Part shown: positions 1-53,212 of the stretch, in pieces
Position numbering within the stretch: position 1 is the stretch's first letter
Layout of the letters: each line of letters opens with the position of its first letter
Origin: Prevotella sp.
GTDB lineage: Bacteria > Bacteroidota > Bacteroidia > Bacteroidales > Bacteroidaceae
Assembly: GCA_017400455.1 (NCBI GenBank)
Contig: JAFPTC010000130.1
Span: forward strand, 1 to 53,212
Direction: 5' to 3'
Length of the DNA: 53,212 bases
Program-made: the position numbers and the translations under genes
Notes under the pieces: model-generated
Seen by the model: the letters and a program-made list of their open reading frames with translations, nothing else
Databases searched by the model: none
Told to the model about the DNA's origin: nothing

Positions 1-1
1 A

Positions 2-91
2 AATAGGCTATATTCCACAGACTTCTTCGGTAATGTCTTCGTGAATAAGATATTCGGATACAAGGCTTTATTGATTTGCCAGCGTTTATGA
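2..91 (+). CDS. C-terminal end of an unknown protein (partial)
   Basis: An open frame enters from the left edge and stops with TGA at 89-91, giving 29 codons. The residues end in a hydrophobic strand-like segment (FGYKALLICQRL). Such endings occur in class I SAM-dependent methyltransferases, but this is too little to assign a family. No start is in the window. It is followed by the repeat region at 100-328. Confidence 0.4.
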   Translation, partial: NRLYSTDFFGNVFVNKIFGYKALLICQRL

Positions 92-99
92 TGTTACAT

Positions 100-137
100 A
101 CCCCACCCCCAGCCCCTCCCCTTACAGGGGCGGGGAG
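100..137. repeat. C/G-rich hairpin repeat, copy 1
   Basis: A C-rich strand (CCCCACCCCCAGCCCC from 101) is followed by a self-complementary CCCCTCCCC/GGGGCGGGG pair. The same element recurs as an inverted pair at 22817-22936. On the minus strand the C-runs read as four G-runs, which is a G-quadruplex motif. Confidence 0.7.
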
Positions 138-205
138 AGGGTACGCGGGGGACGCAAAAATGATCAACCTGCATAGGCTGAAAACTTTTCCAAGCGAGTT
201 TTTCT

Positions 206-340
206 TCTACGGAGCCTCCCCAGAAATTTTTCTCACGCGAGATTTTTTCACGGGGAGCCTCCGCAGAAAAATTTCTCACGCGAGATTTTTTCACGGGAAG
301 GCTTCCCAGAAAAATTTCTCACGTGAGATTTTTTTTCAAC
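206..340. repeat. 43-bp alternating-palindrome array, 3 units
   Basis: Palindromic cores TCTCACGCGAGA (231-242 and 274-285) and TCTCACGTGAGA (317-328) are spaced exactly 43 bp apart. Between them lie GC-rich imperfect palindromes of GGAGCCTCC or GGGAAGGCTTCCC type, followed by T-runs. Related arrays lie at 7714-7768 and 38001-38098. The region from 92 to 372 contains no convincing gene; open frames across it only reflect the repeat. Confidence 0.85.
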
Positions 341-372
341 GCAAAAGCTGAGCTTTTCATGCGAAAAGTTTG

Positions 373-380
373 TAACTTTG
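373..380 (+). promoter_or_regulatory. -7 promoter element for the LytTR regulator
   Basis: TAACTTTG matches the Bacteroidota -7 consensus TAnnTTTG. It lies 28 nt before the ATG at 409, so the message would have a short leader. Confidence 0.65.
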
Positions 381-408
381 TGGCCTGAAAGAATAAGGAA
401 ATCAAGAC

Positions 409-1128
409 ATGACCCTGAACTGTATTATTATCGACGACGAGCCACTGGCCGTGCGGCTGCTGGAATCGTTTGTTACCAGGACGCCTGGACTGGCACTGCT
501 GGCCTCGTTTACTGACTCTGTGGAAGCAGCGGCTACGGTGAAGGAGGGACGCGCCGACCTGCTGTTCCTGGACATTCAGATGCCCGACCTCGACGGCATG
601 GAGCTGGCGCGCATGGTGCCGCCACAGACGCGAGTCATCTTCACCACCGCCTTTAAGGAGTATGCCTTCGAGAGCTATGAGGTGAAGGCGCTCGACTTCC
701 TGCTGAAGCCCATACGCTACAGCAAGTTCCTCTCAGCCATCGACAAGGCCCGCGAGTGGTTCAGCCTCCAGCCTCAGGGCGGCAGCGTGACGGCCCAGAA
801 CGACTCGGTGTTCATCCGCGTCGACGGCGAGCTGCGCCAGCTGCCCCTGTCGCAGATAGTGTATGTGAGCGGAATGAAAGACTATGTGCTGTTCTACGTG
901 GCTGGCGAGCACCGGGCGCTGATAACCCACATGACGATGAAAGCCGTGGAGGAGATGCTGCCTGCAGACCAGTTCCTGCGCGTCAGCCGCAGCTACATCG
1001 TGGCCACGCGCCACATACGCAAGGTAGACCGCAACGACTGTATCTACATCGGCGAGGAGATTATCCACGTCACCGAGGCCTACCAGCCGGCCTTCCAGGC
1101 CTATTTGACGCAGCGAATGAAGGGCTGA
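409..1128 (+). CDS. LytTR-family response regulator
   Basis: 239 residues, the usual length for LytR/AlgR-type two-component regulators. Residues 1-115 form a CheY-like receiver: acidic pocket D9-D10 (IIDDEP), phosphoacceptor D55 in LDIQMPDLDG, and conserved K100 in LLKPI. Residues 130-235 form a LytTR DNA-binding domain with the typical segment FLRVSRSYIVA near 189-199. Such proteins bind DNA when phosphorylated by a membrane sensor kinase. No kinase gene is in the window; it may lie to the left of the window or be encoded elsewhere. Target genes cannot be read from the sequence. The start is supported by the TAACTTTG element at 373-380. Confidence 0.93.
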   Translation: MTLNCIIIDDEPLAVRLLESFVTRTPGLALLASFTDSVEAAATVKEGRADLLFLDIQMPDLDGMELARMVPPQTRVIFTTAFKEYAFESYEVKALDFLLKPIRYSKFLSAIDKAREWFSLQPQGGSVTAQNDSVFIRVDGELRQLPLSQIVYVSGMKDYVLFYVAGEHRALITHMTMKAVEEMLPADQFLRVSRSYIVATRHIRKVDRNDCIYIGEEIIHVTEAYQPAFQAYLTQRMKG

Positions 1129-1183
1129 TAGCCAAAGTTACGTAATAATTCTTAATTCTTTCACGGATTCTTCTTTTTATTAT

Positions 1184-1191
1184 TATCTTTG
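1184..1191 (+). promoter_or_regulatory. -7 element almost touching the flippase-like gene
   Basis: TATCTTTG (TAnnTTTG) ends only 4 nt before the ATG at 1196. Transcription would begin at or beside the start codon, so the message should be leaderless or nearly so. Confidence 0.6.
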
Positions 1192-1195
1192 CAAC

Positions 1196-2215
1196 ATGAA
1201 GGAAAATACGAGCATTGTCCGGCTGACCTTGAAGATACTGCTGCCCCTGCTTTTGGGCGGAGCCATCCTGTACTGGATGTACCGAGGCTTCGACTTCGAG
1301 CGGGTGCGCCAGGTGGTGCTGCACGAGATGGACTGGACGTGGATGCTGCTCAGCTTCCCCTTTGGCATTCTGGCGCAGGCCTTGCGCGGTTGGCGCTGGC
1401 GTCAGACGCTGGAGCCCGTGGCAGGCAGACCCCGCAGCAGCGTCAGCGTGAACAGCATCTTCCTCAGCTACGCCGCCTCGCTGGTGGTGCCCCGTATTGG
1501 CGAGTTCACCCGTTGCGGCGTGTTGAAGCGTTGGGAGGGCATCTCGTTCACCAAGGCCCTGGGCACGGTGGTCACCGAGCGCATGGTCGACATGCTGCTC
1601 ATGCTGCTCATCGTGGGCGCCACGCTGCTGCTTGAGATGAGCACCTTTGGCACCTTCTTCCGCCAGACGGGCACCAGCCTGGGCGGCATCCTGAGCGGCT
1701 TCACCTGGGGTGGCTGGCTGGTCACGGCCATCTGCATCGTGGCCATGGGCATCCTGCTTTACATTCTTGTGCGCAACCTCTCTATATATAAAAAGGTGAA
1801 GACCACGCTGAGCGACATCTGGCAGGGTGTCACCTCGCTGCGCAACGTGCGCAGCCTGCCCTCGTTTCTGTTGATGACGGTGGGCATCTGGTTCTGCTAC
1901 TTCCTGCATTACTACCTGACCTTCTTCTGCTTCGACTTCACGGCCCATCTGGGTCTGTCGTGTGCCATGGTCACGTTTGTGGTGGGCAGCATTGCCGTCA
2001 TCGTGCCCACTCCCAACGGCGCCGGCCCCTGGCATTTTGCTGTGAAGACCATGCTTATCCTCTACGGCGTGCAGGCCGACCAGGCGCTCTACTTCGTGCT
2101 CATCGTCCACACCGTGCAGACGCTTCTGGTGGTTGTGCTTGGTGTCTATGCTTGGCTGCGGCTTGCATTTGTGAGGAGAGAGGAGAGGGGAGAGTGGAGA
2201 GAGGAGAGAGGTTAG
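1196..2215 (+). CDS. Flippase-like membrane protein (UPF0104/LPG synthase TM domain)
   Basis: 339 residues with about eight hydrophobic segments. The family signature is visible: VVPRIGEFTRCGVLKR near residue 100 followed by TVVTERMVDMLLML, and IAVIVPTPNGAGPWHFAV in the C-terminal third. Relatives (the transmembrane part of MprF, AglD, YbhN) move or modify lipid-linked substrates in the inner membrane; the substrate here is unknown. The last residues (REERGEWREERG) are encoded by a simple GAGAGG repeat and are probably not part of the ancestral protein. That repeat also forms one arm of the inverted repeat around the next gene. Confidence 0.85.
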   Translation: MKENTSIVRLTLKILLPLLLGGAILYWMYRGFDFERVRQVVLHEMDWTWMLLSFPFGILAQALRGWRWRQTLEPVAGRPRSSVSVNSIFLSYAASLVVPRIGEFTRCGVLKRWEGISFTKALGTVVTERMVDMLLMLLIVGATLLLEMSTFGTFFRQTGTSLGGILSGFTWGGWLVTAICIVAMGILLYILVRNLSIYKKVKTTLSDIWQGVTSLRNVRSLPSFLLMTVGIWFCYFLHYYLTFFCFDFTAHLGLSCAMVTFVVGSIAVIVPTPNGAGPWHFAVKTMLILYGVQADQALYFVLIVHTVQTLLVVVLGVYAWLRLAFVRREERGEWREERG

Positions 2216-2698
2216 TTTCCTCATTGACATGGGATTTCAATTTTCTATATTATGAATAATGACTTTTTCTATAAGAAACTGATAGCATATCAAAAGGCAA
2301 AAGAACTAACGAAGTATGTTTACTTTTTAGTTCGCAAATTTCCCACGTACGAAACTTATGCCATGAGCGACCAACTACGTCGGGCTGCTGTTTCTGTACC
2401 ATCAAATATTGCCGAAGGTATGGGCAGAATGAATAACAAAGACCGCGTGCGTTTTTTAGAATTCGCTTGTGGATCTCTTACAGAAGTCAATTGTCAATTG
2501 GACATAGCCCAATCACTTCAGTACATCACCGAAGAAGAATTATTGAAAGCAGAGGAGATGTCAGTTGAAGTAGGTAAACTGATGTCCGGACTAAGGAAAT
2601 CAATATTAGAGAAAGAAACATAATACTAACCATGAGAAGGATGTGGAAAAGTGGATAATACTTTATTAAGCAAAGCTATTCTCTCTCCTCTCTCCACT
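2193..2698. repeat. 18-bp inverted repeat flanking the S23-type gene
   Basis: AGTGGAGAGAGGAGAGAG at 2193-2210 has an exact reverse complement at 2681-2698. The two arms enclose only the four-helix-bundle gene. The left arm lies in the last codons of the upstream gene and the right arm lies just before pepD. Confidence 0.8.
2252..2623 (+). CDS. Four-helix-bundle protein (23S rRNA intervening sequence type, S23)
   Basis: 123 residues, all helical in character. It shows the S23/IVP family pattern: an aromatic-rich N-terminus (FYKKLIAYQKAKEL), the highly conserved DQLRRAAVSVPSNIAEG at about 45-61, and FLEFACGSLTEVNCQLDIA at about 71-89. The family was first found inside intervening sequences of 23S rRNA genes and also includes diversity-generating-retroelement accessory proteins; the molecular role of free-standing copies is unknown. 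The gene is clearly more AT-rich than its neighbours and is bounded by an 18-bp perfect inverted repeat, both suggesting later insertion. No ribosomal RNA sequence surrounds it. Confidence 0.88.
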   Translation: MNNDFFYKKLIAYQKAKELTKYVYFLVRKFPTYETYAMSDQLRRAAVSVPSNIAEGMGRMNNKDRVRFLEFACGSLTEVNCQLDIAQSLQYITEEELLKAEEMSVEVGKLMSGLRKSILEKET

Positions 2699-2712
2699 AA
2701 AACAAAAAAGCT

Positions 2713-4173
2713 ATGAACGAAATTCAGAACCTGAAGCCAGCATGCATCTGGCGCAACTTCTACAAACTGACGCAGGTGCCGCGTCCCAGCGGCCACCTGG
2801 AGAAGATTCAGCAGTTCCTGCTCGACTTTGGCAAGGAGTGCGGCGTCTATGCCGTGAAGGATCCTGCCGGCAACATCCACATGCGCAAGCCGGCCACGCC
2901 GGGCATGGAAAACCGCAAGGGCATCATCCTGCAGGCCCACATGGACATGGTGCCGCAGAAGACCCCCGAGTCGCAGCACAACTTCGAGACCGACCCCATT
3001 GAGCCGTGGATCGACGGCGAGTGGGTGAAGGCCAAGGGCACGACCCTCGGCGCCGACAACGGCCTGGGCGTGGCCTCGATCATGGCCATCATGGAAGACA
3101 AGAGCCTGAAGCACGGCCCCATCGACGCCCTCATCACCGCCGACGAAGAGACGGGCATGTATGGCGCCAACGACCTGCCCGAGGGCGAGCTGCAGGGCGA
3201 CATCCTGCTGAACCTCGACTCCGAGCACTGGGGCAAGTTCGTCATCGGTAGCGCCGGCGGCATCGACGTCACCGCCACCATGGGTTACAAGGAGGCCGAC
3301 ACCGACCCCGAGGACAAGGCCCTGCGCGTGACCATCAAGAACCTGCGCGGCGGCCATAGCGGCCTGGAGATTCACGAAGGCCGGGGCAACGCCAACAAAC
3401 TGATGGTGCAGCTGGTGCGCGAGGCCATTGAGGAGCTCGACGCCCGTCTGGCTTCGTGGCACGGCGGCAACATGCGCAACGCCATTCCCTTCAAAGCCGA
3501 GGTGGTGCTCACCCTGCCCGCCGAGAACGTGGAGGCACTGAAGGAGCTGGCCAACGACTGGAGGGAGACCTTCAACGACGAGTTCAAGATCATCGAGCCG
3601 CAAGGCATCGAGGTCATCGTAGAAGAAGTAGAGACGCCGAAGACCGAGCTGCCCGAGGAAATCCAGGACAACCTGGTCGACGCCATCTACGCCTGCCACG
3701 ACGGCGTCATCCGCTATATCCCCAGCTATCCCAACGTGGTCGAGACCTCCAGCAACCTGGCCATCATCGACATCGAGGGTGGCAACGCCGCCATTCGCAT
3801 CCTGGCCCGCAGCAGCCGCGAGGACATGAAGGACTATGTGGTGAAGACGCTCCAGAGCTGCTTCGCCATGGCCGGCATGAAGGTCGAGACGGCCGGCTCC
3901 TACGGCGGCTGGGATCCCAACCCCGACAGCGAGATCCTGCACCTGCTGCTGAAGGAATACAAGGAGCTCTTCGGCCAGGACGGCATCATCCAGGTGGACC
4001 ATGCCGGCCTTGAGTGCTCCGTCATCCTGGGCAAGTATCCGTGGCTCGACGTGGTCAGCCTCGGCCCAACGATGAAGTCGCCCCACACCACCACCGAGCG
4101 CGCCCTCATTGCCACCGTCGAGCCATTCTGGCAGCTGCTGAAGCAGACGCTGGAAGACGTGCCTGAAAAATAA
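2713..4173 (+). CDS. pepD: Aminoacyl-histidine dipeptidase (peptidase D, M20 family)
   Basis: 486 residues, full length for PepD. The two-zinc M20 centre is visible: H76 and D78 in QAHMDMVPQ, bridging D115 in TLGADNGLGVA, and E145-E146 in ADEETGMYG. A GGHSGLEIHEGRGN segment near residue 215 belongs to the dimerisation lid, and DHAGLECSV near the C-terminus fits the family. The enzyme cleaves Xaa-His and other dipeptides in the cytoplasm and helps supply amino acids from peptides. It stands alone and ends at a hairpin terminator shared with the convergent lipoprotein gene. Confidence 0.96.
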   Translation: MNEIQNLKPACIWRNFYKLTQVPRPSGHLEKIQQFLLDFGKECGVYAVKDPAGNIHMRKPATPGMENRKGIILQAHMDMVPQKTPESQHNFETDPIEPWIDGEWVKAKGTTLGADNGLGVASIMAIMEDKSLKHGPIDALITADEETGMYGANDLPEGELQGDILLNLDSEHWGKFVIGSAGGIDVTATMGYKEADTDPEDKALRVTIKNLRGGHSGLEIHEGRGNANKLMVQLVREAIEELDARLASWHGGNMRNAIPFKAEVVLTLPAENVEALKELANDWRETFNDEFKIIEPQGIEVIVEEVETPKTELPEEIQDNLVDAIYACHDGVIRYIPSYPNVVETSSNLAIIDIEGGNAAIRILARSSREDMKDYVVKTLQSCFAMAGMKVETAGSYGGWDPNPDSEILHLLLKEYKELFGQDGIIQVDHAGLECSVILGKYPWLDVVSLGPTMKSPHTTTERALIATVEPFWQLLKQTLEDVPEK

Positions 4174-4208
4174 GTGTGATAAAAGAATTCACGGCGAAAC
4201 CGGAAAGC

Positions 4209-4250
4209 AAGACAGGCAGGGGTAAGCTCACCTCTGCCTGTCTTAATAAA
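4209..4250. terminator. Bidirectional terminator between pepD and the Bor-like gene
   Basis: Stem AAGACAGGCAGGGG (4209-4222) pairs with CCTCTGCCTGTCTT (4231-4244), with one G-T pair and an 8-nt loop. It sits between two convergent genes. Confidence 0.75.
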
Positions 4251-4264
4251 CACAGCCTGCCTCG

Positions 4265-4594
4265 TCACTTCCTTGGTTTCTTATAATCAGCCGGCAGATA
4301 AAACTCGGTGGTTGTCGGCGTATAAATGCCCATTGTCACACCACCAACGATGCAGTCTACAAACGAGCGGTAGTTTTTCACCATGTAACTATTCATGCCA
4401 TTAGTATAGTCGGTGGCTTTTATCCGTTTACGTCCGAGCAAACCTCCAAGGAAATAACTATTGTGAATGGTTTTCACACGTACTACCGGATCTTCTAATT
4501 TCAAATCACCCACACATACTTTTGACGACTGGCAGGAGCCAAGCAGCAAGCAGAACATGACAACGCCCACTGCAACTGTTATTGTTCTTTTCAT
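4265..4594 (-). CDS. Small Bor-type outer-membrane lipoprotein
   Basis: 109 residues. The N-terminus is a lipoprotein signal (MKRT, hydrophobic core, lipobox LLGSC at 17-21). The remainder resembles the Bor/Iss family: IHNSYFLGGLLG in the middle and VDCIVGGVTMGIYTPTTTEFYLP at about 79-101, which aligns with the FVNGLLGFITLGIYTP region of phage lambda Bor. Bor is a surface lipoprotein linked to serum resistance; whether that role applies here is unknown. It follows the larger paralogue by 13 nt on the same strand and is probably co-transcribed with it. Confidence 0.8.
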   Translation of the reverse strand: MKRTITVAVGVVMFCLLLGSCQSSKVCVGDLKLEDPVVRVKTIHNSYFLGGLLGRKRIKATDYTNGMNSYMVKNYRSFVDCIVGGVTMGIYTPTTTEFYLPADYKKPRK

Positions 4595-4607
4595 AATGTC
4601 TATAGAA

Positions 4608-5453
4608 TTAAAAGTTTATGCCTCCGACAATGGAGAAATTGCTGTTGTGAAAAGATCCATTGTTGTATTCTCTTTGATCTGGTGCTATTATGCCATAGTC
4701 ATAAGACAACCCGATATAAATATGTTTAAGGAAAAGGCCACCCAGCCCGACTTGCAAGCCGGCGTCAAATCTATCTCGCGAGAAATCGTTATCTCTGGCA
4801 GCGGCCAAGTAAGGCCCGAAATGCACTTGAAATTGCATGTTTCTTGTAAAGGTTGTTCCATTTGTTACACTTGCCAGGATATTGGGAACGCCAAAACGGT
4901 AGGATAGCAGCAACGGAACTTCAATATAGTTTTGTGCCACTTTATCTCCATATACCTTGGCACCTTTCTGCGAGTAGTAGATTCCTGGTTGGAAGTAGAC
5001 CGAATGTGTCATCGGAACATCAAGGATAAGGCCAGCTTTGAAGCCCAGTTTTGCAGAATGGCCGCCTCCTGTCGGGGCAGAGAGGTTTAATCCGCCACGG
5101 ACACCCAGTTTCACCGGCGGCATCTTCACCTTCCGAGGCATCTCTGAGCCGTAAGGCAAGTAGAATTTCGTAGTGGTGGGAGCAAAAAAACCTCCTGTAA
5201 GGGCACTGACAATGGCGTCGCCCAAAGAGACGTAGGTCTTTGTCATATAGTCTTTGTTGTCACCCACGTAGACATCGTCCTCTACTTTCGTAGCATTGAC
5301 AAGACCGCCAATGAAATGCCCATTGTGGGCAGTGTTCACCTCGACGGCAGGGTCGGTTGGTTCCATGTCGCCCATGCTTACGGTTGTAGAATAGCAAGAG
5401 GCTAACATCAGAGTGGCACACAGTGAACCTGTCCAGATGGCAGGTCGTTTCAT
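4608..5453 (-). CDS. Bor-type lipoprotein domain fused to an outer-membrane beta-barrel
   Basis: 281 residues from the ATG at 5453, chosen because MKRPAIWTG leads directly into a lipoprotein signal with lipobox LMLASC; an in-frame ATG at 5492 would add 13 residues. After the lipidated Cys comes a Bor-like module (about 25-105) with AHNGHFIGGLV and a GGFFAPTTTKFYLP ending, parallel to the next gene. From about residue 115 the sequence becomes a PorT-like beta-barrel: KLGVRGGLNLS, LGFKAGLILDVP, VYFQPGIYYSQKGAK, IEVPLLLSYRFGVP, and alternating strands to the terminal IVGGINF. The C-terminal Phe is typical of barrel assembly signals. Neighbouring Bor paralogues suggest a duplication followed by barrel fusion. 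Function unknown. Confidence 0.82.
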   Translation of the reverse strand: MKRPAIWTGSLCATLMLASCYSTTVSMGDMEPTDPAVEVNTAHNGHFIGGLVNATKVEDDVYVGDNKDYMTKTYVSLGDAIVSALTGGFFAPTTTKFYLPYGSEMPRKVKMPPVKLGVRGGLNLSAPTGGGHSAKLGFKAGLILDVPMTHSVYFQPGIYYSQKGAKVYGDKVAQNYIEVPLLLSYRFGVPNILASVTNGTTFTRNMQFQVHFGPYLAAARDNDFSRDRFDAGLQVGLGGLFLKHIYIGLSYDYGIIAPDQREYNNGSFHNSNFSIVGGINF

Positions 5454-5544
5454 CCATGTGCAAACAGTCAAAAGTTTTTTTGCCATACGCAAATATCCTT
5501 TCTTGCCTATAGCATCCCTGATTCGGCATTTCTTAATGAAACGA

Positions 5545-5810
5545 AAGACGTGGGATGCTCTACTTCTCGCCTATCCCACGTGCGGGCTCTCGCATTGCCT
5601 TGCTCAGGATAAGCAACTCGAGTTAGCCCACGCCAAGCTATATTGCAAACAGCCCTTATCAGGCTCATACAATACGCCCAAAGTGGACGCTCCGGTTGCG
5701 CTTCTTCTGAGCTTGTGATTTGCGAGATCTGCACGTAGAAGAAAACGTTCGTAAACGTCCTTTACCAATGAAAATCCAACCCGCTACCCTCACAAGGGCT
5801 ATTCGAGTCG
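5545..5810 (-). ncRNA. Structured small RNA, candidate 6S RNA (Bacteroidales-1-like)
   Basis: No good reading frame exists here, yet a strong minus-strand promoter (TACCTTTG at 5815-5822) starts just upstream and a terminator stem ends at 5549-5580. The predicted 5' end, GACTCGAATAGCCC (5810 down to 5797), pairs with GGGCTAACTCGAGTT (5629 down to 5615). This closing helix brackets about 195 nt, close to the 6S RNA size. It is followed by small hairpins (TTGCT/AGCAA, TGCG/CGCA) and the terminator. 6S RNA mimics an open promoter and binds RNA polymerase. Identity rests on size, closing stem and context, not on an alignment. Confidence 0.65.
5549..5580 (-). terminator. Terminator stem of the small RNA
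   Basis: CGTGGGAT (5549-5556) pairs with ATCCCACG (5573-5580). On the minus strand the stem is followed by TCTTTCGTTTC, a broken U-tract. Confidence 0.7.
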
Positions 5811-5814
5811 GCTG

Positions 5815-5822
5815 CAAAGGTA
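5815..5822 (-). promoter_or_regulatory. -7 element of the small RNA promoter
   Basis: The minus strand reads TACCTTTG here. A CTTTGTTG -33 region lies about 16-20 bp upstream (around 5839-5846), giving one of the best Bacteroidota promoters in the window. Confidence 0.7.
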
Positions 5823-5913
5823 ATAAAAAAAAATGACACAACAAAGTTTATTTGGGAAAAATACACGTCAAAATAAAAAAAAGACGACACGACATTTTCT
5901 CTGCGAGTAAAGG

Positions 5914-6471
5914 TTAGTGGACAACGGAGTAGACATAGCCCCGCTCCGCGTTCACCCAGGTCTCTACATGGCGGGGAAAGCCGGTCAGCACGTTTTTCAT
6001 GTCGCTACGTAGCCCTTCGCCGGAGAGCTTCACCACGGCCTCCTTCATCGTCCAGTAGCGCGTGAAGATGAGTGCCGGGCATGCCGAATGAACGATGTCG
6101 GCCACCTCGTCGTCGTTCATCGTGTAGCGCACAAGGCTTTCATGGTATTCTCTCACGCTCTCAATGTCGGCACCCACAGGCCGGTCGCTGACTACGCAGA
6201 GCACTGCCTCGCGACAGTGGCTCAGGCTGAAGTGAATATCAGGGTGCTCCAAGAGGAAAGGCTTACCGTGCGCTTCATAACCGAACACGGGCTTCTCCGT
6301 CAGCCCGTACTCCCGGCGCAGTCCTTCGCACAACAGCAGATAGGCAGCAGCGCAGGTCTTGCGCCCTAACTCGTGCTTGAACTTCAAGGCCTGCTCACGG
6401 CGCTGGTCAGACAACAGAGGCAATGCCGAAGCGAAGTCGAAAGACTCAAGCTGGTCATTCAGATAAATCAT
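5914..6471 (-). CDS. 4'-phosphopantetheinyl transferase superfamily protein
   Basis: 185 residues. All Sfp-family motifs are present: GKPFL at 69-73, HFSLSHC at 80-86, the Mg-binding VGADIE at 99-104 (D102, E104), and WTMKEAVVKLSGEGL at 140-154 (E144, K148). These enzymes move phosphopantetheine from coenzyme A onto a serine of carrier proteins. A short Sfp-type enzyme such as this could activate the fatty-acid carrier or a secondary-metabolite carrier; no carrier gene is nearby. The minus-strand element TAATTTTG (6480-6487) ends 8 nt before the ATG, so the message is probably almost leaderless. Confidence 0.92.
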   Translation of the reverse strand: MIYLNDQLESFDFASALPLLSDQRREQALKFKHELGRKTCAAAYLLLCEGLRREYGLTEKPVFGYEAHGKPFLLEHPDIHFSLSHCREAVLCVVSDRPVGADIESVREYHESLVRYTMNDDEVADIVHSACPALIFTRYWTMKEAVVKLSGEGLRSDMKNVLTGFPRHVETWVNAERGYVYSVVH

Positions 6472-6540
6472 AGCGACTGCAAAATTACAAAAAAAAGAAA
6501 GAAAAACACGATTTTCTTTTTATTTCTCTCACTTATTTCG

Positions 6541-6548
6541 TAACTTTG
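6541..6548 (+). promoter_or_regulatory. -7 element of the corA leader
   Basis: TAACTTTG lies about 180 nt before the corA start, giving a long 5' untranslated region that contains a tiny reading frame and a hairpin. Confidence 0.55.
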
Positions 6549-6579
6549 CAGCCGAAAAGAAACAAACAACAACAAGATT

Positions 6580-6615
6580 ATGGACGACTACCCGGCGGAT
6601 AATTTTAAACGTTAG
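6580..6615 (+). CDS. Possible 11-residue leader peptide upstream of corA
   Basis: The first ATG after the -7 element at 6541 opens an 11-codon frame (MDDYPADNFKR, stop TAG). A hairpin GGCAAGA/TCTTGCC (6632-6655) follows, then AT-rich direct repeats up to corA. Enterobacterial corA also has a translated leader that controls transcription, but this peptide shows no recognisable similarity to it. It may be a chance frame. Confidence 0.25.
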   Translation: MDDYPADNFKR

Positions 6616-6631
6616 GCAGGAGGAAAAAGGC

Positions 6632-6712
6632 GGCAAGACTGCTAATCCTCTTGCCACCGAGACAATTATGCATTATGAATTACAAATTATGCATTATGAA
6701 TTGTGCATTAAC
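6632..6712 (+). promoter_or_regulatory. corA leader hairpin and AT-rich direct repeats
   Basis: The stem GGCAAGA (6632-6638)/TCTTGCC (6649-6655) precedes two copies of a CATTATGAATT-type repeat (6668-6712). Similar ATTATGAATT spacers occur between genes in many Bacteroidota genomes. A regulatory role is only inferred. Confidence 0.35.
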
Positions 6713-6729
6713 CAAACGGATTAGCAACA

Positions 6730-7656
6730 ATGAAAACATTTTGGAACTTCCAAGGTGGGCTGAGCCAGCTACAGGAGTGGCAGCCCAATAGTTGGATTCA
6801 GGTGACCTGCCCCACAGAGGACGACCAGCACCAGCTGGAGGAGCAGTTTGGCATACCCGACTATTTCATCACCGACATCAGCGATACCGACGAGCGCGCC
6901 CGCTATGAGTATGACGACGGCTGGATGCTCATTATCCTGCGCATACCCTACGTCAAGGAGATACGCTCGCGCACACCCTATACCACCGTGCCCTTGGGCA
7001 TCATCCACAAGCGCGACGTGACCATCACCGTGTGCTACTACGAGACCAACATGATGATCGACTTCGTCTCCTATCAGCAGAAGCGCGGCGTAGGCTTCAC
7101 TGACTATGTGGACATGATTTTCCGCCTGTTCTACTCCTCGGCCGTGTGGTACTTGAAGCGACTGAAGCAGATTAACTCGCTCATAGACAAGGCCAAGCGC
7201 AATCTGGACCGCGACGTGAACAACGAGAGCCTCATTGGCCTGAGCCGCCTGCAGGACTCGCTGACCTACTTCCAGACCTCCATCCGTGGCAACGAGACGC
7301 TGCTTTCGAAGCTGAAGTTCAAGCTGCAGATTGACGAGCTGGACGCCGACCTGATTGAGGACGTGAACATCGAGATGACGCAGGCCCGCGAGACCACCGC
7401 CATCTACTCCGACATCCTGGAATCGACCATGGACACCTACAGCAGCATCATCAACAACAATATGAACACCGTGATGCGTACGCTCACTTCCGTGACCATC
7501 ATCATGATGTTCCCCACGCTCATTGCCTCGCTCTTTGGCATGAACCTGGTCAACGGCATGGAGGAAAAGCCCTTCGGCTTTGGCCTGGCGCTCATCATCA
7601 GTGTGGGCACGGCTGCCGCCGCCTGGTGGTACTTCCGCCACAAGCGGCTGGTGTAG
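6730..7656 (+). CDS. corA: CorA-family divalent cation (Mg2+) channel
   Basis: 308 residues, a normal CorA length. Residues 1-240 form the cytoplasmic funnel with long helices (SLIDKAKRNLDRDV near 150-163). Two C-terminal membrane helices follow, the first ending in the selectivity signature GMN at 270-272 (SLFGMNLVNG), the second at about 283-301, and a basic tail RHKRLV. The family forms pentamers that pass Mg2+ and sometimes Co2+ or Ni2+ down the electrochemical gradient. It is monocistronic with a long leader (6549-6729). A two-unit palindrome array follows the stop codon. Confidence 0.95.
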   Translation: MKTFWNFQGGLSQLQEWQPNSWIQVTCPTEDDQHQLEEQFGIPDYFITDISDTDERARYEYDDGWMLIILRIPYVKEIRSRTPYTTVPLGIIHKRDVTITVCYYETNMMIDFVSYQQKRGVGFTDYVDMIFRLFYSSAVWYLKRLKQINSLIDKAKRNLDRDVNNESLIGLSRLQDSLTYFQTSIRGNETLLSKLKFKLQIDELDADLIEDVNIEMTQARETTAIYSDILESTMDTYSSIINNNMNTVMRTLTSVTIIMMFPTLIASLFGMNLVNGMEEKPFGFGLALIISVGTAAAAWWYFRHKRLV

Positions 7657-7713
7657 CCCCAGGGAACGGGCGCAAGAGCCGCCGGAAACAGGCGGCAACG
7701 GGCGGTGAAAAAA

Positions 7714-7800
7714 TCTCACGTGAGAAATTTTTCTGCGGAGGCCTCCCGTGAAAATATCTCACGTGAGATTTTTTCACGGGAGGCCTCCGCAGAATTTTGG
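7714..7800. repeat. 43-bp alternating-palindrome array, 2 units
   Basis: TCTCACGTGAGA cores at 7714-7725 and 7757-7768 are 43 bp apart. A GGAGGCCTCC palindrome lies between them (7737-7746) and a second follows at about 7780-7789. The array separates corA from the 3' end of the truncated oxidoreductase. Confidence 0.85.
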
Positions 7801-7811
7801 GGCGTGTCGGG

Positions 7812-8015
7812 CTAAGCAGCGGGGCCCACCCCGTGGTAGTCATATTCCAGCCCTGGCAGCATCCATCCCCTGGGGGTGAGTCCGCCGCCGCAAACCTTGT
7901 CTCGCGGAAAGTCGGCATGGTCCACAATGAGGCAGTCTACGCCCCTCTGGCGCAGCAGGCTGCCGCAGGTGGCTCCGGCCGGTCCTCCTCCAATGATTAG
8001 CACTTCTGTTTCCAT
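7812..8015 (-). pseudogene. Truncated FAD-dependent oxidoreductase (geranylgeranyl-reductase type), N-terminus only
   Basis: 67 residues starting at METEVLIIGGGPAGATCG, the FAD-binding Rossmann start, followed by a second family motif FPRDKVCGGGLTP at about 40-52. Intact members are about 350-400 residues, so roughly 85 percent is missing. The frame stops directly before a palindromic repeat array (7714-7800). The promoter is intact: minus-strand TACCTTTG at 8025-8032 ends 9 nt before the ATG at 8015. The relic may still be transcribed. A TTG-started version would begin inside the promoter and is unlikely. Confidence 0.75.
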
Positions 8016-8222
8016 CTTCGGCCGCAAAGGTATATAGAAATAACTCCATTAGAGCAGGTTAAGTGTTAAAAAAAAGTAATTTCCGCAGAAAGAATATCCG
8101 TTTTTCTGTTCAACTCCAAAGATTTTTGTAATTTTACCGCCTAAAATGTCGATTTGCGTCAGCATGCGACGTTATTAATCATGTGTGTACTCACCCATAA
8201 CCGTAACTAAAAAAGTTAAAAG

Positions 8223-10175
8223 ATGGACTCTCAAGAGAACAACCTCGTGAACTCGCCAGTCGAAGAAACGGGAAAACAAGAGGAAGTGAAAGCAGAAGAG
8301 CAGGTGCAGGAACCCGCTGCCCCTTCTGAAGTTGAAACAACCGTGGAAGAAGCCCCGAAAGAGGAAGCTGCTCCCGCCCCAGAGGAAGAACCCAAGGCCG
8401 AAACACCTGCCGAGGCGCAGCCTCAGGCTGAGGAGCCGGCTGCCGAATCCCAGCCCGAGCGCAAGACCTATGCCACCAAGGCCGAGGTGCTGGAGCGCGT
8501 GAAGGAGCTGGCCCACGGCGAGGAAACACCGCAGAAAGAAGAGGTTGACTATCTGAAGACGGTATTCTACAAACTCCACATTGCCGAGCGCGAAGCCAAG
8601 CTGAAGGAGTATATCGATGGCGGCGGCGACCCCGAGGCCTATCAGATCACCCCCGACGAAGCCGAGGACGTGTTCAAGGCCGAGATGGGCGTCATCAAGG
8701 AGCGCCGCCAGCAGCTGTTCCGCGAACAGGAGGCTGAGAAGGAGGAGAACCTGAAGAAGAAGCTCGCCATCATCGAGAAGATAAAGGCCATGGTCACCTC
8801 GCCCGAGGAGGCCAGCAAGACCTATCAGGAGTTTAAGGCCCTGCAGCAGGAGTGGCGCGACATCAAGGCCGTGCCCGCCGAGAAGGCCAACGAGCTGTGG
8901 CGCAACTACCAGCTCTACGTTGAGCAGTTCTACGACCTGCTGAAGCTGAACAGCGAGGCCCGCGAGCTGGACTTCAAGAAGAACCTTGAGGCCAAGACCC
9001 GCCTGTGCGAGGCTGCCGAGAAGCTGGCCGACGAGCCTGACGTCATCATCGCTTTCCACCAGCTGCAGAAGCTGCACCAGGAATACCGCGAGATAGGCCC
9101 CGTGAGCAAGGAGCTGCGCGAGGAAATCTGGCAGCGCTTCAAGGCCGCCTCGACCGTCATCAACAAGCGCCACCAGCAGCACTTCGAGAGCCTGCGCGCC
9201 CGCGAGGAAGAGAACCTGGAGAAGAAGACCGCCCTCTGCGAGAAGGTGGAAGCCATCGCCGCCGAGGAAAACAAGGGCAGCGCCGACTGGGACCGCCACA
9301 CACAGGAAATCATTGCCATCCAGCAGGAGTGGAAGACCATTGGCTTCGCTCCGCAGAAGATGAACGTCAAGATATTCGAGCGCTTCCGCGCTGCCTGCGA
9401 CGGATTCTTCGCCGGCAAGGCCGAGCACTTCCGCTCGCTGAAGGACTCCTACAAGGAGAACGCCGAGAAGAAACGCGCACTCATTGAGAAGGCAAAAGCC
9501 CTGCAGGACAGCACCGAGTGGCGCTCGACCAGCGACAAGCTCATCGCCTTGCAGAAGGAGTGGAAGACCATTGGCATGGTGCCCAAGAAGCTGGGCGACC
9601 AGCTGTGGGAGGAGTTCCTCAGCACCTGCAACAAGTTCTTCGAGGCCCGCAATGCCGCTGGCGCCGGACAGCGCGGCGAGGAGCGCCAGAACCTGGAGAA
9701 GAAACGCGACGTCATCAGCCGCATGAAGGCCGTGGCCGAGGAGGCCGGCGACGACGTGCAGCAGAAGGTGCAGCAGCTCGTGGAGGAATACAACGCCATT
9801 GGCCACGTGCCCTTCAAGGAGAAGGACAAGCTCTACGAGGAGTATCACGCAGTGCTCGACAAGCTCTATAAGGACCTGAACATCTCGGTGGCTCGCCGCC
9901 GCCTGAGCAAGTTCAAGGACAACCTGAAGCAGGTGGCCGAGCGCGGCGAGGCAGCACTGGACAACGAGCGCGCCCGACTGATGCGCCAGTACGAGCAGCT
10001 GAAGCAGGAGGCTCAGACCTATGAGAACAACCTCGGCTTCCTCAGCGCCAGCTCGAAGAAGGGCAACTCGCTCATCGATGAGATGAACCGCAAGGTGCAG
10101 AAACTCAAGGACGACATCCAGCTGGTGAAGGACAAGATCAAGGCCATCGATGCCGAGAATGCTGCAAAGGAGTGA
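8223..10175 (+). CDS. DUF349 repeat protein, charged and coiled-coil
   Basis: 650 residues. Residues 15-80 are an acidic Glu/Pro/Ala-rich low-complexity segment. From about 160 the protein consists of repeated helical units of 75-80 residues, each marked by an aromatic-x-x-I-G-type motif followed by a helix: EWRDIKAVP (210), EYREIGPVS (287), EWKTIGFAP (369), EWKTIGMVP (446), EYNAIGHVP (522). This is the DUF349 architecture. The C-terminal 70 residues are coiled coil. There is no signal peptide, so it is cytoplasmic. The family has no firmly established function. It is followed by a hairpin terminator at 10203-10238. Confidence 0.9.
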   Translation: MDSQENNLVNSPVEETGKQEEVKAEEQVQEPAAPSEVETTVEEAPKEEAAPAPEEEPKAETPAEAQPQAEEPAAESQPERKTYATKAEVLERVKELAHGEETPQKEEVDYLKTVFYKLHIAEREAKLKEYIDGGGDPEAYQITPDEAEDVFKAEMGVIKERRQQLFREQEAEKEENLKKKLAIIEKIKAMVTSPEEASKTYQEFKALQQEWRDIKAVPAEKANELWRNYQLYVEQFYDLLKLNSEARELDFKKNLEAKTRLCEAAEKLADEPDVIIAFHQLQKLHQEYREIGPVSKELREEIWQRFKAASTVINKRHQQHFESLRAREEENLEKKTALCEKVEAIAAEENKGSADWDRHTQEIIAIQQEWKTIGFAPQKMNVKIFERFRAACDGFFAGKAEHFRSLKDSYKENAEKKRALIEKAKALQDSTEWRSTSDKLIALQKEWKTIGMVPKKLGDQLWEEFLSTCNKFFEARNAAGAGQRGEERQNLEKKRDVISRMKAVAEEAGDDVQQKVQQLVEEYNAIGHVPFKEKDKLYEEYHAVLDKLYKDLNISVARRRLSKFKDNLKQVAERGEAALDNERARLMRQYEQLKQEAQTYENNLGFLSASSKKGNSLIDEMNRKVQKLKDDIQLVKDKIKAIDAENAAKE

Positions 10176-10202
10176 GCACATCGCGACTGACAATACCCAC
10201 AT

Positions 10203-10238
10203 GCGCGGACTGACAGCCATGAGCTGAGTCCGCGCTTT
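10203..10238 (+). terminator. Terminator after the DUF349 gene
   Basis: GCGCGGACT (10203-10211) pairs with AGTCCGCGC (10227-10235), followed by TTT. The T-tract is short. Confidence 0.55.
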
Positions 10239-10277
10239 CAAACGTTTATTCAACAAACACAAAACTACAAAGAGAAC

Positions 10278-11177
10278 ATGAAGAAGATCAGAGCAGCCGT
10301 CGTTGGTTACGGCAACATTGGGCGCTATGCCCTGCAGGCCCTGGAGGCCGCCCCCGACTTTGAGGTGGCCGGCATCGTGCGTCGCCAAGGCGCAGAGAAC
10401 AAACCCGCCGAGCTGGCCGACTATGACGTGGTGAAGGACATCCGCGAGCTGGGCCATGTTGACGTGGCCATACTGGCCACTCCTACGCGCTCGTGCGAGG
10501 AGTATGCCAAGCAGATTCTGCCGCTGGGCATCAACACCGTCGATTCGTTCGACATCCACTCCATGATTCGCGACTACCGCCGCACGCTGATGGAGCTGAA
10601 CCGACAGACGGGCACCGTGAGCGTCATTGCCGCCGGATGGGACCCGGGCAGCGACAGCATCGTGCGTACGCTGATGCAGAGCCTGGCCCCCAAGGGCTTG
10701 AGCTACACCAACTTCGGTCCCGGCATGTCCATGGGCCACAGCGTGTGCGTGCGCTCGAAGAAGGGCGTGAAGAACGCCCTCTCGATGACCATTCCCCTGG
10801 GTGAGGGCATCCACCGCCGCATGGTCTACGTGGAGCTGGAACCCGGCGCCAGCCTCGACGAGGTGACGGCTGCCATCAAGGCCGACCCCTACTTTGCCAG
10901 CGACGAGACCCACGTGTTCCAGGTGGACAGCGTGGACGACGTGCGCGACATGGGCCATGGCGTGAACCTGGTGCGCAAGGGCGTCAGCGGAAAGACGCAG
11001 AACCAGCGCATGGAGTTCAACATGAGCATCAACAACCCCGCCCTCACCGGCCAGGTGCTGGTCAACGTGGCTCGCGCCTCCATGCTGCAGCAGCCCGGCT
11101 GCTACACCATGATCGAGCTGCCCGTCATCGACATGCTGCCCGGCGACCGTGAAGACCTTATTTCTCACTTAGTATAA
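10278..11177 (+). CDS. ddh: meso-Diaminopimelate D-dehydrogenase
   Basis: 299 residues, typical for Ddh. The NADP-binding loop GYGNIGRYA is at 10-18. Characteristic segments follow: ATPTRSCEEYA, NTVDSFDIH, and AAGWDPGSDSIVR in the middle, with GPGMSMGHSVCVR thereafter. The enzyme makes meso-diaminopimelate from tetrahydrodipicolinate in one reductive step, feeding lysine and peptidoglycan synthesis, and is a common route in Bacteroidota. It is followed 18 nt later by a secreted-protein gene that may be co-transcribed. Confidence 0.95.
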   Translation: MKKIRAAVVGYGNIGRYALQALEAAPDFEVAGIVRRQGAENKPAELADYDVVKDIRELGHVDVAILATPTRSCEEYAKQILPLGINTVDSFDIHSMIRDYRRTLMELNRQTGTVSVIAAGWDPGSDSIVRTLMQSLAPKGLSYTNFGPGMSMGHSVCVRSKKGVKNALSMTIPLGEGIHRRMVYVELEPGASLDEVTAAIKADPYFASDETHVFQVDSVDDVRDMGHGVNLVRKGVSGKTQNQRMEFNMSINNPALTGQVLVNVARASMLQQPGCYTMIELPVIDMLPGDREDLISHLV

Positions 11178-11195
11178 CTATTTAGAAAAGAAAGA

Positions 11196-12080
11196 ATGAA
11201 AAAACTGTTTTTGACAACTGCTGTGCTGCTTATGGCTTTCGTGGCCCAGGCACAGACCAAAATCGCCCCGAAGCTGGAGAACGGCTTCAAGGCTGTCTAC
11301 ACTGATGTATCGACCATCGAGGCTGCCCAAACGCCCATCAAGGTGACCTCGGAAACGGAGTATGCCGTGAGCAACGTCACACCTAATGGTGCCGTCATCA
11401 CCGTCACTACCACCAGCGTGAAGATTGATGCCGACGAGAGCAACCCCATGATGGCCATCATGACTGCTGCTTCCAAAATGCTGGAGGGCGTGGCCGTGAA
11501 ATTCAATACCGATGCCGACGGACAGGTGCTCAGCGTGGCCAATCTGGACGAGGTGAAGGCCAAGGCCAGCGCCATGACCAAGACCCTCATCGACAAGATT
11601 TTCGAGAACAACCCCTCGATAGCCGACATGGTGCCCCGCGAAGGACTGGAGAAGCAGTTTGCCGACTCCATGAGCGAGAAAGCCTTTATCGCCAGCGTCA
11701 CCACCAACTCTGTGCTTGGCCTGAACGGCAAGACCATTGCCAACGGTGCCACCGACAGCAGCGAGATTGAAGGCATGAAGACGAAGCGCATGTTCTTCGT
11801 GGCCGGAAAGAAAATTATCGTCAACTCCACGCTCGACATGACCAAGGAGGAACTGAAGGACCTCATCGTCAAGAAAGTTGCGGAGCAGGCTCCCGATCAG
11901 GCCGAGATGGTGAAGCAGAACATCGACCTGGTGATGGATCAGATGAAGCCCGAAATCTCGGCAAAGGTCACCTACACCATGCAGGACAACGGCTGGCCCC
12001 TGTCTATCACGAGCGAGATGACCCAGACCATGATGGGCCAGACAGAGAAGCATACCGAGGTAACCACCCTGAAGCAGTAA
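11196..12080 (+). CDS. Secreted or periplasmic protein of unknown function
   Basis: 294 residues with a classical signal peptide (MKKLFLTTAVLLMAFVAQAQ, cleavage after AQA). The mature part is rich in Thr, Val and Lys, has alternating strand-like segments (YAVSNVTPNGAVITVTTTSV), and ends KHTEVTTLKQ. There are no cysteines in the mature chain and no recognised catalytic motif. Its make-up resembles the uncharacterised secreted families of Bacteroidetes annotated only as DUFs. Neighbours suggest no specific role. A strong terminator follows. Confidence 0.8.
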   Translation: MKKLFLTTAVLLMAFVAQAQTKIAPKLENGFKAVYTDVSTIEAAQTPIKVTSETEYAVSNVTPNGAVITVTTTSVKIDADESNPMMAIMTAASKMLEGVAVKFNTDADGQVLSVANLDEVKAKASAMTKTLIDKIFENNPSIADMVPREGLEKQFADSMSEKAFIASVTTNSVLGLNGKTIANGATDSSEIEGMKTKRMFFVAGKKIIVNSTLDMTKEELKDLIVKKVAEQAPDQAEMVKQNIDLVMDQMKPEISAKVTYTMQDNGWPLSITSEMTQTMMGQTEKHTEVTTLKQ

Positions 12081-12108
12081 TAAAACGAATAGCAGACACA
12101 CAAATGAC

Positions 12109-12145
12109 AGCCTAACCTCCATCGTGCATGCAGGTTAGGCTTTTT
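12109..12145 (+). terminator. Intrinsic terminator
   Basis: AGCCTAACCT (12109-12118) pairs perfectly with AGGTTAGGCT (12132-12141) and is followed by TTTT. An ATG inside it (12128) is therefore not used as the start of the next gene. Confidence 0.85.
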
Positions 12146-12157
12146 AATCAAGCATCT

Positions 12158-14146
12158 ATGGAAGAAATAAAGACGCAGCTGCCGGAGAATGCCTTCCGCG
12201 AGCTGAAGCCAGGAGAGGAGTACGAACCGCTGATGTCGCCGCGCAGCGAGTATCCCGAAGTGAACACATGGTCGGTGACATGGGGCGTGCTGATGGTCAT
12301 GCTCTTCTCGGCTGCCGCCGCCTACCTCGGCCTGAAAGTGGGCCAGGTGTTCGAGGCCGCCATCCCCATTGCCATCATCGCCGTGGGCGTGAGCACGGCT
12401 GCCAAGCGCTCGAAGGCGCTGGGCGAGAACGTCATCATCCAGTCCATAGGTGCCTGCTCAGGAGCCGTGGTGGCCGGCGCCATCTTTACGCTGCCCGCCA
12501 TCTATATCCTGCAAGCCAAGTATCCCGAAATGTCGGCCTCGTTCATCAAGGTGTTCATGGCCTCGGCCCTGGGCGGCATCCTCGGCATCCTGTTCCTCAT
12601 TCCCTTCCGCAAATATTTCGTGAAGGAGATGCACGGCAAGTACCCCTTCCCTGAGGCAACGGCCACCACGCAGGTGCTGGTGAGCGGCGCCAAGGGCGGA
12701 AGCCAGGCCAAGCCGCTCATCGTGGCCGGACTGGTGGGCGGACTCTACGACTTTATCGTGGCCACCTTTGGCTGGTGGAACGAAACGGTGACCACCCGCA
12801 TGGTGGGCCTGGGCGAGACCATTGCCGAGAAGGCCAAGCTGGTGTTCAAGGTGAACACGAGCGCCGCCGTGCTGGGCCTGGGCTATATCATCGGCCTGAA
12901 ATATGCACTCTACATCTGCCTGGGCTCGCTGGCCGTGTGGTGGCTCATCGTGCCGGGCATGTCGCTGCTGTTCCACGACACGGTGCTGAACATCGGCGGC
13001 GAGACGGTGACGCAGGCCGTGGGCCAGATGTCGCCCGAGATGATTTTCAAGACCTATGCACGCTCAATAGGCATCGGCGGCATTGCCATGGCCGGCATTA
13101 TCGGCATCGTGAAGTCGTGGGGCATCATCCGTACGGCCGTTTCCTTGGCCGGCAAGGAGCTGAAGGGTGGTGCCGGCGAAGCCAGCGAGCAGGCCGTTCG
13201 CACACAGCGCGACCTCTCGTTCCGCTTCATTGCCATTGCCTCCATCACGGCACTGCTCATCACGTTCATCTTCTTCTGGCTGGGCGTGATGCATAATCTG
13301 CTGTTCGCCGTGGTCAGCATCCTGCTGGTCACGTTCATCGCCTTCCTCTTCACCACCGTGGCGGCCAACGCCATTGCCATCGTGGGTTCCAATCCGGTGA
13401 GCGGCATGACGCTCATGACGCTCATCTTGGCTTCGGTGGTGCTTTCGGCCGTGGGGCTGAGTGGCCCTGGCGGCATGCTGGCCGCGCTGATCATGGGCGG
13501 CGTGGTGTGCACGGCGCTCTCCATGGCTGGCTGCTTCATCACCGACCTGAAGATTGGCTACTGGCTGGGCACCACGCCCCAGAAGCAGCAGCAGTGGAAG
13601 TTCCTGGGCACGCTGGTGTCGGCAGCCACCGTGGCCGGCGTGATGATGCTGCTGAACCAGACTTACGGCTTCGACCCCAACGTGGAAGGCCACTTGGTGG
13701 CACCGCAGGCTAACGCCATGGCGGCCGTCATCGAGCCAGTGATGAACGGACAGGGAGCCCCCTGGCTGCTCTATGGCATCGGCGCGCTGATAGCCCTCAT
13801 CATCAACTTCTGCGGAATGCCTGCCCTGGCCGTGGCGCTGGGCATGTTCATCCCGCTGGAGCTGAACGTTCCGCTGGTGGTGGGCGGCGCCATCAACTGG
13901 TATGTCACCAGCCGCTCGAAGGAGAAGGCCGTGAACGACGCTCGCGGCGAGCGCGGCACCCTCATCGCCTCGGGCTTCATTGCCGGTGGCGCACTGATGG
14001 GCGTGGTGAGCGCGCTGATGCGATTCGGCGGGCTGAACTTCGTCAATGCCGAGTGGTTGGCTAACCAGCTGTCGGAGTTTGCAGCACTCGTGGCCTACAT
14101 CTTGCTCATCTGCTACTTCATTCGTGCCACTAAGACTGCCAAATAG
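12158..14146 (+). CDS. OPT-family oligopeptide/metal-chelate transporter
   Basis: 662 residues from the ATG at 12158; an in-frame ATG at 12128 lies in the terminator stem and is rejected. About 14-16 hydrophobic segments are visible. Family features include [28 protein letters not shown] near the start and [14 protein letters not shown] at about 166-179. OPT proteins are proton-coupled importers of oligopeptides or, in the YSL branch, metal chelates; the bacterial branch is mostly assigned to peptides. The stop is 1 nt before the GH95 start, so the two genes are probably translated from one message. Confidence 0.93.
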
Positions 14147-14147
14147 T

Positions 14148-16532
14148 ATGAAACGAATCCTTCTTCCCTTGATACTGGCTGCTCCGCTGGCTGCCAGTGC
14201 TCAGTCGCAAGCCCCCATGATGCTCTGGTATGACCAGCCTGCCGTCTATTTCGAGGAATCGCTGCCCATTGGCAATGGCCGGCTGGGAGGCCTCGTCTAC
14301 GGCCATCCGCAAGAAGACATCGTGCAGCTGAACGACATCACGTTGTGGACGGGAAAGCCCATCGACCGCCAGGAGGATGCCGGTGCCAGCCGCTGGATTC
14401 CCGAGATAAGGAAGGCGCTCTTTGCGGAGAACTATGCCTTGGCCGACTCGTTGCAGCTTCATGTGCAGGGCCATAACTCCAGCCACTATCAGCCGCTGGG
14501 CACCTTGCGTATCAAGGACTTGCAAGAAGGCGACGTGACCGATTACCGGCGAGCGCTGAGCCTCGACTCAGCACTCGCGCATGTATATTATAAGAAAGGT
14601 GGCGTGAGCTTAGAGCGCGAGTACCTGGCTTCCGCTCCCGACAGCCTGATTGCCATCAGCCTCAAGGCTTCCGAGCCTGGCCAGCTGAACGTGGAGCTGA
14701 GCCTCGGCTCGTTGCTGCCCCACAAAGTGAGAAGCAGTCACGGACAACTGACCATGCTGGGCCACGCCAGCGGCGATGCCTCGGAGAGCATCCACTTCTG
14801 CACCATCCTGCGCGTCCGTCAAGACGGGGGCCAGCTTTCAGCCAATGACACCACGCTGGTGCTGCGCGGAGCCACCGAGGCCACGCTTTGGCTGGTCAAC
14901 GCCACCAGCTTCAACGGCTTTGACCGCCATCCCGTCAGCCAGGGCGCGCCCTACATTGAGTTAGCCAACAACCGAGCCTGGCACACGCAAAATGTAAGCT
15001 ACGCCGACGTGCGTCAGCGCCACATTGCCGACTATCGCCAGTATTTCTCACGCGTGGCGCTGGCCCTGTCAGGGAAACCCCAGCAGTGCAGTTCCCTGCC
15101 CACTGACGTTCTTGTCAAGAACTACAACAGCGGCAATGACGAGGCCGACCGCTACTTGGAAACGCTCTACTTTCAGTACGGCCGTTACCTGCTCATCAGC
15201 AGTTCGCGGACGCCAGGCGTCCCCGCCAACCTCCAGGGCCTGTGGAATCCCCATCTGTGGGCACCATGGCGCGGCAATTACACCATCAACATCAATCTGG
15301 AGGAAAACTATTGGCCTGCCTTCAACTGCAACCTCGCCGAGATGGCCTTGCCCATGGACGGCTTTGTGAAAGCCTTGGCCGAGAACGGACGCCACACCAG
15401 CCAGAACTACTATGGCATCAGCCGAGGCTGGAGCGCCGGGCATAACAGCGACATCTGGGCCATGGCCAACCCCGTGGGCGAGAAGAACGAGAAGCCCGAA
15501 TGGGCCAACTGGGCCATGGGCGGCGCATGGCTGGTGGAAACGCTGTGGGAGAAATATCTTTTCACCCAGGATGACGAATATCTGAAGCAGACGGCCTACC
15601 CGCTGATGCTCGGCGCCGCAGCGTTCCTGCTCGATTGGCTCATTCCCAACCCCGCCCATCCCGACGAGCTGATCACGGCTCCCGCCACATCGCCTGAGAA
15701 CGAGTATGTCACCGACCGAGGCTACCACGGCATGACCTGCTACGGCTCTACGGCCGATATGGCCATCATCCGCGAGCTCTTCACCAATACCCTGCGGGCT
15801 GCCGCCATTGTGAACGATGGTTCCGACGTGGTGAAGGCCATCGAGGCTGCCCTGCCCCGGCTGCATCCTTACACCGTGGGGCGCGACGGCGACTTGAACG
15901 AATGGTACCATGACTGGCGCGACTACGATCCGCATCATCGGCATCAGAGCCATCTCATAGGCCTTTATCCCGGCCATCATCTGGCCTCGGAATATTCCGC
16001 GTCGTCATCGCATCCGCTACTCGTTGCCTGCCAGAAGACCTTGGAGCAAAAGGGCGATCAGACCACGGGCTGGAGCACGGGCTGGCGCATTAATCTCTGG
16101 GCTCGCCTGCATCGTGCCGACGAGGCCTTCCATATCTATCAGAAGCTGTTGACCTATGTCAGCCCCGACCAGTACAAGGGCGCTGACCGCCGCAGACCCG
16201 GTGGCGGAACCTATCCCAACCTTTTCGATGCCCACCCACCTTTCCAGATCGACGGGAACTTCGGTGGCACGGCCGGCGTTTGCGAGATGTTGCTGCAATC
16301 CCACTCCAACCATATCGAGCTGCTTCCCGCCCTGCCCCGCCAGTGGGCCGATGGCGAAGTCAGCGGCCTCTGTGCCCGTGGGGGCTACGAGATCAGCATG
16401 AAGTGGCGAGACGGCCGGGTGACTGCAGCCACCATCACGGCACGCCAAAGCGGAGCCGTCGACATCCTTTGCAACGGCTCTCTAAAGACCATCAAGGTCA
16501 AGGCAGGCAAGGCCCGCAGCCTGAAACTATGA
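14148..16532 (+). CDS. GH95 alpha-L-fucosidase (or related alpha-L-galactosidase), secreted
   Basis: 794 residues from the ATG at 14148. The signal peptide [20 protein letters not shown] directs export. The N-terminal beta-domain runs to about 270, then an (alpha/alpha)6 catalytic barrel. GH95 catalytic residues can be placed by motif: N381 and N383 in [16 protein letters not shown], the acid E517 in APATSPEN, and D702 in [16 protein letters not shown]95 enzymes invert and remove alpha-1,2-L-fucose from host glycans or plant xyloglucan; some remove L-galactose. No SusC/SusD pair lies beside it, so this is not a classical utilisation locus. The terminal codons overlap the convergent gene by 6 bp. 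Confidence 0.95.
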
Positions 16533-16808
16533 CCGCGTGAAACTGAGCTGCTGCTCGCCGCGTTCGCGATAGCTGCGCACCATGAAGATGAGGAAGCCCA
16601 GCGCCACCAGGGCAGCCAGGATGGCGCCCAGGATATAAGGCGTGCTGTGACTGCCACCCCCCGACGACACACCGTCGCCCACCTGCTGACTGACTACGTT
16701 CAGGGTGTCGATCGTGTCGTTGGCAATCTTTTCGTGAATCTCCCTTATTCTGCGCTCGCGATCAGGGTCGTAGGGCAGAACGTCCATCAATAGTCTTGAT
16801 ATCATCAT
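16527..16808 (-). CDS. Small single-span membrane protein, unknown
   Basis: 93 residues. The first 45 are polar and helical ([18 protein letters not shown]), then a Gly/Ser linker, one membrane helix ([20 protein letters not shown], about 58-77) and a basic tail. It starts 22 nt after the MFS exporter gene and is probably its operon partner. Function unknown. The 3' end overlaps the GH95 gene by 6 bp in the opposite direction. Confidence 0.65.
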
Positions 16809-16830
16809 ACTGTGTTATTGAGGTTTATTG

Positions 16831-18138
16831 TTACATTTGCATAAGTACGAGCTGTGCCACCAGCTGCATGAGCACTCCCGCCACGCAGCTGATGCTGTTG
16901 CACAGGAAGCTGTAGATGAAAGCCTGTCGCCAGGGGCCGGCAAAATAGCGGTACCACGCCGTTTCCACCAGCACCACCAGCATTTCGCCGGCTACCATTG
17001 CCCAGAGGCTGTCGCTGACAAAGATGATAAACACGTGGAGCGGCACGTTGGTCAGCACGTTCGCTACCACCGACGACCACAGCACGTCGGCACGCCTTTC
17101 GCGCAGGCACCACAGCACCGCCAGCTCTATGACCACCGTTGGCACCAGCGTCAGCATCAGCCATAGGGCCAGCTGTCCCCTCTCGTCGCCAAACTGAGCC
17201 AGCAGGTAGCCTGGCATCAGCGCCGCAGCCAGCAGTCCGAACGCCAGTCCCTCCCTGCCGTTCATCACGCGGTTGGCCAGCCACAGCGTGACAGCCATGG
17301 TCATATTCACCAGCAAGAGTGACAGGAGTGGATTGTTTGAGCGGAAGAGCAGCAGCAGGATGACCACCGCCACCAGTGTCCACACCACGCCTATCCATCG
17401 TGCCGCCACGCCGCCAGCTATTTTGCCCAGCATGGCCACGCCGCCGATAGCCAGCACCGTGAAGCCTGCCTTGCCCATGTCGGCCGAAAAGCTTTCGCCC
17501 AGCAGCGAGCGTATCATCACCAGCGCCATCAGCGCCATCACAGACAGCCACACTACGTGGGCCGACGGCGTGCCGTATGTCAGTTCCTTGCTCACCGGCC
17601 TCACTTTCAGCTGGCAGCCAGCCAGGAAGAGCGTCATCGTCAGCAGCACTACGAGCAGCCACCACGAATGAAACAGCATGCCCACGGCCAGTCCCAATGC
17701 GCCGGGGGCCACAAACAGGCCCAGAGCGGCGGCGTCGTTGCCCGTGGCCACGGCCACCCGTTTTCCTCCCCACACGTGGAACATCGAATTGCCCATTCCC
17801 AGCAGTGAGGCCACGACATAGAGCAGCCCCGTCAGCGGAGCCCCGGAGCAGGCCCAGAGCATGGCCGATACACCCATTGCCAGCAGCGCTGCCGAGGCAC
17901 CGAGCATCAGTCCGGGCTGCTTTGTGCGGTCGGCCAGCATGCCCGTCAGTGGCTGCGTGAGAAACGCCATCACGTTGTAGACCATCACCACGCCCACCAT
18001 GTCGGCCCATGTGGCCTGTGCTGCCAGTTGCATCAGGCAGCAGGCGCATAGTGCGTCTACCAGGAAGTGGAGTAGGGAGGCCGAGCCTGTCAGCGTGAGT
18101 GCCCTGCCTGCGGTGTGTTCCTGTGGAGCTTCGTTCAT
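16831..18138 (-). CDS. MFS transporter, fosmidomycin-resistance-like
   Basis: 435 residues with about 12 or more hydrophobic helices. The loop TQPLTGMLADRTKQPGLMLG (about 60-79) is the MFS motif between helices 2 and 3. GMGNSMFHVWGGKRVA (about 114-129) matches the GxxxxxFHPxG segment typical of Fsr-like exporters. The C-terminal 100 residues form additional hydrophobic segments beyond a standard 12-helix core. It is likely a drug or metabolite exporter; the substrate is unknown. It is transcribed divergently from metF. Confidence 0.85.
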   Translation of the reverse strand: MNEAPQEHTAGRALTLTGSASLLHFLVDALCACCLMQLAAQATWADMVGVVMVYNVMAFLTQPLTGMLADRTKQPGLMLGASAALLAMGVSAMLWACSGAPLTGLLYVVASLLGMGNSMFHVWGGKRVAVATGNDAAALGLFVAPGALGLAVGMLFHSWWLLVVLLTMTLFLAGCQLKVRPVSKELTYGTPSAHVVWLSVMALMALVMIRSLLGESFSADMGKAGFTVLAIGGVAMLGKIAGGVAARWIGVVWTLVAVVILLLLFRSNNPLLSLLLVNMTMAVTLWLANRVMNGREGLAFGLLAAALMPGYLLAQFGDERGQLALWLMLTLVPTVVIELAVLWCLRERRADVLWSSVVANVLTNVPLHVFIIFVSDSLWAMVAGEMLVVLVETAWYRYFAGPWRQAFIYSFLCNSISCVAGVLMQLVAQLVLMQM

Positions 18139-18194
18139 GTCTTCTTTCTTGTTGATGATGCTTATGTGGCGTTCAGTGCCCGTGCAATATGCTG

Positions 18195-18202
18195 CAAAGA
18201 TA
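18195..18202 (-). promoter_or_regulatory. -7 element of the MFS transporter gene
   Basis: The minus strand reads TATCTTTG with TTTG 19 nt upstream, a near-consensus Bacteroidota promoter. The leader is about 50 nt. Confidence 0.65.
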
Positions 18203-18265
18203 CGAAAAAACTGGAGCGGGACAAAAAAACTGAGCTAAAACTTTTGTTTTGCGCGCTACTTTTTG

Positions 18266-18273
18266 TAACTTTG
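18266..18273 (+). promoter_or_regulatory. -7 element of metF
   Basis: TAACTTTG lies 24 nt before the ATG at 18298. This fixes the short start; the longer upstream reading frame would begin before the promoter and inside the divergent gene. Confidence 0.65.
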
Positions 18274-18297
18274 CGGCTTAAAAGGCTATCATCATTC

Positions 18298-19263
18298 ATG
18301 GCAGTAGCAAAACTAATCAGTGAGCCGCAGGTGCAACACCAGTTCTCGTTTGAGGTGCTCCCCCCGCTGAAGGGGACGGGCACCGACGGATTGTTTCGTG
18401 ACATTGAGAAGCTGTGCCGGCTGAAACCTGCGTTCATCAACATCACCACCCACCATTCCGAATACGTCTATCGTGAGCTGACCGACGGCCGTTTCGAACG
18501 TCTGCGCCAGCGCCGCCGTCCCGGCACCATTGCCGTGGCCGCCGCCATTCAGCAGCGCTTCGGCGTGCCCGTCCAGCCCCATGTCATTTGCAGCGGCGTC
18601 ACCGTCGAGGACATCGAGTACGAGTTGCTCGACCTTCAGTTCCTTGGCATCACCGACCTGCTCCTCTTGCGAGGCGACAAGGCCAAGGACGACCGCACCT
18701 TCCAGCCCACTCCCGGCGGCCATGCGCACACCACCGACCTCATCCGCCAGGTGCAGCGCTTCAACGACGGTTTCTTTGCCGACGGCACGCCCATCAAGCA
18801 TCCCGGTACGAAGTTCGATATTGGCGTGGCCTGCTACCCCGAGAAGCACGAGGAGGCTCCCAACATGGAGAGCGACATGCACTGGCTCTTAGAGAAGCAG
18901 CGTCTGGGCGCCCAGTATGCCGTGACCCAGCTGTTCTTCGACAATCAGAAATATTTCTCGTTCGTTGAGCGTGCCCGCCAGATGGGCATCACCATCCCCA
19001 TCATTCCCGGCATCAAGCCGCTGGCCAAGCTCAGCCAGCTCAGCGTGGTGCCCCGCACGTTCCATTGCGACATACCTCAGCCGCTGGCCGCTGCCATTGC
19101 CCGCTGCCACACCGATGAGGATGCCTGCCGCCTGGGCATAGAGTGGACTACGCAGCAGTGCCGCGAGCTTTACGCCCATGGCATCAACGACATTCATTTC
19201 TACACTATGGGAGCCGTCGATGCCGTGGTGGAAATCGTTGAGAAGTTGAGGAGTGATGAGTGA
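18298..19263 (+). CDS. metF: 5,10-Methylenetetrahydrofolate reductase
   Basis: 321 residues from the ATG at 18298, which is placed by the promoter and by the family start (QFSFEVLPP, containing the catalytic Glu). A single TIM barrel binds FAD. Typical segments are NITTHHSEY, QPHVICSG, ITDLLLLRGDK, FDIGVACYPEKHEEAPN and AVTQLFFDN. The enzyme makes 5-methyltetrahydrofolate for methionine synthesis. The last codons run into a GTGATGAGTGA-type direct repeat (19251-19290) that also fills the spacer to holB, so the C-terminal residues may be repeat-derived. Confidence 0.96.
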   Translation: MAVAKLISEPQVQHQFSFEVLPPLKGTGTDGLFRDIEKLCRLKPAFINITTHHSEYVYRELTDGRFERLRQRRRPGTIAVAAAIQQRFGVPVQPHVICSGVTVEDIEYELLDLQFLGITDLLLLRGDKAKDDRTFQPTPGGHAHTTDLIRQVQRFNDGFFADGTPIKHPGTKFDIGVACYPEKHEEAPNMESDMHWLLEKQRLGAQYAVTQLFFDNQKYFSFVERARQMGITIPIIPGIKPLAKLSQLSVVPRTFHCDIPQPLAAAIARCHTDEDACRLGIEWTTQQCRELYAHGINDIHFYTMGAVDAVVEIVEKLRSDE

Positions 19264-19292
19264 TGAGTGATAAGTGAGAAGTGATAAGTTAT
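19251..19292 (+). repeat. GAGTGATGAGTGATAAG short direct repeats
   Basis: Five to six imperfect copies of a 7-bp GTGATGA/GTGATAA unit span the metF stop codon and the whole spacer before holB. They resemble the purine-rich spacers at 2171-2210 and 26330-26372. Confidence 0.65.
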
Positions 19293-20391
19293 GACCTTTA
19301 ATGACGTCATAGGACAGGACGAGGTGAAGCAGCGGCTGCTGCAGATGGAAGGCGAGGGCCGTCTTCCCCATGCCATCATGCTCTGTGGCCCTGTCGGCGT
19401 GGGCAAGTTGGCGCTGGCCATTGCCTTTGCCAGCCACCTGCTGGGCGAGGACAATGCCATGGTGCGCAAGCTCGAACATCCCGACCTCCATTTCACTTAT
19501 CCCACCATCAAACTCCCCTCTATGGGCTCCGACCACCAGCCTGTGAGCGACGATTTCGTGCGCCAGTGGCACGAGCTGCTGGCCCAGGGACCCTACTTCT
19601 CACTCGACGAGTGGCTGCTGGCCATGGATGCCGAGAACCAGCAGGCCATCATCACCGCCGGCGAGAGCGACGAGCTGGTGCGCAAGCTCAGCCTCAAGTC
19701 CAGCCAGGGCGGCTACAAGGTGAGCATCATCTGGCTGCCCGAACGCATGAACACTGCCTGTGCCAACAAGCTGCTCAAGCTCATTGAGGAGCCGCCTCAG
19801 CACACCCTCTTCCTCCTGGTGTGCGAAGACCCGGGCCAGCTGCTCGAAACCATCCGCAGCCGCGTGCAGCGCATTGACGTGAAGCGCCTGCCCGCCGACA
19901 TCATTCGCGAAGAGCTGGTTGCCCGTCGCGCCGTGGCACCCGAGCTGGCCCAGCGCATCAGCCGCCTGGCCTCCGGCTCCTGGCTGAAGGCCCTCCACGA
20001 GCTGCGGGCCGACTCTGAGAACGAGCAGTTTCTCGATCTCTTCATCCTCCTCATGCGCCAGGCCTACATGCGCAACGTGAAGGAGCTGCGCCGCTGGAGC
20101 GAGACGATGGCCTCCTTCGGCCGCGAGAAGCAGAAACGCTTCCTGCAATATTTCCTGCACATGATACGCGAGAGCTTCGTCTACAACTTCCACCAGCCCG
20201 AGCTGAGCTACATGACGCAGAAGGAGGAAGACTTCACCCGCAACTTTGCACGCTTTGTCAACGAGGACAACATCCTGGCCATTACCGACCTGGCCAACCT
20301 GGCCATCCGCGACATTGGCCAGAACGCCAACTCGAAGATCGTATTCTTCGACATGGCCCTGAAGATGATTGTCCTGCTCATTCAAAAATAA
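19291..20391 (+). CDS. holB: DNA polymerase III subunit delta' (clamp loader)
   Basis: 366 residues. The start MTFNDVIGQDEVKQRL is the AAA+ entry typical of clamp-loader proteins. The P-loop is GPVGVGKLA (33-41): the Lys is present but the following Ser/Thr is replaced by Leu, in line with delta' being an ATPase-inactive member. LLKLIEEPPQHTLFLLV (near 165) is the sensor region; TIRSRVQRIDVKRL follows. The protein helps load the sliding clamp at replication forks. It is followed by ricT and gldH. Confidence 0.92.
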   Translation: MTFNDVIGQDEVKQRLLQMEGEGRLPHAIMLCGPVGVGKLALAIAFASHLLGEDNAMVRKLEHPDLHFTYPTIKLPSMGSDHQPVSDDFVRQWHELLAQGPYFSLDEWLLAMDAENQQAIITAGESDELVRKLSLKSSQGGYKVSIIWLPERMNTACANKLLKLIEEPPQHTLFLLVCEDPGQLLETIRSRVQRIDVKRLPADIIREELVARRAVAPELAQRISRLASGSWLKALHELRADSENEQFLDLFILLMRQAYMRNVKELRRWSETMASFGREKQKRFLQYFLHMIRESFVYNFHQPELSYMTQKEEDFTRNFARFVNEDNILAITDLANLAIRDIGQNANSKIVFFDMALKMIVLLIQK

Positions 20392-20428
20392 ACCATATAA
20401 TCCACACCACCAACATTACCTACCGAAC

Positions 20429-21697
20429 ATGGAAAAAAAGAAAGAATACCCCATACGCACCGGCTGTGACCGAGGACTCTGCTCAGCAGCCATTGGCCGT
20501 CAGGACCGCCAGCTGAACACCTACGACTGGCTGGCCGACGTGCCCGGCAACGCCGAGAGCACCGACCTGGTGGAGGTGCAGTTCAAGCACACCCGCAAGG
20601 GCTACTATCACAACGTGAACAACCTGCCGCTGAAGAAGGGCGACATCGTGGCCGTTGAGGCCAGCCCGGGCCACGACATTGGCGTGGTGACGCTCACCGG
20701 ACGCTTAGTGAACTTGCAGCTGAAGAAGGCCAACCTCAAGGCCGGCGAGGAACTGAAGCGCATCTACCGACTGGCGCGCCAGAGCGACATGGACAAGTTC
20801 CACGAGGCCAAAGCCCGCGAGCACGAGACCATGATCGAGAGCCGCGAGATAGCCAAAGGACTGGATCTGAAGATGAAAATTGGCGACGTGGAGTACCAGG
20901 GCGACGGACAGAAGGCCATCTTCTACTACATTGCCGACGAGCGCGTGGACTTCCGCCAGCTCATCAAGGACCTGGCTGCTGCCTTCCACGTGCGCATAGA
21001 GATGAAGCAGATTGGCGCCCGACAGGAGGCCGGACGCATTGGCGGCACCGGACCCTGCGGCCGCGAGCTGTGCTGCGCCACGTGGATGAAGAACTTCGTC
21101 AGCGTCAGCACCAGTGCCGCCCGCTTCCAGGACATCTCGCCCAACCCCCAGAAGCTGGCCGGCATGTGCGCCAAGCTGAAGTGCTGCCTGAACTACGAGG
21201 TGGACGACTATATTGAGCACGGACGCCTGCTGCCCAACCGCGACATCGTGCTGCAGACCCAGGACGCCGACTACTATTATTTCAAGAGCGACATCCTGGC
21301 CGGACTGGTGACCTACAGCACCGACAAGCGCGTGGCTGCCAACCTCGAAACCATCAGCGCCCAGCGGGCCAAGGAAATCATCGACATGAACCGCCGAGGC
21401 GAAAAGCCCCTCGACCTGCAGGCCGACGACCAGCGCAAGCAGCCTGAAGGCCCCGTCGACCTGCTGGCCGGCGACAGCATCACCCGCTTCGACAAGACCA
21501 AGAAGAAAAAGAAGAAGAAGGCCAAGCCCGCCTCGGCCGATGGCGACGCCCACAGGGACGAGGCCCGTCGCGACGACAACCGCAAGGACGCCCCGCGCAA
21601 GGACCAGCCCCGCAGGGACGCTGCCCGCCGCGAACGGCCGCGCAAAGAAGAGCCAAAGAAGAATGAGAACAAGAATGAGGAGCCGAAACAGGATTAG
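20429..21697 (+). CDS. ricT: PSP1-domain protein RicT (YaaT homologue)
   Basis: 422 residues from the ATG at 20429; an in-frame upstream codon would overlap holB. The PSP1 domain contains CDRGLC (13-18), VEVQFKHTRKGYY, a GTGPCGRELCCATWM segment, and AGMCAKLKCCLNYE, giving the cysteine set that binds iron-sulfur clusters in Ric/Y-complex proteins. The last 55 residues are a highly basic Lys/Arg/Asp tail that may contact nucleic acid. In Bacillus the RicT complex affects RNase Y activity; the role in Bacteroidota is less clear. It is co-directional with holB and overlaps gldH by 23 bp. Confidence 0.92.
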   Translation: MEKKKEYPIRTGCDRGLCSAAIGRQDRQLNTYDWLADVPGNAESTDLVEVQFKHTRKGYYHNVNNLPLKKGDIVAVEASPGHDIGVVTLTGRLVNLQLKKANLKAGEELKRIYRLARQSDMDKFHEAKAREHETMIESREIAKGLDLKMKIGDVEYQGDGQKAIFYYIADERVDFRQLIKDLAAAFHVRIEMKQIGARQEAGRIGGTGPCGRELCCATWMKNFVSVSTSAARFQDISPNPQKLAGMCAKLKCCLNYEVDDYIEHGRLLPNRDIVLQTQDADYYYFKSDILAGLVTYSTDKRVAANLETISAQRAKEIIDMNRRGEKPLDLQADDQRKQPEGPVDLLAGDSITRFDKTKKKKKKKAKPASADGDAHRDEARRDDNRKDAPRKDQPRRDAARRERPRKEEPKKNENKNEEPKQD

Positions 21698-22145
21698 CTT
21701 CTTCACCTCAGTCATAGCAGCGGTTGCACTGGCCTTGGCCGGGTGCAGCCGTCTGCCCGTTTATAGCCACTTCCTGCCCGTCAGCGAGCAGGGATGGGCA
21801 CGCGGCGACTCGCTCCACTTCGTCGTACCCGTCGACAGCGCTGGCACCTATCGCCTGCGCCTCGACCTGCGCACCACCAGCCACTATCCCTACACTCAGC
21901 TGGCACTCCGCGTGAGCCGGCAGTCCACGGGCTCAGTCGCCCAGCAGGCCGACACCCTCCATTTCAGCATCACCGATGCCGACGGCAACCTGCAGGGACG
22001 CGGCATCAGCGTCTTCCAACATTCTGCCCAGCTGCCGCCCGTCACGCTCCAGCGTGGCGACACGCTGCGCCTCTCCGTGGTGCATATCATGAGCGCCCAG
22101 CAGCTCCCAGGCATAGCCGACGTAGGCATCACCGTTGAGAGGTGA
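21675..22145 (+). CDS. gldH: Gliding-motility-type lipoprotein GldH
   Basis: 156 residues from ATG 21675 (ATG 21663 is an alternative). The signal MRSRNRISFFTSVIAAVALALAGC ends in lipobox LAGC. The mature part is beta-rich (YRLRLDLRTTSHYPYTQLALRV) with GdtLrlsvvHIM near the end, as in GldH. GldH belongs to the Bacteroidota gliding/type IX secretion-related lipoproteins, although many non-gliding species keep it downstream of ricT as here. The start overlaps the 3' end of ricT, so translation is probably coupled. Confidence 0.85.
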   Translation: MRSRNRISFFTSVIAAVALALAGCSRLPVYSHFLPVSEQGWARGDSLHFVVPVDSAGTYRLRLDLRTTSHYPYTQLALRVSRQSTGSVAQQADTLHFSITDADGNLQGRGISVFQHSAQLPPVTLQRGDTLRLSVVHIMSAQQLPGIADVGITVER

Positions 22146-22151
22146 ATAAAC

Positions 22152-22241
22152 GACAACTTAGGACAACAATCTTTTTTTCCGTGAGCGTTCTGCATGCTGA
22201 AGGTACGCCTTTTCAGTATTCATTAATTGTCCAAAGTTGTC
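22152..22241. repeat. 15-bp inverted repeat after gldH
   Basis: GACAACTTAGGACAA (22152-22166) and TTGTCCAAAGTTGTC (22227-22241) are inverted with one mismatch and a 60-bp spacer. GGACAAC also occurs as short direct repeats within both arms. The left arm is followed by a T-run, so it may serve as a terminator. Confidence 0.6.
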
Positions 22242-22301
22242 CCCGGTTGTCTTCTTCAGTAATGTCTTGGCATTACAGTGAGCATTCGTGGAAATGCCGT
22301 G

Positions 22302-22327
22302 TTGAACCGTGTAAAACCATGGTTCAA
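22302..22327. repeat. Small hairpin TTGAACC/GGTTCAA
   Basis: A 7-bp perfect stem (22302-22308/22321-22327) with a 12-nt loop in the gldH-rodA island. No T-tract directly follows. Confidence 0.45.
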
Positions 22328-22436
22328 TGTTTATACTTGCCAGAAAATTCCTTTTCTTTATTGTCACATCTTTTCCATACTGCCAAGGAAAAGCTCGGAA
22401 AGTTTTCTTCGCAAGGGGAGGCGCCGCGTGAAATAA

Positions 22437-22448
22437 TCTCACGTGAGG
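22437..22448. repeat. Single degenerate copy of the TCTCACGTGAG palindrome
   Basis: TCTCACGTGAGG lies after GGCGCCGCGTGAAA, matching the flank of the 43-bp units found at 206-340, 7714-7800 and 38001-38110. Confidence 0.7.
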
Positions 22449-22650
22449 AAATGTCTGTGATCCTTGGGGGACACGGTGCAAAGATATGAGTCTGAGCCGC
22501 CAACAAAGAAGATTTTGCAAAAGGCCATGCTTTTTCACTGAGAAGCCCCTGACTGCTGAAAAGGGAGCACAGGAAAAAGGGAGAAAGACACGGGAGAAAA
22601 AGGGATAAGGCACTGGTTAATAGGGGAAAAGGTACCGAGTAGCCTGATTC

Positions 22651-22703
22651 GGGCGGCCGCCCACATTAATAAGGGCGGCCGCCCTTATTAATGTGAGCGG
22701 GCG
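22651..22703. repeat. 34-bp perfect palindrome
   Basis: The sequence 22662-22695 equals its own reverse complement over all 34 bases, centred on GGGCGGCCGCCC and flanked by TTAATAA/TTATTAA. A second GGGCGGCCGCCC (22651-22662) abuts its left edge. No T-tract follows, so it is not a classical terminator. Confidence 0.85.
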
Positions 22704-22761
22704 GGCTTATAGGTGTGGGCGTGCGCTGAATCCCGAGTTTTTATTATTAAGCACAAAGATA

Positions 22762-22797
22762 CAGAGGCACAGAGCTTCTTTCTTTTAGCCTCTGTGC
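22762..22797. terminator. Possible terminator hairpin (GCACAGAG/CTCTGTGC)
   Basis: GCACAGAG (22767-22774) pairs with CTCTGTGC (22790-22797) around a T-rich loop. It lies in the convergent gap between gldH and rodA. The CACAGAGGCACAGAG wording resembles dispersed spacer repeats of this phylum. Confidence 0.45.
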
Positions 22798-22816
22798 TAT
22801 TGTTTGTTGGGATGAT

Positions 22817-22983
22817 TACAGACCCCACCCCCAGCCCCTCCCCTTGAGGGGAGGGGAGAGCCTACGGAGTCGCTTTTTTGGTATGGTGCACTTTCTCCCC
22901 TCCCCTCAAGGGGAGGGGTTGGGGGTGGGGTCTGTATCTTCTCTCCGCGAAAGGATGCTTTTGGGGGTGGGGTCTGTATCTTC
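22817..22983. repeat. 43-bp inverted repeat with G-quadruplex motif and 21-bp direct repeat
   Basis: The arms 22817-22859 and 22894-22936 are inverted with 42 of 43 matches and a 34-bp spacer. The right arm contains four G-runs (G4, G4, G5, G4) between 22910 and 22930. The last 21 bp of this block (22921-22941) recur exactly at 22963-22983. The same element occurs once at 100-137. It ends directly before the rodA stop codon. Confidence 0.85.
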
Positions 22984-22995
22984 CCCTAAAAAAGC

Positions 22996-24474
22996 CTACT
23001 GCTGCTGCGCCAGGTTGCGGCCGGCGTCGATGCGGAGGAAGATGAAGAGCAGGAAGGTGAAGCCCCAGAGCGAGGAGCCACCATAGCTGAAGAAAGGCAG
23101 CGGAATGCCGATGACGGGCGTGAGGCCAAGCACCATGCCCACGTTGATGAACACGTGGAAAAGGAAGACGCTGACCACGCAATAGCCATAGACACGGCCG
23201 AAACGCGACACTTGGCGCTCGGCCAAGTGGATGAGCCTGAGAATGAGGGCCAGGAACAGCACCAGCACGCCGGCCGCACCGATGAACCCTTCCTCCTCGC
23301 CCACGGTGCAGAAAATGAAGTCGGTGTCCTGCTCGGGCACATACTTCAGCTTGGTCTGCGTGCCGTTGAGGAAGCCCTTGCCCTGCAGTCCGCCCGAGCC
23401 GATGGCTATCTCGCTCTGGTGGACATTGTAGCCGGCGCCCTTGAGGTCTTCCTCCAGGCCCAGCAGCACGTTGATGCGTGTGCGCTGGTGCTCCTGCAGC
23501 ATGTTATTCAGGGCGTAGTCGGCTCCGTGGAAAAACACCAGCGAGCCCACGGCGAAGAAGGCAATCCAGAGAAACTGGCGCAGCTGCGTGTGGAAGGCCT
23601 GCCACGTGAGCCAGGCCGTGAGCAGCAGGCAGAGGGCCAGCTGAACCAGGTAGATGTCGAAGGGAATGACGTAGAGCGAGAAGGCCAGTGCCAGCAGCGT
23701 CACGCCCAGGCAGGCGGCCAGGGCCTGAAGGGCCTTCTTCCACTGGCTCGTGTAGACGCCCACGAGCACGCAGCAGAACACCTGAATGGCCAGCAACACT
23801 ACGAAGCGGCCCGTGAGGATGGGGGTGTAGAGCAGCTCCGTTTGGCTGTAGCGGATGCCCACCACGAAATAGAACACGGCCGCCACGGCGGTGAAGAGCA
23901 CCGAGCCGGTCATGCCCTCGCGATAGAGCATGAGGAAGAAGCTGAGGAAGACGAGCGCCGATCCCGTCTCGCGCTGCATCACGATGAAGAACATGGGCAG
24001 GAAGATGAGACCGAGCGTCTTGAGGAAGTCTTGCCAGCGGTGGATGTCGTAGCCATAGCGCGACATGAACTTGGCCAGCACCAGGGCGGTGGTGAACTTG
24101 GCAAACTCGGCGGGCTGAATCCTCACGGGGCCGAGCACCAGCCACGAGCGGGAGCCTTTGATGGTGTGTGGGTTGAAGATGGTGGCGAAGAGGAGCACCA
24201 GCGTCAGGCCGAAGAGGAAGTAGGCAAACATGTCGAAGTAGCGCTCGTCGAGCAGCATGATGACCAGGGCCAGCAGCAGCGACGTGCCTATCCACACAAT
24301 CTGCATGCCGCTGCGCGTAGAGAGCGACAGCAGGTCGGTCTCGACGCTGTAGTCGTAGCTGGCGCCGCACACGCTCATCCATCCCATGCCCAACAGCAGC
24401 ACGTAGATGAGAATGGTCCAGTAGTCGATGCTGCGCAGCACGCCTTTCTTTTTCTTATCGGTCGTCGGTGCCAT
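22996..24474 (-). CDS. rodA: Rod-shape SEDS peptidoglycan glycosyltransferase RodA
   Basis: 492 residues with 10 or more membrane helices. The start MAPTTDKKKKGVLRSIDYWTIL leads into the first helix. SEDS-family segments are present: SRSWLVLGPVRIQPAEFAKF at about 110-129, VLFHVFINVGMVLGLTPVIGIPLPFFSYGG near the C-terminus (the conserved PVxGxPLPFxSYGGSS). RodA polymerises glycan strands of peptidoglycan during elongation, working with PBP2, whose gene overlaps its start by 20 bp. It is the last gene of the shape operon. Confidence 0.96.
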   Translation of the reverse strand: MAPTTDKKKKGVLRSIDYWTILIYVLLLGMGWMSVCGASYDYSVETDLLSLSTRSGMQIVWIGTSLLLALVIMLLDERYFDMFAYFLFGLTLVLLFATIFNPHTIKGSRSWLVLGPVRIQPAEFAKFTTALVLAKFMSRYGYDIHRWQDFLKTLGLIFLPMFFIVMQRETGSALVFLSFFLMLYREGMTGSVLFTAVAAVFYFVVGIRYSQTELLYTPILTGRFVVLLAIQVFCCVLVGVYTSQWKKALQALAACLGVTLLALAFSLYVIPFDIYLVQLALCLLLTAWLTWQAFHTQLRQFLWIAFFAVGSLVFFHGADYALNNMLQEHQRTRINVLLGLEEDLKGAGYNVHQSEIAIGSGGLQGKGFLNGTQTKLKYVPEQDTDFIFCTVGEEEGFIGAAGVLVLFLALILRLIHLAERQVSRFGRVYGYCVVSVFLFHVFINVGMVLGLTPVIGIPLPFFSYGGSSLWGFTFLLFIFLRIDAGRNLAQQQ

Positions 24475-26305
24475 AGTTTATTCGTCGGTTTTGTATTTCC
24501 GTGGCCTTGCGCTCGGAGGCCTCCGAGAGCTGGCCTTTGAGATACTGCTCCATGATGAGGCCGCCGATGGGCACGCCGTAGGTGGCTCCCCAGCCGCCGT
24601 TCTCCACGTAGACGGCCACGGCAATCTTAGCCGAGTCCATGGGGGCGAAGCCCATGAAGACCGAGTGGTCGTGGCCACGGTTCTGGGCCGTGCCGGTCTT
24701 GCCGCAAGGAGCAAAGTCGTAGTGGGCCAAGGCCTTGCAGGTGCCGCCGAGCGCGGCCGAGCGCATGCCCTTGACTATGAGGTCGTAGGCCCACTTCGGG
24801 GCCTTGGTGTAGCGTCGATGGGTGTAGAGGGTGTCGAGCGGCTCGTTCTCAATCTGGCGCACCACGTGGGGGGTGACGAAGTAGCCACGGTTGGCAATGG
24901 TGGCGCCCAGGTTGGCAATCTGCAGGGGCGTGGCGTTCACCTCGCCCTGGCCGATGGCTATGGAGATGATGGTCAGCGCGTTCCAGCCGCTCTTGTAGGC
25001 ATTGTCGTAGAACTGGGCGTTGGGAATGAGGCCGCGCTTCTCGCCAGGCAGGTCGACGCCCAGCGGATAGCCGAAGCCCATGCTCACCAGATAGTCGCGC
25101 CAGGTGTTCATGGCCGTCTGCACGGTGCCGTACTTAGTGGTGTTGCCCAGCATGTGGTACAGGCCCCAGCAGAAGAAGCCGTTGCACGAGGTGCTGATGG
25201 CGGGCACCAGCGGCAGGGGCGAGCCGTGGCCGTGGCAGCCCACGCGCAGGCCTCGGAACACGAAGCCGTGGTAGCAGGGGTAAGGGGTCTTGTCGGTGAT
25301 GACGCCCTCGCTCAGGAAGGTCAGGCCCTGGGTGGTCTTGAACGTAGAACCGGGGGGATACTGGCCCATGATGCTGCGGTTGAGCAGGGGCTTCCAGGGG
25401 TCGAGGCTGAGGTCGTGGTGGCTCTTCGAGCGCTGGCGGCCCACCATCATGTGGGGGTCGTAGCTGGGCGAGCTGACCATGCAGAGCACTTCGCCGGTGC
25501 TGGGCTCGATGGCCACGATGCTGCCAATCTTGCCCTCAAGCAGACGCTCGCCCAGGGCCTGCAGGTCGAGGTCGATGCCCAGCGTGAGGTTCTTGCCGGG
25601 CACGGGCTTGCGGTCGAGGGCACCGTTCTGGTATTTGCCCTGCACGCGGCCGTGGGCATCGCGCAAAAGAATCTCGACGCCCTTCTCGCCGCGCAGCTGC
25701 TTCTCGTAGAAGCGCTCCACGCCCAGCTTGCCAATGTAGTCGCCGGGCTGGTAGTAGTCGTCGGCCTCGATGTCGGCTGGCGACACCTCGGCCACATCGC
25801 CCAGCACGTGGGCGGCATAGGCGTACTCATACTGGCGGACGCTGCGCCGCTGGACGTAGAAACCGGGGAAGCGGTAGGCTTTTTCCTGGAAGAGGCTGAA
25901 GTCTTGGTCGGAGAGCTGGCCAATGAGCAGCTGCTGGGTGTAGCGGGAGTAGCCGGGGTTGCGACGGCGGTCGTGCATGGTGGCCACGTAGCGGTCGAAG
26001 TCCTCGCGGCTGATGCCCAGCGTCTGGCAGAACTCCAGGGTGTCGAAGTGGCCTCGGGCTTCGTTCTCCACCACCATGATGTCGTAGCTGGGCTGGTTGT
26101 AGACCATGAGGCGTCCCTGGCGGTCGGTGATGACGCCGCGTGAGGGATAGTCAATTTTCTTGAGGAAGGCGTTGGAGTCGGCGTTCTTCTTGTAGTCGTC
26201 GCTCATGAGCTGGAGCGTGAACAGGCGGATGATGTAGACCACCACAATGACGGTGGCCACTCCGGCAATGACGAATTTCCTGTATTCCAGCTCACGCTCT
26301 TTCAT
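24455..26305 (-). CDS. mrdA: Penicillin-binding protein 2 (elongation transpeptidase)
   Basis: 616 residues. A short cytoplasmic tail and membrane anchor (FVIAGVATVIVVVYIIRLF, 11-29) precede the pedestal domain, which contains SRGVITDRQGRLMVYN (55-70). The transpeptidase triad is complete: S320-T-F-K323, S373-C-N375, and K536-T-G. The enzyme cross-links peptidoglycan for lateral wall growth. It lies between mreD and rodA, the standard Bacteroidota order, and overlaps rodA by 20 bp. Confidence 0.96.
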   Translation of the reverse strand: MKERELEYRKFVIAGVATVIVVVYIIRLFTLQLMSDDYKKNADSNAFLKKIDYPSRGVITDRQGRLMVYNQPSYDIMVVENEARGHFDTLEFCQTLGISREDFDRYVATMHDRRRNPGYSRYTQQLLIGQLSDQDFSLFQEKAYRFPGFYVQRRSVRQYEYAYAAHVLGDVAEVSPADIEADDYYQPGDYIGKLGVERFYEKQLRGEKGVEILLRDAHGRVQGKYQNGALDRKPVPGKNLTLGIDLDLQALGERLLEGKIGSIVAIEPSTGEVLCMVSSPSYDPHMMVGRQRSKSHHDLSLDPWKPLLNRSIMGQYPPGSTFKTTQGLTFLSEGVITDKTPYPCYHGFVFRGLRVGCHGHGSPLPLVPAISTSCNGFFCWGLYHMLGNTTKYGTVQTAMNTWRDYLVSMGFGYPLGVDLPGEKRGLIPNAQFYDNAYKSGWNALTIISIAIGQGEVNATPLQIANLGATIANRGYFVTPHVVRQIENEPLDTLYTHRRYTKAPKWAYDLIVKGMRSAALGGTCKALAHYDFAPCGKTGTAQNRGHDHSVFMGFAPMDSAKIAVAVYVENGGWGATYGVPIGGLIMEQYLKGQLSEASERKATEIQNRRINYGTDDR

Positions 26306-26329
26306 CGCTCATCCAATTTATTTATTAGT

Positions 26330-26372
26330 ATCGCTCTACGCCCAACTCCTAACTCTTAACTCTTCACTCGCA
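26330..26372. repeat. AACTCCTAACTCTTAACTCTTCACTC short repeats at the mreD 3' end
   Basis: Imperfect copies of AACTCTT/AACTCCT fill the spacer between mreD and mrdA and reach the last codons of mreD. They are of the same type as the spacer repeats at 19251-19292. Confidence 0.55.
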
Positions 26373-26859
26373 GGCTTTCAATGGTCATGATGAGCAGGAA
26401 CGTGAGCAGTGCACTGCCAAGCGAACACTGGAGCCAGTAGAGCCAGTTGAAGAACGAGAACGATTCGAGGGCGAAGAACACCAGCGAGTAGGCCAGCGTG
26501 AGCAGACCCGCAAGGCAGGCAAAGCGGCCGATGCCTAACGATTTGGCTGAGGAGGGAATGTCGGCCTCGGCGTCGCGGGGCAGGAACAGCTCGATGAGAT
26601 AGGGCTGGAGAAAGCCAATGAGCGTCATCGAGGCGGCGGCCACGCCTGGCGTGTTGCTGAACATATCGACCGTCAGGCCCAGCGCAAAGCTCCACAGCAG
26701 GATGGACCAGCGTGGATGGCCTCGCTGGAAGATGATGGTGAAGTAGACATAGAGCAAAGGCGAAGCGCATCCGAACAGCTGAATGCGTCCGAGGACCAGC
26801 GCCTGCGCCAGGCAGAGCACCAGGAAGAGGAGTAGTCGTCTTATGAAACTAATGGTCAT
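26356..26859 (-). CDS. mreD: Rod-shape-determining membrane protein MreD
   Basis: 167 residues with about five membrane helices (LLFLVLCLAQALVLGRIQLF at the N-terminus). LLYVYFTIIFQRG, WSFALGLTVDMFSNTPGVAAASMTLIGFLQPYLI is the typical MreD centre with the Asp. MreD connects the cytoskeletal and periplasmic parts of the elongation machine. The gene lies between mreC (51 bp upstream) and mrdA (50 bp downstream). Confidence 0.92.
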   Translation of the reverse strand: MTISFIRRLLLFLVLCLAQALVLGRIQLFGCASPLLYVYFTIIFQRGHPRWSILLWSFALGLTVDMFSNTPGVAAASMTLIGFLQPYLIELFLPRDAEADIPSSAKSLGIGRFACLAGLLTLAYSLVFFALESFSFFNWLYWLQCSLGSALLTFLLIMTIESLRVKS

Positions 26860-26910
26860 CTCTATCTCTCAACAAAAAGCTCTCATCTCTTGTCTGTTAA
26901 CCCTCAACCC

Positions 26911-27771
26911 CTAATTCGCCAGCGCCATGGAGTCGCGTGCTGCCATGAGCAGCTGGTTGCGCTCGGCAAAGTTGTGGTCGGTGATGACACGCACGTCGCG
27001 CAAACAGCCAAAGTCGGTGGAAAGGGCAATCTTCAGCCGATAGGACAGACCATCGGCAGAGTTGCCGATGTCGGTGATGCGTCCTACGCTGATGCCTGGC
27101 GGGAAGATGTTGGAATAGCCGCTCGTTTCCACCCATTCGTCTTTCTTGAACTGTGCATGGCGTGGCACGTCCTCCATGTAGGCCACGGCAGGATTGCCGC
27201 CTTCCCACTTCAGATAGCCGAAATAGCCACTGCCACGGATGGCACAGCTGATGCGAGAATGGCTGTTGAGCACGGGCAGCACCACAGAGTAGTGGCTGCC
27301 CACCATGTAGACAATGCCTACGATGCCGGTGCCACAAACGACACCCATGTCGCGCTCAACGCCGTCGGCACTGCCTCGGTCGATGGTGATGAGGTTGTCG
27401 CGGCGGTCGAGGGTGTTGTTCACCACCTTAGCCGGCAGCATGTTCAGCTCGGCCAGGGCCTGCTGCATGCTGCTGTCCACGGCGGCGGTGTCGCCTTCAA
27501 GTTCGAGCAGCCGCTGGCGGGCTCGCCAGTATTTCTGCTCAAGGTCCATGTTGCGCTGCTCCAGGTTCCAGGAGCGTTGCTGAAGGCTGAAGAAGTGCTC
27601 TACGGCCGACTGCCATTGGAAGACCTTTCCTGTGACGGCGTTGGCCGAAGATATCCATACGCTGCCCTGATAGCTGTTGTAGCGAAACAGCATCACCACA
27701 CTGATGACTTCCAACAGGAGGAAGAGAAACCAGTGGAAATACTTTGTGAGGAACGCTATCAGGTTCTGCAT
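26911..27771 (-). CDS. mreC: Rod-shape-determining protein MreC
   Basis: 286 residues. One membrane helix lies at about 10-32 (YFHWFLFLLLEVISVVMLF), followed by a coiled coil (about 60-100, RNMDLEQKYWRARQRLLELE) and the two-barrel MreC domain with GTGIVGIVYMVGSHYSVVLPV and ETSGYSNIFPPGISVG. MreC is a periplasmic scaffold that activates PBP2-RodA. The start codon directly follows the mreB stop, so the two are translationally coupled. Confidence 0.94.
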   Translation of the reverse strand: MQNLIAFLTKYFHWFLFLLLEVISVVMLFRYNSYQGSVWISSANAVTGKVFQWQSAVEHFFSLQQRSWNLEQRNMDLEQKYWRARQRLLELEGDTAAVDSSMQQALAELNMLPAKVVNNTLDRRDNLITIDRGSADGVERDMGVVCGTGIVGIVYMVGSHYSVVLPVLNSHSRISCAIRGSGYFGYLKWEGGNPAVAYMEDVPRHAQFKKDEWVETSGYSNIFPPGISVGRITDIGNSADGLSYRLKIALSTDFGCLRDVRVITDHNFAERNQLLMAARDSMALAN

Positions 27772-28794
27772 TTACCTCATAAGGAACGTGAAACGGTCTA
27801 CGTTCTTCAAGGCAACGCCGGCTCCCTTGGCCACAGAATGGAGCGGGTCTTCGGGAACGCGGAAGGGAATGCTGATTTTGTCGGTGAGGCGCTTGTCGAG
27901 GCCGCGCAGCAACGCACCGCCACCAGTGAGGTAGATGCCGTTCTGCACGATGTCGGCATACAGCTCGGGAGGCGTATGCTCCAGGGCGCTGAGCACGGCA
28001 TTCTCAATCTTCGCCACCGTCTTGTCAAGGCAGTGGGCTATCTCCTGATAGCATACGGGCACCTCCATGGGCAGGGCGGTGATGCGGTTGGGGCCGTGGA
28101 CCACATAGTCCTCGGGGGCTTCGTCGCCCAGGTCGGTCAGTGCGGCGCCAACGTTGATCTTGATGCGTTCGGCCATGCGCTCGCTCACCTTCACGTTGTG
28201 CTGGCGAGCCATGTACTCTTGAATGTCGGCGGTCATGTCGTCGCCGGCGGTGCGGATGCTGTTGTTGCTCACGATGCCACCCAGCGAGATGACGGCAATC
28301 TCGGTAGAACCGCCGCCGATGTCGACAATCATGTTGCCCTCGGGGGCTTCTACGTCAATGCCAATGCCAATGGCGGCTGCCATGGGCTCGAAGATGAGGT
28401 AGACATCGCGGCCGTCGGCATGCTCGGCTGAGTCGCGCACGGCGCGCAGCTCTACTTCGGTAGAGCCCGAAGGCACGCCGATGACCATGCGTAGGGAGGG
28501 CGAGAAGAGGTGATGGCCGGTGTGAACCATCTTGATCATGCCGCGCATCATCTGCTCGCAGGCAGAGAAGTCGGCTATCACGCCATCGCGCAGCGGACGG
28601 ATGGTGCGAATGTTGTCGTGCGTCTTTTCATACATCATCTTGGCGCGCTCGCCCACGGCAATCATCTTGTCGGTGCGGCGGTCGAGAGCCACCACCGATG
28701 GCTCGTCGACAACGACTTTGTCGTCGCTGATGATAATGGTATTAGCTGTGCCAAGGTCCATGGCCAGCTCTTGTCGGAAACTGAAAAATCCCAT
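27772..28794 (-). CDS. mreB: Actin-like cell-shape protein MreB
   Basis: 340 residues. The actin-fold nucleotide motifs are visible: MDLGTANTII (phosphate 1, at about 12-21), VDIGGGSTEIAVISLGG (phosphate 2, at about 157-173), and LTGGGALLRGLDKRL (adenosine, at about 288-302). The amphipathic N-terminus MGFFSFRQE is typical for membrane attachment. MreB filaments direct lateral wall synthesis. The gene follows the IMP cyclohydrolase gene by 13 nt and heads the mre genes. Confidence 0.97.
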   Translation of the reverse strand: MGFFSFRQELAMDLGTANTIIISDDKVVVDEPSVVALDRRTDKMIAVGERAKMMYEKTHDNIRTIRPLRDGVIADFSACEQMMRGMIKMVHTGHHLFSPSLRMVIGVPSGSTEVELRAVRDSAEHADGRDVYLIFEPMAAAIGIGIDVEAPEGNMIVDIGGGSTEIAVISLGGIVSNNSIRTAGDDMTADIQEYMARQHNVKVSERMAERIKINVGAALTDLGDEAPEDYVVHGPNRITALPMEVPVCYQEIAHCLDKTVAKIENAVLSALEHTPPELYADIVQNGIYLTGGGALLRGLDKRLTDKISIPFRVPEDPLHSVAKGAGVALKNVDRFTFLMR

Positions 28795-28807
28795 ATTCCT
28801 CTAAGTT

Positions 28808-29404
28808 TTAATGCTTGGCAAACCAGCTGTGGATGGCGGTGTCGTAATGGGAGCTGACGCCAAAGGCACGCTCGGCAAACTGGCGACGCTGCTCCAGCGT
28901 GGTCTGAGCGCCCTGCTGGTTGACAATGTCGAGCAGCAGGCCGTATTCGGCCTTTGAGGGAACGATGACTACGTCCTTGAAGTTCTTGGCTCCGGCACGG
29001 ATGAGCGAGATGCCGCCAATGTCGATCTTCTCGATGATGTCTTCCTCCGAGGCACCGCTTGCCACGGTCTGCTCAAAGGGATAGAGGTCAACGATGACCA
29101 GGTCTATCTCGGGAATGTCGTATTGTTTCATCTGCTGCTGGTCACCCTCGTTGTCGCGGCGGCCAAGGATTCCTCCAAACACCTTTGGATGGAGCGTCTT
29201 CACGCGGCCTCCCAGAATGCTGGGGTAGGTGGTCACGTCTTCTACCTTCTGGCACTCGTAGCCTTGTTCCTCAATAAATTTCTGCGTGCCGCCTGTCGAC
29301 AGGAAGCTAACGCCCTCCGCATGGAGCTTCTTCAGCAGCTCGTCGAGCCCGTCCTTATGGAAGACGGAGATCAATGCGGTCTTAATCTTCTTCGATTCAG
29401 CCAT
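28808..29404 (-). CDS. purH: IMP cyclohydrolase domain protein (PurH N-terminal half only)
   Basis: 198 residues, whereas bifunctional PurH has about 510. The sequence covers the MGS-like cyclohydrolase domain: STGGTQKFIEEQGY, GGRVKTLHPKVFGGIL, DLVIVDLYPFEQTV, EKIDIGGISLIRAGAKNF, and ends SSHYDTAIHSWFAKH, where the domain boundary lies in full PurH. Residues matching the known IMP cyclohydrolase site (Lys in VKTLHP, Tyr in DLYPF, Asp in KIDIGG, Lys in AGAKN) are kept. The AICAR transformylase domain is absent from the window and must be separate. The enzyme closes the purine ring to IMP. First gene of the shape operon. Confidence 0.9.
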   Translation of the reverse strand: MAESKKIKTALISVFHKDGLDELLKKLHAEGVSFLSTGGTQKFIEEQGYECQKVEDVTTYPSILGGRVKTLHPKVFGGILGRRDNEGDQQQMKQYDIPEIDLVIVDLYPFEQTVASGASEEDIIEKIDIGGISLIRAGAKNFKDVVIVPSKAEYGLLLDIVNQQGAQTTLEQRRQFAERAFGVSSHYDTAIHSWFAKH

Positions 29405-29415
29405 ATTATCCTTAC

Positions 29416-29452
29416 TTTATAACGTTATAAAATGAATTGAGCTGCAAAGGTA
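29416..29452 (-). promoter_or_regulatory. Promoter and 16-bp palindrome of the purH-mre operon
   Basis: The minus strand reads TACCTTTG at 29445-29452 with TTG 21 nt upstream. Between the promoter and the ATG (29404) lies the perfect palindrome TTTATAACGTTATAAA (29416-29431), a candidate operator in the leader. No known regulator can be named. Confidence 0.55.
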
Positions 29453-29474
29453 CGGAAAAGATTTGAACTAACAC

Positions 29475-29520
29475 AACGCCAAGACAATAATTTTTTATTG
29501 CCTTGGCGTTTTTCTGTTTT
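29475..29520. terminator. Strong hairpin terminator
   Basis: A 16-bp stem AACGCCAAGACAATAA/TTATTGCCTTGGCGTT (29475-29490/29495-29510, one A-C mismatch) follows the GH94 stop on the minus strand. The T-rich tail is on the plus strand. Confidence 0.75.
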
Positions 29521-29529
29521 ATGTCATGT

Positions 29530-32004
29530 CTACATGGTCACTTCAACGGTGTGGTGGCCAGGGCTATAGGGAACGGTATTGCCCTCGATGGGCTGTCCGT
29601 CGAGCACGATAGCCTTCACGCCCTTCTGATGGCCGTTGGGGTGGATGGTGATGTCGTACTGGGCGTCGCGGAAGCGTCGCTTCACGGTGTAGTCTTTGGC
29701 CGTCCGTGGCAGGCAGGGGTCGATGCAGAGGCCGTCGTAGTCGGGCTTGATGCCCAGGATAAACTCTGACACGGTGTACCACATCCAGGCAGCGGTGCCG
29801 GTGAGCCATGAGTTCTTTCCTTCGCCCGGTCGGTAGGCGTCCTTGCCGGCCACCATCTGGCAGTTCACGTAGGGCTCCACCTTGTGCAGCGTCTGATACT
29901 TCTCTTCCACGTACGAGGGCAGAATCTTCGAGTAGTGGCTCCAGGCGTCGTCGCCACGGCCGGCCAGCGTCTCGCCGATGATGACCCACGGGTTGTTGTG
30001 GCAGAAGATGCCGGCGTTCTCCTTGTAGCCTTCGGGGTAAGAAGATATTTCGCCATATTCGTAAATGTACTTGGTAAAGGCGGGATTGTTGAGCACCATG
30101 CCGTGCTCGCACTCCAGATATTTCTTGCAGGAGTCGAGGCTCTTGGCCACCATGTCCTTGTCGGCGCCAATCTCGGCCATTGTACACCAGCCCTGGCTCT
30201 CGATGAAGATCTTGGCCTCGTCGCACTCGTGGCTTCCTATCTTGCGGCCATAGAAGTCGTAGGCCCGCAGATACCACTCGCCGTCCCAGCCGTCCTTCTC
30301 CACGGCGGCAATCATGTTGTCCACAGCCTGCTGCATGCGGGCGGCCTCGTCGTCCTTGCCCATCTTTTTGCAGAGGGCTACATAGTCCTTGCCGGTGACG
30401 ACGAAGAGGCCGGCTATCATGAGGCTCTCGGCCTTCGAGCCCTCGCTCTTGTTCTCGGTGGTCTGGAAGCTCTCGTTGGGGTCCCACGAGAAGCAGTTCA
30501 GGTTCAGGCAGTCGTTCCAGTCGGCGCGGCCAATGAGCGGCAGCTTGTGGGGGCCGAGGTTTTTGATGACGTGGTCCATCGACACTTTCAGGTGCTCAAA
30601 CAGCGTCACCTCGGTGCCGGGCTGGTTGTCGAAGGGCACCATCTCGTCGAGAATCGAGAAGTCACCCGTTTCCTTGATATAGGCCACGGTGCCGAAGATG
30701 AGCCAGCAGGGATCGTCGTTGAAGCCGCCGCCAATGTCGTTGTTGCCGCGCTTGGTCAGCGGCTGATACTGGTGGTAGCAGCCGCCGTCGGGGAACTGCG
30801 TGGAGGCGATGTCGATGATGCGCTGGCGGGCGCGGCTGGGAATCTGGTGTACAAAGCCCACGAGATCCTGGTTGCTGTCGCGGAAGCCCATGCCACGTCC
30901 GATGCCGCTCTCGAAGAAGCTGGCCGAGCGCGAGAAGTTGAACGTCACCATGCACTGATACTGGTTCCAGATGTTGACCATTCGGTCCAGCTTCGCATTG
31001 CCCGTGCATACATTATATATATTAAGCAGCGCGTCCCAATATTGGCAAAGCTCGCCGAAGGCCTGGTCTACCTTCTCCGTGGTGTTGAGGCTCTGGATAA
31101 GGGCGTGTGCCTTTTCTTTGTTGATTACCTGTGGGGCGGAGAACTTCTGGTCCTGTTCGTTCTCGATATAGCCGAGCAGGAACACGAAATCCTTCTGCTC
31201 GCCGGGCTGCAGCGTCACTTCGATGTAGTGCGAGGCGATGGGGCTCCATCCGTGGGCATGGCTGTTGCGCGGCTTGCCCTCCATCACTGCCTGCGGATTA
31301 GCAAACTCGTTATAGAGGCCGATAAACGTCTCGCGGTCGGTGTCGTAGCCTTGTGCGGCGGTGTTCACGTGGTAGAAGGCGTAGTGGTTGCGGCGCTCGC
31401 GATACTCCGTCTTGTGGTAGATGGTGGTGCCGCCCGACGAAGAAGCGTCGGCCACGGCGGCTGTTTCAATCTCCACCTCGCCCGTTGAGAAGTTGCGCTG
31501 GAAGTTCTCCATGTCCGTGGCAGCGTTCCACAGGCACCACTCCTCGAAGCTGAAGAGCTTCAGCGTCTTCGCCTCGCCGGAGAGGTTCTTCAGTGTCAGC
31601 TTCTGCACCTCGCACCATTTCTTCAGCGGCACGAAGAAGAGCACGCTGGCTTCCACTTCGTTCTTGCGTCCGGTGATGCGCGTGTAGCTCATGCCGTGGC
31701 GGCACTCATAGAAGTCGAGCGGCGTCTTGCAGGGTTTCCAGCCAGGGTTCCACACGGTGTCGCCGTCCTTCACGTAGAAATAGCGTCCCCCGTTGTCCAT
31801 GGGCACGTTATTGTAGCGATAACGCGTGATGCGGCGGAACTTTGCGTCCTTGTAGAAGCTGTAGCCGCCGGCAGTGTTTGAGATGAGTGAAAAGAAATCC
31901 TCGTTGCCCAGATAGTTTATCCAGGGCCATGGGGTTTGTGGGTCGGTGATGACGTATTCGCGATGCTCGTCATCAAAGTGGCCATAGCGTTTCTGTTGTT
32001 CCAT
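29530..32004 (-). CDS. GH94 cellobiose phosphorylase
   Basis: 824 residues with no signal peptide, so cytoplasmic. The N-terminus [21 protein letters not shown] (from residue 8) and [23 protein letters not shown] (43-65) follow cellobiose phosphorylases closely. [21 protein letters not shown] (363-383) and the catalytic acid segment [11 protein letters not shown] (492-502) are conserved. The enzyme splits cellobiose with phosphate into glucose 1-phosphate and glucose, saving ATP. Specificity for cellobiose over longer or N-acetylated substrates is inferred from overall similarity. It follows the lone receiver gene by 40 nt and may share its transcript. Confidence 0.93.
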
Positions 32005-32044
32005 ACTTTAGTTATTGTGATAATAGTGTGTTCATGCGTGGCAC

Positions 32045-32398
32045 CTACTTAGCCAGTCTCATGATGGTTTCAATACATGTTTTCCTGTTGATGGGTTTCG
32101 GCAGGAAATCGTCGCAGCCGGCCTCCTTTGCACTTTGCTTGTCGGTGTCGAAGGCGTTGGCCGTCACCACTACCACGGGCATGTCGGGATATAGCGCCTT
32201 TATTCTCCGTGTGGCTTCAAGTCCGTCCATCAGTGGCATCTTCAAGTCCATCAGCACCAAGTGGAAAGTGTCCTTGCTGAGTTTTTCCAGTGCCTCCTCG
32301 CCGTTGTGTGCACGTTCGAGTTCAAAGACATCCTTCAGCATGTAGGTCATTAGCACATAGTTGCTGTCGTTATCTTCTGCAACAAGTATCTTCTTCAT
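32045..32398 (-). CDS. Stand-alone response-regulator receiver domain
   Basis: 117 residues from the ATG at 32398, where MKKILVAEDN begins; an earlier frame start would lie before the promoter. It is only a CheY-like receiver: acidic E8-D9, phosphoacceptor D51 in LMDLKMPLMDG, and K101 in LPKPI. No output domain follows. Its sequence is close to receiver domains of hybrid sensor kinases. It may act as a phosphate relay or bind a partner protein. A promoter (TACTTTTG) lies at 32439-32446. Confidence 0.9.
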   Translation of the reverse strand: MKKILVAEDNDSNYVLMTYMLKDVFELERAHNGEEALEKLSKDTFHLVLMDLKMPLMDGLEATRRIKALYPDMPVVVVTANAFDTDKQSAKEAGCDDFLPKPINRKTCIETIMRLAK

Positions 32399-32438
32399 GA
32401 TAGTATGTAGATTTTTTGCCTTTCTTGTTAAAGAGTTA

Positions 32439-32446
32439 CAAAAGTA
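32439..32446 (-). promoter_or_regulatory. -7 element of the receiver gene
   Basis: The minus strand reads TACTTTTG (TAnnTTTG). It is divergent from the GH51 promoter at 32467-32498, so the two could share regulation. Confidence 0.6.
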
Positions 32447-32466
32447 CGGATTTTCTTTCACTTTCT

Positions 32467-32498
32467 TTTGCTGTTTGCTGAAAAATTAACTAATTTTG
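32467..32498 (+). promoter_or_regulatory. Promoter of the GH51 gene
   Basis: TTTG (32467-32470), 20 nt, then TAATTTTG (32491-32498), an ideal Bacteroidota promoter spacing. The ATG is at 32543. Confidence 0.7.
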
Positions 32499-32542
32499 CA
32501 TCAATGAACTATTTTGTATCAATATTAAAAGCTTAAAAACAC

Positions 32543-34561
32543 ATGAAACTGAAACTTTTCGCAACTGCGCTGGCTTTTGCAGGTGCACTTTCCGTTCAGG
32601 CTCAGACCGTCATGAACGTGAACACGAAAAAACTGGGCGCAGCCGTATCGCCAACGATGTACGGTCTGTTCTTCGAGGACATTAACTTCGCTGCTGACGG
32701 CGGCCTCTATGGCGAGCTGGTGAAGAACCGCTCGTTCGAGTTTGCCCAGCCCTACATGGGATGGCGCGTCTTTGGCAATGTCGAGCTGCGTGCCGACGGC
32801 CCCTTCGAGCGCTGCCCCCACTATGTGGTGCTCAACAACCCCGGCCACCGCGAGCGTCGCACCGGCCTGGAGAACGAGGGCTACTTCGGCATTGGCGTTG
32901 AACAGGGCAAGGAATACCGCTTCAGCGTGTGGGCCAAGGCCCCTAAGGGCAACTCCCAGCTGCGTGTGCAGCTCATCAACGTGAGCACGATGGATGAGCA
33001 CCAGGAATTTGTCCAGCAGAAGCTCGACATCACCTCCTCCGAATGGAAAAAGTACGAGCTGGTCATCAAGTCGCCCCGCACCGAACCCAAGGCCCAGCTG
33101 CGCATCTTCCTCAGCAGCGGCAACCCCGCCTGCCTGGAACACATCTCGCTCTTCCCTGTCGATACCTATAAGGGTCGCAAGAACGGCCTGCGCAAGGACT
33201 TGGCCCAGGCGCTTGAGGACATCCATCCCGGCGTGTTCCGCTTCCCCGGCGGCTGCATCGTCGAGGGCACCACGCTCGACACCCGCTACCAGTGGAAGAA
33301 CACCATCGGCCCGGTGGAGAACCGTCCCACCAACCGCAACCGCTGGGAGGACACCTTCGACTACCGCTACTTTGCCGACTACTACCAGAGCTACGGCCTG
33401 GGCTTCTTTGAGTTCTTCCAGCTCTGCGAGGACATCGGTGCCGAGCCGCTGCCCGTGCTCAGCGTGGGCCTGGCCTGCCAGTTCCAGAACGGACTCGACG
33501 CCCATGCCCAGATGGACCAGCTGCAGCCCTTCATCGACGACTGCCTCGACCTCATTGAGTTTGCCAATGGTCCCGCCGACAGCGAGTGGGGCAAGAAGCG
33601 TGTCGAGATGGGCCATCCCGAGCCCTTCAACATGAAGTACATCGGCGTGGGCAACGAGCAGTGGGACACCCCCTACTTCGAGCGCCTGAAGCCCTTCGTC
33701 GAGGCCATCCGCGCCAAGTACCCCGACATCAAGATCATCGGCACCAGCGGCCCCGACAGCGAGGGCAAGATGTTTGAAAAGGGCTGGGAGGCCATGCGCG
33801 CCCAGAAGGCCGACCTGGTCGACGAGCACTTCTATCGTCCCGAGGCCTGGTTCCTGGCCACGCCCGAAGCCAAGGAGCGCTACGGCAACTGCGGTGCCAT
33901 GCGCTATGACAGCTATTCCCGCAAAGGCCCGAAGGTGTTTGCCGGCGAATATGCCTGCCACGGACGCGGCAAGAAGTGGAACCACTTCGAGACCTCGCTC
34001 TATGAGGCTGCCTTCATGACCGGCCTGGAGCGCAATGCCGACGTGGTCGAGATGGCCACTTATGCACCCCTCTTCGCCCATGTCGAGGGCTGGCAGTGGC
34101 GTCCCGACATGATTTGGTACGACAACCTCAAGATGTTCAAGTCCGTCAGCTACTACGTGCAGCAGCTCTATGCCATGAACAAGGGTACCAACGTGCTCAG
34201 CATCACCACTCCCGACGCCAAGAACAAGAAGGGTGTGCCCGTGGCTGGACTGGAAGGCCAGAACGGCCTCTTTGCCTCCTCCGTCTTTGACGCCACCACC
34301 GGCGAGGTGCTCATCAAGGTGGTCAACACCTCGAAGCAGCCCCAGGCCGTCACCATCAACCTGCAGGGCATGAAGGGCGAGCACACCGCTCAGACCCTGA
34401 CCCTGAGCCACAACGGTTCGATGGACGACGAGAACACCATCGCCGAGCCCGAGAAGATCACCCCGAAGCCCGGCACCGTGCAGCTGCAGGCCGACAAGAA
34501 GCAGGCTATCCTCAGCGACCAGCTGCCTGCCATGAGCTTCCGCCTGTACCGCGTGAAATAA
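32543..34561 (+). CDS. GH51 alpha-L-arabinofuranosidase, secreted
   Basis: 672 residues. The signal peptide ends at VQA/QT (about 20). An N-terminal strand region begins the barrel (YGLFFEDINFAADGGLYGELV), then a carbohydrate-binding module of CBM4-like type (about 85-205). FRFPGGCIVEG (232-242), acid/base E372 in GVGNEQWD, and nucleophile E469 in VFAGEYACHGRG mark clan GH-A/GH51. The C-terminal beta-domain follows. It releases L-arabinose from arabinan, arabinoxylan or similar polymers in the periplasm or outside. It is divergent from the receiver and cellobiose phosphorylase genes. Confidence 0.95.
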   Translation: MKLKLFATALAFAGALSVQAQTVMNVNTKKLGAAVSPTMYGLFFEDINFAADGGLYGELVKNRSFEFAQPYMGWRVFGNVELRADGPFERCPHYVVLNNPGHRERRTGLENEGYFGIGVEQGKEYRFSVWAKAPKGNSQLRVQLINVSTMDEHQEFVQQKLDITSSEWKKYELVIKSPRTEPKAQLRIFLSSGNPACLEHISLFPVDTYKGRKNGLRKDLAQALEDIHPGVFRFPGGCIVEGTTLDTRYQWKNTIGPVENRPTNRNRWEDTFDYRYFADYYQSYGLGFFEFFQLCEDIGAEPLPVLSVGLACQFQNGLDAHAQMDQLQPFIDDCLDLIEFANGPADSEWGKKRVEMGHPEPFNMKYIGVGNEQWDTPYFERLKPFVEAIRAKYPDIKIIGTSGPDSEGKMFEKGWEAMRAQKADLVDEHFYRPEAWFLATPEAKERYGNCGAMRYDSYSRKGPKVFAGEYACHGRGKKWNHFETSLYEAAFMTGLERNADVVEMATYAPLFAHVEGWQWRPDMIWYDNLKMFKSVSYYVQQLYAMNKGTNVLSITTPDAKNKKGVPVAGLEGQNGLFASSVFDATTGEVLIKVVNTSKQPQAVTINLQGMKGEHTAQTLTLSHNGSMDDENTIAEPEKITPKPGTVQLQADKKQAILSDQLPAMSFRLYRVK

Positions 34562-34592
34562 GGACAGACGCTTCTAAGCGCCAGGAAGAACG

Positions 34593-34654
34593 GCGCAAAA
34601 ACAATTTAGGAGGCTTCCAAAAAGTTTTTGGAGCCTCCTAAATTGTTTGCGCGC
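34593..34654. terminator. Long hairpin after GH51
   Basis: A 28-31 nt arm (34593-34623) pairs with 34625-34652 with only small bulges; the apex is AAAAAG/TTTTT. GGAGGCTTCC/GGAGCCTCC inside the stem resembles the GC-rich palindrome of the 43-bp repeat family. Confidence 0.75.
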
Positions 34655-34696
34655 TACTCGCTTTTGCAGATAAGTATAAGCCGTATCAGCGGGCTA

Positions 34697-35119
34697 TCAT
34701 TTACGTCCCTTTATGCTGATCTCAATATAATCCTTTTTCGCCATGCCGTTGTCGCTGAAGGTGATTTCATTGCTGGTGATGTTGCGACGAAGCCACGAAT
34801 CGGGATTGGCCTTTATTTTTTCGCTGATGTAAGAACGCGGATGGTTAATCCAATCCTTTGTGAAGTCGAGGAGCATATAGCATGGCATGTCGCCGGCACC
34901 TTCATAATAGTCGTGCGTCCAGTGCATGGCAATCACGCAGACGTGGAATTTGCCGCTGGGAACCTCTTTCGACACCAGCGATCTGCTCTCCAGCTTTTTC
35001 TCAGTCAGCCGTGACCATTTGAAATAGTCGGGGAACATGGTCGATTGCGATTCCTTCCCTTTCATGTAAGAGGAGAAGCGTGCGTAGTCCTTTTCGGGTA
35101 TGCACTTGATGTAGGGCAC
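34697..35119 (-). CDS. Hypothetical protein in the accessory patch
   Basis: 140 residues if the GTG at 35119 is used. No ATG lies closer to the promoter, and the minus-strand TATATTTG (35137-35144) is 17 nt upstream. The sequence is polar with several Trp and Tyr (PDYFKWSRLTEKK, HWTHDYYEGAGDMPCYMLLDF) and ends IEISIKGRK. It has no signal peptide and no recognised motif. AT content is higher than in the flanking housekeeping genes, as in the adjacent restriction system. I do not recognise it. Confidence 0.6.
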   Translation of the reverse strand: MPYIKCIPEKDYARFSSYMKGKESQSTMFPDYFKWSRLTEKKLESRSLVSKEVPSGKFHVCVIAMHWTHDYYEGAGDMPCYMLLDFTKDWINHPRSYISEKIKANPDSWLRRNITSNEITFSDNGMAKKDYIEISIKGRK

Positions 35120-35305
35120 CCAACGCTACTTCGATGCAAATATACGAATAGTTTTCCAATTATAGCGAATTTTGAACGAAAAAGTTCAAAAACACCACAA
35201 AGTGGGGCCCGAGTTGCGCCGCACTTTGGTTCTTTCGGGCCTATCCGTTATTTCTCTTTGCATAGTAGGGGCGAGTAAATAAATGGGCGGCTTCGCAGAA
35301 ATATC

Positions 35306-35315
35306 CTCACGTGAG
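35306..35315. repeat. Single degenerate CTCACGTGAG copy
   Basis: CTCACGTGAG preceded by GGCGGCTTCGCAGAAATAT, similar to the 43-bp repeat unit. It lies upstream of the methyltransferase promoter at the left border of the restriction-modification patch. Confidence 0.55.
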
Positions 35316-35429
35316 TTTTATGTGTAAACTCGTTATATTGTTCAGATGGGCTTTAGGTAAAATCGGGCTGGGAAAAGTTAAAAAAATAATAAACTACAGA
35401 ATTCTTATCCTGTTTATCCCTTTTTGTTG

Positions 35430-35437
35430 TAATTTTG
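35430..35437 (+). promoter_or_regulatory. -7 element next to the methyltransferase start
   Basis: TAATTTTG ends 5 nt before the ATG at 35443, giving a probably leaderless message. It rules out the longer frame starting at 35311. Confidence 0.65.
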
Positions 35438-35442
35438 CAGTC

Positions 35443-36282
35443 ATGTTCGACAAAATAAAAGAAGTTTTGGGTGTTCCGTTTTATGAATGTAAGTACGGGA
35501 TGATTTACAATATGGATTGTGCAAAAGCACTTTCTTTGTTGACCGATGCTTTTTTCTCTTCCACCATCACCAGTCCACCTTACAATATAGGAAAATCATA
35601 CGAGGACGTAATGCCGCTTACTGAATATATCAGTTGGCTTGAGGGCATTTCTGAGAATATTTTCAGGCTTACGAAACCTGATGGAAGTTTCTTGTTAAAT
35701 GTCGGCTATCTCTCTGTTCCGGAAAAGGGACGGGCTGTTCCTATTTCGTACCTGTTGTGGGACAAGTCTCCGTTCTTCCTCAATCAGGAAATTGTTTGGC
35801 ATTATGGAGCAGGTGTGTCCGCAAAGAAGTATCTTTCACCACGCAATGAAAAAATACTGTGGTATGTGAAGGATAAAGATAATTACACGTTTAATCTTGA
35901 TGCCATCAGAGATCCCGATGTGAAATACCCAAATCAAAAAAAGAATGGAAAACTTCGGTGTAACACTATTGGCAAGAATCCTTCCGACGTGTGGGACATA
36001 GCAAAGGTCACATCGGGAAAAGATCGTTCTTCCGTGGAACGAACGGCTCATCCCGCCCAATTTCCTGAGGACTTGATAAAACGTTTGATGCTGGGCTTTA
36101 CCAATTCAGAAGACTTAATACTGGAACCTTTCTTGGGCAGTGGTACGGTAGGGGCTGTGGCTGTAGAACTCAATAGGCGTTTCCTTGGCTTTGAGATTGA
36201 TAAGTCTTTCTGCGAAATTGCAAAGAAACGCATCTTCCATAAAATTCAAGAAAAAGAGTCAATGCTCGCCTTTGGGGAATAG
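35443..36282 (+). CDS. Type II DNA methyltransferase (beta class, N4-cytosine or N6-adenine)
   Basis: 279 residues from the ATG at 35443. Catalytic motif IV TSPPYN (43-48) precedes the SAM-binding motif I EPFLGSGT (228-235), the beta-class order. HPAQFPEDLIKRL (203-215) fits the motif X region. It methylates the recognition site of the restriction enzyme encoded head-on at 36302-36910; m4C would match the ScaI prototype, but SPPY also occurs in m6A enzymes. GC content is far below the average of the window, suggesting horizontal acquisition. It shares a terminator with the endonuclease gene. Confidence 0.92.
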   Translation: MFDKIKEVLGVPFYECKYGMIYNMDCAKALSLLTDAFFSSTITSPPYNIGKSYEDVMPLTEYISWLEGISENIFRLTKPDGSFLLNVGYLSVPEKGRAVPISYLLWDKSPFFLNQEIVWHYGAGVSAKKYLSPRNEKILWYVKDKDNYTFNLDAIRDPDVKYPNQKKNGKLRCNTIGKNPSDVWDIAKVTSGKDRSSVERTAHPAQFPEDLIKRLMLGFTNSEDLILEPFLGSGTVGAVAVELNRRFLGFEIDKSFCEIAKKRIFHKIQEKESMLAFGE

Positions 36283-36292
36283 AAAACGTTTT

Positions 36293-36325
36293 TCGGGCAC
36301 TTCACCTTGAAGTGCCCGACTTTTT
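36293..36325. terminator. Bidirectional terminator between methyltransferase and endonuclease
   Basis: TCGGGCACTTCA (36293-36304) pairs perfectly with TGAAGTGCCCGA (36308-36319), followed by CTTTTT. The stop codon of the opposing endonuclease gene (36302-36304) lies inside the stem. Confidence 0.8.
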
Positions 36326-36910
36326 ATCTGCTTGGTAAAGTGTAATCAGCTTTTTTTCGTAGGCCTGTGGCGACAGATGGGCCTGTTGGCCCGTGCTTGC
36401 TTTCTGTGCAATCCAATCTCTGTGCTCCAAATAACCGAATCGGATAAGTGTTATCTTGGGCTTCTTGTTTTGCTTTGAGAATTTTTCAAAGTTAATAGCT
36501 AAGTAATAGCCATTCTTATCTTTTGCCTCACTATCGGATGATGGCTGGGCATAACTCCGATTGGCAAATATCTTATTCTTATTAGATGAGGCCTTAATCT
36601 CTATGCCCATGGCAGGATTCTGTATATGATGGATGTCCTTTTCACTTTTCGCCTCTCCAACTTTGTAGATTTCGGGGTACTTCAGTGACAGATTGTGGGC
36701 TACTAATTCGTGCAAAAAGAAACTCATTATCTGAGGCGATGGGAATATTTCTTTGCCAATGGAAAAGGATCCTATTTTTGAATTAAAAATATCTTCCCAT
36801 GATTGCATCACAGTTTCAACAATCTCCTTCTTCAGTGGATGCTTGTTGATGAGTTTTGTAGTTAGGGCCAGCCATTTTTCTTCTGGTACTCCTTCGTAAG
36901 GTGATTTCAT
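36302..36910 (-). CDS. Type II restriction endonuclease, ScaI-like
   Basis: 202 residues. The start SPYEGVPEEKWLALTTKLINKHPL and FPSPQIMSFFLHELVAHNL (56-74) recall the ScaI endonuclease family. A PD-(D/E)xK-type centre can be placed at D92 in EKDIHHI and E104-x-K106 in GIEIKASS, followed by FANRSYAQP. ScaI cuts AGTACT. The family call is from remembered patterns, so the specificity is tentative. It overlaps the controller gene by 4 bp (ATGA type), forming a C-R operon that converges on the methyltransferase. Low GC. Confidence 0.8.
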   Translation of the reverse strand: MKSPYEGVPEEKWLALTTKLINKHPLKKEIVETVMQSWEDIFNSKIGSFSIGKEIFPSPQIMSFFLHELVAHNLSLKYPEIYKVGEAKSEKDIHHIQNPAMGIEIKASSNKNKIFANRSYAQPSSDSEAKDKNGYYLAINFEKFSKQNKKPKITLIRFGYLEHRDWIAQKASTGQQAHLSPQAYEKKLITLYQADKKSGTSR

Positions 36911-37152
36911 TTTGTTATTCTTTCTTCAAATTTGTTGATGATGTCAATTAAAGATATGCCTAAGGCTGTGCAAATCTGCCTCAATTCAATCAGGTCAAGC
37001 CGTCTCTCGCACGTCTCTATCTTACTGATAATTGCTTGTTGAACAGATAGCATAGAGGCTAATTGCTCCTGCGTAATCTGACGTGATTCGCGTTCTTGGC
37101 GTATGATACCAATCAAAATACGATATTGCTTGTTGTAAATACTCTTTTCCAT
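36907..37152 (-). CDS. XRE-type controller protein of the restriction system
   Basis: 81 residues from the ATG at 37152. A helix-turn-helix covers about 24-45 (QITQEQLASMLSVQQAIISKIE), with a dimerisation tail LRQICTALGISLIDIINKF. Size and position match C proteins, which delay and then boost endonuclease expression after entry into a new host. The promoter TACTTTTG (minus strand, 37161-37168) ends 8 nt before the ATG, so the message is nearly leaderless. A palindrome TACATGTA overlaps the promoter. Confidence 0.88.
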   Translation of the reverse strand: MEKSIYNKQYRILIGIIRQERESRQITQEQLASMLSVQQAIISKIETCERRLDLIELRQICTALGISLIDIINKFEERITK

Positions 37153-37160
37153 AATTGATA

Positions 37161-37174
37161 CAAAAGTACATGTA
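37161..37174 (-). promoter_or_regulatory. C-R operon promoter with TACATGTA palindrome
   Basis: The minus strand reads TACTTTTG at 37161-37168. TACATGTA (37167-37174) overlaps its upstream edge by 2 bp, where a controller protein could bind and repress or activate. Confidence 0.5.
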
Positions 37175-37289
37175 ATAATGCGATATACCAAAATAGAATA
37201 TTCCTATGGTTTTTTTTGTCAATTTCCGCGCTTGGGATGTAAATAATGAACATTCTGATGGGGCCCGATGGTTTTTTTGTTCCAAATGC

Positions 37290-37320
37290 TTGCTGTTTAG
37301 GCTGTTATTTGCTATCTTTG
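37290..37320 (+). promoter_or_regulatory. Promoter of the lipoprotein gene
   Basis: TTG (37290-37292), 20 nt, TATCTTTG (37313-37320). The likely ATG is 78 nt downstream at 37399; frames starting before the promoter are unlikely. Confidence 0.6.
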
Positions 37321-37398
37321 CACCAAGAAAACATAATGGAAAATGGCTATATAGGCTTATTAATCAACCCAAAACATTCACCTTTCAACAAAAAGCTT

Positions 37399-37971
37399 AT
37401 GAAAAAAACTTATCAGGCACTGATGTGCATGGCGGGCCTCGCGATAGTGGTGGCCTGCGGCGGGAATGGAAGCAAAAACGCAGCTCCAGAAGAAGCCGCT
37501 GCACCGGCGGCACAGACCACTGAGGCCGCTGCCCCAGAGACACCAGCCCCTGAGACACCAGCCAGCAGCGGGGCTATGACCGTAGACGAGTTCTCGGCCC
37601 AGCTGCAGGAGTTTTGCGGCGTGGCACCCATCATCAGCGACAAAATGACGAAGATTCTGGTGCGCAAGGATGCCGAGAACGACTTCTTTATCGGCTCGCC
37701 CGTGACTGATGACATCGACGGCGAGAGCGTGCAGCGCGACTATTTCAATGCCTTTGCCAAGGTGGCCGACGGCAACAGCATCTACGGCTTCCACATGGAC
37801 CAGTCGCGAGGCACAGATGCCTTTAAGAACTACGACGACTATGTGAAGTTCATCAAAGCCAACGGCGACTACAACAAGGCCACCTATGGCTTCGACTACA
37901 AGGGCAAGCCCGTCAGTGTCTATTGTTCAGTATCCTTTGGCGATTTCGGATTACGCGTCAAGGGCGAGTAA
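37399..37971 (+). CDS. Lipoprotein with Ala/Pro/Glu linker, unknown
   Basis: 190 residues from the ATG at 37399, where MKKTYQALMCMAGLAIVVACGG gives a lipoprotein signal with Cys at about 20. A low-complexity linker (AAPEEAAAPAAQTTEAAAPETPAPETPASSG, about 27-58) leads to a compact domain of about 130 residues with EFSAQLQEFCGVAPIISDKM, YDDYVKFIKANGDY and VSVYCSVSFGDFGLRVKGE. Two cysteines in the domain could form a disulfide. No family recognised. It is followed by the three-unit repeat array. Confidence 0.8.
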   Translation: MKKTYQALMCMAGLAIVVACGGNGSKNAAPEEAAAPAAQTTEAAAPETPAPETPASSGAMTVDEFSAQLQEFCGVAPIISDKMTKILVRKDAENDFFIGSPVTDDIDGESVQRDYFNAFAKVADGNSIYGFHMDQSRGTDAFKNYDDYVKFIKANGDYNKATYGFDYKGKPVSVYCSVSFGDFGLRVKGE

Positions 37972-37982
37972 ATTCATGGGGG

Positions 37983-38118
37983 TGGCGCCCCATGAAAATT
38001 TCTCACGTGAGATTTTTTTCTGGGAGGCCTTCCCGTGAAAATTTCTCACGTGAGATTTTTTTCTGGGAAGGCTCCGCGTGAAAATTTCTCACGTGAGAAA
38101 TTTTCACGCGGAGCCTCG
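37983..38118. repeat. 43-bp alternating-palindrome array, 3 units
   Basis: TCTCACGTGAGA cores at 38001-38012, 38044-38055 and 38087-38098 are spaced exactly 43 bp. GGGAGGCCTTCCC and GGGAAGGCTCC lie between, and GCGGAGCCTCGC follows. The array sits between convergent genes. Confidence 0.88.
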
Positions 38119-38185
38119 CTTTTGTTTTTCCAGCTGTTTGTTGTTGAAAAAGGGGGCCTGAAATGTTGCTTTTCGGTCCGCTTGC

Positions 38186-41100
38186 TTATTCTTTGGCAGG
38201 CGGCAGCACTTCGAGCATGTAGATGGCGTCGAGGCTCCACAGGGCGGCATCGTTGGTGCTCAGCCCGTGCCACTCGTCGATGGGGGCGGGCACCAGCGGG
38301 GGTTTTACGCGCTCGATGCGCAGGCTGGGGGCCGCTTCGTGCTCGATGCGTCCCCACAGGTCGGCCCAGGCCTCGGCGGCCAGCTGGGGCGAGTGCGTCT
38401 GCCAGGCGGCGTAGGCCTGCAGGCGGCGCACGGGGAAGTTGTTGCGGCTCACCTGGCGCGCCATCTGCTTGTAGCGCAGGGCATGGTCCAGCCAGATATC
38501 TTTGAATGAGTAATTAGTAATTGGTAATGAGTAATTATGATTAGTTTTGCTAATGGGTTTTTTTTGAGCGGGGCCGCGCTCATTACTAATTCTTAATTGC
38601 TCATTACTCATTCCTAATTGCTCATTACTCATTACATCCAGCAGCTCGTTCATCACCTCAAAGCCGCCCATGATGGTGGCCAGGTGGTTGGTGTTCTTCC
38701 GCTCCTTTGGCCCCTCATAGCTGATGCGGCCCGTGGCGGGGTCGTAGCCCAGCGCTTTGTTACCGGTGAAGAAACCGTCGTCCAAGGCGGCTATGCTCTG
38801 CAGACCGGCGAGGATTTTTTCGCGATACTTCGCGTTGCCCGTTCGCTCCCACTCCGTGAACCAGTTGCCGGCGTAGGCCAGCCAGTCGGGGCCTAAGCGC
38901 AGTCGTGCAGGCGCCGTGGATGGGAATTTCTCGCGAGGCTCGGCCAGTCGCATGGGGTCCAGGTGTAGCAGCAGCGTGTCGGCGTCGGTCTGCGCGTGCA
39001 TCAGGTCGCCCGTGCGCTCGTCGCCGCCGGTGAGATAGTAGTAGAACCGTAGGAAGGCCGACTGCGATATGCGGGCCTCCTTGGCGCCGCAGCCCCAGTG
39101 GCTCACGTTGTGGCGCGAGCCCAAGGGCGCCAGCGGCCCCAGGTGATAGGTGTCCACCTCGCTGTTGTGGCGCGTCATGGCCTCGGCCATCAGCCACACG
39201 TCGTGGCGGCCGCTGCGCAGGAAGGAGTACCAGAGCCACATGGGCGTGCCCAGCTCGGTGTTGTCCCAGGCAAAGCCGCCCACGTCGTAACGCCACGAGT
39301 GGCGTTCGGCATCGTAGGCGTGCATCATGTCGCCGTAGTTCCAGAAGCCATACCACTTGTGTTCTTCAATGGCCTGGCGGTAAAAGTCGAGATACTGCGT
39401 GAGCCGCTGCTCCACGGGACCTTCCGTAGGCAGGCTCCACACGCCGAAGGCCTTCTTCTGGTGCAGATACTGGGGTGTGGGCAGCGGGCGCGGATCGGCA
39501 GCCAGCTGCTGGGCCTGACGGCTGATGGCGGCGCGACCGGGATAGCCTGGCTGGGGGTCGAGCCAGATGGTGGTGGTGCGCCCGATGCCGTAGGGGGTGG
39601 ACAGGCCGGGCTGCACGTCTTCATAGCTGGCCAGCAGGTCGTGGGCAATGGTGTCGTAGTGGCACAGGTTCATTGGCTCAGCCTCGGGGCTCCACAGGTA
39701 CATGGTCAGCTGGGCCTCGTCCGAACGGGCGCGGTCCACCTGAATGGTCGATGGATAGCTCTGCCAGAAGTCCTGCATGTAGACGCCCAGGCCGCCCTTC
39801 ACGTCGCCCACGAAGGCATAGCCCGGCGCACGCTGGCCGGTGAAGGTGCCTATCCAGGGGGTGGAGTGGGTGGTGGTGGCGCGCTTGCGAATGGAAAAGC
39901 TGTTGTCGGTGAGCTGCGACAGGCGGTAGCCGTCCCAGGCGGCCCAGTGGTCGATGAGCTGGCGGTCGGTGGCATTCATCTCGCGGTAGGGGGCAATGCG
40001 CTTGCCCTGCTCCTGCCACTGCTGCGCACGGGGAATGGTCATGGGCCGACGGCCGTCGAGGGGCTGCACGGACTCGGCCCAGACGCCGCCCTGGTCGGTG
40101 GCAAAGGCAATGTGGCGGTTGTATGGCTCCAAGCGCATGGGCACGCCAAAGCGGATGCCCAGCGAGGTAATCATGTCGCGCTGCTCGTCGCCATCGTAGA
40201 TGAAGGTGTGTACCAGCTTGATGTTCCGGCTGCTCTTGTACAGGTAGAGGCGCACGGTGAAGGGCAGCCAGGAACGGCGCTCGGAGTGGTGCTTGCCGTT
40301 GATGCGGATGACGGCCAGCTCGTTGCCGCTGCGCTCCAGGCAGACGCTGTCTACCTGGCTGACGAAGTGGTCATTTTCCGTGGTGGCCACCAGTTGGGCG
40401 GCTCCGGCCACGCGGCCTGCGGTCATCACAATGCTGTCGATGAGGCAGGTGCCTTGCTTGGGAATGTAGGTAACGATGCCATCGCCCACGATGAACTGCT
40501 TTTCCGTCTCGGTGACGAAGGGCGCCGCCTTGGGCTTCTTGGCCGATTGTATCACCTGCACCTCCTTGCCAATGGGCAAGGTGGCGGCCATGCCGGCCCA
40601 TTTCACCGACCCGTCGGGCCAGCGGGCGTTGACCCAGGCGTCGGTAGAGGACTCGCCAGCGAGCGTCAGCCGCGACACATCCCGCAGCTCGCCAGGCGCA
40701 AAGGGAACGCCGAAGGTGACGGGGTGGGTGTAGATGGAAACGGTGTCGGCCCCTATCCAGCGCAGGGGGATGCCCGAAAGAAGGGAAGGCTGGCTCAGGC
40801 GATAATGGCGAAAGCCGGTGATGCGTGTGCGCGAGAGGGTGGTGCGGAAGCCAAACCATCCCTCGGTCAGGGGCGCGGGGTCGAGGTAGCTGACGATGAG
40901 CTCGCCGTCGATCCACATCTGCGTGCGGCCGCCGCTGGTCTGTAGCTTCACGTGGTACCAGTGGTTGGGGCGTAGCAGGTGGGCTGAGTCGGTGAACTCA
41001 ATGAGAACGGGCGGGCGCAGGAAGGCGGTGTCCGACGGGGCGGCATCTGGCGCGGCGGTGCCGGTGTAGCGGCGGAAGCGCGTGGTGGAGTTGTAGTTGC

Positions 41101-41497
41101 CGCCATAGCCCAGATAGTACATCTGAAGGGAGTAGCAGCGGTTGAAGATGCCGCTGCGCCATCGTGAGCGCTGCCAGATGTCCTTCGCCGCAGGGTCGCT
41201 GGCCAGCCAGAAGCAGTTCATGTCGCTCAGGCGGTCGCCCTCGCGTTCCATCACTACCTGCACGTCGTACTCCACGGCGCAGTCGGCCTGCTGCTTCTCG
41301 CGCCGCCAGAGGGTGAGCCCCTTCGGGGCCAGCAGCTCGCAGGTGTCGCCACGGAAGGTGACCTGATAGTCGGGCGATTCCGACTCTACTCGCCAGTATT
41401 TCTTAAACTGGCTAACGTTAAGTCCCGACTGTGCCGCAGCCTTGCCTGCGTCGGCCAGCAGCAATAGAAAAAATAGCGAAAGGGATTGCAGTCTCAT
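38186..41497 (-). CDS. Secreted PL26/YetA-like exo-rhamnogalacturonan lyase candidate
   Basis: 1103 residues. The signal peptide ends near AAAQS (22). Residues 30-235 form a lectin-like, concanavalin-type module (WRVESESPDYQVTFRG, WYHVKLQTSGGRTQMWIDGELIVSYLD), as in DUF6250. From about 240 the PcRGLX/YetA architecture follows: VTFGVPFAPGELRD, WVNARWPDGSVKWAGM, then a beta-sandwich and a helical C-terminal half with WNYGDMMHAYDAERHSWRYDVGGFAWDNTE. Such enzymes remove disaccharides from the rhamnogalacturonan-I chain ends. Residues 956-998 are encoded by an in-frame 129-bp run of intergenic-type repeats (38504-38632). Function is a family inference. Confidence 0.8.
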   Translation of the reverse strand: MRLQSLSLFFLLLLADAGKAAAQSGLNVSQFKKYWRVESESPDYQVTFRGDTCELLAPKGLTLWRREKQQADCAVEYDVQVVMEREGDRLSDMNCFWLASDPAAKDIWQRSRWRSGIFNRCYSLQMYYLGYGGNYNSTTRFRRYTGTAAPDAAPSDTAFLRPPVLIEFTDSAHLLRPNHWYHVKLQTSGGRTQMWIDGELIVSYLDPAPLTEGWFGFRTTLSRTRITGFRHYRLSQPSLLSGIPLRWIGADTVSIYTHPVTFGVPFAPGELRDVSRLTLAGESSTDAWVNARWPDGSVKWAGMAATLPIGKEVQVIQSAKKPKAAPFVTETEKQFIVGDGIVTYIPKQGTCLIDSIVMTAGRVAGAAQLVATTENDHFVSQVDSVCLERSGNELAVIRINGKHHSERRSWLPFTVRLYLYKSSRNIKLVHTFIYDGDEQRDMITSLGIRFGVPMRLEPYNRHIAFATDQGGVWAESVQPLDGRRPMTIPRAQQWQEQGKRIAPYREMNATDRQLIDHWAAWDGYRLSQLTDNSFSIRKRATTTHSTPWIGTFTGQRAPGYAFVGDVKGGLGVYMQDFWQSYPSTIQVDRARSDEAQLTMYLWSPEAEPMNLCHYDTIAHDLLASYEDVQPGLSTPYGIGRTTTIWLDPQPGYPGRAAISRQAQQLAADPRPLPTPQYLHQKKAFGVWSLPTEGPVEQRLTQYLDFYRQAIEEHKWYGFWNYGDMMHAYDAERHSWRYDVGGFAWDNTELGTPMWLWYSFLRSGRHDVWLMAEAMTRHNSEVDTYHLGPLAPLGSRHNVSHWGCGAKEARISQSAFLRFYYYLTGGDERTGDLMHAQTDADTLLLHLDPMRLAEPREKFPSTAPARLRLGPDWLAYAGNWFTEWERTGNAKYREKILAGLQSIAALDDGFFTGNKALGYDPATGRISYEGPKERKNTNHLATIMGGFEVMNELLDVMSNEQLGMSNEQLRISNERGPAQKKPISKTNHNYSLPITNYSFKDIWLDHALRYKQMARQVSRNNFPVRRLQAYAAWQTHSPQLAAEAWADLWGRIEHEAAPSLRIERVKPPLVPAPIDEWHGLSTNDAALWSLDAIYMLEVLPPAKE
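38504..38632 (-). repeat. In-frame insertion of spacer-type repeats inside the lyase gene
   Basis: 43 codons encode MSNEQLG, MSNEQLR, ISNER, then NHNYSLPITNYSF. At DNA level these are ATGAGTAATGAGCAATTA direct repeats and their inverse (TAATTACTCATT), as otherwise seen in spacers of this phylum. Flanking protein sequence is continuous on both sides. Confidence 0.75.
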
Positions 41498-41517
41498 CGT
41501 TGTCTTTGGTTTTGCTA

Positions 41518-41525
41518 CAAAGATA
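41518..41525 (-). promoter_or_regulatory. -7 element of the lyase gene
   Basis: The minus strand reads TATCTTTG, 20 nt before the ATG at 41497. Confidence 0.6.
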
Positions 41526-41570
41526 CGAAAATAATCCGAGAAGACAAGTAAAAATCAAAAAATTATTTTG

Positions 41571-41578
41571 TAACTTTG
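41571..41578 (+). promoter_or_regulatory. -7 element of the MATE gene
   Basis: TAACTTTG ends 9 nt before the ATG at 41588. A TTG codon at 41576 lies within the element, so it is not the start. Confidence 0.65.
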
Positions 41579-41587
41579 TGGTCTGAA

Positions 41588-42889
41588 ATGAACGGACTGA
41601 ATCGGGACATATTGCGGCTGGCACTGCCCAGCATTGTGTCGAACATCACGGTGCCGCTGTTGGGACTGTGCGACGTGGCCATCATGGGCCACGTGGGCGG
41701 AGCCACCAGCATTGGTGCTATCAGCGTAGGATCGATGATCTTCAACGTGATGTACTGGCTGTTTGCTTTCCTGCGCATGGGTAGCAGCGGACTGGCCGCT
41801 CAGGCCTATGGCGCCCAGCGTAGCGGCGATGCGGCCGCCATCCTGTGGCGGGGCCTGATGGTGGGCGTGGTCATCGGCGTGGCCATCGTGGTGATGCAAT
41901 GGCCCCTTCAGCAACTCACGTTCTGGCTGATGCGGCCCACGGCCGATGTGGCGCAGTTGTGCTTACCTTATTATTATATAGGTATATGGGGCGCTCCCGC
42001 CGTGCTGGGGCAGTTTGCCCTGACGGGCTGGCTGGTGGGCATGCAGAACACACGCGTGCCTATGCTCATCGCCATTGGCCAGAACGTGGTCAACATCGGG
42101 CTGTCGCTGTTGCTGGTGGTGGGCTTCCACTGGGGAGTGAAGGGCGTGGCCACGGGAACGCTGGTGGCTCAGTGGCTGGCCTTCGCCGCCTGTCCGCTGT
42201 TGCTGTGGAGGCGCTATGGGTCCCTGCTGCGCGCCAACTGGCCTTCGCGCTCACAGCTGATGAACGGGCTGGGCCCATTCTTCCGTCTGAACCTCGACAT
42301 CTTCTTGCGCACCGTCTGCCTGGTCAGCGTAAACCTTTGGTTCACGTCGGCAGGAGCGGCGCAGGGTGCGCTCACGCTGGCAGCGAACACGCTGTTGATG
42401 CAGTTTTTCATGATTTACAGCTATCTGACCGACGGGTTTGCCTTCGCCGGCGAGGCGCTGTCAGGGCGATACATGGGCGCTGGCAACGGCACCATGCTCA
42501 GGCTCACCGTGCGACGACTCTTCGGGTGGGGACTGGCCGTGGCCTTGATCTTCACCGTGGCCTATGCCGTGGGCGGCCCATTGCTGTTGCAGTTGCTCAC
42601 CACCGACGCGCAAGTCATAGCCGAGGCCTTGCGCTATCTGCCCTGGGCCGTGGCCATTCCCCTGGCTGGAATGGCTGCATTCGTTTGGGATGGCATATAT
42701 ATCGGCACCACCAAGAGCCGGGGCATGTTGCTGTCGTGCTTCTGGGCTGCGTTGATCTTCTTTGCCCTGTGGCTGCTGCTTTCGGACTCGATGGGAAATC
42801 ACGCGCTTTGGCTGGCGCTCGTTTCCTATCTGGCCATGCGCGGATGGGTGCAGACGGTGTTGTGGAGAAAGGAGGAAGTTTATGAATAG
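41588..42889 (+). CDS. MATE-family (DinF-type) efflux transporter
   Basis: 433 residues from the ATG at 41588, about 12 membrane helices. The start LNRDILRLALPSIVSNITVPLLGLCDVAIMGHVGG is the classic MATE/DinF opening with the conserved Asp in the first helix region. FRLNLDIFLRTVCL marks the second half. It exports organic cations or metabolites with Na+ or H+. It overlaps the following flavoprotein gene by 8 bp. Confidence 0.92.
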   Translation: MNGLNRDILRLALPSIVSNITVPLLGLCDVAIMGHVGGATSIGAISVGSMIFNVMYWLFAFLRMGSSGLAAQAYGAQRSGDAAAILWRGLMVGVVIGVAIVVMQWPLQQLTFWLMRPTADVAQLCLPYYYIGIWGAPAVLGQFALTGWLVGMQNTRVPMLIAIGQNVVNIGLSLLLVVGFHWGVKGVATGTLVAQWLAFAACPLLLWRRYGSLLRANWPSRSQLMNGLGPFFRLNLDIFLRTVCLVSVNLWFTSAGAAQGALTLAANTLLMQFFMIYSYLTDGFAFAGEALSGRYMGAGNGTMLRLTVRRLFGWGLAVALIFTVAYAVGGPLLLQLLTTDAQVIAEALRYLPWAVAIPLAGMAAFVWDGIYIGTTKSRGMLLSCFWAALIFFALWLLLSDSMGNHALWLALVSYLAMRGWVQTVLWRKEEVYE

Positions 42890-44063
42890 ACGAGTAGCAA
42901 TAGTTGGCGGAGGGGCGGCCGGCTTCTTTCTGGCCATTAACCTGAAGGAAATGTGCCCCCAACTGGAGGTAACCATCATCGAGGGTGGCAACCGCGTGCT
43001 GAGAAAAGTTGAAATATCGGGCGGAGGACGCTGTAATGTGACCAATTCTTTTGAGGACGTGGGCAATCTGCGCGAGGTTTATCCTCGTGGTCACAGGCTC
43101 ATGGGACGGCTGTTCAAGCAGTTTGACCATCGTTCGGCGTTCCAATGGTTCGAACGGCGCGGCGTCGCACTGGTGGTTCAGGAAGACCATTGCGTGTTTC
43201 CCCGCTCGCAGGATGCTCACACCATCATCCGCCTTTTCCAGAGTGAGGCCCGCCGGTTGGGCGTCATCGTGAAGACAGGCTGCAAGGTGCAGCATCTGGA
43301 CGAGCTGGCGGCCTATGACTATATCTGTATCACCACGGGTGGACAGCCCAGGGCCGAAGGGCTGAGCTGGCTGGGACAGGAGCTGGCCGAGCCGGTGCCG
43401 TCGCTCTTCACGCTGAGCATCGGCGACGAGGGCCTGACGCGCCTGACGGGCTTGGTGATAGCCCATGCGCAAGCCATGATACCGGGTACGAAGCTGCGCG
43501 CCAGCGGACCTCTGCTCATCACCCACTGGGGCATGAGCGGCCCCTGCATTCTGAAGTTGTCGAGCTATGCGGCCCGTCATCTGCATGACGCTGGCTATAA
43601 ATCGCCCTTGCTGGTGAACTGGCTGGGCATCGATGAAAATGAGGCCATGGCCGTCGTGGGCGATATGATGCGGCAATGGCCGCAAAAGCTCGTCACAACT
43701 GTGGCTCCCCAGCCGCTGCAGCAGCGTCTGTGGGCTTATCTGGCGGGCAAGGCCTTGGGCAATCGCGCTGCTCAGGCTCCGTGGGGCAGCCTGAATGCGA
43801 AGGAGCAGCGGCGGCTGGCCTCGGTGCTCACTACCGATGATTATCGCATCACCGGCCGTGCGCCCCATCGCGATGAGTTCGTCACTTGTGGTGGCGTGGC
43901 CCTTTCGGCCGTCAATCCTCAATCATTAGAGAGCCGCACACGGCCAGGGCTTTTCTTCGCCGGCGAAGTGCTCGACATCGACGGCATCACCGGCGGCTTC
44001 AACTTTCAGGCCGCCTGGACCACAGCCTACACCGTGGCGCAGAGCATAGCCTCGCGGCAATAA
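42882..44063 (+). CDS. BaiN/HI0933-family FAD-dependent oxidoreductase
   Basis: 393 residues from the ATG at 42882, preceded by one of the few clear purine-rich ribosome-binding sites in the window (GGAGAAAGGAGG at 42865-42876). The dinucleotide fold starts VAIVGGGAAGFFLA. The family marker RKVEISGGGRCNVTNS is present, and the C-terminus has GLFFAGEVLDIDGITGGFNFQAAWTTAY. Members reduce a substrate with an FAD cofactor; BaiN is linked to bile acid dehydroxylation, but most have unknown substrates. It is translationally coupled to the MATE gene (8-bp overlap). Confidence 0.92.
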   Translation: MNRRVAIVGGGAAGFFLAINLKEMCPQLEVTIIEGGNRVLRKVEISGGGRCNVTNSFEDVGNLREVYPRGHRLMGRLFKQFDHRSAFQWFERRGVALVVQEDHCVFPRSQDAHTIIRLFQSEARRLGVIVKTGCKVQHLDELAAYDYICITTGGQPRAEGLSWLGQELAEPVPSLFTLSIGDEGLTRLTGLVIAHAQAMIPGTKLRASGPLLITHWGMSGPCILKLSSYAARHLHDAGYKSPLLVNWLGIDENEAMAVVGDMMRQWPQKLVTTVAPQPLQQRLWAYLAGKALGNRAAQAPWGSLNAKEQRRLASVLTTDDYRITGRAPHRDEFVTCGGVALSAVNPQSLESRTRPGLFFAGEVLDIDGITGGFNFQAAWTTAYTVAQSIASRQ

Positions 44064-44079
44064 GCATCTTTCGGTTTGT

Positions 44080-45894
44080 TCATGGTGTGAAGCCATGCTC
44101 CAAGTGAGCGGTGGTCGCCTGCAGCATGGCCTTGCTCACCTGTAGCAGCCGCTCGCTGTCCTCGCCTTGGCTGACAATGGGTCGGCGGGCATCGAAGTCG
44201 TAGAGCAAATAGCCCGTGGAGTCGACGATGAACTGCGCATTGTAATAGTTGTGGACGGCGACGGGATAGACGTAAGTCTTCGAGAGAACGTCGCGGCTGA
44301 AGGGGAAATCGTCGTGGCGCAGGCCCAGTTGTCCCAGTAATGTGGCCGCCAGGTCAGTCTGATTGCAGATGGCCGTGACGGTGCGAGGCTCCTTGACGGC
44401 TCCTCCTAACCAGATCATTGGAATATGGTTCTTCTCCAAGGGACGGCTTTGGTCTATTTGCTTGTAGTTGATGCCATGGTCGGCGGTGAGAACGACGAGC
44501 AGGTTGTCCCAAGCGGGCGTCTGGCGCAGTTTGCTGATGAAAACGTCGAGGCAGTCGTCCAGGTAGGCAAAGGCGTTGAGCACCTCGTCGGCGTTCATCT
44601 TCACGGGCACGTCCCAAGGCTCGTGGCTCGACAGCGTGCTGTAGCCCCAGAGGTGAGGCGTGGATTGCGCATCCAGAATCTGCTGGTAGAGCGTCTCGAA
44701 GGTGATGTCGTCGCGAACGCCCCATTGCGCGCTGCTGCGTTCGTCCGAGCTATAGTCGTCCATCGAGGTCAGCTTGTCCCAACCGGTGCCGATGAGATAG
44801 CTGCGCATGTTGGTGAAGTTGATATCGCCGCCGTAGAGATAGCTGGTGGCATAGCCCTCGGCCTTCAGCGAGCGGGCGATGGAAGCCAGCTGTCGACTTT
44901 TTTCAGGCATCTTCATCACTGAGATGCTGGGGAATGAGGGATAGCCGCTCAGGGCACACACGGTGCCACGGTCGGTGCGCCACGAGTTGCCATAGCACTG
45001 GCTGAAGCAGATGCCCTCACGCTTCAGCTGTTGCAGGTGGGGCATGGCGTGGGCAAACTCCTCGCCGGCGCTTTCCATGAGTATTACGACAATGTTGGGG
45101 CGCTGGGTGGTGAGCAGCGTGTCGGCATCCAGGCTTTGCGTGGTGTAAACATTCTTGGTCAGGCTGTAGGCCTCTTCATCGTCCATGAAGTGATATTGCG
45201 AGAGGTCGCCCAGCTGATGGCTGGCGGAATAGAGAAAGCTGAACACGGGGTTCACTGCCGCGTGGTTCAGAAACTGTTTTTCGGAGAAGTACACCTGCCC
45301 GATGTTGGTGGTCGATTCGCTCGTTCCGCCGCGAATGCCGATGACTATCAGGGGTATCAGGCATACATACAGGGCCGTGAGCATCATCCGGTGGCGCAGC
45401 GGCAAGCCGTGGCCGGCGGGGCAGAACTTGGGCATCCGGGCTGCATAGAGCCAGTAGAAGACCACCGAGAGCACCGCCACCAGCACCAGCCGCAGCAGCA
45501 GATAGCCCACCGACACGCTCTGCGTGATGCCTTCGGGCTGCGACAGGTATTGCAGGCACGAGGCATCGAGCTTGAAGCCCCAGAACGCGTAGAGGCTGGT
45601 GTCGGCCACGAAGGCCAGCGCAAAGGCCAGCGCCCCCACCGCATAGTAGACGCGCAGCACCCAGCGCGTCACCCCCACCCACAACGACAACAGGCTTACC
45701 AGGAAGGGCACGATGAGGAAATAGAGCGCCGTGGAGAGGTCGAGCGACAGCCCGTGTCCCACCACGCTCAGATAGTCGCCGGCCTTCAGCTCCTGCCCGT
45801 CGGCGTAGCAGAGCATGAACACTATTTTTGCCACGATGAACAGTATCACCGTCAGCGCATAGGTCTTCAGCAGATATAACAGCCTTTTCTTCAT
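44080..45894 (-). CDS. LTA synthase-like membrane sulfatase-fold phosphotransferase
   Basis: 604 residues. Five N-terminal membrane helices (to about 190) anchor an extracytoplasmic alkaline-phosphatase-fold domain: VVILMESAGEEFA (metal ligand Glu), NSWRTDRGTVCALSGYPS (candidate nucleophile Thr in RTDRG), SYLYGGDINFTNM, SSHEPWDVP, and VVLTADHGINY (metal ligands). Bacteroidota have no lipoteichoic acid, so the enzyme probably transfers a phosphate-linked head group such as phosphoglycerol or phosphoethanolamine onto another envelope molecule. It ends 17 nt from the convergent flavoprotein gene and starts 6 nt after the Lrp regulator, so the two are likely co-transcribed. Confidence 0.9.
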   Translation of the reverse strand: MKKRLLYLLKTYALTVILFIVAKIVFMLCYADGQELKAGDYLSVVGHGLSLDLSTALYFLIVPFLVSLLSLWVGVTRWVLRVYYAVGALAFALAFVADTSLYAFWGFKLDASCLQYLSQPEGITQSVSVGYLLLRLVLVAVLSVVFYWLYAARMPKFCPAGHGLPLRHRMMLTALYVCLIPLIVIGIRGGTSESTTNIGQVYFSEKQFLNHAAVNPVFSFLYSASHQLGDLSQYHFMDDEEAYSLTKNVYTTQSLDADTLLTTQRPNIVVILMESAGEEFAHAMPHLQQLKREGICFSQCYGNSWRTDRGTVCALSGYPSFPSISVMKMPEKSRQLASIARSLKAEGYATSYLYGGDINFTNMRSYLIGTGWDKLTSMDDYSSDERSSAQWGVRDDITFETLYQQILDAQSTPHLWGYSTLSSHEPWDVPVKMNADEVLNAFAYLDDCLDVFISKLRQTPAWDNLLVVLTADHGINYKQIDQSRPLEKNHIPMIWLGGAVKEPRTVTAICNQTDLAATLLGQLGLRHDDFPFSRDVLSKTYVYPVAVHNYYNAQFIVDSTGYLLYDFDARRPIVSQGEDSERLLQVSKAMLQATTAHLEHGFTP

Positions 45895-45900
45895 TTCTCG

Positions 45901-46362
45901 TTATATGTTAATTCCATACTGGTTCTTCACCTCGTCCATCACGAACGTGCTCTCCAGCGATCCAAGCGTCTCAATGGCTCCGAGCTTGTTGAGCACAAAC
46001 TCCTGATATTGTTTCATGTCCCGCGCCCTGATCTTCAGCAGATAGTCGTACTCGCCGCTGGTGTTGTAGCATTCTATGACCTCGGGTATGCGCTGTATGC
46101 GGCGCACGAAGGCCTCGGCAATCTCGCGGTTCATTTGTTTCAGCTTCACCTTGCAAAACACCAGCAGCCCCTGGCCCATCTTTTCCGGGTCCAGCACAGC
46201 CACGTATTTCCTGATATATCCTCGGCGTTCCAGCCGCTTTTGCCGTTCAAAGACGGGCGTAGGTGTGAGGTGTACCGCCTCGGCCAGTTCCTTGGTGGTG
46301 AGCTTGGCATTGTGCTGCAGCGTGCGCAGTATCAGCAGGTCAGTTTCGTCCAGTTGTTCCAT
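45901..46362 (-). CDS. Lrp/AsnC-family transcriptional regulator
   Basis: 153 residues, standard length. The helix-turn-helix is at about 8-50 (LLILRTLQHNAKLTTKELAEAVHLTPTPVFERQKRLERRGYI), the RAM ligand-binding domain at about 65-145 (VECYNTSGEYDYLLKIRARD resembles the effector-contact region). Such proteins sense amino acids and control their metabolism. It is divergent from metY, with promoters 52 bp apart, so metY is the obvious target to consider. Confidence 0.94.
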   Translation of the reverse strand: MEQLDETDLLILRTLQHNAKLTTKELAEAVHLTPTPVFERQKRLERRGYIRKYVAVLDPEKMGQGLLVFCKVKLKQMNREIAEAFVRRIQRIPEVIECYNTSGEYDYLLKIRARDMKQYQEFVLNKLGAIETLGSLESTFVMDEVKNQYGINI

Positions 46363-46442
46363 TTGTTGTTGTTTTTTAGAATATTATTCTTTTTCGTCTC
46401 GCCGATGATGGCTCGAATAGACAATCTTTTTGTTTTTGGGTG

Positions 46443-46509
46443 CAAAATTAGCTATTTTTTCCTAATTCAGCAAGAATTTTGGTAGATTTCTCTAAACTAC
46501 GTACCTTTG
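46443..46509. promoter_or_regulatory. Divergent Lrp-metY promoter region
   Basis: Lrp: minus-strand TAATTTTG at 46443-46450. metY: TTTG (46478-46481), exactly 20 nt, TACCTTTG (46502-46509). The 50 bp between are AT-rich, suited to Lrp-type binding. No SAM riboswitch is visible in the 60-nt metY leader. Confidence 0.65.
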
Positions 46510-46569
46510 CACCGTCGAAATAAACAAAACAACAACAATCATACAATAATAAAAGAAAGGAAAAGAACT

Positions 46570-47859
46570 ATGAGTAAGAAAAACTATCGCTTCGAGACTT
46601 TGCAGCTCCACGTAGGCCAGGAACAGGCCGATCCCGCAACCGATGCCCGCGCCGTGCCCATCTATCAGACCACGAGCTATGTATTCCACAACAGCCAGCA
46701 TGCCGCCGACCGCTTCGGCCTGCGCGATGCCGGCAACATCTACGGCCGACTGACCAACTCCACGCAGGGCGTGTTTGAAGATCGCGTGGCAGCCCTCGAA
46801 GGCGGCGTGGCCGGACTGGCCGTGGCCTCTGGTGCCGCCGCTGTCACCTATGCCCTGCAGAACATTGTGCAGGCTGGCGACCACATCGTGGCTGCCGACA
46901 ACCTCTATGGCGGCTCCTTCAACCTCATCACCCACACGCTGGCCACGCAGGGCATCACCAACACCATCGTCAACGTGAACAATCTCGCCGCCCTTGAGGC
47001 CGCCATCAAACCCAACACAAAGGTAATATATGCCGAGACCTTCGGCAACCCCAACAGTGACGTGCTCGACCTTGAGGGCGTGGCCGAGGTGGCCCATCGC
47101 CACGGCATTCCCTTCATTGTGGACAACACCTTCGGCACGCCCTATCTCATCCGACCCCTGGAGCATGGCGCCGACATCGTGGTCCATTCCGCCACGAAGT
47201 TCATCGGTGGCCATGGCTCCAGCCTGGGCGGCGTCATCGTCGACGGTGGCCGGTTCAACTGGAAGGCCGACCCCGACCGTTTCCCCACGCTGGCCAAGCC
47301 CGATCCCTCCTATCACGGCATCGTCTTTGCCGACGCCGTGGGGGCCGCTGCCTTCGTCACCCGCATCCGTGCCGTCATTTTGCGCGACACTGGCGCAACA
47401 ATTTCGCCCTTTAATGCGTTTATACTATTGCAGGGCCTTGAAACGCTTTCGCTGCGCGTGGAGCGCCACGTGGAAAATGCACTGAAAGTGGTCGATTTCC
47501 TGTCGAAGCATCCGAAGGTGGCCCGCGTGAACCATCCTGCCCTGGAGAGCCATCCCGACCACCAGCTCTATCGGAAATATTTCCCCAACGGAGGCGGCAG
47601 CATCTTCACCTTCGAGATCAAGGGCGGCCAAGAGGAGGCATGGCGCTTCATCGACGCGCTGGAAATATTCTCGCTGCTGGCCAACGTGGCCGACGTGAAG
47701 AGTCTGGTCATCCATCCCTACACCACCACGCACTCGCAGATGAGTCCCGAGGAGCTCAAGGAGCAGCACATCACGCCTGCCACCATCCGCCTCTCCATAG
47801 GTACCGAGCATATCGACGACATCATCGAAGATTTGTCGCAGGCCCTGGACAAGGTTTAA
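46570..47859 (+). CDS. metY: O-acetylhomoserine sulfhydrylase (PLP enzyme)
   Basis: 429 residues from the ATG at 46570. PLP enzyme of the Cys/Met metabolism family: substrate loop IYGRLTNST (58-66), VASGAAAV (85-92), DNTFGTPYLIRP (185-196), and the PLP lysine K210 in SATKFIGGHG. The length and the C-terminal LRLSIGTEHIDDII match MetY-type O-acetylhomoserine aminocarboxypropyltransferase, which makes homocysteine from O-acetylhomoserine and sulfide. It lies divergent to an Lrp regulator and upstream of SDR and cysK, forming a sulfur-assimilation group with metF elsewhere in the window. Confidence 0.94.
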   Translation: MSKKNYRFETLQLHVGQEQADPATDARAVPIYQTTSYVFHNSQHAADRFGLRDAGNIYGRLTNSTQGVFEDRVAALEGGVAGLAVASGAAAVTYALQNIVQAGDHIVAADNLYGGSFNLITHTLATQGITNTIVNVNNLAALEAAIKPNTKVIYAETFGNPNSDVLDLEGVAEVAHRHGIPFIVDNTFGTPYLIRPLEHGADIVVHSATKFIGGHGSSLGGVIVDGGRFNWKADPDRFPTLAKPDPSYHGIVFADAVGAAAFVTRIRAVILRDTGATISPFNAFILLQGLETLSLRVERHVENALKVVDFLSKHPKVARVNHPALESHPDHQLYRKYFPNGGGSIFTFEIKGGQEEAWRFIDALEIFSLLANVADVKSLVIHPYTTTHSQMSPEELKEQHITPATIRLSIGTEHIDDIIEDLSQALDKV

Positions 47860-47870
47860 AGAATAATGAT

Positions 47871-47878
47871 TACCTTTG
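47871..47878 (+). promoter_or_regulatory. -7 element of the SDR gene
   Basis: TACCTTTG lies 12 nt after the metY stop and 24 nt before the GTG at 47903, so the SDR gene has its own promoter. Confidence 0.6.
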
Positions 47879-47902
47879 CAGGTATAGAAACGAAAAAGAC
47901 AA

Positions 47903-48598
47903 GTGAAGGATAAGATTGCATTTGTGACGGGTGCCAACAAAGGCATCGGCTTTGGAATAGCGAAGCACCTGGGCTTTAACGGCTGGGATGTGATTGTTGG
48001 CGCACGCGATGAGCAGCGTGCCACTGAAGCCATTGACCAGCTGAAGGCTCAAGGCATAAGGGTGCTGGGCTGGGTGGACATCGAGCTGAAGGACATCAAA
48101 AGCATTGAGCGTGCGGCCAGCGAGATAGGTGAGCGCTTCCCCCGTCTGACGCTGTTGGTGAACAATGCCGGCATACCGGGCGACATGAGTGTGGACAGCC
48201 TGCACACCGAGGTCAGCACCCTGCGCGAAACCCTGGAAGTGAACTTCGTGGGCACCTTTGCGCTCACCAAAGCGCTGACGCCCCTGCTCAAGCAGAACGA
48301 AGGCCGCATAGTCAACATTACCGTGCCCTCAGAGGTCAGCCCCTACTGGCATCCGCTGGCCTATGTGGCCAGCAAAGCTGCCCAGAACGCCATGATGGGC
48401 GTGATGGCCTTGGAAAACCAACTGGAAATCTTCTCGGTTCACCCAGGCCCCACCACCACCGACCTGAACGGCAACATGGCGCTGCCCGGCTTCCACGACA
48501 TTGAGACAGTAGGCCGGAAATTTGCCGAACTCATTGACGACGGACAAAACCATCAAGGCGAGTTCATAGAACTCTATCCCATTGTAAAAGAGAATTAA
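47903..48598 (+). CDS. Short-chain dehydrogenase/reductase
   Basis: 231 residues with a GTG start at 47903 (MKDKIAFVTGANKGIG). The NADP-binding TGANKGIG (9-16), NNAG (87-90) and the catalytic Y154-x-x-x-K158 in AYVASKAA are present. The subgroup with NKGIG resembles carbonyl reductases of the plant salutaridine/menthone type. The substrate is unknown. Its position between metY and cysK hints at a link to sulfur metabolism but gives no proof. Confidence 0.9.
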   Translation: MKDKIAFVTGANKGIGFGIAKHLGFNGWDVIVGARDEQRATEAIDQLKAQGIRVLGWVDIELKDIKSIERAASEIGERFPRLTLLVNNAGIPGDMSVDSLHTEVSTLRETLEVNFVGTFALTKALTPLLKQNEGRIVNITVPSEVSPYWHPLAYVASKAAQNAMMGVMALENQLEIFSVHPGPTTTDLNGNMALPGFHDIETVGRKFAELIDDGQNHQGEFIELYPIVKEN

Positions 48599-48618
48599 AC
48601 AGAAAATACTAAATCATT

Positions 48619-49566
48619 ATGGCAAAGATTGCAAAACAGCTGACCGAGCTCATCGGCAACACCCCACTTCTTGAGCTCAACAAGTATTCACAGGCAAAGG
48701 GCCTCAGCCAGCCCGTCATTGCCAAGGTGGAGTTCTTCAACCCCGGCGGTTCGGTGAAAGACCGCATCGCCCTGGCCATGATCGAGGACGCTGAGGCGAA
48801 AGGCATCCTCAAGCCCGGTGCTACCATCATCGAGCCTACCAGCGGCAACACCGGCGTGGGCCTGGCCTTAGTGAGCGCTGTGAAAGGCTACCATCTCATC
48901 CTCACCATGCCCGAGACCATGAGCATCGAGCGCCGCAACCTGGTGAAGGCCTACGGCGCCGAGGTAAGGCTGACCAGCGGCAAGGACGGCATGCCCGGCG
49001 CCATCCGCGCTGCCGAGGAGCTGCGCAGCCAGATTCCCGGCAGCGTCATCCTCCAGCAGTTTGAGAATCCCGCCAATCCCGCCAAGCACTATGCCACCAC
49101 CGGCCCCGAGGTGTGGGCCCAGACCGACGGCCAGGTAGACATCTTCGTTGCCGGCGTAGGCACGGGTGGCACGGTCAGCGGCGTGGCTAAATACCTGAAA
49201 GAACAGAAGCCCACGGTGAAGATTGTGGCCGTTGAGCCGAAGAGCAGCCCCGTGCTCAATGGTGGCCAGAGTGGTCCGCACAAGATTCAGGGCATCGGTG
49301 CCGGCTTCGTGCCCAAGACCTACGACGGAAGCCTCATCGACGAGGTCTTCGACGTTGACAACGACGACGCCATCCGCACCGGCCGCGAGGTGGCCCAGCA
49401 GGAGGGCTTGCTCGTAGGCATCTCGGCCGGAGCCGCCCTTTATGCCGCCATCGAGGTGGCCCGCCGCCCCGAGAACCAGGGCAAGCGCGTGGTGGTGCTC
49501 CTGCCCGACACGGGCGAGCGCTATCTCTCCACCGTGCTCTACGCCTTTGAGGACTATCCGCTGTAG
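48619..49566 (+). CDS. cysK: Cysteine synthase A (O-acetylserine sulfhydrylase)
   Basis: 315 residues. PLP lysine K47 lies in NPGGSVKDR, the substrate loop TSGNTG is at 74-79, and the phosphate loop [10 protein letters not shown] near 176-185. [10 protein letters not shown] at about 264-273 completes the type II fold. It makes cysteine from O-acetylserine and sulfide in the cytoplasm. It follows the SDR gene by 20 nt and probably shares a transcript. Confidence 0.96.
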
Positions 49567-49622
49567 GGGCGTTAGGCTTCTTTATTCATCAACTTACACA
49601 AAAACAGAAGCGAAAATAATAA

Positions 49623-49655
49623 AGCAGCTATAGTCTGGATGAGATTGTAGCTGCT
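49623..49655 (+). terminator. Possible cysK terminator
   Basis: AGCAGCTA (49623-49630) pairs with TAGCTGCT (49648-49655) with a 17-nt loop; the tail is only weakly T-rich. Confidence 0.45.
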
Positions 49656-49749
49656 ATTCCTATTTCGTATAGGTGTTAATACCTGTACACGGTCGAATGC
49701 TTGAGCATCAGTGATATGAGAATGAACAATACATTACCCAATAACGGCA

Positions 49750-51195
49750 TTAAGGATGCTTCCTCAAATAGACTGTCTTGTAATTGTCGCTCCAAAAATC
49801 GAGTACAGAAATTTTTTTGAAGATAGTGTGAGGGCGAATGGCTACACCCATGTATTTGTAATAGCCTTCGGGTGAGGTTTCACCGATATTAAGCATTATA
49901 CGCCGGTGGCCAAGTGATGCGTTATCTGTACCGGTGTCAATAAGAAGATCCATGATTGACCATAAACTACAGCCTGGACGTCCGTAACAGATACATTCAG
50001 CAAACATTCCATCTCTGTAACTCATGCACCCCGTGTCACCTCGTTCATGACCCATGTCACCTCGTTCCCCTTGCGCAGTGGCGAAACAGTCAGCAAATTC
50101 AAAAAGGGTGTCGTTGGGTACTAATACAGGCAAAGGGGCCATTGTAGCCAAGTAGTCTATAAGCGACTGTTTTCGTTCTGCGAAATCTTCGGGTATTGTA
50201 TTATGACCTGGCAAATGCTTGTAATTGCTGATAAAAACTTTCCCGAAGAGCTGAGGGGCAAGACGGGCCAAGTTCAGGTAATAATATAACTCCTTCTCGT
50301 CCTTCGTGAGATAATCAGCATTAGCAGCTGTATTAGCCTTCTGTAGCAAGTCTTCGTTGAATTGTGACTCCAACACTTCAATGTCATAACCAGACAAGGC
50401 ATCGCCTAGCCAATACAAGTATCTCTGTCGGTCGCTCCAAAAATCTACAATGGCATATCCATAATTACGATGATTATAAGCTCTTACGCCTATATGTCTT
50501 CTTGTGTCTTGATGATTGTTGACATCCATGTCTAACAAATTTCGGCGATTCTTTAAATTGGTACTGTTATCTGTGGCGTCAACTAGCATGTCAAGTACAT
50601 ACCAGAGACCATTGTCAACAAAGCCATTACTGATGCTTTCAGAAAACTTGCCCTCTTCAAGACTTATACAATCTGAATTTGAACGGTCGAAAGGAAGGTT
50701 ATCAATCTTGGATTCATAAGGTATAGCAATCGAAAGGTCTGTAGCGAAATGCCATAATGTATCATTTGGCACAAGGGGCGGTAGTGGCTCCATCGTGGAA
50801 AGATAGTTCATCAGCGACTGCTTACGTTCGGCAAAAGTATTGCTGGGCGGATATCCTGGTCGATGCGTGTAATGAGAGACAAATGTATGTGAGAACAGTT
50901 TGGGGTTCAGGCGGGCCAGGTTCAGGAAGTACACAACTTCTTTTTCAATATCATTATATAGTTGATTATCAGCTGCAGTGTTCGCTTTTAGCCGTTCATT
51001 ACTGCTGAATTGTGCCTCAAAAGTCTTAATATCTTCCTGTGTCATCACATCCTTCTCTCTTGGCATTGTATAGTTTTCTTCAGTTCCTTGGTCAAAATCC
51101 AATGTAGTAGCGCATGATGCAAGACTAATTGCCAAAACCGTAATCACGGCAAAATTCCAAATCTGGATATTTAAGTACAATAGTTTTTTTTCCAT
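49750..51195 (-). CDS. Lipoprotein with two CAP-like (SCP/PR1) domains
   Basis: 481 residues. The signal ends at SLASC (Cys28). The rest is an internal duplication: residues about 60-257 and 276-472 align along their length, sharing EKELYYYLNLARLAPQLF/EKEVVYFLNLARLNPKLF and FAERKQSLMNYLSTMEPLPPLVPNDTL. The second copy keeps the CAP signature (H383 in MGHERG, E400, H430 in SLGHRR). The first copy has lost these positions (KIDNLP and LKNRR), so it is probably not a functional CAP site. GC is lower than in the core genes. Surface role unknown. Confidence 0.82.
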   Translation of the reverse strand: MEKKLLYLNIQIWNFAVITVLAISLASCATTLDFDQGTEENYTMPREKDVMTQEDIKTFEAQFSSNERLKANTAADNQLYNDIEKEVVYFLNLARLNPKLFSHTFVSHYTHRPGYPPSNTFAERKQSLMNYLSTMEPLPPLVPNDTLWHFATDLSIAIPYESKIDNLPFDRSNSDCISLEEGKFSESISNGFVDNGLWYVLDMLVDATDNSTNLKNRRNLLDMDVNNHQDTRRHIGVRAYNHRNYGYAIVDFWSDRQRYLYWLGDALSGYDIEVLESQFNEDLLQKANTAANADYLTKDEKELYYYLNLARLAPQLFGKVFISNYKHLPGHNTIPEDFAERKQSLIDYLATMAPLPVLVPNDTLFEFADCFATAQGERGDMGHERGDTGCMSYRDGMFAECICYGRPGCSLWSIMDLLIDTGTDNASLGHRRIMLNIGETSPEGYYKYMGVAIRPHTIFKKISVLDFWSDNYKTVYLRKHP

Positions 51196-51282
51196 TACTG
51201 TATAACTATTATAGGCTCAAAGACGAGTATTGTCTTTTGATAAATAAAAATGTCGAATGTTTATGGAGAACGACTATGATAA

Positions 51283-53124
51283 TCAGCGTTGGCCTCCCTC
51301 CCCCGAAGAACCGCGTTGCCTGCTGCTTGCAATCCACTTGTCTTCAAACTCCCATCCTTTGCGGGTGGCAATAGTCTGGTCTGCCTCATCATAGCCAGGA
51401 TTGTGGTCAGCTCGTAGCATGCGAAAAAGCTGAGGATCGTTGATTATATTCTCTATATTCTCAATCTCATGAGTGACATCGGGAAGTTGGCTGTAGATGG
51501 TTTCGAGAGCCTGTTTGTCTAGAGAGTTGTAGTTGCAGCCCAACGCAAGGAGTTTCTGGTTAGCAGAGAGGTCGAGCGAAGTAAGACGGTTGCCATCACA
51601 GAGCAGAAGTAAGAGCTCTGGGTTTTGACTTACGTCGAGCATATCGATGCGACAGTTTTGACAGCGGAGTTCATTTAGGCAGGTTAGTCCTCTCACGTCA
51701 AGCGATGTTAAACTGTAATTCCGCTGAATGTCAACCTTTTCCAAATTGACAGTCCTTGGTAATTTTACCGATGTTAGAATGTTGTTATTAGCATATAGCG
51801 CTTTTAGGGAAGGTAGTTCCGAAGCATCGAGTTCTGTGAGTTGGTTGTCTGAACACCATACCCAGTTCAGTAGCGTGCTTTTAGGTAGTATGAGTTGCGT
51901 GAGTTCGTTGTAGGCACAGAAAATCTGCTCCATTTCGCCATAGAACTCGCTCATGTCAATGCTTGTAAGACGATTGTAACCGTGTTCAAAATTGTCACTG
52001 CCACAATCAAAGCTGCCAGTAATGTTGCCATAGATGGTGAAGGTCTGCGACTGTACTGTGGGGCGGAATGTTATATGATCGCTACCCCCTTCGGGATATT
52101 CGCCCAATTCGCGCACCCCATTGTTGTTCATGTCGAACCAGATATTTTTGCCGTAGAAATAACCGAACTCCAGCTGTTCTCCAGGCGTTTTAGCTGTGGT
52201 CATTATTATTTTTGAGTTCTCGGGATTAGGAAGATCATCACTACCATCCGTAAACTTCAAATCTTTGCCATCCCATGTTAGATAAACATGGTAGGCTCTA
52301 CCTTGTTCAAGCACCTTGTTGACGTTTTTAGGAGTGCTGGGTCTTTTTGTCTCCATTCCCCATGTTATCTCTTTGCCTATTAGCATGGAGATGTTTAATG
52401 TTTCCATTATTTTTCCATTGGGAATACCATTGTAAATAAATGCTGCCTTCTTACCTGCTGGAATAGACACAGCTTTAGATGTTGGTGCGACGCCAAAGAC
52501 TTCAGAGAACGACTTCGTTTTCTCGTCCCAATATATGTCTTCATACAGTGCATCACTGCTAATACCCCATATTTTGAAAAGATTATCATCATCATCCTGA
52601 TTGTCAATATGTATAACGATGAAAGTACCTATATATTGGCATTGTACTGCTGAGGGAGTTCCTTGTCCAGTAAACTCAAACCAGACAGGAGCGTTAAACT
52701 CAAAGTGAGGGTCAATCTTAGAGTTGTCATCGATAATTAACCTGTAATTATCAATCCTGCTGGAAGCCCCACAAACCCCATACATGGTATATGCTAAATT
52801 CAAGTTAACGAATTCTGGCATCACAAAGGAAAGCATGCCTTTTTTACTTCTATCTCCATTGACAGTGAATGTGACATTTTCCACCTGTTGGATCACATCT
52901 CCCTGACGGACATAGATGGAGAACTTGTCGTCTGCGTTAAACGACACCAACAAATCTTTAGAGCCCTCAACAAGACTTACCCCGACGCGGGTTGTCATCT
53001 CTCCTCCTGGCATATTCACAGAAAGACTCACTAATCGGCTTGACTTGGATGCGCTGTATTCATCTGTACAGGAAACAATCGCCAAAGCGGTAATTAGAAA
53101 AAGAATATATTGTATCTGTTTCAT
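51283..53124 (-). CDS. Fimbrillin-like lipoprotein with leucine-rich repeats
   Basis: 613 residues. The lipoprotein signal ends at IVSC (Cys19). Residues about 25-300 are beta-rich with the style of Mfa/fimbrillin-like proteins (VSLSVNMPGGEMTTRVG, FSIYVRQGD, AVSIPAGKKAAFIYNG). Residues about 375-560 are internalin-like repeats of about 21 residues (LTSIDMS, LTELDASELPSLKALYANNN, LTSLDVRGLTCLNELRCQN, LTSLDLSANQKLLALGCNYN). The Ser/Gly/Arg-rich end SSRQRGSSGEGGQR is flexible. It is probably a cell-surface binding or adhesion protein. It follows a partial gene by 18 nt and may be in an operon with it. Confidence 0.82.
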   Translation of the reverse strand: MKQIQYILFLITALAIVSCTDEYSASKSSRLVSLSVNMPGGEMTTRVGVSLVEGSKDLLVSFNADDKFSIYVRQGDVIQQVENVTFTVNGDRSKKGMLSFVMPEFVNLNLAYTMYGVCGASSRIDNYRLIIDDNSKIDPHFEFNAPVWFEFTGQGTPSAVQCQYIGTFIVIHIDNQDDDDNLFKIWGISSDALYEDIYWDEKTKSFSEVFGVAPTSKAVSIPAGKKAAFIYNGIPNGKIMETLNISMLIGKEITWGMETKRPSTPKNVNKVLEQGRAYHVYLTWDGKDLKFTDGSDDLPNPENSKIIMTTAKTPGEQLEFGYFYGKNIWFDMNNNGVRELGEYPEGGSDHITFRPTVQSQTFTIYGNITGSFDCGSDNFEHGYNRLTSIDMSEFYGEMEQIFCAYNELTQLILPKSTLLNWVWCSDNQLTELDASELPSLKALYANNNILTSVKLPRTVNLEKVDIQRNYSLTSLDVRGLTCLNELRCQNCRIDMLDVSQNPELLLLLCDGNRLTSLDLSANQKLLALGCNYNSLDKQALETIYSQLPDVTHEIENIENIINDPQLFRMLRADHNPGYDEADQTIATRKGWEFEDKWIASSRQRGSSGEGGQR

Positions 53125-53142
53125 GTTCTTTGTCTTTATTGG

Positions 53143-53211
53143 TTATAAGTCTTCACCGATAATATCATTCACTATAACACCTACGTCAGAAGAAACGATA
53201 TCACCATTATC
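53143..53211 (-). CDS. C-terminal end of an unknown protein (partial)
   Basis: On the minus strand an open frame enters from the right edge and stops with TAA at 53143-53145, giving 22 codons ending VIVNDIIGEDL. It reads toward the fimbrillin-like gene and stops 18 nt before it. Too short to assign. Confidence 0.4.
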   Translation of the reverse strand, partial: DNGDIVSSDVGVIVNDIIGEDL

Positions 53212-53212
53212 A

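Follow-up and report, generated by a model that had tools for sequence, protein, structure and literature searches.

The window, a 53,212-nucleotide stretch from a Prevotella sp. taken as a whole, carries three arrays of short palindromes, each with a period of 43 bp by TRF; none of the repeat features described here is assigned to a strand. Array 1 (206..340) consists of three 12-bp cores (231-242, 274-285 and 317-328) and two 31-bp GC-rich spacers, and 80 bp separate the end of its last core from a LytTR response-regulator gene (409-1128, forward strand; Response_reg and LytTR domains). Array 2 (7690..7795), with two cores (7714-7725 and 7757-7768), is found downstream of a CorA-family gene (6730-7656, forward strand) and is predicted to form a long hairpin. 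Array 3 (37978..38116) has cores at 38001, 38044 and 38087 and GC-rich palindromes outside its last cores; it is placed between convergent 3′ ends at 37971 (forward) and 38186 (reverse). These core positions and their 43-bp spacing agree with the initial annotation, but the core is not fully uniform: those at 231 and 274 read TCTCACGCGAGA, one mismatch from TCTCACGTGAGA. Two alternating palindromes had also been described, and their centres do lie 21.5 bp apart, but a perfect GGAGGCCTCC is found within arrays only at 7737 and 7779, both in array 2; the remaining spacers of the window arrays are variants of it, and a third exact copy (24515) adjoins no core. No Rfam match within the window reached the gathering score.

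Two degenerate single units, both with less regular A/T tracts, are also present. The first (22413..22448) has a core at 22437-22448 with one mismatch and a GC-rich stretch on its left, as annotated; the second (35285..35316) has a core with two mismatches that begins at 35305 (35305-35316) and not at 35306, and was omitted from the cluster census because of those mismatches. This second unit adjoins a DNA methylase/ScaI-type endonuclease pair (N6_N4_Mtase, 35320-36282; RE_ScaI, 36302-36910).

The repeat extends far beyond the window. The 2.54 Mb assembly of this genome, which is 71% complete, holds 323 copies of the TCTCACGTGAGA core and no match to the same pattern written backwards. Within 738 kb of fetched contigs, chosen in part for carrying copies, the exact 12-mer occurs 238 times counting both strands (119 sites) against 0.10 expected; this excess and the dispersal over the assembly dispose of chance or an assembly artefact. 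The 61 clusters in the 738 kb contain one to five cores each, and the interval between neighboring cores is 43 bp in 75 of 77 cases and 42 bp in the other two, so that the phase is not random; by extrapolation the genome would hold about 165 arrays. The exact phasing and variable copy number described from the window are upheld, and the mostly intergenic spread is genome-wide. CRISPR arrays, which tandem regular repeats of about 43 bp might suggest, are refuted because the spacers are alike and palindromic rather than unique. Carriage by phages or plasmids was likewise rejected, with no match to array 3 in either and no paired cores in viral contigs, where each of two single core matches stood alone in the sequence that was fetched.

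Judged from its sequence, an array is a block of about 21.5 bp repeated in alternating orientation. Where blocks meet head-to-head the junction gives the near-invariant dyad TCTCACGTGAGA with A/T tracts on either side; where they meet tail-to-tail it gives a GC-rich dyad that may vary. A typical 43-bp unit comprises a 21-bp arm (TTTTTTCT...) and a 22-bp arm (TTTTTTCAC...). Among 95 spacers (190 sides), selected as lying within two mismatches of five hand-typed consensus sequences, 143 sides bear the exact core, 19 a core with one mismatch and 28 one with 2-12 mismatches, the last being expected for array ends. For 71 internal spacers, entropy in the core is at most 0.11 except at position 8 (0.37-0.46) and, in the core on the right, at position 12 (0.42); in the spacer it reaches 1.0. 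Many array ends bear one extra, varied GC-rich palindrome with the phase kept: at 21, 21.5 or 22 bp beyond the last core at least five of seven pairs form in 52 of 120 flanks (5.5 expected), the other 68 falling short of this, and at least six of seven form in 15 (0.8 expected), these 15 comprising 13 distinct 12-mers. Total pairing in the flanks at 21.5 bp was 562 against 506 in permutation (0/1000), with no rise at 19.5, 20.5, 22.5 or 23.5 bp.

As for placement, for which genes were called with a home-made gene finder, 58 of the 61 clusters lie outside called ORFs. Copies are thus not generally found inside genes, but the earlier statement that they are always intergenic is too strict by three clusters: two fall in weak ORFs of only 72 and 95 aa, and L069:3005, which has one mismatch and no A/T tracts and sits within a gene of 670 aa, appears to be a chance hit. 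With these three, 10 orphan two-mismatch hits and five edge clusters excluded, arrays occur in 18 of the 40 convergent gaps that measure 100 bp or more and in 35 of the 168 other gaps (p 0.004, Fisher test), in keeping with the annotated tendency to lie between convergent genes; divergent gaps contain them in 10 of 54 cases. Between codirectional genes 19 arrays are nearer the 3′ end and six nearer the 5′ end, the median distance to 3′ ends is 55 against 79 expected, and only three arrays lie less than 100 bp from a start codon, where 13.7 were expected. Arrays with a 3′ end no more than 40 bp away number 22, which is not clearly above the 18.3 given by random placement.

The distribution among relatives is narrow. 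Each of 71 genomes of the genus has zero to three copies of the TCTCACGTGAGA core (backwards control, zero or one), and none was found in 47 genomes from other families of the order. Core pairs in 43-bp phase, allowing up to two mismatches, number 194 in this genome and zero in 397 genomes of the genus. Two near relatives, G059 and G298 (the ranking scored 279 of 398 genomes), have another repeat family with a pitch of 22/44 bp and a different sequence (GGCAGCGGCCGCTGCC); midway between the 44-bp pairs of G298 the repeat shows no clear dyad. Two MAGs, labeled Tannerellaceae and Odoribacteraceae, carry the TCTCACGTGAGA core at 21/22 bp. The corA gap holds repeats both in this genome and in G298, but across 36 mapped orthologous gaps the G298 repeat is present in one of six with an array here and five of 30 without, and the arrays are therefore not tied to conserved sites; shared sites for the two families were rejected.

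We tentatively read the arrays, with a probability of about 0.43, as a BIME-like family peculiar to this species, in which the spacing of the dyads suits a dimeric DNA-binding protein and the dyads can also fold into strong hairpins at the 3′ ends of mRNAs. The core would be the candidate binding site; a spacing of two helical turns would align the dimers along the same side of the DNA, where they might bind cooperatively; arrays may persist where promoters stay undisturbed, that is, towards the 3′ ends of genes; and any transcript reading through them there would include very stable hairpins, which might terminate transcription or impede 3′ exonucleases. The initial annotation had suggested either a DNA-binding array or tandem RNA hairpins, such as REP-like elements or attenuators, and had proposed looking for a RAYT-like transposase. 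The phasing, the variable copy number, the genome-wide and mostly intergenic spread, the conserved core and the stable predicted hairpins lend partial support to those suggestions. A RAYT transposase is not supported: no Y1 transposase (Y1_Tnp) was found in the 71%-complete assembly.

REP/BIME elements are described as short, mostly intergenic palindromes in more than 100 copies, regularly spaced and alternating in orientation (PMC2817692, PMC8266576). Our family has both many extragenic palindromes and a regular alternating spacing of inverted 21/22-bp blocks, but differs in that its dyads are short, near-perfect and 21.5 bp apart, with one almost invariant. A count restricted to the tetranucleotides GTAG and CTAC found neither in any of the 61 clusters, from core to core plus 10 bp on each side; with this, and with no Y1 transposase found in the incomplete genome, membership of the RAYT/REP group is not supported. 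G298 and G059 have one and two Y1 matches, and the one examined in each genome is not bracketed by the array families. The BrickBuilt and 464/PgRS MITEs of Porphyromonas gingivalis are likewise species-restricted and intergenic with internal tandem repeats of 23 or 41 nt (PMC4596501). BrickBuilt is described there as having direct repeats, a leader and tail with TIRs, and 19 copies in a single strain, whereas the present arrays, numbering about 165 and built of alternating dyads, show no constant leader or tail: the commonest 9-mer 40-140 bp out (TACCTTTGC) occurs in nine of 120 flanks and 13 of 142 array-free gaps. At the same distance, eight of 120 flanks but none of 142 array-free gaps contain a CCCC-rich repeat. 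Pneumococcal BOX (boxA-boxBn-boxC) is also modular, dispersed and hairpin-forming, repeats an internal module a variable number of times and is over-represented in convergent gaps, but is assembled from unlike modules with fixed ends (PMC3049150), whereas here one inverted block builds the whole array.

The main rival, somewhat less probable though quite possible, is a purely selfish non-autonomous mobile repeat (MITE- or REP-like) whose transposase has been lost or is missing from the assembly; the 3′-end placement would then reflect tolerance alone, and the phase recent copying alone. The burst is restricted to one species and presence differs at orthologous gaps; moreover, BOX, RUP, SPRITE and IS elements are over-represented between convergent genes and were read there as mobile and parasitic (PMC3049150). 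Inverted 9- and 10-mers across 60 arrays are slightly in excess (five against 2.0, p 0.03, and four against 1.0, p 0.02), the element ends being fuzzy, and an apparently truncated Y1 transposase ORF of G298 has a family B-like element directly beside it. However, no Y1 transposase was found in the present, incomplete genome; direct 6-10-mers around the same 60 arrays, whose ends are fuzzy, show no excess; there is no common flank; and no multi-copy genes were seen in the 738 kb, although binning may lose them. The core is also conserved far more than the spacer. Recent copying of a few master units could yield the exact phase, but the varied end palindromes keep that phase too.

Tandem bidirectional terminators or mRNA 3′ stabilizers, with A6-TCTC-ACGT-GAGA-T6 giving a hairpin and then a run of U's whichever strand is transcribed, appear improbable. 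They would suit the way in which arrays favor convergent gaps and lie towards gene 3′ ends, and RNA folding gives very stable predicted hairpins (z of -8.2 to -11.9 in four folds), with predicted stems of at least 22 bp in two of the three window arrays; array 3 also gives four terminator-like hits where shuffled sequence gives 0.8, three of the four belonging to a single nested hairpin. Yet terminators require neither an invariant 12-bp sequence nor a two-turn phase, arrays also occupy divergent gaps, and other terminators are not clearly replaced by arrays.

It is very unlikely that the arrays serve a ParB/Noc-type protein as parS/NBS-like sites. The CACGTG center of parS recurs in the core, the half-site GTGAGA resembles the parS half-site GTGAAAC, and scattered Noc/ParB sites are likewise numerous chromosomal palindromes, possibly bound by a dimer; the arrays of the Tannerellaceae-labeled MAG include TTTCACGTGAGA. 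Each of the 13 genomes searched, this incomplete one included, gave a single match to the ParB HTH, the HTH stretch reads alike here and in G298, yet G298 is without 43-bp core pairs, and none of four parS-like patterns occurs in the 738 kb; the proposal was therefore rejected. Noc binding sites are scattered round the chromosome (PMC4331003), and the present arrays are distinguished by their helical phasing and by a lone ParB gene with an unchanged HTH.

Beyond this species, we consider it conceivable but doubtful that the arrays belong to an unnamed class of Bacteroidales repeats in which a two-turn pitch (21, 21.5 or 22 bp) is kept while the recognition sequence is replaced wholesale between neighboring species: the spacing accompanies TCTCACGTGAGA in the present species, GGCAGCGGCCGCTGCC in two neighbors, and TCTCACGTGAGA again in MAGs of two other family labels. 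If this is true, one would expect a trans-acting protein or protein family that evolves fast and binds helix-phased sites throughout the chromosome, perhaps copying them as well; its logic would be comparable to that of a dispersed centromere or nucleoid-organizing array. Should geometry and not sequence be what is conserved, the arrays would give direct access to a hidden Bacteroidales system that binds or copies DNA, and they offer a test of how REP-like families originate where a RAYT is not evident. No earlier description of the core, or of palindromic or intergenic repeats in Prevotella, Bacteroidetes or Bacteroides, was among the matches listed in full-text literature that includes few subscription papers.

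A scan for dyads of any sequence gave no runs in the fetched parts of G059 (80 kb), G197 and G144, one run in 1 Mb of G298, and one, of low complexity, in 20 further relatives (9-20 kb each). Family A of G298 (AAAGTCAACGCC-N10-14-GGCGTTGACTTT) has 137 copies there, 16 in G059, two in this genome and none in 37 others; being a single hairpin found inside longer repeats, it was rejected as an instance of the same architecture. The B palindrome occurs in two copies each in G144 and G235, near the starts of contigs that are possibly misbinned. Finally, the window has a second palindrome family at 22651..22702 (GGGCGGCCGCCC), with a 22-bp period (TRF) and a different sequence, of which the fetched stretches hold more intergenic copies.

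The three arrays that the initial annotation had placed in the window (206..340, 7690..7795 and 37978..38116), together with single degenerate units at 22437 and 35305, were borne out in the window sequence. Throughout G000, the assembly that carries the window (2,535,534 bases, 160 contigs, 71% complete), TCTCACGYGAGA has 334 forward-strand occurrences, against none for its reversed control, and the exact core, the 12-bp palindrome TCTCACGTGAGA, has 323. Clusters were counted in 738,177 bases of G000, consisting of the window and fetched stretches from contigs partly picked as carriers of copies: 61 clusters hold 138 cores, with one core in 12 clusters, two in 27, three in 17, four in 4 and five in 1. 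The core-to-core interval in this sample is 43 bp in 75 of 77 cases and 42 bp in the other two, the missing base of both 42-bp units falling within the spacer. Extrapolation via exact cores (119 within clusters versus 323 assembly-wide) gives approximately 165 arrays in G000.

The spacer between cores comprises 31 bases; its usual form is TTTTTT-CAC-GGGAAGGCCTCCC-AGA-AAAAATT, in either orientation, and variants occur. Each unit consists of arms of 21 bp (TTTTTTCT...) and 22 bp (TTTTTTCAC...) joined head-to-head and tail-to-tail, and this alternating orientation results in a dyad every 21.5 bp. A census that selected spacers without reference to the core (at most two mismatches from five typed consensus sequences) yielded 95 spacers, and at their 190 sides the core was exact in 143 and had one mismatch in 19; the other 28 had 2 to 12 mismatches, which is what array ends would be expected to give. 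In the 71 internal spacers, entropy across the core does not exceed 0.11 bit, save at position 8 (0.37-0.46) and, in the right-hand core, at position 12 (0.42), whereas spacer positions reach 1.0.

Beyond the last core, an outer palindrome of at least 5 of 7 pairs (centred 21, 21.5 or 22 bp out) is present in 52 of 120 flanks and absent from 68, with 5.5 expected from places further out; at 6 of 7 pairs the figures are 15 of 120 and 0.8. Thirteen of these 15 are centred at 21.5, and the 15 together comprise 13 distinct 12-mers. The pair total at 21.5 was 562 versus 506 when permuted (0 of 1000 permutations as high), and individual positions show A-T, C-G, G-C and T-A pairs. Shifting the centre by 1 or 2 bp gave totals no higher than permutation, although a few single columns there did exceed it. 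Palindromy and phase are thus often kept at array ends despite changed sequence.

None of 71 genomes from the same genus has more than three copies of the core (range 0-3; backwards control 0-1), and it is absent from 47 genomes of the same order. Core pairs 43 bp apart, with up to two mismatches allowed, number 194 in G000 versus 0 in 397 genus genomes. The GTDB contig collection, a search of which may leave out records from the genome itself, returned cores paired at 42-44 bp in two MAGs, from Tannerellaceae (four stretches) and Odoribacteraceae (one). Both have long arrays of the core dyad and near variants, at intervals of 21 bp (49), 22 bp (8) and, twice, 63. In Tannerellaceae stretch L112, 99-bp direct repeats (6640-6738 and 7268-7366; 90% alike) bracket the array, whose flanks are common to the arrays of L111 and L115; the array thus seems to be embedded in a larger repeat.

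Nearest relatives were ranked by the corA-DUF349 region (279 of 398 genomes scored). Among 40 genomes examined, GGCAGCGGCCGCTGCC is present in G059 (177 copies), G298 (57), G144 (2) and G235 (2), and in none of the other 36, G000 included. Eight G059 loci fetched for it contain six 44-bp pairs, one 22-bp pair and one single copy; 12 G298 loci contain six 44-bp pairs and six single copies, and 22 of 50 listed G298 copies belong to 44-bp pairs. Frequently, an imperfect dyad (GGCGGCGTTCGCTGCC) lies midway in the G059 arrays; the midway repeat of G298 has the word GGCAGCGG in common, yet no clear dyad. Over 12 loci from each, CGCTGCC recurs at 22 bp in 29 (G059) and 32 (G298) intervals and at 44 bp in 10 for each genome; two intervals depart from this (45 and 63), and the counts, which take in both strands, are not independent of one another. 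A different hairpin occurs in G298 as well, in 137 copies. Runs of at least four dyads, whatever their sequence, were also scanned for: there were 21 in G000 (0 in three shuffles), four in five MAG loci, one in G298 (1 Mb) and none in the fetched parts of G059 (80 kb), G197 (80 kb) and G144 (36 kb), and 20 further relatives, at 9-20 kb each, gave a single, low-complexity run. Clear dyad arrays are thus uncommon in the genus as sampled; the looser G059 arrays fall outside the scan's criterion. Sequence families are thus replaced from one neighbouring species to the next, while a spacing of roughly two turns of the helix reappears. Separately, at L212:1290-1866 of G298 an element like those of family B (the GGCAGCGGCCGCTGCC family) adjoins an apparently truncated Y1 transposase ORF, and at L213:1330-2060 of G059 another Y1 transposase has on both sides GCCCCGGAGGGGCGAC-type repeats unlike the arrays, in appearance an ordinary REP/RAYT unit.

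When gaps of 100 bp or more are counted, 18 of the 40 convergent ones have an array, as do 25 of 114 that are codirectional and 10 of 54 that are divergent (convergent versus rest, p 0.004). Within codirectional gaps, 19 are closer to the 3' end and 6 to the 5' end. Arrays are a median of 55 bp from a 3' end, whereas random placement within their gaps gives 79 (0.75% of permutations reach so low a value); there is no clear excess within 40 bp (22 versus 18.3). Just 3 arrays have a start codon less than 100 bp away versus 13.7 expected, a number that none of 2000 permutations came down to. This fits promoter avoidance together with 3'-side preference or tolerance.

Direct observations are the phase, the near-invariant core and a pitch that comes back in sequences unrelated to one another. 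From them we infer a BIME-like repeat family, in which the core dyad would bind a putative dimeric protein, perhaps cooperatively, and two-turn spacing would hold the dimers on one helix face; any role of the arrays is likewise putative. As described in PMC2817692 and PMC8266576, REP/BIME arrays share with those of G000 their abundance, intergenic location and regular, alternating spacing, but the G000 arrays are without the GTAG tag and no RAYT was found in G000. The main rival, compatible with a binding protein, is a selfish mobile origin: array occupancy varies between orthologous gaps, and BOX, RUP, SPRITE and IS elements have the same convergent-gap bias, taken in PMC3049150 as a mark of mobile, parasitic elements. 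However, neither a Y1 transposase in the 71%-complete G000, nor a direct-repeat excess around arrays, nor a constant flank beside them was found, inverted 9- and 10-mers being slightly over-represented. The BrickBuilt/464 MITEs of P. gingivalis (PMC4596501) are similarly intergenic and species-restricted, with tandem repeats of 23 or 41 nt, but BrickBuilt differs in having a leader, tail and TIRs. As RNA, the arrays have predicted hairpins of -57.6 to -88.9 kcal/mol (z -8.2 to -11.9), which would be strong if transcribed and may act at 3' ends; invariant cores and helical pitch are not required by such hairpins, and there was no clear sign of arrays taking the place of other terminators. ParB/Noc sites, tested because the core has a CACGTG centre, a feature of parS, were not supported.

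A CCCC-rich repeat (CCCCACCCC, CCCCTCCCC) occurs in the same gaps as arrays, for example at about 95-150 of the window, and CCCCACCCC is present in 8 of 120 array flanks versus 0 of 142 array-free gaps. Beside the second array, at 7812-8015 (-), lies a 67-aa ORF with start METEVLIIGGGPAGA, presumably resembling a FAD-dependent oxidoreductase N-terminus by its motif; if it is real, this gap becomes convergent. At 35320-36910, a DNA methylase (N6_N4_Mtase) adjoins a ScaI-type restriction endonuclease (RE_ScaI, E 1.1e-82), the pair having an atypical codon class according to a home-made gene finder and a degenerate array unit at its edge. A second 22-bp palindromic family in the same genome, GGGCGGCCGCCC with TTAATAA (window 22651-22702; fetched stretches L023:6627, L029:3219 and L054:8395), is intergenic, with flanks alike between copies.
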